In this document: piece after piece, positions 1 to 24,935 of the stretch
Position numbering within the stretch: position 1 is the stretch's first letter
Layout of the letters: each line of letters opens with the position of its first letter
Source of the DNA: a virus
IMG/VR virus record: IMGVR_UViG_3300043313_000079
Location: 1-24,935 of that record
Strand: one strand, 5' to 3'
DNA: 24,935 nucleotides
Made by a program: the position numbers and the translations under genes
The notes under the pieces: model-generated
The model's input: only the letters and a program-made list of their open reading frames with translations
What the model was told of the DNA's origin: nothing
Database searches by the model: none

Positions 1-1
1 C

Positions 2-55
2 AATAATGCCTTGCGCGGCAAGTTCGGCATGCAAGAGCGCATGAAGATGAGGTGA
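2..55 (+). CDS. 3' end of an upstream tail gene (partial)
   Basis: An open frame enters from the left edge and stops at TGA 53-55; the visible C-terminus is short and basic (ending GMQERMKMR). The next gene starts five bases later. In phages with this tail order the preceding gene is usually the tape measure protein or a small tail protein, so a tape-measure C-terminus is plausible, but 17 codons cannot show it. Confidence 0.55.
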   Translation, partial: NNALRGKFGMQERMKMR

Positions 56-59
56 CCAC

Positions 60-1007
60 ATGCCCCAAATCTGGCCGACCAACCTGCCACAGCAGTTTGA
101 CAAGGACGGCTACCAAGACAGCTTTGCTGACAACCGTCTGGCCACCAACCCTGAACTTGGCCCGGCGCTGATCAGGTCACGCGTCAGCAACATGCCGCGC
201 AGGGTTGGTGGCGTCATGAAGATGACCAAGGCGCAGCTTGACTATTTTCGCTACTTCTGGCGCACCATGACGCTTGACGGCAAGCTGCCGTTTGAGTTCC
301 CTGACCCGGTGTTCGGCTACGGCTGGCGGCGCAACTGGCTGCCCAACAGCGGCAACGGCGGCGCGGTGATTGGCAGCCCCGGCGTGCTGCCCACAAGCTG
401 GTCTGGCGTGGGCGTGCAGAATGGCGTCAACAAGAGCGTCACCGGCATTGGCGTTGAGGGCTACAGCTACGTTGACGTGCGCTTTCAGGGCGTGCCCACG
501 CAGCCCGCGTCAGGCACCATCAACTCAGCCGAAATATACTTTCACCCCACCGGCACTGCCATCCCGGCGGCCAGCAACCAGTGGTGGACCGCCAGCCTGT
601 ACGCCCGGCTGATGGCCGGGTCACTTACCAACGTGACCCACGTCAGGCTGTTGCAGTATGACAATCCGTACACCACTGGTGTTGGTGTCAATTTCGTTGA
701 CCAGCTTGACGATGACCCGCTGACCAGCCAGCGCTACGAGCAGTCAATGAAGATGCCTGCGGCGGGCGTCAACGGCACGTTTATGCGCTTTCAAATCTAC
801 GCCACCGTTGGCCACGCCATTGACCTGACCATCAGGCTGGCCGCCCCGCAGCTTGAGCGCTACGACCACGCCACAGCCTTCATGCTGACCCCCAATGAGG
901 CCAACCCCATTGCCCGCTTTGCGGCCGGTGGCGCGCCGCCGCAGCCCAGCTTCTTGGGCGGCAACACTTGGGCGGTGAACATGGAACTGGAGATATTTGA
1001 GAAATGA
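60..1007 (+). CDS. Distal-tail-like minor tail protein with an inserted, probably carbohydrate-binding, domain
   Basis: 315 residues. The first 80 residues match the common proteobacterial phage tail family with a WP..LPQ start, a DxGY motif, a charged R-rich middle and a PFEFPDP motif. In that family the chain continues directly to a C-terminal strand ending in W.V...LE; here that strand is residues about 288-315 (GGNTWAVNMELEIFEK). Between them sit about 190 residues (from about 92) beginning NWLPNSGNGG and rich in Gly, Thr and aromatics. This resembles the spike/fibre-type jelly-roll domains that phages insert into virion proteins, so a glycan-binding role on the tail tip is inferred. GAGG lies seven bases before the ATG. 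The stop overlaps the next start as ATGA, so co-translation of tail genes is likely. Confidence 0.75.
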   Translation: MPQIWPTNLPQQFDKDGYQDSFADNRLATNPELGPALIRSRVSNMPRRVGGVMKMTKAQLDYFRYFWRTMTLDGKLPFEFPDPVFGYGWRRNWLPNSGNGGAVIGSPGVLPTSWSGVGVQNGVNKSVTGIGVEGYSYVDVRFQGVPTQPASGTINSAEIYFHPTGTAIPAASNQWWTASLYARLMAGSLTNVTHVRLLQYDNPYTTGVGVNFVDQLDDDPLTSQRYEQSMKMPAAGVNGTFMRFQIYATVGHAIDLTIRLAAPQLERYDHATAFMLTPNEANPIARFAAGGAPPQPSFLGGNTWAVNMELEIFEK

Positions 1008-1516
1008 GCAAGACCACCATCAGCCTCAACTTCAGAACCCAGATGTACTCACAGGAAAGCGCTGAGGTGCCCGTGGCGCTGATACTCATGCGGCACCCTG
1101 ACACCAATGACGTGCTGTACATCTCAGGCGATAACACCGTGCTGCTTGACACTGAGCCTGAATTGGTCTGGGGCACGGTCAGCCGGGGGAAGACGTACAC
1201 CTACCGCCCCCTGAGCCTGCGGCTGCCCACAGACGTTGCAGACCGGCCTCCCCGGATGCACCTGATGGTGGAAAACGTGACCGGGGCCATGGTGGCGTTC
1301 TGCGCCAGCATGATACAGCGCGGCACCTGTGACATTGACATCGTGACGGCCAGCCAGCCTGACATTGTGCAGATACCGTTCCCCATCATGGACATCAGGG
1401 GCTACACCCGCAACTCTGACATCGTGACGTTTGAGATTGGCCTTGACGCGGCTGAAGATGAGCCAATACCGGCTGGGCTGTTCACCCCGGCAGGTTTTCC
1501 GGGCATGTTTGCGTGA
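1004..1516 (+). CDS. DUF1833-like tail protein
   Basis: 170 residues. The order 'distal tail protein, this protein, NlpC/P60 peptidase, J-like protein' is the usual place for the DUF1833 family. The sequence has the family's features: a PPRMHLMVENV segment (about 82-92), a later PDIVQIPFPIMDI strand, and a C-terminus of the form P.P..LFTPAGFPGMF. It probably forms part of the hub connecting the distal tail ring to the tail-tip protein; no catalytic motif is visible. It begins within the ATGA junction of the gene before and ends in a GTGA junction with the next. Confidence 0.75.
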   Translation: MSKTTISLNFRTQMYSQESAEVPVALILMRHPDTNDVLYISGDNTVLLDTEPELVWGTVSRGKTYTYRPLSLRLPTDVADRPPRMHLMVENVTGAMVAFCASMIQRGTCDIDIVTASQPDIVQIPFPIMDIRGYTRNSDIVTFEIGLDAAEDEPIPAGLFTPAGFPGMFA

Positions 1517-1923
1517 AGCCCTGCCTCACCCCGCGTGACTTTGAGGGCTACGTTGGCATACCGTGGCAAGACGGGGGCCGCACGCGGGCAGGGGCCGACT
1601 GCTGGGGACTTTTCAGGCTTGTCTACGCAGAACTGCTGGGCATACCGCTGCCAAGCTATGACGGGGCCTACGGCAGCGCTCTGGACAAGATCATCATCAA
1701 GCGGCTGATTGAGGGCAGGCCCGACTACTGGGTCAGGGTGGCTGACCCGGTGCCCGGTGACGGCGCGCTCATAAACATGGGCAGCCGCCCGCACATTGGC
1801 GTGGTGGTGGGGGCCGGGCGCATGCTACACACTGAACGCTTCGGCGCGGTGATTGAAAGCTACGACGGCCTGCGCTTCAGCACCCAGTTGGAGGGGTTCT
1901 ACCGCTACCATGAAACCCCTTGA
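1513..1923 (+). CDS. NlpC/P60-family tail peptidase
   Basis: 136 residues, GTG start in a GTGA overlap with the previous stop. The papain-like cell-wall peptidase signature is visible: the nucleophile Cys30 in GADCWGLFRLVY and a His94 in RPHIGVVVG, with a GDG loop at 82-84 before it. The length suits the tail-associated NlpC/P60 proteins (the lambda K type) that sit before the J gene. It likely cleaves peptide cross-links of peptidoglycan or matures the tail tip during DNA entry. It overlaps the downstream J-like gene by 14 bases. Confidence 0.88.
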   Translation: MKPCLTPRDFEGYVGIPWQDGGRTRAGADCWGLFRLVYAELLGIPLPSYDGAYGSALDKIIIKRLIEGRPDYWVRVADPVPGDGALINMGSRPHIGVVVGAGRMLHTERFGAVIESYDGLRFSTQLEGFYRYHETP

Positions 1924-4900
1924 GCCGCGCACAGGAGAAATCTACGGGCCTGACACCACAGTCAGGTTCTTCCTGTTCAAGCACGCGCTTCAGGGTGAAC
2001 GCCATGTCTGTGAGGTGCCAGCGGGCCTGAGCATCACTGAGGCGCTTGACCTGAGCATTGAAGACAGCGGCTGGCGTGAGCGCTACCGGCACAGCTTCAC
2101 CATCTTCTTGCAGGATGGCAGCAAGGTGCCTGAGCATATGTGGGACCGCGTGCGGCTGAAGCCCGGCACGGCCTGCGTAGCCCGCCCGGTGGCTGAGGGG
2201 CCGTTCTTGGCCATCATACCGGCGCTGTTGCCCACCGTGCTGGGCGGCCTGTTCACGGGCATGGGCATTTTTGGCCAGTTGCTGCTGGCGGGCATCACCA
2301 TTGGCCTGAAGTTCTTGCTGAACAAGCTGTTCGCGCCCAAGCCCAAGACCCCTACCCCCAGTGACCGCAAAGAAATCTACTCAATCATCGGCAGTCGCAA
2401 TGAAATCACCCAGTGGGAACCTGTGCCGCTGGTCTTGGGCAGGCACCGCATCACGCCGCCGCTGGCTGCCAGCCCGTATACTGAGACGGTAGGTGACGAG
2501 CAGTATCTGCGGCAGTTGTTCTGCAACGGCTACGGCGCGCTGGCCATTGAGGCCAACAGCATCAAGATTGGTGAGACGCTGGTCAGCAGTTATCCTGAAG
2601 CTACACTTGAACACCGCTACGGCTACGCCAGCGACACGGCAACAACGCTGTACCCCAAAGATGTTCTTGAGCAGCCGTTTCAGATAGACCTGTTGAAAAA
2701 TACAAAGGATGCTGAGGGCTACCCCACCGCTACGGTGACGCCTTGGACTGAAAAGAGAACCGCCACCAACACCATCAGTTGCGGCCTTGATTTCTCATGG
2801 CCGCAGGGCCTTGGCGTCATTTCAGATGAGGGTCAGCGCAGCAGCCGTGAGGCCATCATCTATATTCAGTGGCGCAAGGCAGCCACCGAGATACCCCCAG
2901 CGCCCGCTGGCGCATGGTCAGGCAACCTTGTGCTGAAGGTGAGCGCATCCACACAAAAGGCTGTCAGGCGCACGTTCAACATCAGCTTTCCGGTAGCGGC
3001 GCAGTATGACGTGCGCGTGCATAAGGAAAGCCCTGAGATAACCAAGTATTGGGTAGACGCCAACTGGACCGCTCTTGATATGCTGCTGTTCACGGCGCTG
3101 CGCAGCTTCAGAACCGGGGCACCGCTGCGGTTTGCTGACGCGCCGCTGAGCGTCACCGCCCTGCGTATCAGGGCCAGCGGCCAGCTTAACCAGATTGTGG
3201 ACACCTACAACTGCGTTGTGCAGTCACGGGTGGTGGCCTTCAACGGCACCGCTTGGGTGAATGACGTGCCGTCACGCAACCCGGCTGACCTGTTCAGGCA
3301 CGTGCTGACGTGCAAGGCCAACAGGCGGCCCTACGCGGTCACCCAGATTGATCTGCCGCAGCTTCAGAAATGGTGGTCATACTGCGTTGCGCAGAAGTGG
3401 CATTACGACCGCGTGCTGCGCAGCCAGATGAGCGTCTATGACCTGATCATTGAAATCTGCGCGGCCGGGCGCGCCATGCCTGTGTTCAAAGACGGCAAAT
3501 GGTCAGTTGTCTGGGATGAGCAGTCTGTGCCCATCAGCCAGTTGTTCACGCCACGCAATTCATGGAACTTTGAAGAGCAGCGTGATCTTGAGCCAATCCC
3601 GCATGGCTACCGCATGCGCTTCCCCAGTGAAACCAAGGGCTGGCGTGAAGATGAGCGGGTGGTCTACAACGATGGCTACAACAAGGACAACGCCACGCTG
3701 CTTGAAGGCTTTGAGATGCCGGGCGTCACTAACGTTGACAGCATCTGGAAGCACGGGCGCTTTCACCTTGCCCAGCGCATTCTGCGCCCCGGCATTTTCA
3801 GCATCTATGCCGGGTGGGACGCCCTGCCGCTGATCCGGGGTGACCGGGTGCGGGTCAACCATGACAGCTTCAGGTACGGGCTGTACAGCGGGCGCGTGAC
3901 GGCCATCAACGCCGCCGCCCAGACCGTCACCATAGACATCAACGCGCTGCTTGCCGGTGCCACCAACTACATGTTCAGGTTCAGGCTGGCCAGCGGCAGC
4001 TTCCTTGAGCGCACTATAGACCCCGGCTACGTGGGTGAGTACAGCACCATAGGGCTGGTGGGCACCGGCATGCCCATGCCCGCCGTGGGTGACCTGTTCA
4101 GCCTTGGCTACGCCACGCTAGACAGCGAAATCTTCAGGGTTCTGGGCATTGAGCCTGAAGACAATTTTGTGCACCGCCTGATGCTGGTGGCTGACGCGCC
4201 TGAGATAGCTGAGGCAGACACCGGGCAAATCCCTGACTACTCTGAAGGCATCAGCATACCCATCAACCCGTTCACGCTGCCGCCGCGCAACCTGAAGGTC
4301 AGCGATGGCGTCTACGCTGACGGCGGCGGTGTCTACTGGGCCTACCTGTCAGTCAGTTGGGAGCCACCCGCCTACGGCAGGGTCAGTCAGTTCCAGCTAC
4401 AGTACCGTGAGGGCGCTGATGATGATGAGCCGTGGGTGTCTGGCGGGGCGTTTGGCCCCAACGTCACCAACGGTGAAATCAGGCGGCTGGACAGCGGCGT
4501 CTACACCGTGCGCTGCCGCTGCATCTTTGATGACGGCACGTTCTCAACGTGGGGCTACGCGGCGGCCAAGGCCACTGATGAATACAGCATGCCCCCGGCA
4601 GACGTGACTGATTTCCGCATCAATATCACGGGTGATACCTCTATTCTGCGCTGGTCACCCGTGGCGGGCATAGGCATCATTTACGAGATACGCTGGGCAT
4701 CTGAGAGTGTGCCCATACCCGCGTGGAATGCGGCCATTGGCCTGACCACCAGCCTGACTGACAATGCCACCATTGCCACGCGCACCGGCACGTTCTTCAT
4801 CAAGGCCAAGAAGCCTTGGGGCCTGAGCAGCCTGAACGCCAAGATGATCAGCAGTCTGGTGGGCAGCTTCACGCAAATGAATTTTGTGGAGGGCATTGTT

Positions 4901-5623
4901 GAGCATCCACTGTTTCAGGGCGTCAAAGAAGGCGTCAGCGTACAGGATGTTGATGAACTGCGCCTGACGCCTGACCCCACCAACACCTACTACCCCACAA
5001 CCGGCACTTACTACTTCAAGAACCGCATTGATCTTGGGGAAAAGATAACAAGCCGCCTCAGCATCATCCTGTACGCCTACGGCTACAACCCCGGCAGCAG
5101 CATGGCCAAGTGGCCAAGCCTGTCACAGATCAATCCGCTTGATCAGACTGACGCCTCAGAGTGGGGCATCACGTCAGAGTTCAGGGTCAGCTTGGTGGGC
5201 GCGCCGTATGTGTGGGGGCCGTGGCAGGTGGTCAGGCTGAGTGACGTGCAGGCATGGGCCATGGAGTTCAGGCTGATACTGACCGGCAAGAAGGTGGTTG
5301 ACACCGGCAGTGACGTGATCAGGTCTGTGACCACGCCCAGCGTCAAGCTGCTGACCGTGAATGTTGACATGCAGGACCGCATTGAGAAGGGTGAAGACAT
5401 CATGTCAGCGGCGGCTGGCACCACAATAACGTTCCCCCGTGGGCGTTACCGTGTGGTGCCCGCCGTGGTAGTCACCGGGCAGGGTATGAATACCGGGGAG
5501 TATTTTACCATCACCAACAAGACGACAAGTTCATTCAAGGTGCAGTTCTTCTTGAAAGACAGCACCACAGGCGTGGCCAGAAAATTTGACTGGATGGCCA
5601 AAGGCTGGGGATTGGTAATATGA
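1910..5623 (+). CDS. Host-specificity / tail-tip protein (lambda J, TipJ-like)
   Basis: 1237 residues from ATG 1910, which overlaps the peptidase gene by 14 bases; the frame is open further upstream, but that part is the peptidase in another frame. The N-terminal 95 residues form a small alpha/beta lead-in. A hydrophobic glycine-rich stretch follows (about 97-142), as found in TipJ proteins whose loops may insert into membrane. The large middle part is the J-type hub. Two fibronectin-III-like segments begin near residues 790 (PPRNLKVSDG) and 893 (PPADVTDFRI). The C-terminal 300 residues are beta-rich and probably receptor-facing. It forms the tail tip that recognises the host and opens the path for DNA. 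It ends in an ATGA overlap with the fibre gene. Confidence 0.88.
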   Translation: MKPLEPRTGEIYGPDTTVRFFLFKHALQGERHVCEVPAGLSITEALDLSIEDSGWRERYRHSFTIFLQDGSKVPEHMWDRVRLKPGTACVARPVAEGPFLAIIPALLPTVLGGLFTGMGIFGQLLLAGITIGLKFLLNKLFAPKPKTPTPSDRKEIYSIIGSRNEITQWEPVPLVLGRHRITPPLAASPYTETVGDEQYLRQLFCNGYGALAIEANSIKIGETLVSSYPEATLEHRYGYASDTATTLYPKDVLEQPFQIDLLKNTKDAEGYPTATVTPWTEKRTATNTISCGLDFSWPQGLGVISDEGQRSSREAIIYIQWRKAATEIPPAPAGAWSGNLVLKVSASTQKAVRRTFNISFPVAAQYDVRVHKESPEITKYWVDANWTALDMLLFTALRSFRTGAPLRFADAPLSVTALRIRASGQLNQIVDTYNCVVQSRVVAFNGTAWVNDVPSRNPADLFRHVLTCKANRRPYAVTQIDLPQLQKWWSYCVAQKWHYDRVLRSQMSVYDLIIEICAAGRAMPVFKDGKWSVVWDEQSVPISQLFTPRNSWNFEEQRDLEPIPHGYRMRFPSETKGWREDERVVYNDGYNKDNATLLEGFEMPGVTNVDSIWKHGRFHLAQRILRPGIFSIYAGWDALPLIRGDRVRVNHDSFRYGLYSGRVTAINAAAQTVTIDINALLAGATNYMFRFRLASGSFLERTIDPGYVGEYSTIGLVGTGMPMPAVGDLFSLGYATLDSEIFRVLGIEPEDNFVHRLMLVADAPEIAEADTGQIPDYSEGISIPINPFTLPPRNLKVSDGVYADGGGVYWAYLSVSWEPPAYGRVSQFQLQYREGADDDEPWVSGGAFGPNVTNGEIRRLDSGVYTVRCRCIFDDGTFSTWGYAAAKATDEYSMPPADVTDFRINITGDTSILRWSPVAGIGIIYEIRWASESVPIPAWNAAIGLTTSLTDNATIATRTGTFFIKAKKPWGLSSLNAKMISSLVGSFTQMNFVEGIVEHPLFQGVKEGVSVQDVDELRLTPDPTNTYYPTTGTYYFKNRIDLGEKITSRLSIILYAYGYNPGSSMAKWPSLSQINPLDQTDASEWGITSEFRVSLVGAPYVWGPWQVVRLSDVQAWAMEFRLILTGKKVVDTGSDVIRSVTTPSVKLLTVNVDMQDRIEKGEDIMSAAAGTTITFPRGRYRVVPAVVVTGQGMNTGEYFTITNKTTSSFKVQFFLKDSTTGVARKFDWMAKGWGLVI

Positions 5624-6795
5624 CGCAGTTCAACTTTGGCACAATCGTAGCCAGCAGCAAGTCTGGTGCCGGTCTGGCGTCTGACCTGAACGCTTGGCGT
5701 GACGCCCTGCACAGCCAGCACATGGGCAGCGCCACGCCCACCTACAAGATAGCTGGCCTGTCATGGCTCAACAACGTCAACATACCGTGGGAAGACTACA
5801 TCTGGGATGGCAACGCCAACATTCTGCGTGGCTTCATAGACCCCACCACCAACCGCTACAGCACGGCGGGCAACTTTGCCAAAAGCTACGCCAGCGGCGG
5901 CGCGGTGGCGCACCTGTCTGACTGGGGCACCCTGTTCAACATGACCGGCTTGGCGGCGCAGACGGTGGCCATAGACCCCATCAGCACGCTTCTGCCGGGC
6001 TGGTGGATACGCGTGGTGGCGCGCAACATTGCCGTGACCATTGACCCGTATGGCGCTGAGACGCTTGACGGCGCAATCAACAAGCTGTTGCCCGCAGGTA
6101 GCAGCACCACGGTGTTCTTTGACGGCACCTCACTGTTTACCGATCAGGGCGGCGGCGGCCTCACTGACTTTCCCATTGGTGGCGTGGTGATGGTGCCGGG
6201 CATCAACCCGCCCGGTGGCTTCCTCAGGCTGAATGGCGGCCTGATCAGCCGCGTGACCTACGCGGGCCTGTGGGGCTTTGCCCAGTTGAGCAGCAATATC
6301 AGCACCACTGACGCGGCGTGGACTGAGGGCAAGTTCTCACCCGGTGACGGCAGCACCACGTTCAGGCTGCCTGATCTGCGCGGCAACTTCATGCGTGCGT
6401 GGGATAATTCACGCAACCTTGACCCCAGCCGCGTCATCGGCTCCAGTCAGGCTGACGGCATTGAAACCCACGCCCACACCGTTGACGTGACGCCGGGCGG
6501 CGCGCACGCCCACAGCTTCACCAACGGCTATACCGACTCGGCGGGCAGCCACTTCCATAACGTTGACCAGCGCAACAGCAACGTGGGGGCGGGCGTCATA
6601 CCAGTTGCCACCAGCTATGACGTGAACCAGATCAGCATGCCCACCAACTATGCGGGCGCGCACACCCACGTGCCGCACGGCACCATCAGCACGTCAGCCA
6701 CCCACGACCACGCCGTCACCGTGGGCAACAACCCCGGTGCCGCCAATGAGACGCGCCCCAAGAACATCGCTCTGTTGGCCTGCATCAAGTATTAA
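5620..6795 (+). CDS. Tail fibre / short tail fibre protein with phage collar domain
   Basis: 391 residues. The N-terminal 180 residues have no motif I recognise and presumably attach to the tail tip. From about residue 188 a phage tail collar domain is clear: GGVVMVPGINPPGGFLRLNG, then DGSTTFRLPDLRGNFMRAWD. The distal part carries repeated His-x-His pairs (HAH, HAH, HFH, HTH, HDH), as in fibre tips that bind metal ions. The C-terminus NETRPKNIALLACIKY is the characteristic ending of collar proteins. Position after the J-like gene supports a receptor-binding fibre. The gene starts in an ATGA overlap and is followed by a small gene with its own GGGAG ribosome site. Confidence 0.88.
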   Translation: MTQFNFGTIVASSKSGAGLASDLNAWRDALHSQHMGSATPTYKIAGLSWLNNVNIPWEDYIWDGNANILRGFIDPTTNRYSTAGNFAKSYASGGAVAHLSDWGTLFNMTGLAAQTVAIDPISTLLPGWWIRVVARNIAVTIDPYGAETLDGAINKLLPAGSSTTVFFDGTSLFTDQGGGGLTDFPIGGVVMVPGINPPGGFLRLNGGLISRVTYAGLWGFAQLSSNISTTDAAWTEGKFSPGDGSTTFRLPDLRGNFMRAWDNSRNLDPSRVIGSSQADGIETHAHTVDVTPGGAHAHSFTNGYTDSAGSHFHNVDQRNSNVGAGVIPVATSYDVNQISMPTNYAGAHTHVPHGTISTSATHDHAVTVGNNPGAANETRPKNIALLACIKY

Positions 6796-6807
6796 GGGAG
6801 AGAACCC

Positions 6808-7083
6808 ATGGCGGGCCTGAAGATTTACAATTACAACTGGGCAACCGGGGCGTATATCAGCGCTGAGTGGGCTGATGTCAGCCCGCTTGAGCCAGACAAA
6901 TGGATCATACCCGCCCACGCCACGCCAAAGGCCCCGCCGCAGGCTGAGCCGGGCTACAGCGTGCGGTTTGACCGTGAGGCTGATGAATGGGTGCCTGAGA
7001 AGCTGCCCCCGCCTGCGACGGCAGCGCCTGATCTTGTCAATGAAGATTTGACTATAGGAGACCTGTTCAATGCCAACCGCTAA
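6808..7083 (+). CDS. Small protein after the fibre gene, possibly a fibre assembly factor
   Basis: 91 residues, starting after a good GGGAG site in the 12-base gap behind the fibre stop. The sequence is acidic and rich in Trp, Tyr and Pro (YNYNWATGAY near the start, then PPQAEPGYSVRFDREADEWVPE). Small proteins of this kind, with an aromatic start and a DEWV-type strand, often follow collar fibres and are proposed as fibre chaperones. I do not see a defined family, so this rests on position. It overlaps the next gene by 14 bases. Confidence 0.6.
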   Translation: MAGLKIYNYNWATGAYISAEWADVSPLEPDKWIIPAHATPKAPPQAEPGYSVRFDREADEWVPEKLPPPATAAPDLVNEDLTIGDLFNANR

Positions 7084-7495
7084 CATCATCGAGCAAGCTG
7101 CCAACAAGGTCTTCTGCCAGCGCGTGGCGTTCTTGGCCATGCGGGCAGCGCACAAGGCGGCCAAAGAAACCCCGGAAGACCTGACCTACATGGCTTATGC
7201 CGAACACATCTTCAGGGGTGGTGAAAAGGCAGTGCTGCTGACCCTTCATGTGGTGGCCGCCAGTGACACCATCAGCGCGGCGCTTGAGAGTGGCGGCGCA
7301 GACGCCGTGCAAGACGCTGACATTGAAGCTGCCCTGCAAGACATCTGGGCCATGCGCAGCGCGGCCTTTGGTGCGGCTGAGGGCCAACTGGTGCAGATGC
7401 GGCGCATTGCTGATGAGGCAGCGCACCATGCAGAGGATGTAAAGAACGCTGCGTCGGAGATACGCCGTGGCCGCGCCTCAGAACCCGGCACCTGA
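7070..7495 (+). CDS. Conserved-looking hypothetical protein, mostly helical
   Basis: 141 residues; ATG at 7070 lies inside the end of the previous gene, with GGAG about nine bases before it. Ala-rich helical sequence throughout, with no signal peptide or membrane span. A central TYMAYAEHIFRG patch and a C-terminal heptad-like region (QMRRIADEAAHHAEDVKNAASEI) suggest a helical bundle. It lies between fibre and lysis genes and overlaps the next gene by 29 bases. No function is proposed. Confidence 0.7.
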   Translation: MPTANIIEQAANKVFCQRVAFLAMRAAHKAAKETPEDLTYMAYAEHIFRGGEKAVLLTLHVVAASDTISAALESGGADAVQDADIEAALQDIWAMRSAAFGAAEGQLVQMRRIADEAAHHAEDVKNAASEIRRGRASEPGT

Positions 7496-7766
7496 GGGTG
7501 CGCAGTCTTGGCTGAGGGAAAATTCAACCTTAATCTATTTTCTGGTTGCGCAGGTGGTTGCCATAGGCGCGGGTGGTGCCAGCATTCTGGCCTACATGGT
7601 CAGGCTTGAGACACGCGTGGCAATAATGGAAACACGCGGCGCAGAGTACAGCGTGGCCAGAATGGGCAAGATGGAAGAGCGCATCACCATCCTTGAACAG
7701 CAGGCTGAGGCAAACGCGGCCCGGCTTGAGCGCCTTGTTGACCAGTACCTGAAGAAACCGCAATGA
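7467..7766 (+). CDS. Membrane-anchored coiled-coil protein in the lysis region
   Basis: 99 residues from GTG 7467, chosen because GGAG (7456-7459) lies seven bases upstream. One membrane segment (about 22-45, LIYFLVAQVVAIGAGGASILAYMV) is followed by a charged coiled coil (about 60-93, KMEERITILEQQAEANAARL). This layout fits an inner-membrane spanin-like or holin-accessory protein, but it is shorter than usual i-spanins and no outer-membrane lipoprotein partner is visible. It ends in ATGA with the next gene. Confidence 0.7.
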   Translation: MAAPQNPAPEGAQSWLRENSTLIYFLVAQVVAIGAGGASILAYMVRLETRVAIMETRGAEYSVARMGKMEERITILEQQAEANAARLERLVDQYLKKPQ

Positions 7767-7981
7767 CGGCCATCTGGCGCAACCACTCACTGACCATTGT
7801 GCTGGGCCTGATAGGCTCAGCCCTGACGGTGCTGGCCATGGCGGCGTTTGAAGACGGGCGCTGGCTTGATCTGGTGCTGGGGCTGGGTCAAAGCACGCTG
7901 GGCGTGGCGCTGTTCTATTTTCTGTCTGTGCACTTCAGGGAAGTAGCCAAGCCGGAGGACCCGCCCCATGCTGAGGTTTGA
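7763..7981 (+). CDS. Probable holin (two membrane helices)
   Basis: 72 residues. Two hydrophobic segments (about 9-28 and 35-56) are separated by a short acidic turn (FEDGRW), with a charged C-terminal tail ending PEDPPHAEV. Size, topology and a 14-base overlap with the endolysin gene point to the pore former that releases the endolysin. Small holins have no reliable sequence signature, so the call rests on topology and context. A second candidate lies at 9472-9699. Confidence 0.65.
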   Translation: MTAIWRNHSLTIVLGLIGSALTVLAMAAFEDGRWLDLVLGLGQSTLGVALFYFLSVHFREVAKPEDPPHAEV

Positions 7982-8726
7982 GCGCAAGACCTACTTTGAT
8001 GAGGTGCGTGACACGCTGTTCTACGGCAAGATGAACCAAGGGCAGGTGGACGGCCAAGAGTTCATCATTGATACATGGGAAGACACGCGCCACACCCAAG
8101 ACTTCCGCTATCTTGCATATGAACTGGCAACTACAATCCATGAGACGGCCAGTACAATGCTGCCCATTGAGGAGTACGGCAAAGGTAAAGGCATGCCCTA
8201 CGGCGTGCCTGACGCGCAGACCGGGGAAACATACTACGGGCGGGGCTTTGTTCAACTGACGTGGAAGGACAACTACGTCAAGATGACGCCGCTGGTTGAC
8301 CCGCTGTTCCCCAGCCACCCGGTAGATTTTGCCAAGACCGCTTCACAGGCGCTGGTGCCTGAACTGGCCGCCGCCGTCATGTTTGAGGGCATGGAGCGCG
8401 GCATGTTCAGAAAGGATGACAAGGGGCCGCAGACGCTGGCCCGCTACTTTGATGCAGATACCGATGACCCCTACGGGGCGCGTGAAATCATCAACGGTGA
8501 CAAGCACAAGGTGCCGTCATGGTCAAACGGCGTCAGCATAGGCAACCTGATTGCGGGCTACCACAAGAAGTTCCTGCACGCGCTGACCATCTCAGCAGAA
8601 GCGCTGGGGCCTCCCCCGGTAGAGGCTGACCTACCGCCCCCGGTGCATGCCGCCTTCACGCTGGCTGATGGGCAGGCGCTTGTCATCACGGTCAACGGCG
8701 GCCCGCCCATGCAGGTGCTGCCATGA
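7968..8726 (+). CDS. Endolysin, glycoside hydrolase family 19-like
   Basis: 252 residues. The GH19 / lysozyme-like core is recognisable: the likely catalytic Glu59 in TIHETAS, then YYGRGFVQLTWKDNY (89-103), the substrate-cleft motif of chitinase-like phage endolysins. The predicted role is hydrolysis of peptidoglycan sugar bonds at lysis. There is no signal peptide, so it would depend on a holin. Residues from about 210 are Pro-rich and lead to a small C-terminal strand region (FTLADGQALVITVNG) that could be a cell-wall-binding or linker part. It starts inside the holin gene and ends in ATGA with the next gene. Confidence 0.87.
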   Translation: MLRFERKTYFDEVRDTLFYGKMNQGQVDGQEFIIDTWEDTRHTQDFRYLAYELATTIHETASTMLPIEEYGKGKGMPYGVPDAQTGETYYGRGFVQLTWKDNYVKMTPLVDPLFPSHPVDFAKTASQALVPELAAAVMFEGMERGMFRKDDKGPQTLARYFDADTDDPYGAREIINGDKHKVPSWSNGVSIGNLIAGYHKKFLHALTISAEALGPPPVEADLPPPVHAAFTLADGQALVITVNGGPPMQVLP

Positions 8727-9475
8727 TTGCGCTGTACGACCCGGTGCTGGTGGTGGCCACCGGCCAGAAGGGCTGGGTGATAGGTGACCGGGGTGGCCCT
8801 GAGGGCCTGACCTACTATCACGTGGATGGCAAAGACGTTGAGATGGCTGACTGGTACACAGAGGCTGAACTGGCCCCACGCGTGCGCCCTATGCTGCCCG
8901 CCATTGGCAGTCTGGTGTACTGCTACGCCCAGCAGTGTGAGGTGATGGCGCATGACTATGCGGCGGGCACCCTGTATCTGGTGGCCCCGCAGCCCATCAA
9001 GGACGGCAAGTTTGAGTGCCTGCACCGCTACCCCAACGTGCCGCAGGCGCACCTTGCCATCTGGCACGGTGAAAGCAGTGAACTGATGGATGTCACTACG
9101 GTCTGCGGCTTCACTGACGGCACCACCAGCGTGATGCTCCCTGACTATCTTCAGTTGCGGTTCAGCAGCGCCATGGGGCCGTGGGCCACGGTTGAAAACC
9201 GTGACCTGAGGGTTGATCTGGCGGGGCCAGCCACGGTTGAGTTTCAGGTCACCGTTGAGCAGAAGGGCAACAACTACGCCATCTTTGGGTACGGTTGGGA
9301 TGGTGAGCCGCCTGTTGAGTTTGGCCGCATAGCGCTGGGCGGCGCGGCTGCGCGCTACACCATGTCACGCAGCGTGCTGGTGCCTGATGACGGCGGGCTG
9401 CTGGCCTTCTACATTTCATCTGATGACAATACCAAGGTGCTCACGTGGAGTGAGGGAGAGGTGGTGGTCAAATGA
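8723..9475 (+). CDS. Hypothetical protein co-translated with the endolysin
   Basis: 250 residues with ATGA junctions at both ends. The first 55 residues (DPVLVVATGQKGWVIGDRGG) look like a small SH3-like barrel; this is inferred from the strand pattern. The remainder is beta-rich, with aromatic residues and many Gly-Asp turns. No transmembrane segment, signal peptide or known catalytic motif is seen. Because it lies between the endolysin and a membrane protein it may act late, in lysis or as a virion decoration, but I do not recognise the family. Confidence 0.7.
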   Translation: MIALYDPVLVVATGQKGWVIGDRGGPEGLTYYHVDGKDVEMADWYTEAELAPRVRPMLPAIGSLVYCYAQQCEVMAHDYAAGTLYLVAPQPIKDGKFECLHRYPNVPQAHLAIWHGESSELMDVTTVCGFTDGTTSVMLPDYLQLRFSSAMGPWATVENRDLRVDLAGPATVEFQVTVEQKGNNYAIFGYGWDGEPPVEFGRIALGGAAARYTMSRSVLVPDDGGLLAFYISSDDNTKVLTWSEGEVVVK

Positions 9476-9699
9476 CCCTAGTTGGTCTTCTGCTTGGCCT
9501 GATCAACATTGCCATTGTGGTGGCAATTATCATCCTGATAGGGGCCATCATTGTGTGGGGTCTGGCGTCAGTGAGCCTGCCGGTGCCAGCCAACGTGCAG
9601 AAGGTCTATCTGGTGGTGGCGGCGTTGATCGCTCTATACATGCTGGTGGCGCTGCTTTTTGGCATACCAACCATACACCTGATCACCAGCGCCTCTTAA
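9472..9699 (+). CDS. Small two-helix membrane protein, second holin candidate
   Basis: 75 residues: a long hydrophobic helix (about 3-32), a short polar linker (SLPVPANVQK), and a second helix (about 45-66). The pattern resembles small phage and bacterial membrane proteins of the Thivi_2564 kind. It starts in an ATGA overlap with the unknown 250-residue gene and is the last gene before a hairpin at 9700. It may be a holin, antiholin or membrane accessory. Confidence 0.65.
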   Translation: MTLVGLLLGLINIAIVVAIIILIGAIIVWGLASVSLPVPANVQKVYLVVAALIALYMLVALLFGIPTIHLITSAS

Positions 9700-9716
9700 A
9701 CGCCCCGCTGGGGCGT
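9700..9716 (+). terminator. GC-rich hairpin after the lysis genes
   Basis: A perfect 7-base inverted repeat (ACGCCCC, loop GCT, GGGGCGT) begins one base after the stop of the membrane protein gene. There is no run of T after it, so it is a weak intrinsic terminator at best; it could also protect the 3' end of the message. The following bases to 9815 hold no gene I can support. Confidence 0.5.
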
Positions 9717-9815
9717 CAGGCAGCCCCGCCAGACGCGTTTGTGGGGTTGGGTGGCATCTGACTACCCCCAGAGGCCCTGAAGCCCCTGTGCGGTCAACTG
9801 TGAGGGTTTTGAAAA

Positions 9816-10013
9816 ATGTCTGAAGAGGCACCTGTAGCCATACCCACAGATTTCTACACTGAAGATGGGTTCGTGAAGTCAATCAGCATGAGTTCACACC
9901 CGGCCGTGGGTGACACCGTGGTGGTTGACGGTCAGATGTACAAGGTGACCGCCCGTAGCTGGGATTGTGACGTTGGCGGCATGCCGCTGCTGGTGCGCAT
10001 CCGCGTTGAGTAG
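9816..10013 (+). CDS. Small hypothetical protein
   Basis: 65 residues, ATG preceded by GAGG. The sequence has alternating strands (VGDTVVVDGQMYKVTAR, then PLLVRIRVE), suggesting a small beta barrel with an acidic N-terminus. It stands alone between two hairpins and converges with the minus-strand helicase gene. No family recognised. Confidence 0.6.
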   Translation: MSEEAPVAIPTDFYTEDGFVKSISMSSHPAVGDTVVVDGQMYKVTARSWDCDVGGMPLLVRIRVE

Positions 10014-10038
10014 GGGCGGCCCGGTTAAGAGCCGCCCC
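10013..10038. terminator. Hairpin between convergent genes
   Basis: A perfect 8-base inverted repeat (GGGGCGGC, loop of 10, GCCGCCCC) overlaps the last base of the small plus-strand gene's stop and lies 62 bases beyond the end of the minus-strand helicase. It could serve both directions. Neither side has a clear T tract. A shorter CCGC/GCGG hairpin lies at 10056-10067. Confidence 0.55.
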
Positions 10039-10099
10039 ACCCACACCTGACGCCACCGCCTGAGCGGGGGGGCTTCGGGGCTGTTGGTAGCGCAGGTAT

Positions 10100-11602
10100 T
10101 CAAATCCATGCCTCAAGGCCGTCTTGCACCACGGCATGGGCCACGTTGCGCTTGGCGCGCAGCGCCCTGATGATCTTCTCATCCACCGTACCGGGCGTCA
10201 CAAGGTCAACATAGGTGACCGTGCCCACGGTGCCAATGCGGTGGGTGCGGTCTTCTGACTGTTCACGTATTTCCCAGTCATAGCCGTTGCTGTAGTAGAT
10301 GACCAAGGTGCCCGCAGTCCACGTGCGGCCACGGGCACCTGACTGGTCAGTGGCCACCATGAAGCGCCGCCGCCCGGCCTGAAAGTCATTTTCGTAAATC
10401 TCACGCAGGCTGGGCGTGACGCCGCCGTGCCATTCAGCCACGCTGTCAGCCCCGTAGGTGTCAGCCAGCCCCTGCGCCACCAGCGCCGCGTCAGGCCGCC
10501 AGTGGCACCAGATGACCACCTGTTCACCTGAGCCTTCAATGATCTGCTTGACGGCGGCCAAGCGGTTGCTCTTGAGCAGGCGCACTATGCCGTCATCGGT
10601 CTTGACGTGGCCGCAGATCACGCTGTGCATGCGCATAAGCTGGGTGACAACCAATTCGGTTGACACCTCAGCAAAGGTCTTGAGGTGCTTGATTTCCACC
10701 TTGGCCAAAGCAGATACCCGCAACTCCTTATAGACCGTCTCCTGTTCATCAGACAGTTCAACTTCCCAATAGCGGTAGACCTTGGGCGGTAGGTCAAGGC
10801 AGTCAACCTTGCGCCGCCTGAAGCTGTGCAGGGCAACCAGCTTCTGCAACTCCTCAGTGTTGGCGGGGCCAACTTCCTTCTTGATGATGCGCGGGCCAAT
10901 GTTCAGCAGCGCCAGCTTGTTGAAGTGAGCCTGAAACAGCACGAACTTGCTGTAGCCCAGCGGGTTGACGCCCGGCCGCAGAAACTCAAACTGCGCCCAC
11001 AGGTCAGACTGTGAGCCGGTGCTGGGGCTGCCGGTCAGTATGCGCCGCATGGCGGCGCGCTGCGCCAGCTTGTGCAGCAACTTGGTGCGCTTGGCCTTGG
11101 GGTTCTTGATGGTGGTTGATTCGTCAACAATCATCATGGTGCGGTGCGCCTTGCAGAACTGCATGATCAGTTCAGCCGCGTCATTGGTGCTGATGAGGGC
11201 CTCGGTGTTGACCACCAGAATGCGGGGGCTGGGCTGGCTGGTGTCAAGCAGCCACCTGCGCACGTCATAGTCAGCCCGCCGCCGCCCTGAGCGGTACATG
11301 TAGACTCGTGCGGCGTCACGGTGCTTTTCCCACATCCAACGCTGTATCTCACCGGGGTTGTCATGGTCTTGGCGCGCCCAGTTGGTGTAAACGCCCTTTG
11401 GGGCTATGATGACCAGACCGTCAACGCGGTGGTCTTCGTAATTCAGCAAGAAGTCATCAAGCGCAATGCGGCTCTTGCCCAGCCCCATCTCAAGGAAGTA
11501 GGCAAAGAAGTCGCGCCGCCAGCCAATGCTCAGGGCTTCATGCTGGTGGTTGAGCGGGGTGGTGGTGGGGCTGTAGCTGGCGGGGACATCTAGGTGCATC
11601 AT
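10100..11602 (-). CDS. SF2 / SNF2-like DNA helicase
   Basis: 500 residues from ATG 11602; AGGGGAGG lies about ten bases upstream on the minus strand. The frame stays open further upstream, but that part is the intergenic region and lacks helicase sequence. Motifs: Walker A EMGLGKS, Walker B IVDESTTIKN, motif III LTGSPSTGS, a C-terminal helicase half with QSGARGRTW, and motif VI QSEDRTHRIG. The Q.E.R.HRIG form and the DES..IKN box are typical of SNF2-type ATPases encoded in phage replication regions. It probably translocates on or remodels double-stranded DNA in replication or recombination. It is the only minus-strand gene here, so it has separate control. Confidence 0.9.
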   Translation of the reverse strand: MMHLDVPASYSPTTTPLNHQHEALSIGWRRDFFAYFLEMGLGKSRIALDDFLLNYEDHRVDGLVIIAPKGVYTNWARQDHDNPGEIQRWMWEKHRDAARVYMYRSGRRRADYDVRRWLLDTSQPSPRILVVNTEALISTNDAAELIMQFCKAHRTMMIVDESTTIKNPKAKRTKLLHKLAQRAAMRRILTGSPSTGSQSDLWAQFEFLRPGVNPLGYSKFVLFQAHFNKLALLNIGPRIIKKEVGPANTEELQKLVALHSFRRRKVDCLDLPPKVYRYWEVELSDEQETVYKELRVSALAKVEIKHLKTFAEVSTELVVTQLMRMHSVICGHVKTDDGIVRLLKSNRLAAVKQIIEGSGEQVVIWCHWRPDAALVAQGLADTYGADSVAEWHGGVTPSLREIYENDFQAGRRRFMVATDQSGARGRTWTAGTLVIYYSNGYDWEIREQSEDRTHRIGTVGTVTYVDLVTPGTVDEKIIRALRAKRNVAHAVVQDGLEAWI

Positions 11603-11635
11603 GTTACGGTAACCTCCCCTGCGGTTACTGTAAAC
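11603..11635. promoter_or_regulatory. Paired operator-like sites upstream of the minus-strand helicase
   Basis: Two similar near-palindromes, GTTACGGTAAC (11603-11613) and GTTACTGTAAAC (11624-11635), lie 21 bases apart start to start, about two helical turns, so a dimeric regulator could bind both on one face. They flank the ribosome site of the helicase and touch its start codon, so binding would block transcription or translation. Their role is inferred. Confidence 0.45.
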
Positions 11636-11655
11636 GGGGGGTAAGCGGGTCAACC

Positions 11656-11670
11656 GGGGAATTGAACCCC
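11656..11670. repeat. Inverted repeat GGGG-AATTGAA-CCCC
   Basis: A 4-base stem with a 7-base loop in the divergent intergenic region. Read on the minus strand it looks like a tRNA T-arm (GGGG, TTCAATT, CCCC), but no matching acceptor, D or anticodon arms were found around it. It may be a remnant or a simple hairpin. Confidence 0.35.
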
Positions 11671-11741
11671 TATAAGTGTGTGTAGCGTATAGGTAAGTGT
11701 GAAAGCTGAAAGCCTTATATGATATGCGCCCGCGTGATTTT

Positions 11742-11768
11742 TTCACACTGTTCACACTGTTTACACCT
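11742..11768. repeat. Tandem 9-mers in the divergent control region
   Basis: TTCACACTG occurs twice in direct succession (11742-11759), followed by a degenerate third copy TTTACACCT (11760-11768). The surrounding DNA (about 11690-11830) is the most AT-rich noncoding stretch nearby. Such iteron-like repeats can be regulator or replication-initiator sites. The 279-base gap 11603-11881 holds no gene I can support and must carry the promoters for both flanking genes, though no single promoter stands out. Confidence 0.5.
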
Positions 11769-11881
11769 AAATCTTTTTTGGTGCTTACCCCTAAAACGTG
11801 CGCCCACGTATTAAAGGGCTTCAAATCCGCTGGGTGGGAGCGTACCATGCTTCTTGTCAACCCAACGGATAGGCACCCCCA

Positions 11882-12472
11882 ATGACAGATGATGATCTGG
11901 CCGCCACGCTGGCGGCTGAAGCCCAAGCGGCCTCCCCCGGTCTACCGGGGGCACCGCCCACCCTAGAGCGCATGCAACAGCTTGCGGCTGAGGTGGCAGA
12001 CATAGATGACCGCATCGCCAAGAATGAGGCCCGCATCAAAGAACTGGCTGACCGCCGCAATGCCATTGTGTTCAAAGACCTTGTTGAATTGATGGATGAC
12101 GCTCAGGTGGGCAAGCTTGAGGTGGGCGGCTGGGTGTTCAAGGCGGGGCCGTACTACAAGGCGGCCATACCTGTTGAGGACCAGAACCACCCCGGCTATG
12201 CGTGGCTTGAGGCCAATGATGCCGGTGACCTGATCAAAAATCAGGTGGTGCTTGAGTTCCCACGCGGGGCTGAAGATGACGCCAAGCTGGCTGAAGACCT
12301 GTGCCGCAAGCGTTTTCAACAGGCTGATGTGAGCCGCAAGCGTGCGGTGCACTGGGGCACATTGACCAAGTGGCTGAAGGAGACACATGAAGGTGGGCAT
12401 ACCATGCCACCGCTTGATGTGATTGGCGGCACGGTTGGCCGCGTTGTGAAGATAACCAAAGCAAAGGAATGA
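11882..12472 (+). CDS. Conserved phage replication-region protein with N-terminal coiled coil
   Basis: 196 residues. A coiled coil (about 33-62, IDDRIAKNEARIKELADRRN) precedes a mixed domain with WVFKAGPYYKA, WLEANDAGDLIKNQVVLEF and TLTKWLKE. I recall the pattern (coil, then 'WL..N..G.LIK..V' and 'TL..W.KE') from uncharacterised phage proteins encoded next to ssDNA-binding genes. The start codon is preceded only by a weak GGATAGG. It sits first in the rightward replication operon, four bases from the next gene, so a role beside the ssDNA-binding candidate is inferred. Confidence 0.75.
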   Translation: MTDDDLAATLAAEAQAASPGLPGAPPTLERMQQLAAEVADIDDRIAKNEARIKELADRRNAIVFKDLVELMDDAQVGKLEVGGWVFKAGPYYKAAIPVEDQNHPGYAWLEANDAGDLIKNQVVLEFPRGAEDDAKLAEDLCRKRFQQADVSRKRAVHWGTLTKWLKETHEGGHTMPPLDVIGGTVGRVVKITKAKE

Positions 12473-12476
12473 GAGA

Positions 12477-13361
12477 ATGGCAAAAACAAACGTGACTACA
12501 ACCAAGAACGGGAACGGCAGTGACCTGATACCGGCTGATCTGCTTGACGAAATGATTGCCAATGCCGGTGCTGGCGTCAGCACGGCGTCTGATGACAATG
12601 TTCTACCATTCGTGGTCTTGCTTCAGGACCTCAACCCTGAAGTCAAGAAGCGTGACCCGGCCTACGTTGAGGGCGCTGAGGCTGGCATGTATCTCAACCG
12701 GGCCACCAAGCAGCTTTACGCTGGTGACCGGGCCATGGCTGAGCGCACCGGCAAGCCGCAGCTTGAGTTTCAACACTGCGTGCTGACCAAGGAAATTGTT
12801 GAGTGGGTGCCCCGCAATGACGGCGGCGGCTTTGTGGCCCGGCATGAACTGAAGGGCACGGTTGAAGACAGCATGAAGCGGCTGGGTGCCAAGCAGATGG
12901 CTGACCCGCAAGACCCCAACAAGGTCATCTGGAAGACCGCAGACGGCGCGCATGACCTGATTGAGACGCGCTACCACTTTGGCAACATCATCAATGACGA
13001 CATACCCCAGCCCGCCGTCATTGCCTTCAAGTCAACCGGCCACACCGCCAGCAAGCAATGGAACACCATGATGCTGGGCTTCAAGATTGTGGACCCCAAG
13101 ACGCAGCGGCCCATGCTGCACAACGGGCAGGTGCTGACCATGCCCGCGTGGTTCAGGCGCTACATTGTGGGCACCACCCCCAAGGAGAACAACAAGGGCA
13201 GCTTCTTTGTCACCATGGTGGCAGACGGCGGCATCATCAAAGACCCCGGCCTGAGGGCGGCTGGCAAGACCCTGCATGACGGTGCCAAGGCCGGGCTGGT
13301 CAAGGCCGGTACTGATGAAGACGGTGGCGGCGGGCGTGAGGCCGCCTCTGACGAAATCTGA
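12477..13361 (+). CDS. Probable ssDNA-binding protein of the replication module
   Basis: 294 residues with a good AAAGGAATGAGAG ribosome site. A disordered start leads to LPFVVLLQDLNPEVKKRDP (about 42-60), a strand with WVPRNDGGGFVARHE, then beta-rich sequence with aromatic residues. The chain ends in a glycine-rich, acidic tail (DEDGGGG...SDEI), the design of ssDNA-binding proteins whose acidic tip recruits partners. The family is common in phage replication regions. It stands between the coiled-coil gene and the primase. The ssDNA-binding role is inference; no OB-fold motif can be proved by eye. Confidence 0.65.
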   Translation: MAKTNVTTTKNGNGSDLIPADLLDEMIANAGAGVSTASDDNVLPFVVLLQDLNPEVKKRDPAYVEGAEAGMYLNRATKQLYAGDRAMAERTGKPQLEFQHCVLTKEIVEWVPRNDGGGFVARHELKGTVEDSMKRLGAKQMADPQDPNKVIWKTADGAHDLIETRYHFGNIINDDIPQPAVIAFKSTGHTASKQWNTMMLGFKIVDPKTQRPMLHNGQVLTMPAWFRRYIVGTTPKENNKGSFFVTMVADGGIIKDPGLRAAGKTLHDGAKAGLVKAGTDEDGGGGREAASDEI

Positions 13362-13374
13362 GCCTTCTGAGGCT
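13361..13374 (+). other. Small hairpin at the stop codon
   Basis: AGCCT and AGGCT pair around TCTG, starting at the last base of the stop codon of the ssDNA-binding candidate. It precedes the larger hairpin at 13386, and the two may act together. Confidence 0.3.
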
Positions 13375-13385
13375 GCGTGACCCCA

Positions 13386-13410
13386 GCCCGCCGCCCCATT
13401 GGTGGCGGGC
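13386..13410 (+). terminator. Strong stem-loop between the ssDNA-binding candidate and the primase
   Basis: A 10-pair stem (GCCCGCCGCC with GGTGGCGGGC, one G-U pair, loop CCATT). No T tract follows, so full termination is unlikely; it may reduce read-through or set relative amounts of the abundant binding protein and the rarer primase. It lies 33 bases upstream of the primase ATG. Confidence 0.5.
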
Positions 13411-13443
13411 CACCCCACACTCCAGTTTCTCAAGAGAAGGCAA

Positions 13444-15087
13444 ATGCCCATAGATGAAGCACTGGCGCGCCGGTTCATGGTGCGGTTTGAAGGGTATGCA
13501 GACGCTTACGGAACATACAACAAAGACAAGGCCACGGCAGAAGTCATAGGTGGCAAGGTAGAAATCAGGAGTTCTGCCGTTACCCGGCGCAGGGGGCGCT
13601 ATGAGCCACCGCTTGACTGGCTCAAGCTGTGGCTCAACCACCTGAACGGCGTAGAGCCGCTGGGTGTCATACCGATCAGGGACAACAACACCTGCTACTT
13701 TGGCGTCAATGACATTGATGAGTATGGCGTCATCATAGGGTCACCCCAGCCCCTGCCCGGTGGCGAATTGACGCTGTACCAGCGGTATGACAAGGAAGAC
13801 GCCCCCGTCATCATCAGCAGGAGCAAGTCAGACGCCGCGCACGGCTGGGTATTCTTTGGCACGGCGGTGAGCGCCACGCCGCTGCAACTGTACTTGCAGG
13901 AGACCGCTGCCATGATAGGCTACGGCGGCTCAGAGGTATTCCCCAAACAGCGGCAGGTGGCGCTTGAGCGCGGTGACTTGGGCAGTTGGATCAACATGCC
14001 CTACTTTGGTGACACCCGCTGGGCCGTTGACCGTGAAGGCAACCGCATACCGCCTGACAAGTTCATGGACCTTGTTGAGGCCATGGCCGCCCGGCCCCCG
14101 TGGCTGCTTGAGCGGTACATGAGCAGTAGCAAAGACGGTGAGCAGCAAGCCGGTGAGGCTGAGTTCAAGGATGGCCCGCCCTGCATGCAGCGCCTGAGCG
14201 TGACCGGCATTGGTGAGGGTGCGCGCAATGAGGGCATGATGGCCTTTGGCGTTTTTGCCAAGAAGAAATACCCCAATGATTGGGAAGAGGCTCTGGTGCG
14301 CTGGAACGCCGCCTACTGCAAGCCCAAGCCGCTGCCACCCAGCGAGATAGCTGACATCATCAAGCGGCTGCGCCAGAAGGACTACTACTACCCCTGCAAG
14401 AAGCAGCCCATTGTGGCGCATTGCCAGAGTGCCCTGTGCCGCACGCGCAGGCACGGCGTGGCGTCAGGCACAACTGACATGCTGCCCATCATAGGGGGCA
14501 TGTCAGTGCTGCCCACAGAGCCGCCCCTGTGGTTTCTAGACGTGGGTGAACACCGCCTTGAACTGACCACCGCCAACCTGACCAACTACAAGGCATTCCA
14601 GAACGCGTGCAGTGAGCGGCTGTTTGTGCGCTTTCAGGGCATGACGCAGAAGGCGTGGGATGAGGTGCTGGCCGTTGCCATGCGTGACATCAACAAGATT
14701 GAAGTCACTGAGGAAGTAGGTCTTGGCGGCCAGTTTCATGAGATACTTGAGGACTTTGTCTGCAACCAGCCGCAGGCTGAGACGCGTGATGAAATACTGC
14801 TGGGCAAACCGTGGCTTGACGATGAGGCCAAGAACGCTGATGATCATCGCTATTACTTCAGGCTGAAGCACCTTGAGAACAGCCTGAGTGACGCCAACTT
14901 CAAGGTCTACAGCCGTGGGCAGATAGTAACGCGCCTGCGGGCGCTGGGTGGTGACAACCACGTTCTTGCGCTGAAGGGCAAGAACGCCAAGGAGCGCAAG
15001 AACGTGCGCGTCTGGTGGCTGCCCAAGAGTTTCAGCCAGATCACGCCCACCCCCGTGCCGCCACCCGTACCCCCGGAGCCGATCTGA
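13444..15087 (+). CDS. Archaeo-eukaryotic-type DNA primase (TOTE-like AEP domain)
   Basis: 547 residues from ATG 13444, which follows AGAGAAGG; upstream in-frame codons are hairpin sequence. The AEP fold is recognisable: PLGVIPIRDNNTCYFGVND leading to the catalytic D90-I-D92; SRSKSDAAHGWVFF with His133 (motif II); GGSEVFPKQ (161-169); and GSWINMPYFG (180-189). This matches primase domains of the TOTE type and of phage primases. Cys318, Cys327 and Cys332 probably bind zinc. The C-terminal 150 residues look like a winged-helix region and end in a Pro-rich tail. It should synthesise primers, perhaps with polymerase activity. No replicative polymerase is visible in the window. Confidence 0.85.
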   Translation: MPIDEALARRFMVRFEGYADAYGTYNKDKATAEVIGGKVEIRSSAVTRRRGRYEPPLDWLKLWLNHLNGVEPLGVIPIRDNNTCYFGVNDIDEYGVIIGSPQPLPGGELTLYQRYDKEDAPVIISRSKSDAAHGWVFFGTAVSATPLQLYLQETAAMIGYGGSEVFPKQRQVALERGDLGSWINMPYFGDTRWAVDREGNRIPPDKFMDLVEAMAARPPWLLERYMSSSKDGEQQAGEAEFKDGPPCMQRLSVTGIGEGARNEGMMAFGVFAKKKYPNDWEEALVRWNAAYCKPKPLPPSEIADIIKRLRQKDYYYPCKKQPIVAHCQSALCRTRRHGVASGTTDMLPIIGGMSVLPTEPPLWFLDVGEHRLELTTANLTNYKAFQNACSERLFVRFQGMTQKAWDEVLAVAMRDINKIEVTEEVGLGGQFHEILEDFVCNQPQAETRDEILLGKPWLDDEAKNADDHRYYFRLKHLENSLSDANFKVYSRGQIVTRLRALGGDNHVLALKGKNAKERKNVRVWWLPKSFSQITPTPVPPPVPPEPI

Positions 15088-15284
15088 TGGCTGACGTTGA
15101 TCTGTTGCTGTACCTGCACCATGAGACGCCTGACGCCGTGCTGGTGTCTGAAGACGGCACCGAGGCCGATGCCGTCTGGCTACCAAAAAGATTTGCTGAA
15201 CGGGGCGAGCGCCGCAGCAAAAAGGAGCCTATATTTGAGTTCAGCGTGGCCGAGTGGCTGGCTCAAAAGGAAGGTCTGATATGA
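15087..15284 (+). CDS. Small acidic hypothetical protein
   Basis: 65 residues. The ATG overlaps the primase stop in TGATG, the usual junction here, so this start is preferred over codons inside the primase gene. Acidic N-terminus, a basic patch (KRFAERGERRSKK) and a short C-terminal helix. No family recognised. Confidence 0.65.
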   Translation: MADVDLLLYLHHETPDAVLVSEDGTEADAVWLPKRFAERGERRSKKEPIFEFSVAEWLAQKEGLI

Positions 15285-15595
15285 TTGAATTTGCATTGTT
15301 ACACCCCCGCGTTGACCCTGACGTGGTGGGCTTCTTGCCCACGTTCTTCAGTGAGCGTGACCAACGCCCGGCGCGTGAGCAGATAGACACCGCCTATGCC
15401 CACGGCGGCGGCTGGCGGCCCCAGCCGGGCTTCAACTTCAACCAGCACACCTTCACCATGCAGTACCCCGGTGACCCGGTGTTCTTGCCGCTGGCCAGAG
15501 CCTACCTGCGTGATGAACTGATCATCCTCTATGAGCATGAGTATCTGGCCATCATTCAGCCTGACGGCAGCTTTGAAATTGGCCGCGTGAACTGA
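15281..15595 (+). CDS. Hypothetical protein
   Basis: 104 residues from ATG 15281, inside an ATGA junction. The sequence runs through FLPTFFSERDQRPAREQ, a glycine-rich turn and a C-terminal beta hairpin (YLAIIQPDGSFEIGRVN). The 'start in a small operon, IQPDG strand near the end' pattern is typical of small phage proteins of unknown role. Confidence 0.68.
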   Translation: MIEFALLHPRVDPDVVGFLPTFFSERDQRPAREQIDTAYAHGGGWRPQPGFNFNQHTFTMQYPGDPVFLPLARAYLRDELIILYEHEYLAIIQPDGSFEIGRVN

Positions 15596-15753
15596 TGGGT
15601 GACGCGGCTGACGATATGTTTGACGTTGCGCTGCGTGAACAGGCGCAGCATGACATGTTGCGCCGCGCCTGCCCCTGTCAGGACTGGCACTGGTTTCAGA
15701 ATGAAGACGGGTTCTACGAATGCCGTGAGTGCGGCGCACAAGTGGATGTATGA
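15595..15753 (+). CDS. 52-residue zinc-ribbon protein
   Basis: The gene starts in TGATG with the stop before it and ends in ATGA with the gene after it. Cys26, Cys28, Cys43 and Cys46 (CPC and CREC, with WHWFQNEDGFYE between) form a compact zinc ribbon after an acidic helix. Zinc ribbons this small often bind nucleic acid or polymerase. Its size would make automated callers miss it; the exact overlaps on both sides support it being real. Confidence 0.7.
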   Translation: MGDAADDMFDVALREQAQHDMLRRACPCQDWHWFQNEDGFYECRECGAQVDV

Positions 15754-15992
15754 CCGTGACCAAGAGCGTGGTCTGGCGGTGGAGCGTGCTGTGGCGGTCA
15801 CGCAACCAGCTTGACGGTGACACGCAGCGCCTGATGCACGGCGTGGTCTTCAACACCCGCCGTGAGGCCCGCGCCTACGTCAGCCAGAAGTATGGCTACA
15901 TACGCCACCGCCCCGATCTGCGCCGTGACCCGCACGGCTGGCGCATGCCCAAGGTGGTGCGCGTCATCATCACAATGGAGGTTGCTGCATGA
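15750..15992 (+). CDS. Small basic hypothetical protein
   Basis: 80 residues from ATG 15750 in the ATGA junction. Strongly basic and Trp/Arg-rich start (VVWRWSVLWRSRNQ), then RREARAYVSQKYGYIRHRPDLRRD. The charge suggests nucleic-acid contact. It ends in an ATGA overlap with the next gene. No family recognised. Confidence 0.65.
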   Translation: MTVTKSVVWRWSVLWRSRNQLDGDTQRLMHGVVFNTRREARAYVSQKYGYIRHRPDLRRDPHGWRMPKVVRVIITMEVAA

Positions 15993-16411
15993 ACACCAGC
16001 CCTGACGGCTATCTGACCAGCGCCCGCGTGCTTGAGGTGTACCAGCAGTGCTGGCGGCCTGAGGGCAGCGCCCCGGCGCACAACGTTGAGGTTGAGGGCT
16101 GGCTGGTGCGCCACACCTTCAGCATCATGCGCCTGCAACGCTCACGGGAGACTATCATACGCATGCTGCTGAGCCTGCACCCCGGCTTCCGCTCTGATGA
16201 AGGTCAGGGCGGCAGCGTGGGGGCCATGGTGACGCGTGGTGACGGCAACGTGTGGTCAACTGATCTGACTGACATTGAGAAGCTGGTGGCGCTGGGCTTG
16301 GCCAGCGGGCTGGTCACGTTCTGCGCGCCGCGTGACAAATGGGCCTCGTTGCCCGGTGGCCTGCCCTACGTCAGGGTGGAAATCACAATGTTTGGGGTGA
16401 GCGTCAATTGA
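15989..16411 (+). CDS. Hypothetical protein, last gene before the AT-rich insert
   Basis: 140 residues from an ATGA junction. Helical middle (RLQRSRETIIRMLLSLHPG), then a beta-rich end (YVRVEITMFGVSVN). It is the last gene of the overlapping series, and a noncoding gap of 193 bases follows. No function can be assigned. Confidence 0.68.
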   Translation: MNTSPDGYLTSARVLEVYQQCWRPEGSAPAHNVEVEGWLVRHTFSIMRLQRSRETIIRMLLSLHPGFRSDEGQGGSVGAMVTRGDGNVWSTDLTDIEKLVALGLASGLVTFCAPRDKWASLPGGLPYVRVEITMFGVSVN

Positions 16412-16604
16412 TCACATTGTATTTCAGGACGTTAATATACCCACATGATCTAGGGGCTTAACGGTGCTTGTGGTGGCCTGCGGTAGCCCACATTAGCCTG
16501 CGCTAGCACACTTTTAACGTGATCATTTTGTGATCAAATCCATTATTTTAATCTGAGTGATGGGATAGTAGTGTCAAAATGAAAGGGAGCGCAGACTTGC
16601 TCAA
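16412..16604 (+). other. Intergenic region with repeats and TGATCA palindromes
   Basis: This 193-base gap holds no convincing gene. GCCTGCGGTAGC (16476-16487) and GCCTGCGCTAGC (16496-16507) form a direct repeat 20 bases apart with one mismatch. TGATCA palindromes lie at 16409-16414, 16520-16525 and 16531-16536; the last two are 11 bases apart, one helical turn. TTGATC (16408) and TAATAT (16433) could be a weak promoter with a long 19-base spacer. A 9-codon ORF (16579-16608) ends in ATGA with the next gene. Confidence 0.45.
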
Positions 16605-17351
16605 ATGACAACGACCACTTGCCTGCATTGCGGCAAAGCGCTGCCAACTAAAGATACCAGAGCCGTAATGTTTGGGCGCAGTAGCACCGGCTATCATCTA
16701 CCGTGGATAAGAGCAGGTACACGTAAAACCAAATATTGTTCAGAAAAATGTGGGCGGGATTATAAAAACCCACAGAGAGTGCAATACCGGCAGGCGTGCA
16801 AGACATGCGGCAAAGATTTTGTAGGCTACGGTTCTCAATTTTGCTCAAGAAAATGCGCCAACTCTAGACCAGCCCTCTCTAAGCGGCGTGATCATACTGG
16901 TCTGCGATTTCATAACCTTGTTGCTATCAGAAGTGAGGCACGTCGTAAGAAATCTGGGGTAGCCATTATGTGGTGGCTTTGTCAGTGTGATTGTGGAAAT
17001 CAAAAATGGATGGTTGCCAGCCGGATAGGTAAACAAAAATCGTGCGGTTGCTTAGCGGGCCAAAACTTAAGACAGCCGCGTGGTGAAAATTGGCCGCGTC
17101 ATAAAGTATCGCGAGTTTGCATAATTTGTGATGAAATATTTGAAGGGGAAAAATCAAAGAAAAACACATGCTCACCGGAATGTCATAGAATACAGACACA
17201 TAACCGCAAACTAAGAAATGCCCGAGACTACCGCAATCAAGCTTTAACCAACCCACAAGGAGAAAGACAATGGCTCATAAAAAGCAAACACGAACTGACA
17301 AAGATCAAGCGTCTTCTGAAAGAAGGCAGCAACCCGCCCCCAAAAGCCTAG
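16605..17351 (+). CDS. Acquired AT-rich protein with four zinc-binding modules
   Basis: 248 residues. Module 1: Cys6, 9, 45, 49. Module 2: Cys65, 68, 80, 84. Module 3: Cys126, 128, 130, 147, 149 inside 'TGLRF..LVAI...WWLCQCDCGN...KSCGCL' (98-150), the small zinc domain common in phage homing-endonuclease-like and AP2/HNH-associated proteins. Module 4: Cys172, 175, 189, 193. Modules 1, 2 and 4 share the CxxC...CSxxC form. No HNH nuclease core is visible, so it may be a DNA-binding protein rather than an enzyme. GC content is low (18 of 60 bases in 17101-17160), unlike its neighbours, a sign of transfer. There is no good ribosome site at ATG 16605. Its last 82 bases overlap the next gene. Confidence 0.75.
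   Translation: MTTTTCLHCGKALPTKDTRAVMFGRSSTGYHLPWIRAGTRKTKYCSEKCGRDYKNPQRVQYRQACKTCGKDFVGYGSQFCSRKCANSRPALSKRRDHTGLRFHNLVAIRSEARRKKSGVAIMWWLCQCDCGNQKWMVASRIGKQKSCGCLAGQNLRQPRGENWPRHKVSRVCIICDEIFEGEKSKKNTCSPECHRIQTHNRKLRNARDYRNQALTNPQGERQWLIKSKHELTKIKRLLKEGSNPPPKA
17257..17263 (+). promoter_or_regulatory. Strong ribosome site inside the end of the AT-rich gene
   Basis: AAGGAGA lies six bases before ATG 17270. It decides the start of the 100-residue gene, whose first 82 bases are also read as the end of the AT-rich gene, and suggests this start pre-dated the insertion upstream. Confidence 0.65.
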
Positions 17352-17572
17352 CGATTGCTGAGCGGGGCATCAACACCGCGCAGCAATTTGCCAGCCTGAT
17401 GTCTGCACTGATGACCGATCTTCTCAACGGCTCAGTCACGCCCGGCATAGGCAATGCCACCTGCAACGCTGGCGGTAAGCTGCTGAAGATGGTTGAATTG
17501 AACCAGAAATACGGTCAGGCTCAGGTGGACACTGGCCTGAAGAACATGCAGCTTGTAACCGACGGGCAGTGA
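17270..17572 (+). CDS. Small basic-start hypothetical protein upstream of the SF1 helicase
   Basis: 100 residues. A Lys/Arg/Gln-rich, probably disordered start (MAHKKQTRTDKDQASSERRQQ) is followed by helices (AQQFASLMSALMTDLLNG) and a C-terminal helix (GGKLLKMVELNQKYG). The second half resembles small phage proteins of the 'NA.GKLLKMVELQ.KYG' type, which lie in replication operons. It ends one base before the helicase ATG, so the two are probably co-translated. Confidence 0.72.
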   Translation: MAHKKQTRTDKDQASSERRQQPAPKSLAIAERGINTAQQFASLMSALMTDLLNGSVTPGIGNATCNAGGKLLKMVELNQKYGQAQVDTGLKNMQLVTDGQ

Positions 17573-17573
17573 C

Positions 17574-19094
17574 ATGGAAATTGTTCTTGGGCCGCCCGGC
17601 ACTGGCAAGACCACTTACCTGCTTGAGCAGATGGAGGGTGAACTTGACCGGGGCGTGCGGCCCGAGAGCATAGGCTTTGTCAGCTTCACCCGGCGCGCCG
17701 CGCAAGAGGCCAAGGACCGCGCCAAGACCAAGTTCAATCTGCCGTCTCACCGGCTGCCGTGGGTGCGCACGCTGCACAGCCTGTGCTTCAGGGCGCTGGG
17801 TATGGACAAGTCTGAGGTGCTTGAGGGCAAGACCCTACAGGAGTTTGCCAAGTACGTAGGCAAGGAGATCAGCACCAACTTCTCACTAGAGGAAGGCGCT
17901 ACCTTTGGCTTCAGCACGGGTGACCGCTGCCTGTTCATAGACAACATGGCGCGGGTGCGCTGCATGCCGCTGCGCCAGTTCTATGACACCATGGAAAGCG
18001 GTGACAAGATCAACTGGTATATTGTGGAACAGTTCTCAGATGCTCTGGCCGAGTTCAAGCGGGCCAGAGGTTTGAAGGACTACACTGACATGCTTGCCGA
18101 GTTTGTAGAGCAAGGCTGGGCCAAGCAGCTTGACGTGCTGTTTGTTGATGAGGCGCAAGACCTGAGCGCGCTGCAATGGCGCGTGGTTGACGTGCTGGCC
18201 AGAGGCGCACGGCGCGTGGTGGTGGCCGGTGATGATGATCAGGCCATCTACCGCTGGGCCGGGGCGGCTGTAGAGCATTTCATAGGGCTGCAAGGGGCCA
18301 TGGTGACCGTGCTTGACCATAGCTGGCGGGTGCCGCCTGAGGTGCAGGCCGTGGCTGACCGCATCATAGGCAAGATCAGCCATAGGCGGCCCAAGACATG
18401 GAACCCGCGTGACGGCGGCGGCAGCGTGGTGCAGACCAGCCAGTTGGAAGAGGCTGGCATTGACACCAATCAGGACACCCTGATCTTGGCCCGCAACACC
18501 TGCTTTCTGCGTGATGACGTGATGCCGTTCTTGCACAAGTCAGGCATCTTGTACGAATACCGCAACCGCGTCTCAGTGCGGCAGAGCGTGGTTGACGCCA
18601 TTGTAGCGTGGGAGCGCCTGCGCCGGGGTGGTGAGGTGATGGTTGAGGTGGCCGCCAAGGTCTATGAGCAGATGGAAGTCAACATTGGCTTTGCATGGGG
18701 TCACAAGAAGCTGCCCGCCTATAAGGACCGTGAGCAACTGGTCACGATGCAAGACCTGAAAGAAGCCGGTGGCCTGCTGACTGACGCCATCTGGCATGAG
18801 GCGCTGACCCGCGTCACGGTTGAAGAGCGCGTCTACATGACCGCCGTGCTGCGCGGCGGCCAGAAGCTGACGGAGCCGCCCAAGATACGCATCAGCACCA
18901 TCCACGGGGCCAAGGGCGCTCAGGCCGATCACGTTGTGCTGCTGACTGACATGGCGTGGCGCACCTTGGCTGAGGCCAAGCACCAGCCTGAAGATGAAGC
19001 GCGCACATGGTACGTGGCGGTGACGCGTGCCAAGCAGAAGTTGACGATACAGGCAGCGCAGAATACACAAAGAAGTTACGACCTTTACATTTGA
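17574..19094 (+). CDS. SF1 UvrD/Rep-like DNA helicase
   Basis: 506 residues with the complete SF1A motif set: Walker A GPPGTGKTT (6-14), Ia VSFTRRAAQEA, II FVDEAQDLS, III VAGDDDQAIYRWAGA, IV HSWRVP, V ISTIHGAKGAQADHVVLL, and VI YVAVTRAKQKLTI. It is shorter than bacterial UvrD or Rep (about 700), so accessory domains are reduced. The enzyme should unwind DNA 3'-5' in phage replication or recombination. The final 25 residues lie in more AT-rich DNA. The stop forms TGATG with a possible alternative start of the next gene. Confidence 0.92.
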   Translation: MEIVLGPPGTGKTTYLLEQMEGELDRGVRPESIGFVSFTRRAAQEAKDRAKTKFNLPSHRLPWVRTLHSLCFRALGMDKSEVLEGKTLQEFAKYVGKEISTNFSLEEGATFGFSTGDRCLFIDNMARVRCMPLRQFYDTMESGDKINWYIVEQFSDALAEFKRARGLKDYTDMLAEFVEQGWAKQLDVLFVDEAQDLSALQWRVVDVLARGARRVVVAGDDDQAIYRWAGAAVEHFIGLQGAMVTVLDHSWRVPPEVQAVADRIIGKISHRRPKTWNPRDGGGSVVQTSQLEEAGIDTNQDTLILARNTCFLRDDVMPFLHKSGILYEYRNRVSVRQSVVDAIVAWERLRRGGEVMVEVAAKVYEQMEVNIGFAWGHKKLPAYKDREQLVTMQDLKEAGGLLTDAIWHEALTRVTVEERVYMTAVLRGGQKLTEPPKIRISTIHGAKGAQADHVVLLTDMAWRTLAEAKHQPEDEARTWYVAVTRAKQKLTIQAAQNTQRSYDLYI

Positions 19095-19159
19095 TGGAAC
19101 GGAGTGTACAGCTATGTGTCGAGCGGACATTTACCTGCAACAGTAAAAGGAAGACTAAA

Positions 19160-19621
19160 ATGGCTGTAACGCGTAAACGGATTGATGAGAACGCCATCAT
19201 CACCGTACTTGCTGAAGACAACCCCAAGCGTGAGGGCAGCGCCGCCCGCGCCCGGTTTGACCTGTACCGTGACGGCATGACCGTCAGGGAGGCCAAGGCC
19301 AATGGCCTGTGGGCCACTGACATTGCCTATGACAGCGACCCCGGCCGCAACTTCATCCAGCTGACCACGCCTGAGGGTGACGACGCCACGCCCGCCCCCA
19401 AGGCCAAGCGGGTCAAGAAGGACAAAGCTGCCAAGAAGGTCAAGGCCAAGGCCAAGAAGGCCAAGGGCAAGACGGCCAAGACCAAGCGGGCCAAGAAGGT
19501 CAAGCAGCCTGAGGTGGAGCAGCCTGAGGGCGGGCCTGAGGCCGGGCTTGAGGCCGGGGTTGACCCTGAGGCCAACGGACCTGAAGGTGACGCTGAGACT
19601 GACGCCATAGCCGCTGAATAG
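19160..19621 (+). CDS. Histone-H1-like tailed nucleoprotein
   Basis: 153 residues from ATG 19160, preceded by AAAGGAAGA. An in-frame ATG at 19094 (TGATG overlap, 22 residues longer) is possible, but its codons do not look like those of neighbouring genes. Residues 1-70 form a compact domain (EGSAARARFDLYRDGMTVREA) seen in small phage proteins. Residues 81-115 are almost entirely Lys, Ala, Val and Arg, like the histone H1 C-terminal tail. Residues 116-153 are acidic (PEG/PEA repeats). This suggests DNA binding or compaction with an acidic self-masking tail. It sits between a helicase and a base-modification enzyme. Confidence 0.72.
   Translation: MAVTRKRIDENAIITVLAEDNPKREGSAARARFDLYRDGMTVREAKANGLWATDIAYDSDPGRNFIQLTTPEGDDATPAPKAKRVKKDKAAKKVKAKAKKAKGKTAKTKRAKKVKQPEVEQPEGGPEAGLEAGVDPEANGPEGDAETDAIAAE
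19381..19580 (+). repeat. Low-complexity coding repeat (AAGGCCAAG-like, then CCTGAGG-like)
   Basis: The Lys/Ala tail is built from short AAGGCCAAG and AAGAAGGTCAAG units, and the acidic end from CCTGAGGCCGG-type units. Such DNA can expand or contract by slippage, so tail length may vary between related phages. Confidence 0.6.
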
Positions 19622-19647
19622 GCGGCCAACACCTGAGGGGCACCGGC

Positions 19648-20490
19648 ATGCGCGTTGATGACATCTGGGTGTTCGCTAGTAAGCGGCACACCATCTACCT
19701 GAAGCGCGCTGCCGGGGCACCCCCGGAAACGTGGACTGATGACCCCATTCTGAAGACCTACCGCTTCTGCAACATGTACCGAGAACTTGACACCGTGACC
19801 GACTGGTTGCGGGTCAACTGGCGTGAGCCGCACGCTGACCACCCAGACTTGTGGCACGCCTTTGTGGTGGCCCGGCACATCAACAACGTGCCCATGCTGA
19901 CGGCGCTGGGCGGCATCACGCTGCCGTGGGACCCCGGTCACTTCATTGACGTGGGCATGGCCCGCAAGCATGCCGGTGAGCGCGTGTGGTCTGCGGCCTA
20001 CATCATTGGCACCCGCACGCCCGGTGACAAGTGCATCTACATTGCCGATAACGTGCTGACCCCCATGTGGCGCAAGCGTGAGCAGATCAGGCCGCAGCAA
20101 GGTGACACGCTGACCAGTTGGCACATGCAGCTTGGCCTGTGGTTTGGCATGGCCAGCTTCATGGCGGCGCAGGTGATTGCGGATATCAAGCACGCCACGC
20201 CCGCGCTGAAAGAAGCCGGTGACTGGTTTACCTTCTGCGCCAGCGGGCCGGGCAGCCGCCGTGGGCTGAACCGCATCTTTGACCGGCCCAAAGACACCCC
20301 GTGGCGTGAAGATGATTTCAGGCTTAAGCTGCTGGCCCTGCGGCAGGAACTGGCCCCGCTGTTTGCCGCTGAGGGCTGGCCGGTGCCTGACGCCCAAGAC
20401 GTGCAGAACATGCTTTGTGAATGGGATAAGTATGAAAGGACGCGCTTAGGTGAGGGCAAGCCCAAGCAACTTTTCAGGCACGGCGTCTGA
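19648..20490 (+). CDS. Alpha-glutamyl/putrescinyl-thymine pyrophosphorylase-like enzyme
   Basis: 280 residues; GAGGGG precedes the ATG. The family signature is clear near the start: ASKRHTIYLKRAAG, then WTDDPILKTYRFCNMYRELD (residues about 29-48), and near the end MLCEWDKYERTRLGEGKPK. This matches the phage family predicted to displace the pyrophosphate from pyrophosphorylated 5-hydroxymethyluracil in DNA and attach an amino donor, as for the hypermodified thymines of phages SP10 and phiW-14. The helix-hairpin-helix-like centre fits a DNA-glycosylase-related fold. The required kinase and hydroxymethylase are not in the window. It overlaps the GIY-YIG gene by one base. The chemistry in this phage is inference. 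Confidence 0.82.
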   Translation: MRVDDIWVFASKRHTIYLKRAAGAPPETWTDDPILKTYRFCNMYRELDTVTDWLRVNWREPHADHPDLWHAFVVARHINNVPMLTALGGITLPWDPGHFIDVGMARKHAGERVWSAAYIIGTRTPGDKCIYIADNVLTPMWRKREQIRPQQGDTLTSWHMQLGLWFGMASFMAAQVIADIKHATPALKEAGDWFTFCASGPGSRRGLNRIFDRPKDTPWREDDFRLKLLALRQELAPLFAAEGWPVPDAQDVQNMLCEWDKYERTRLGEGKPKQLFRHGV

Positions 20491-20963
20491 TGGGCTGGCT
20501 GGTCTGTGAGCGTGGTCTACCGGGCGTCTATGCCATCATGCACGTGTCAGGCGCGGGCTACGTGGGCGGCTCTGCCCGGTGCGTCTACAACCGGCTGACG
20601 TGGCACAGGCACAGGTTGATCAATGGCTTGCACACGTGCAAGGCGCTGCAAGACCTGTGGTCGGCTACCCAGCCTGATGAGTGGCATGTTGAGGTGCTTG
20701 ATGCTGACCCTGAGCGTGAGACGTTTTGGATGGGCCACCCCAAGGTGCTGCTGAACACCATTAAGGACGCCACCGGCAAGACGCGGCGCTGGTCTGAGGC
20801 CACCAAGCAGAAGATGCGTGACGGGCGCGCCCGGTATCTGGCAGACAACCCTGAGGCCCACCATGCCCTTGCAGAAAAAGCCCGCCACCAGCACCGTGAA
20901 GGCAAGCTTGGGCGGCAAACGTGGAAAGCCCAAGCGCAAGCGCAAGAAGCTGAAGCTGAGTAA
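20490..20963 (+). CDS. GIY-YIG nuclease, homing-endonuclease-like
   Basis: 157 residues from a TGATG junction. The GIY-YIG core is visible: GVY at 12-14, YVG at 24-26, Arg30, a Glu in PERETFW (75/77), and LLN (87-89). A TGKTRRWSEATKQKMRDG segment follows, like the NUMOD-type DNA-binding motifs of homing nucleases, and the tail is basic then Ala/Glu-rich. It may be a free-standing mobile nuclease, or process host or phage DNA. It follows the modification gene directly and uses the same codon style as its neighbours, so it is not a very recent arrival. Confidence 0.83.
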   Translation: MGWLVCERGLPGVYAIMHVSGAGYVGGSARCVYNRLTWHRHRLINGLHTCKALQDLWSATQPDEWHVEVLDADPERETFWMGHPKVLLNTIKDATGKTRRWSEATKQKMRDGRARYLADNPEAHHALAEKARHQHREGKLGRQTWKAQAQAQEAEAE

Positions 20964-20966
20964 GCG

Positions 20967-21434
20967 GTGAACACGTCTGAGTTATGGGACATCTGCCCTG
21001 AATTATGGGGTGCCAACATCTGTAATTGTGGCAAGGCCAATTTCAACTCTAGTTCGTTTGAAGATGGCTATTGTTGTACTAGCTGCCGCCGTGACAATAA
21101 AACGTGTCAATATTGTTATGGGTCTAATGGACGTGTCAGTGAGTTCTGTTCTAACTGGTGTGAGATTTGTGATTACCAATGGCGTCATATGGGGCGTGAT
21201 CGGTGTTGTTATAGATGTGGTGCCCGCTACAGGCAGGCTACAAAATTTTGCTCTGTTGAATGTTATGAGGCCGATGTGCAATTTAGGTATCGGGGGTTTA
21301 TTCATCAGATGAAACAAGAGCGTGAAGATAAAGAACGGGCAGCATGGCGCGCAGGGCGGGCAGCGTGGTGTGAGGCTAGGCGCAAGTATAACGATGTCAG
21401 GCGTATTCTGAGGGAGCATAGTGAACAAGTATGA
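20967..21434 (+). CDS. Cys-rich zinc-finger protein of lower GC content
   Basis: 155 residues from GTG 20967 (weak ribosome site). Sixteen of the first 100 residues are Cys. CQYCYGSNGRVSEFCSNWC (47-65) and CYRCGARYRQATKFCSVEC (81-99) repeat the CxxC...FCSxxC module found in the AT-rich gene at 16605. The C-terminal third is a charged helix (EREDKERAAWRAGRAAW). Base composition is lower in GC (24 of 60 bases in 21061-21120). It is likely a nucleic-acid-binding accessory protein acquired with, or from the same source as, the 16605 gene. Confidence 0.7.
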   Translation: MNTSELWDICPELWGANICNCGKANFNSSSFEDGYCCTSCRRDNKTCQYCYGSNGRVSEFCSNWCEICDYQWRHMGRDRCCYRCGARYRQATKFCSVECYEADVQFRYRGFIHQMKQEREDKERAAWRAGRAAWCEARRKYNDVRRILREHSEQV

Positions 21435-21555
21435 CTGGGATCATGTTGAGCCAGCGCCCACGCCGCAAGGCGCGTTCTGGTTTGGCGTGGTTGTAGGCGC
21501 GCTGACTGAGGCCGCGCTGATATTGATCTTTGCCTTCATCTTCTGGGTGCTGTGA
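21421..21555 (+). CDS. 44-residue membrane protein
   Basis: GTG start inside the end of the Cys-rich gene (14-base overlap); the stop forms TGATG with the next gene. A short Pro-rich start (DWDHVEPAPTPQG) leads into one membrane helix (about 19-44, FWFGVVVGALTEAALILIFA). No family recognised. The matching overlaps support it being translated. The start is the weakest part of the call. Confidence 0.5.
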   Translation: MNKYDWDHVEPAPTPQGAFWFGVVVGALTEAALILIFAFIFWVL

Positions 21556-21779
21556 TGAGTGACGCTCAACAACTGTCTATCTGGACGGTCTATGATCATC
21601 CGCGTGATTACCCGCACTGCTACGTGGCGCGACAGTTCAGGGGTGAGCAGCCCACCAACAGCATTCTTATCAGCGCTGATCTTGAGGTGCTGCGTGAAGT
21701 TTTGCTGGTGGACATGGGTCTGACGCGGCTTGAGCGTGACGTGTCTGACGACCCGGTGATCTTGGAGACTTGGCTATGA
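21555..21779 (+). CDS. Small hypothetical protein
   Basis: 74 residues from ATG 21555 in TGATG; the GTG just before it is less likely. Strand-rich: WTVYDHPRDYPHCYVARQF, then TNSILISADLEVLREVL. The 'Y-D-HP-DYP-YVAR' opening is often seen in small phage proteins of unknown role. It ends in ATGA with the next tiny gene. Confidence 0.65.
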   Translation: MSDAQQLSIWTVYDHPRDYPHCYVARQFRGEQPTNSILISADLEVLREVLLVDMGLTRLERDVSDDPVILETWL

Positions 21780-21865
21780 CGGGGTGGACGCCTGAAAAGG
21801 CGGCGGTATGTGTGGCGGCGCTGGTGCTGGTGCTGGCGTTGCTGCTGTGGTTTGGAGTGATCTGA
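21776..21865 (+). CDS. 29-residue membrane peptide
   Basis: ATGA start and TGATG end, fitting exactly between neighbours. After a short polar start (TGWTPEKAA) the rest is one membrane helix of Val, Ala and Leu ending in LLLWFGVI. It could be a small regulator of membrane proteins, but its role is unknown. The exact junctions are the main evidence. Confidence 0.45.
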   Translation: MTGWTPEKAAVCVAALVLVLALLLWFGVI

Positions 21866-22062
21866 TGCCTGAGCGGTTGACGGATTGGTTTGACTGGCCC
21901 GGTGGCCCGGTGCCGCCCATGCCGCCTGAGACGGTGGTGGTGGTGAAGTTCCGTGACGGGCTTGATGGCCGGGGGCGCAAGGTCAAGAGCCTGCGGTGGG
22001 ATCACGTCAATTCACCTGATGACGTGGTGGCCTACCGCTACTGGGTGAGAACCGATGGCTGA
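21865..22062 (+). CDS. Small Pro-rich hypothetical protein
   Basis: 65 residues from ATG 21865 in the TGATG junction; codons upstream belong to the membrane peptide in another frame. A WPGGPVPPMPPET segment precedes a basic strand pair (VVVVKFRDG, GRGRKVKSLRW). The 'PV.P.T.V.VK.RDG' form is common in small phage genes of unknown role. It overlaps the next gene by eight bases. Confidence 0.6.
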   Translation: MPERLTDWFDWPGGPVPPMPPETVVVVKFRDGLDGRGRKVKSLRWDHVNSPDDVVAYRYWVRTDG

Positions 22063-22279
22063 AGAGCCTGACGCAGACGGCACGGCATATGACGCTGCCT
22101 TGGACCTGTTGTTTGGTGCGGCCTATGAGATTGCCAAGCAGCACGGCGTCTGCCCGGCCTGCCTGATCATCAACGCCGGTACGCTCATGGAAAGCGCCGC
22201 CGCTGAGGGCAAGCCGGTGCACGGCCTGCCTGTTGAGGCGGCTGACGGCGATGATGATGAAATTCGCGTAAACCACTAA
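22055..22279 (+). CDS. Small acidic protein with a CPAC motif
   Basis: 74 residues. An acidic start, a helix (YDAALDLLFGAAYEIAKQHG), then CPAC and LIINAGTLMESA, and an acidic end (DGDDDE). A single CxxC is too little for a full zinc site unless it dimerises; redox use is possible but unsupported. It ends before a noncoding gap of 68 bases. Confidence 0.6.
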   Translation: MAEEPDADGTAYDAALDLLFGAAYEIAKQHGVCPACLIINAGTLMESAAAEGKPVHGLPVEAADGDDDEIRVNH

Positions 22280-22286
22280 ATATCGC

Positions 22287-22316
22287 TTTACAATCAGGCA
22301 TGAAGGATGCTACTTA
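22287..22316 (+). promoter_or_regulatory. Candidate promoter before the 22348 gene
   Basis: TTTACA (22287-22292), an 18-base spacer and TACTTA (22311-22316). It sits in one of the few true gaps of this gene-dense part. The -10 match is poor, but the upstream 10-mer TCGCTTTACA (22283-22292) recurs exactly before the last helicase gene. Confidence 0.4.
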
Positions 22317-22347
22317 GGGGACTCAACCCCCTTTGGAGCCAACCCAA

Positions 22348-22743
22348 ATGTTTGAACTTTTCTCAACCAACCTCTACCCCCACCTTGATGCCCGCACCGC
22401 CAACTGGGTCATCGCCTTTGATGAAGACGGGCGCTACTACGTAGACCACACGCCCGGCTCTGACTTCTGGGTGCCGGTGCCCTACGCCTACGCCACCCGT
22501 GAGGGCGCTGAGGCTGGCATTGCCGCCATCAAGGCGTGGGAGGCCCCTGTGGCCGCTGGTGAAGACGTGCTGAGCCTTGAGGCCCTGCGCGCCACGCCAG
22601 AGTGGGCAGCCCTGCTGACCCACGTGCACATGCGCCAAGCCATTGTGCCTGACCTGAGCATATTTGATTTCAACGTGGAGATCATGCCCGGTGCCTATGA
22701 CCACTACCGCGCCATCACCCTTGCTGGCGCGCAGGTGCTGTGA
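22348..22743 (+). CDS. Hypothetical protein
   Basis: 131 residues from ATG 22348, with GGAG nine bases upstream; a TTG five codons earlier is less likely. Sequence: an aromatic start (FELFSTNLYPHLD), a beta hairpin (WVIAFDEDGRYYVDHTPGSDFW) and later helices. No domain recognised. First gene after the candidate promoter, so it probably leads a small operon running to 23957. Confidence 0.68.
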   Translation: MFELFSTNLYPHLDARTANWVIAFDEDGRYYVDHTPGSDFWVPVPYAYATREGAEAGIAAIKAWEAPVAAGEDVLSLEALRATPEWAALLTHVHMRQAIVPDLSIFDFNVEIMPGAYDHYRAITLAGAQVL

Positions 22744-23072
22744 TGGCCAAATCCACAGTGATCATTGAATGGCTGGTTGAGGTGCTTGAGGCACCTGACG
22801 CCGATGGTGACGGTGACATCTATGAGACAACCGTCTGTGACACCTACGCTGAGGCCGTGAGGATGGCAGCGCAACTGTGTGAGGCCCACAGCCTGCACCA
22901 CCACCGCATTGGGCTGGTGCGTGACCGGGGCAATGACATTGAGGGCATCATAGACCGCCAGTGGGCCTACGTGGGGCCTGACGGCAAACTGCCCACCCAC
23001 TTTGACTGGTGCGGTGGTGAGACTGGCGGTGCAATGGTGCCCGCCAGATATCATAAGGAACTAAGATCATGA
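22743..23072 (+). CDS. Hypothetical protein
   Basis: 109 residues from ATG 22743 in TGATG. Alpha/beta start (STVIIEWLVEVLEAP), an acidic loop (DADGDGD), and a His-rich helix end (EAHSLHHHRIGLV). The bases 22741-22920 show the strongest TGA bias I counted in the window. No function proposed. Confidence 0.65.
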   Translation: MAKSTVIIEWLVEVLEAPDADGDGDIYETTVCDTYAEAVRMAAQLCEAHSLHHHRIGLVRDRGNDIEGIIDRQWAYVGPDGKLPTHFDWCGGETGGAMVPARYHKELRS

Positions 23073-23341
23073 ACAACGACCGCCGCAAGAGCATCACCAA
23101 GCTGCATGCTGAACTTGACACGCTGAAGAGCGCGCTTGAGGATTTGCGTGACCAGATAGACACCCTGAAGGGTGAAGAGGAAGACGGGTTCAACAACCTG
23201 CCTGAGGGCCTTCAGCAGTCTGAGCGCGGGCAGGCCATGGAAGAAGCCACCAATCAGCTTCAGACCGCCTATGACGCCGCTGACAGCGCCGTCAGCAGTC
23301 TGGATGAGGCCCTGACCGCCCTTGATGACGCGGGGCAGTGA
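23069..23341 (+). CDS. Small acidic coiled-coil protein
   Basis: 90 residues from an ATGA junction. Two heptad-rich helices (about 8-38, LHAELDTLKSALEDLRDQID, and 54-88, with QLQTAYDAADSAVSSL) joined by an EEEDG turn form a likely antiparallel hairpin. The N-terminus is basic. Such proteins often bind partners or mimic DNA, but no specific family is recognised. Confidence 0.65.
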   Translation: MNNDRRKSITKLHAELDTLKSALEDLRDQIDTLKGEEEDGFNNLPEGLQQSERGQAMEEATNQLQTAYDAADSAVSSLDEALTALDDAGQ

Positions 23342-23343
23342 CC

Positions 23344-23628
23344 ATGCGCCGTCACCTGTTGACCCCCGCGCCGAACCTGAACGGCAACACCGCTGAAAGC
23401 TTGCTCACCCAACTGGGTGAGGTGCTGACGGCCCTGCATGGCCTTGAGAAGGCCATGCGCGGTGCCAGTGATTGCTGGCACGGCAGAAATTTCCAGACCA
23501 TGCCGCACGGGCCTGAGGCCCAGCGCAGTGCGCAGGCGGCGTGGCATGAGCGCTTTGAGTGGCTGGGCCAATTTGAGCGTGAGATTGAGGATATGCGGCT
23601 GGGCATCCAGCAGAAAGAAGGCAAGTAA
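23344..23628 (+). CDS. Small helical hypothetical protein
   Basis: 94 residues from ATG 23344; GTG 23338 (two codons more, in a GTGA overlap) is an alternative. Helical (LLTQLGEVLTALHGLEKAM) with a Trp/His-rich middle (DCWHGRNFQTMPHG). The end overlaps the next gene in TAATG. Confidence 0.62.
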   Translation: MRRHLLTPAPNLNGNTAESLLTQLGEVLTALHGLEKAMRGASDCWHGRNFQTMPHGPEAQRSAQAAWHERFEWLGQFEREIEDMRLGIQQKEGK

Positions 23629-23957
23629 TGTGGTTCTGTTTTAACGACGCGTTTGTCAGTGCTGTGCAAGACAAAGACCGGCCCGGCCACCTGCTGGTGC
23701 GCGCCCGGCGCAAGGCGCACCTGACCAAGCTGTTCCCCAAGATGAAGGTCATGGAGACCACCAAGCGTGACTACCGCTGGCGCGTCAGCGTGCCCGCCAA
23801 GGTCTGGGCTGATCTGGTGGCCCAGCGCATCATGGCCATTGACTACGCCAACTTCAAGGACAGCGTGCGTGAGCATGCGCTGCATGACATGTACGCCCTG
23901 TGGTGGAATGATCATTACCGCTACCAGACCGACCGGCAACGGCAGGCGTGGGGCTGA
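23628..23957 (+). CDS. Conserved small phage protein of unknown role
   Basis: 109 residues from a TAATG junction. The layout 'FNDAFVSAVQDKDRPGHLLVRARRKAHL', a DYRWRVSVP strand, and 'IDYANFKDSVRE...MYALW' near the end is a recurrent phage family in proteobacteria, always uncharacterised as far as I know. Rich in Arg and aromatics, no zinc or membrane features. It closes the operon that begins at 22348; a 110-base gap follows. Confidence 0.72.
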   Translation: MWFCFNDAFVSAVQDKDRPGHLLVRARRKAHLTKLFPKMKVMETTKRDYRWRVSVPAKVWADLVAQRIMAIDYANFKDSVREHALHDMYALWWNDHYRYQTDRQRQAWG

Positions 23958-23990
23958 GCGACTTTTCTTCAGCGGGGTCCATTTAGTCGC

Positions 23991-24020
23991 TTTACATGGG
24001 GGTCGCTTATGACGTATACG
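23991..24020 (+). promoter_or_regulatory. Candidate promoter of the right-end helicase gene
   Basis: TTTACA (23991-23996), an 18-base spacer and TATACG (24015-24020): five of six and four of six bases match the sigma-70 consensus boxes. The 10-mer TCGCTTTACA (23987-23996) is shared with the candidate at 22283. GTCGCTT is repeated 16 bases later. Transcription would begin near 24027, at the foot of a stem-loop. Confidence 0.5.
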
Positions 24021-24022
24021 AG

Positions 24023-24052
24023 ATGTACCGGGGCGCTGGTGCCCCGGCACAT
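24023..24052 (+). other. 5' stem-loop upstream of the helicase
   Basis: ATGTACCGGGGC pairs with GCCCCGGCACAT around the loop GCTGGT: 11 pairs and one A-C mismatch. It ends four bases before the GAGG ribosome site (24056-24059). No clean T tract follows. It could be an attenuator or a 5' cap-like structure that stabilises the message. A 20-codon ORF (24009-24071) covers it and ends in ATGA with the helicase start. Confidence 0.5.
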
Positions 24053-24067
24053 TTTGAGGTTTTCACC

Positions 24068-24935
24068 ATGACCACCACCAAAGTTTTTACCCCTTCACCT
24101 GAGCAGGCCCAGTTTCTTGACTGGATTTCTAACGGCAGCGGTAGCTGCGTGCTTGAGGCGGTTGCCGGTGCAGGCAAGACCACCACGCTGCTTGAAGGCG
24201 TCAAGCGCATGAAGGGCGAGGTTTTTCTGGGTGCCTACAACACCAAGATGGCTGCTGAGTTGAAGCAGAAGCTGGCGGCCATGGGCCTGCCCAACAAGGG
24301 CGCTGACGGCAAGAATGCCGCCACCTTTCACAGCGCGGGCATGAGCGCCCTGCGCAGCGCCAACAAGGCCATTCAGGTCAATGACAAGAAGGTGCGTGAC
24401 ATCGTTGACGGTCTGGTCAAGAGCCAGAGCGGCGTCTTTGCCGTGCGTGACGCTGCTGACGGTGAAGTCACCGCCATTTGCCAGTTGGTTGGCCTTGCCA
24501 AGCAGACCGGCTTTGGCGTTGACAATCTGGTGCCGGTTGTGAAGCCCAGCTACTGGGTTGAACTGATCAACCGCCATGACGTGGCTGACCGCCTGCCTGA
24601 TGACTATCAGGTGGCTGATCTGGTCACCACCGCTGAGCGGGTGCTGGCGCTGAGCAACGCTGACCGTGACACCATTGACTTTGATGACATGTGCTACCTG
24701 CCGCTGTTGCGCCGCCTGCGCTTCTGGCCCAAGGATTGGGTGCTGATTGATGAGGCGCAAGATACCAACGCCGTGCGCCGTGAGATTGCGCGCAAGATGC
24801 TGCGCCCGCACACTGGCCGCCTGATTGCCGTGGGTGATCCCCATCAGGCCATTTTTGGGTTCACGGGCGCTGACAACCAGAGCCTTGATCTGATCCGCAA
24901 GCTGTTCAACGCCAGCACGCTGGCGCTGAGCGTTA
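24068..24935 (+). CDS. SF1 UvrD/Rep-like helicase (5' part; runs off the window)
   Basis: The first 289 codons are present and open to the right edge. The start has GAGG eight bases upstream. Visible motifs: a Q-motif-like start (FTPSPEQAQFLDWI), Walker A AVAGAGKTTT, a motif Ia region (AYNTKMAAELKQKL), FHSAG, Walker B LIDEAQDTN, and motif III AVGDPHQAIFGFTGA. Motifs IV-VI must lie beyond the edge. The layout (short insert between Ia and II, FDDMCYLPL before Walker B) resembles phage Dda/UvrD-like helicases. It is the second SF1 helicase here and differs clearly from the one at 17574, so they probably do different jobs. Confidence 0.88.
   Translation, partial: MTTTKVFTPSPEQAQFLDWISNGSGSCVLEAVAGAGKTTTLLEGVKRMKGEVFLGAYNTKMAAELKQKLAAMGLPNKGADGKNAATFHSAGMSALRSANKAIQVNDKKVRDIVDGLVKSQSGVFAVRDAADGEVTAICQLVGLAKQTGFGVDNLVPVVKPSYWVELINRHDVADRLPDDYQVADLVTTAERVLALSNADRDTIDFDDMCYLPLLRRLRFWPKDWVLIDEAQDTNAVRREIARKMLRPHTGRLIAVGDPHQAIFGFTGADNQSLDLIRKLFNASTLALSV

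Follow-up and report, generated by a model that had tools for sequence, protein, structure and literature searches.

Genome-wide depletion of the trinucleotides CGA and GGA, and of their complements, in one virus lineage

What leads a virus to rewrite its codons across a whole stretch of genome so that GA is preceded by T and seldom by C or G? The question is raised by the window considered here, which is the whole record stretch of 24,935 nucleotides (positions 1 to 24935). A reading of the sequence alone had proposed three possible causes: a preferred context for thymine hypermodification, evasion of host nucleases, or codon-pair bias of the host.

Trinucleotides were counted on both strands and compared with expectations from dinucleotides. 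CGA/TCG was found 124 times against 562 expected and GGA/TCC 255 times against 645, and TGA/TCA was over-represented at 1377 against 709, with AGA/TCT at 624 against 464. The bias is even along the window (25 bins of 1 kb). The excess of TGA/TCA and the avoidance of CGA and GGA that the sequence-only reading claimed for the entire window are thus confirmed by the whole-window counts, as well as by the codon shuffles described below; its counts from three short stretches were reproduced exactly (TGA 28, CGA 2, GGA 4, and AGA 8; TCA 9, TCG 0, TCC 2, and TCT 5), as was its figure of four TGA in 12 within the AT-rich insert (16861-17100). The features of the window that bear on the argument are the following:

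1-24935, no strand: CGA/TCG and GGA/TCC avoided, TGA/TCA in excess, many restriction-type words lost (counts and shuffles)
10100-11926, minus strand: DNA helicase gene (phrog_62), biased on its own coding strand
13399-15087, plus strand: primase gene (phrog_21866), the query used for relatives
16605-17351, plus strand: AT-rich insert similar to HNH endonucleases (phrog_374), with weaker bias
19648-20490, plus strand: 5-hmdU DNA kinase-like gene (PF18723), a marker of thymine hypermodification that unbiased relatives also have

Within the complete insert, TGA made up 26/71 of the GA-ending trinucleotides and SGA (CGA plus GGA) 16/71, against 1351/2303 and 363/2303, respectively, in the rest of the window; the lower GC content of the insert may be part of the reason.

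Codon usage does not produce the pattern. Across 34 coding sequences (7612 codons), 300 shuffles that preserved both the protein and the codon use failed to give the same TGA excess: 1259 were observed against 680 (z +38.2), with CGA at 105 against 728 (z -30.6) and GGA at 227 against 605 (z -24.8). The junction between a codon ending in T and one beginning with GA by itself accounted for 591 observations against 163 in the shuffles (z 44). Codons ahead of GA had been said to end nearly always in T; they do so in the majority of cases (591/912, 65%; 388/499, or 78%, at four-fold sites), and "nearly always" is therefore a little strong. The T share of four-fold sites before GA was 74-78% across the figures for the lineage, and before GC, GG, or GT it was 14-22%. 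The statement that the arginine codon AGG appears mainly after NTC held for 38 of 63 AGG codons, and 38 of the 48 arginine codons that follow NTC are AGG.

The bias was also described as a property of the DNA rather than of one reading direction, and both strands and the intergenic gaps bear this out. In the coding-strand shuffle test, CGA and TCG were depleted alike, as were GGA and TCC, and the bias is thus strand-symmetric. On its own coding strand, the minus-strand gene has 54 TGA and 8 CGA, together with 46 TCA and one TCG, as claimed, and in the intergenic gaps TGA constitutes 82/144, with 9 CGA and 20 GGA. A logit of synonymous choice gave weights of -1.51 for CGA, -1.10 for GGA, and +1.17 for TGA in the window, and of -1.55, -1.14, and +1.20 in its sister G004; in the unbiased viruses G012, G007, and G014, the weights were only -0.23 to +0.19. 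In each clade member fitted, the T-minus-A contrast stood about 0.7-0.8 above that of the unbiased relatives. Avoidance of SGA by itself leaves this preference for T over A unaccounted for.

The bias occurs solely in eight records, all from one virus lineage, but one of these (G003) matches the window at every one of 14,302 aligned bases, so that at most seven viruses are represented. A census by index covered 132 bacterial loci and 171 further viral or plasmid records and found it in neither group; the window scored -4.9 and every one of the 132 bacterial loci at least -1.15, although the host may lie outside them. Sequences shorter than 4,000 bases were dropped (8/140 bacterial loci and some viral loci), and the 60 genome pieces compared were each taken from the start of contig 1. 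The viral loci were mostly retrieved by kinase or TerL searches and hence are no random sample of phages. The relatives G012, G013, and G007 lack the bias, and G012, at 79 kb, is collinear with the lineage and allows a direct comparison. The clade records are mostly fragments, the TerL tree takes in four of the eight biased ones, and genes in environmental records were called as the longest non-overlapping ORFs, with no gene finder. TerL relatives were mostly from Alphaproteobacteria (43-55% in genome_contigs), and elsewhere reached 58.5%, in a Rhodoplanes plasmid; the tail protein had no relative in genome_contigs, and no tRNA gene was found in seven clade pieces. In a local test, a DNA pattern for retrieving unrelated biased viruses proved too rare to be of use.

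With G012 as the unbiased reference, sites before GA were occupied by T in the biased lineage at 35/49 positions where G012 has A, at 105/132 where it has C, and at 80/124 where it has G. The T of TGA is also unusually well conserved. Discordance of T at four-fold sites was 1/285 before GA against 10/208 before GC, GG, or GT for the pair G004-G008 (p 0.001), 51/461 against 80/256 for G004-G078 (p 8e-11), and 36/312 against 61/141 for the window and G004 (p 2e-13). In the fourth biased pair, G002-G001, the difference was not significant (17/91 against 15/55, p 0.3), and the unbiased pair G012-G007 showed no contrast between sites before GA and elsewhere. In three of the four biased pairs, then, the T of TGA was kept 3- to 12-fold better than other T. 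Because A, C, and G were all replaced by T, and because the T of TGA is conserved, the purge of CGA and GGA is due to selection and not to mutation bias.

The avoided unit is three bases long. Allowing for 4-mers raised the held-out fit in G004 little (from -0.823 to -0.803). What 5- and 6-mers added beyond this was due mainly to restriction-like words. A longer hidden motif was considered and rejected, the 4-mer residuals being modest for SGA and the 5- and 6-mer effects being mainly those restriction-like words.

Such words have been lost on a massive scale, even under a null model that already includes the 3-mer bias. In G004, CCWGG is absent (274 expected), as are GCCGGC (126), GGCGCC (93), and CCGCGG (65), and GANTC occurs five times against 71. 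The window has no copy of CCWGG (86 expected), GCCGGC, GGCGCC, CCGCGG, CTGCAG, or GAGCT. GA sites preceded by T were purged equally hard, with TGANTC at 3 against 82 expected and TGAGCT at 1 against 71. Restriction palindromes are also avoided where there is no SGA bias, both in G012 and G007 (palindrome ratios of 0.67 and 0.73) and in YuA, CN1, and SN1 (0.43-0.51), and a single common cause of the two phenomena is consequently not required.

Our preferred explanation, held with moderate confidence, is that strong selection operates in double-stranded DNA against SGA/TCS, a selection that still continues and is exerted by a putative enzyme, most likely a host defence nuclease. The avoided word comprises CGA and GGA with their complements; codons are rewritten so that T, or less often A, precedes GA. 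The selecting enzyme would recognise three base pairs of double-stranded DNA and be harmful to the virus; a nuclease of host defence seems its most probable identity. The massive loss of classical restriction sites in the same virus fits such evasion. Among the three causes initially suggested, evasion of host nucleases is the best supported, because a double-stranded word is under selection and restriction sites are massively lost, even though the nuclease itself is putative. To our knowledge, no restriction enzyme has a plain 3-bp SGA target. An attractive sub-case would be a modification-dependent nuclease recognising hypermodified T in front of CS. The cited work describes modification-dependent enzymes with short contexts (MspJI, mCNNR; AspBHI, YSmCNS; PMC3874153), and thymine hypermodification has been located at TC and TG steps from restriction data (PMC6449724). 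We propose more tentatively that a 3-bp TCS/SGA enzyme acting on double-stranded DNA, whether a host nuclease reading T*CS (T* being hypermodified T), which would form a modification-dependent restriction system against modified T, or a clade-specific phage enzyme, drove the rewriting of most synonymous positions beside GA.

Thymine hypermodification could instead act directly, with TGA/TCA the preferred substrate of the thymine-modifying enzymes of this lineage and the virus gaining from a maximal number of sites. One gene of the window does code for a protein resembling 5-hmdU DNA kinases (PF18723, E 2.2e-35), and the sister genome G004 carries more of a hypermodification operon, namely, TS-like, MIPS-like, and PolA genes. 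The TS-like proteins of G004 and G002 match PF00303 (8e-20 and 8e-23), that of G004 being 37% identical to YuA gp17; no PF00303 gene lies on the 25-kb window. In the published restriction data cited, thymine hypermodification is placed at TC and TG steps (PMC6449724), as it is in PMC7653180, and T is indeed favoured over A before GA. Nevertheless, we regard this as unlikely. SGA bias was seen in none of the 80 kinase-bearing loci of one scan or of 13 further kinase phages or loci, and the same operon is present in G012 and G013, which are unbiased, so that the pathway alone is not the cause. The suggested comparison with thymine-modification phages thus showed that the bias does not follow the modification genes, nor is it a general consequence of modification. 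In addition, T-preceded GA sites were not spared, and the purge of TGANTC and TGAGCT argues against a protective T*GA. Among G012 genes with no homologue in the clade, a radical-SAM gene is the one that lies in the modification cluster of that genome; it was not found in the 9.5 kb of G013, which is likewise unbiased.

Two further possibilities were judged improbable to a similar degree. If SGA/TCS were the PAM of the main CRISPR system of the host, its depletion would remove targets. We know of no PAM of this form. Selected, strand-symmetric depletion of short motifs has been described for PAMs (PMC4246573, PMC12174588), but it would not explain why T is also favoured over A before GA. Alternatively, a phage enzyme of the lineage's own, e.g., one damaging host DNA, might act on SGA/TCS, which the virus would then avoid in itself. 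A candidate gene, lying outside the window contig, encodes a 231-aa KptA-like protein, possibly an ADP-ribosyltransferase, in G004 (positions 38581-39276), G002, and G078. It was found only in biased records (3/3 of those covering the region) and was absent from G012 and G007. Its similarity to KptA is weak (E 0.06-0.15), the best fold match was not significant (E 1.0), the models are of low confidence (pLDDT 36 and 48), and an activity on DNA is purely hypothetical.

Mimicry of host codon-pair or compositional preferences, the third of the original suggestions, is very unlikely and was rejected as a general explanation: none of the 132 bacterial loci, which may not include the host, comes near the window, the relatives G012 and G007 are unbiased, and intergenic DNA is biased too. 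Least probable of all is mutation bias, e.g., C-to-T at CGA and TCC, because, although CGA to TGA and GGA to AGA are transitions, A and G gave way to T about as often as C did, T is far better conserved in TGA than elsewhere, and the bias is missing from a virus whose polymerase and modification genes are homologous.

Genome-wide, the affected trinucleotides are purged 2.5- to 7-fold, far beyond anything found among the 132 bacterial loci and the 171 further viral or plasmid records examined. The size of the purge suggests that recognition of no more than three base pairs by an enzyme can place a whole phage genome under selection, and SGA/TCS offers a precise word with which to seek that enzyme. 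Avoidance of restriction palindromes by phages is similar in being selection on short words of both strands independent of codon use, but the main word here is 3 bp, non-palindromic, and impossible to eliminate fully, and the palindrome-avoiding YuA, CN1, and SN1 do not avoid SGA. PAM depletion as described for phages (Kupczok and Bollback 2014, PMC4246573; Ortega-Sanz et al. 2025, PMC12174588) shares the selective, strand-symmetric loss of a short double-stranded motif but differs in that here, beyond the mere avoidance of one word, T is favoured over A. With the thymidine-hypermodified phages M6, YuA, ViI, and phiW-14, the window has in common a homologue of the 5-hmdU DNA kinase, but YuA and phiW-14, the two whose sequences were compared, lack SGA avoidance. 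MspJI, AspBHI, and LpnPI are described as recognising a modified base together with one to three bases of context, a size that suits TCS; the MspJI-family examples described there read modified cytosine (PMC3874153). By their own account, Flodman et al. found no modification-dependent restriction enzymes against modified T (PMC6449724), and none came to light here; the selecting enzyme, should it read hypermodified thymine, would belong to that class.

Trinucleotides were tallied on both strands of the 24,935-base window, with expectations taken from dinucleotides: CGA/TCG occurs 124 times against 562 expected and GGA/TCC 255 against 645, whereas TGA/TCA (1377 against 709) and AGA/TCT (624 against 464) are in excess. 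The bias is uniform over 25 bins of 1 kb, four-base contexts around SGA (S being C or G) and TGA add little, and a recount of the three short stretches tallied in the sequence-only reading gave identical numbers. Intergenic gaps are also biased (82 of 144 NGA words are TGA, 9 CGA, and 20 GGA), which speaks against causes acting only through mRNA or translation. One segment is weaker in bias:

Window 16605-17351: AT-rich insert (GC 0.46) with similarity to HNH endonucleases.

Here TGA accounts for 26/71, versus 1351/2303 in the rest of the window, which fits a late arrival, and the GC content of the insert also contributes. The insert is identical in G003, a record matching the window across 14,302 bases, and no homologue was found in the pieces searched of the related records G004, G002, and G001.

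The TGA excess claimed from the sequence alone is not reproduced by 300 shuffles of the synonymous codons in 34 coding sequences (7612 codons) with protein and codon use preserved: TGA was observed 1259 times versus 680 in shuffles (z +38.2), CGA 105 versus 728 (z -30.6), and GGA 227 versus 605 (z -24.8). On the coding strand, both members of each complementary word pair are affected. Most of the bias sits at the codon junction N|GA, with T|GA found 591 times versus 163; T occupies 388/499 four-fold sites preceding GA, 62/371 preceding GC, 65/298 preceding GG, 38/279 preceding GT, 2/214 preceding CC, and 1/195 preceding CG. The reported tie of the arginine codon AGG to a preceding NTC also held, as AGG is used in 38/48 arginines following NTC versus 63/503 overall.

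Eight records carry the bias, expressed as the index log2[(CGA x GGA)/(TGA x AGA)] of observed/expected values. It is -4.9 to -4.7 for the window, G004, and G008, and -5.1 for G003; G078 is likewise biased, and G002, G001, and G009 are weaker (-3.2 to -2.5). G004 comprises 79,594 bases, is 72-90% identical to the window by block, and is circularly permuted in order relative to it. No strong bias was found in 132 bacterial loci (mean -0.23, sd 0.36, minimum -1.15) or in a further 171 records of viruses or plasmids (mean -0.23, sd 0.42, minimum -1.53), the lowest of which are AT-rich. In the TerL tree the four biased records with TerL group together (98/94) and the unbiased G012 and G007 lie just outside, so the trait was gained by a narrow lineage or lost by its immediate neighbours. 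Most TerL relatives come from Alphaproteobacteria or from phages and plasmids of that class. G007 (L196-L198), with a TerL 82% identical to that of G004, intact CCWGG, and no trinucleotide bias, is a close natural comparison on a contig without the modification region.

The word bias is a product of selection, and mutation bias is very unlikely as its cause. At 402 aligned four-fold sites preceding conserved GA, G004 has T where G012 has A in 35/49, C in 105/132, G in 80/124, and T in 77/97; transversions to T are thus almost as common as C to T. Discordance of four-fold T was 1/285 preceding GA versus 10/208 preceding other G-words for G004-G008, 51/461 versus 80/256 for G004-G078, and 36/312 versus 61/141 for window-G004. 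The weaker pair G002-G001 gave 17/91 versus 15/55, which is not significant, and the unbiased pair G012-G007 showed no contrast (56/76 versus 79/121). Because a higher C-to-T rate alone would leave the rate of T loss unaffected, the conservation of T before GA counts against mutation. When synonymous choice was fitted by conditional logit with strand-symmetric 3-mers, the preference preceding GA was graded as T > A > G > C; the T-over-A margin is alike in all lineage members and the penalty on G and C rises. Held-out log-likelihood per codon went from -0.965 with 2-mers to -0.825 with 3-mers in G004, and from -1.130 to -1.116 in G012.

Logit weights of the NGA words (order: window, G004, G002, G001, G012)
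TGA: +1.17, +1.20, +0.93, +0.81, -0.08
AGA: +0.19, +0.11, -0.13, -0.24, -0.27
GGA: -1.10, -1.14, -0.74, -0.70, -0.23
CGA: -1.51, -1.55, -1.05, -0.87, +0.03

Among the genes of the window is one for a 5-hmdU DNA kinase-like protein (PF18723, E 2.2e-35), and G004 additionally has thymidylate-synthase-like (TS), myo-inositol-phosphate-synthase-like (MIPS), dual-specificity phosphatase, and PolA genes, a weak amino acid:DNA transferase match (PF18724, E 0.018), and a P-loop protein with weak matches. The features concerned are:

Window 20490-20963: gene immediately 3' of the kinase, GIY-YIG nuclease-like by eye, no family match; product 79% identical in G002, not found in G004.
G004 24203-29332 (L029:4203-9332): putative thymine-hypermodification operon with MIPS-like (PF01658), weak amino acid:DNA transferase, dual-specificity phosphatase, P-loop, and TS-like genes; homologues in G002, G012, and G013.
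G012 68329-69294 (in L282), minus strand: radical-SAM gene of the modification cluster.

The operon product may be an inositol-linked thymine. Hypermodification as such, to which the sequence-only reading had tentatively linked the bias, is rejected as a general cause in view of unbiased carriers. The bias was absent from 80 kinase-bearing loci of one scan (lowest CGA 0.63, highest TGA 1.42) and from YuA, Sonora, CN1, SN1, phiW-14, and eight further kinase loci. The collinear G012 (78,961 bases) has homologues of the genes above (identities: kinase 63% over the matched part, MIPS 66%, TS 56%, PolA 72%, and, for TerL, 79%) and is unbiased (TGA 1.03, CGA 1.02, GGA 0.87), as is G013 despite identical gene order over 9.5 kb. 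The radical-SAM gene had no match in the G000, G001, G002, G004, G013 (covered over its 9.5-kb stretch), G014, and G078 records, and the final modified base of G012 may therefore differ. In PMC6449724 and PMC7653180, modified T is assigned to TG and TC steps from restriction data. A protective modified T in TGA would spare T-preceded GA words, but these are depleted (observed/expected: TGAATC 0/22, TGATTC 0/24, TGACTC 1/18, TGAGTC 2/17, TGAGCT 1/71), which argues against such protection.

Longer words are also missing from coding sequence, judged against synonymous resamples already including the 3-mer preferences. Observed/expected counts in G004 were CCWGG 0/274, GCCGGC 0/126, GGCGCC 0/93, CCGCGG 0/65, CAGCTG 0/60, CTGCAG 0/37, and GANTC 5/71, with further words also absent; in the window they were CCWGG 0/86, GCCGGC 0/30, and GGCGCC 0/27. 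Over whole records CCWGG numbers 0 in the window, G003, G004, G008, G078, and G002, 1 in G001, and 90 and 125 in the unbiased G012 and G007. In the lineage, 6-bp palindromes with only TC/GA are almost gone (G004 14/72 expected), whereas those with TG/CA are mostly tolerated (425/545); G012 showed no such split (0.73 and 0.73). Non-palindromic GAGCT/AGCTC is almost absent from the strong subclade only (window, G003, and G008 0; G004 and G078 2), with 42 copies in G002 and 28 in G001.

Selection acts on a 3-bp double-stranded DNA word. An enzyme reading SGA/TCS would impose it, most likely a host defence nuclease, and perhaps one reading a modified T followed by CS; contexts of such short length are read by known modification-dependent enzymes (PMC3874153). 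That the virus instead shuns the target of an enzyme of its own is improbable; a lead in that direction is the one sizeable gene common to G004, G002, and G078 and absent from G012 and G007:

G004, L029:18581-19276, minus strand: 231-aa protein, faintly KptA-like at its N-terminus (LYHGT...GLxPRG), in three biased records only.

By these features it is a possible ADP-ribosyltransferase, and it gave no significant family or fold match. PAM depletion, a process described for phages in PMC4246573 and PMC12174588, is just as doubtful as the source of the SGA/TCS loss. Among the open-licence papers listed in searches, which dealt with depletion of PAMs, avoidance of restriction sites, and phages with hypermodified DNA, none was found to describe a comparable trinucleotide purge, which leaves absence unproven. 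Phages commonly lose palindromes, and the observed:expected ratio for those of 6 bp stands at 0.49 (G004), 0.46 (window), 0.67 (G012), 0.73 (G007), and 0.43 (YuA); this suggests strong restriction pressure, yet palindrome loss alone does not explain the avoidance of SGA.

Follow-up and report, generated by a model that had tools for sequence, protein, structure and literature searches.

A single gene in a fragment from an uncultured phage lineage raises the question of whether the DNA of that phage carries a hypermodified thymine and, if so, which group the base bears. The window analysed here is an entire IMG/VR record, a fragment of 24,935 bases, and two of its genes are central to what follows:

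19648..20490, + strand: HEL, 5-hmdU DNA kinase helical-domain protein (PF18723), 280 amino acids, free-standing, no P-loop
24068..24935, + strand: UvrD-2, the second UvrD-type helicase (PF00580, 8e-24, for ORF 23996-24934), a gene cut by the record end

The helical-domain protein and its family

The HEL reading frame is intact, running from an ATG at 19648 to a stop at 20490, and shows a clear coding signal, with a GC content of 78% at codon position 3 versus 46% at position 2. Compared with its two nearest relatives, G001 and G002, HEL has dN/dS ratios of 0.165 and 0.171, respectively, the overall range being 0.165 to 0.217. HEL is a real gene under strong purifying selection.

The initial annotation had assigned the protein to the alpha-glutamyl/putrescinyl-thymine pyrophosphorylase family on the basis of two motifs, WTDDPIL.TYRF..MYRELD and CEWDKYERTR.GEG.PK, both of which are present in the intact ORF. 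The profile search that it had proposed gave a match to PF18723 of 122.8 bits (cut-off 25; E 2.2e-35), with residues 3–269 of HEL covering model positions 4–278, or 275 of the 281 positions. A control search of 14 well-known genomes returned zero matches above the cut-off. HEL also matched PHROG 2396, of unknown function (E 1e-48). PF18723, which we take to be the family earlier called alpha-glutamyl/putrescinyl-thymine pyrophosphorylase (aGPT-PPlase) clade 1, now bears the Pfam name HMUDK_hel, "5-hmdU DNA kinase, helical domain". Phage records label orthologues of HEL either way, several as aGPT-Pplase1, in agreement with this renaming. HEL is thus a further, full-length member of an already known family. 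The clade 1 membership stands, but not the pyrophosphorylase/transferase activity that the older name implied, as the curated name is that of a kinase domain and the ADDT transferases form a separate family (PF18724).

Comparison with named proteins leads to the same assignment. HEL belongs over its full length to the family of YuA gp14, M6 ORF055, Stenotrophomonas phage Sonora 042 and Salmonella phage Vi01_130c, is about 35%–38% identical to the Pseudomonas and Stenotrophomonas helical-domain proteins and shares their invariant residues; it also has all 22 residues that are invariant in a comparison of 17 HEL proteins. It differs in being shorter (280 versus 320–407 amino acids), in having a gene that does not adjoin the kinase and in coming from an uncultured lineage, in the relatives of which Ino1 is found rather than a flavin-lyase-type gene. 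An AlphaFold model of HEL is all-helical (pLDDT 91.5), and against the predicted structures of the helical-domain proteins of phiRSL1 and PhiW-14 it gave query-normalised TM scores of 0.90 and 0.82, respectively. The same fold is contained in a 637-residue SP10 protein named "5-hmdU DNA kinase", again as a predicted-structure match. Sequence search found no solved homologue, and matches of the model to PDB folds were marginal (best E 0.19). Many of these were HhH DNA glycosylases, a likeness that would suit a base-flipping, DNA-handling role but is only a hint.

According to PMC6449724, a 5-hmdU DNA kinase phosphorylates 5-hmdU after its incorporation into DNA, and other enzymes then modify it further. 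In YuA and Sonora, the HEL orthologue immediately follows the P-loop 5-hmdU kinase gene (PF18748) and lies near ADDT, with a TS-family (hydroxymethylase) gene close downstream. Among 80 loci fetched with a YuA-type ADDT, HEL was immediately downstream of the kinase in 36 of 56 HEL genes; in loci with Ino1, this was observed for 7 of 20. Because its gene order follows that of the P-loop kinase, HEL is read as a kinase subunit. Leaving aside the identity of the final group, it is very probable that HEL is a kinase subunit and belongs to a 5-hmdU pathway, and HEL and the P-loop protein are predicted to form a two-subunit kinase assembly. The widely spread "alpha-glutamyl/putrescinyl-thymine pyrophosphorylase clade 1" labels would be better read as denoting kinase helical subunits.

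No near-identical isolate was present in the phage collection searched. A scan of genomes with ADDT for prophages that might indicate a host gave no matches; the corresponding scan with HEL returned only metagenome-assembled bins, in which the matches are probably viral contigs.

Partner genes in collinear relatives

No kinase, hydroxymethylase or transferase gene occurs within the 24,935-base window, as the initial annotation had correctly stated, though of a truncated record. A search for a kinase inside the window yielded no small P-loop kinase gene, the convincing P-loop motifs being those of the two UvrD-type helicases. The proposal that the partners are absent from the genome was rejected, since the record is cut short and the collinear relatives carry them. 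HEL is 92% and 83% identical to its counterparts in two relatives. Nearly the whole window aligns collinearly with G001 (79.6 kb) at about 80%–96% nucleotide identity, window position 24935 corresponding to G001 position 21742, and the partner genes of G001 begin 2.6 kb beyond the point where the window ends:

G001 24374-25456: Ino1, inositol-1-phosphate synthase (PF01658, 4e-35)
G001 25450-26496: ADDT-like DNA transferase (E 0.018, below the Pfam cut-off)
G001 26674-27111: dual-specificity phosphatase (PF00782, 2e-10)
G001 27518-28081: P-loop protein, a diverged 5-hmdU kinase (by pairwise homology)
G001 28277-29332: TS-family gene of the dUMP-hydroxymethylase type (Pfam TS family, 4.5e-18)

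The order of cassette genes in G002 is the same, and its ADDT passes the Pfam cut-off (3.5e-7). The kinase of G001 and G002 was missed by the PF18748 profile; it was recognised by reading the ORFs and is linked by pairwise homology alone, the G001 protein matching the kinases of YuA (1.7e-6), Sonora (3.5e-5) and G003 (8.7e-16). The TS-family protein of G001 shares 37% identity with YuA gp17, which carries the annotation deoxyuridylate hydroxymethyltransferase. HEL and the kinase gene are not adjacent in the lineage of the window but about 9 kb apart. The ADDTs of G001 and G002 are only 31% identical although their Ino1 proteins are 81% identical, which indicates that the cassettes are mosaic. 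We infer that such a cassette, expected to start 2.6 kb beyond the end of the record, is carried by the window's own phage.

UvrD-2, the last gene of the window, is itself no modification gene, but it is a synteny anchor that lies between HEL and the cassette in the relatives. Used as bait, it retrieved 30 loci. All seven relatives with 69%–97% UvrD-2 identity had HEL upstream and/or the cassette downstream; ADDT and the phosphatase were present in 7/7, as were HEL, the kinase and TS where the locus was long enough. The 23 more distant relatives had neither cassette nor HEL (0/23). Within about 6 kb, G001, G002, L073 and L076 have the full set, namely Ino1, ADDT, the phosphatase, the kinase and either a hydroxymethylase or TET, and the Ino1-type cassette is largely complete in the truncated L074 and L075. 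Homologues of the hydroxymethylase, kinase and ADDT occur together in G001, G002 and five more members of the lineage, some of them truncated. Ino1 was found in six of the seven close relatives. In the seventh, L082, a radical-SAM/SPASM gene (L082:13277-14197; 7.4e-10) occupies the Ino1 slot beside an ADDT 58% identical to that of G001, and the module that makes the group therefore appears to be swapped between phages.

These loci bear on what the initial annotation had predicted for the virion DNA. A base derived from 5-hydroxymethyluracil is supported by family membership and by the cassette in close relatives. The partners it had proposed to look for were recovered in part: the kinase and hydroxymethylase in collinear relatives and a radical-SAM gene in L082, while the G001 and G002 cassettes showed no recognisable PLP decarboxylase or flavin lyase. 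Its amine-linked group is not borne out, as the nearest relatives carry Ino1 instead.

Inositol synthase and the predicted base

An Ino1 alignment (A1) yielded 354 viral stretches, of which 80 were kept and merged at 90% identity into 54 non-redundant loci. ADDT lay within 6 kb in 42 of the 54, 41 recognised by profile and one (L171) by Pfam. Other genes were a kinase (33 loci), phosphatase (32), TS (21), HEL (15), FkbM methyltransferase (11) and TET/JBP (10); the profiles behind these counts were seeded with a few Ino1 loci, which match by construction, and the remaining loci are independent. Conversely, none of the 80 M6/YuA-type ADDT loci contained Ino1, and a flavin-lyase-like gene was found in 26 of them and Nmad5 in 11. 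Viral Ino1 is tied to the 5-hmdU modification pathway. In some Ino1 cassettes, TET/JBP takes the place of the hydroxymethylase or an FkbM methyltransferase is added. TET/JBP occurred mostly in Ino1 loci with no recognised TS-family gene, the pattern to be expected if the two are alternative routes to 5-hmU.

Pseudomonas phage M6/YuA, whose modified base is 5-aminoethyl-dU, and Salmonella ViI share with the window's relatives the hydroxymethylase, P-loop kinase, helical protein and ADDT. Unlike these phages, the relatives have Ino1 and a dual-specificity phosphatase, and the flavin-lyase-type and Nmad5 genes were not found in them. No description of the Ino1-ADDT cassette, itself a variant form of the pathway for thymidine hypermodification, was found in the searchable text. 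Inositol on phage DNA bases is likewise undescribed there; the main biochemical papers lie outside that search, and an earlier mention is possible.

Judged from these homologues, the pathway, the order of its steps and the nucleophile would be as follows. A phage dUMP hydroxymethylase would convert dUMP to 5-hmdUMP, to be incorporated instead of T. The P-loop subunit, together with HEL as the helical partner that handles the DNA in a 5-hmdU DNA kinase encoded by two genes, would then phosphorylate chosen 5-hmU residues in DNA to give 5-phosphomethyl-dU, and a small nucleophile would take the place of the phosphate through an ADDT-family transferase. In the lineage of the window this nucleophile would most likely be inositol or an inositol derivative: Ino1 would convert glucose-6-phosphate to inositol phosphate, from which the adjoining dual-specificity phosphatase may release inositol. 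The prediction that the final base carries an inositol group stands at about an even chance. Much the same confidence attaches to its general form, in which phages of many lineages, including that of the window, would use Ino1, a phosphatase (dual-specificity or HAD) and an ADDT branch devoted to this step to put inositol, or an O-methylated or altered inositol, on 5-hydroxymethyluracil in DNA, the product being a cyclitol-linked base.

The transferase step rests on structural likeness. The PDB name of 8z2n is that of a glycinyltransferase with 5-phosphomethyl-dU as its substrate, and for this reason the separate ADDT is taken to be the transferase. The model of the G001 ADDT matched 8z2n with a probability of 1.00 (E 9.3e-4); the fold of this glycinyltransferase, gp46/PUGT (8z2m, 8z2n), is shared at 16% identity. 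On the ADDT tree, two changes suffice to separate the Ino1-linked rows from the others, L082 accounting for one of them, compared with a mean of 30 in shuffled trees, none of 500 being as low as two; the tree carries a long-branch warning, and it undersamples ADDT diversity because its non-Ino1 rows were fetched with YuA-like baits. As the Ino1-linked ADDTs form separate branches, their nucleophile may differ from that of PUGT. ADDT systems are able to form O-linked products, as in ViI. PMC6449724 names 5-aminoethoxymethyl-dU.

Possible but on balance doubtful is a base derived from an amino acid, like those of M6 and ViI, in which case ADDT would attach an amino acid and Ino1 and the phosphatase would serve further decoration or another purpose. 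In favour of this, ADDT stands for amino acid:DNA transferase, and the glycinyltransferase just described is among the solved structures of the family. Two observations count directly against inositol: L082 pairs a related ADDT with a radical-SAM gene, and the nearest cultured relatives of the G001 ADDT, actinophages at about 25%–29% identity, have TET-like, kinase and ADDT genes and no Ino1. Two of these, Kozie and Phelemich, have a flavin-oxidoreductase-like gene in the cassette; the suggestion that actinophages lack Ino1 because their hosts supply inositol was dropped, as this gene points to an amino-acid route. Against an amino-acid base stand the cassettes of G001 and G002, with no recognised PLP decarboxylase or flavin lyase, the separation of Ino1-linked from YuA-type ADDTs on the tree and the association of Ino1 with ADDT at most of its loci and at none of the YuA type.

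Alternatives also exist for HEL. It is improbable that HEL is itself the pyrophosphorylase/transferase that installs an amine-linked group: the old family name, the aGPT-Pplase1 records and a weak profile similarity to ADDT (hhalign E 1.3e-4, probability 54%) would suit this, but the curated family is a kinase domain, HEL gene order tracks the kinase and separate ADDT genes are present alongside HEL in the same cassettes, so that the transferase slot is already filled. Still harder to credit is the idea that the phage has ordinary DNA and that HEL is an orphan or a relic. The window does contain HEL with none of its partners, and in this lineage HEL lies apart from the kinase gene, but the gene is under strong purifying selection and the cassette is kept in 7/7 relatives with the same flanking helicase. 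The location of the cassette outside the window, the 9 kb between HEL and the kinase and the failure of PF18748 to detect the latter also count against a kinase subunit, which is nevertheless the preferred reading of HEL.

If inositol is the group attached, cyclitols would join amino acids, amines and sugars as groups used in phage DNA hypermodification, viral inositol synthases would be DNA-modification genes rather than auxiliary metabolism, and a specific prediction testable by mass spectrometry would follow for a cultured phage, Caulobacter phage Cr30. The Ino1 of Cr30 is about 40% identical to that of G001 and is encoded close to an ADDT (1.3e-52). The Cr30 locus differs in having a TAGT-like glycosyltransferase gene between the two, and its ADDT falls on the branch of TET/JBP-type cassettes. 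The base composition of Cr30 was not found in the literature searched. About 6 kb from its Ino1-ADDT genes, Cr30 encodes a homologue of the CBASS inhibitor Acb3 (L050:21855-22655; 1.8e-68).

Other arrangements were observed around Ino1. In L059 (126-1883), Ino1 and an FkbM methyltransferase are fused in one 585-residue ORF within a modification cassette, an arrangement that would fit an O-methylated inositol. In L060 and L061, a HAD phosphatase gene lies between Ino1 and ADDT. In L146, L151, L142 and L049 (Stenotrophomonas phage IME-SM1), Ino1 is beside QueC, QueD, FolE and a QueE-like radical SAM gene, and in Stenotrophomonas Menderavirus it adjoins folE, queC and queE. The proximity to deazaguanine-synthesis genes is a hint that a second kind of modified base may also bear inositol.

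Other reading frames of the window

Several other ORFs of the window were noted. A Cys-rich, HNH-endonuclease-like ORF (16605-17351; phrog_374, 1.7e-7) lies in a patch of lower GC content to which nothing in G001 corresponds and is probably a mobile insertion. Directly 3′ of HEL, the ORF at 20490-20963 is weakly endonuclease-like (phrog_13862, E 0.023); it is found in G002, is missing from G001 and is possibly a homing endonuclease gene. It is followed by a Cys-rich ORF (20967-21434) in a region with low GC content and an unusual GC skew (0.255), outside the G001 alignment. Immediately 5′ of HEL, the ORF at 19160-19621 encodes a small protein with a Lys/Ala-rich, histone-H1-like tail, the N-terminal domain of which is retained ahead of HEL in G001, G002 and L073.
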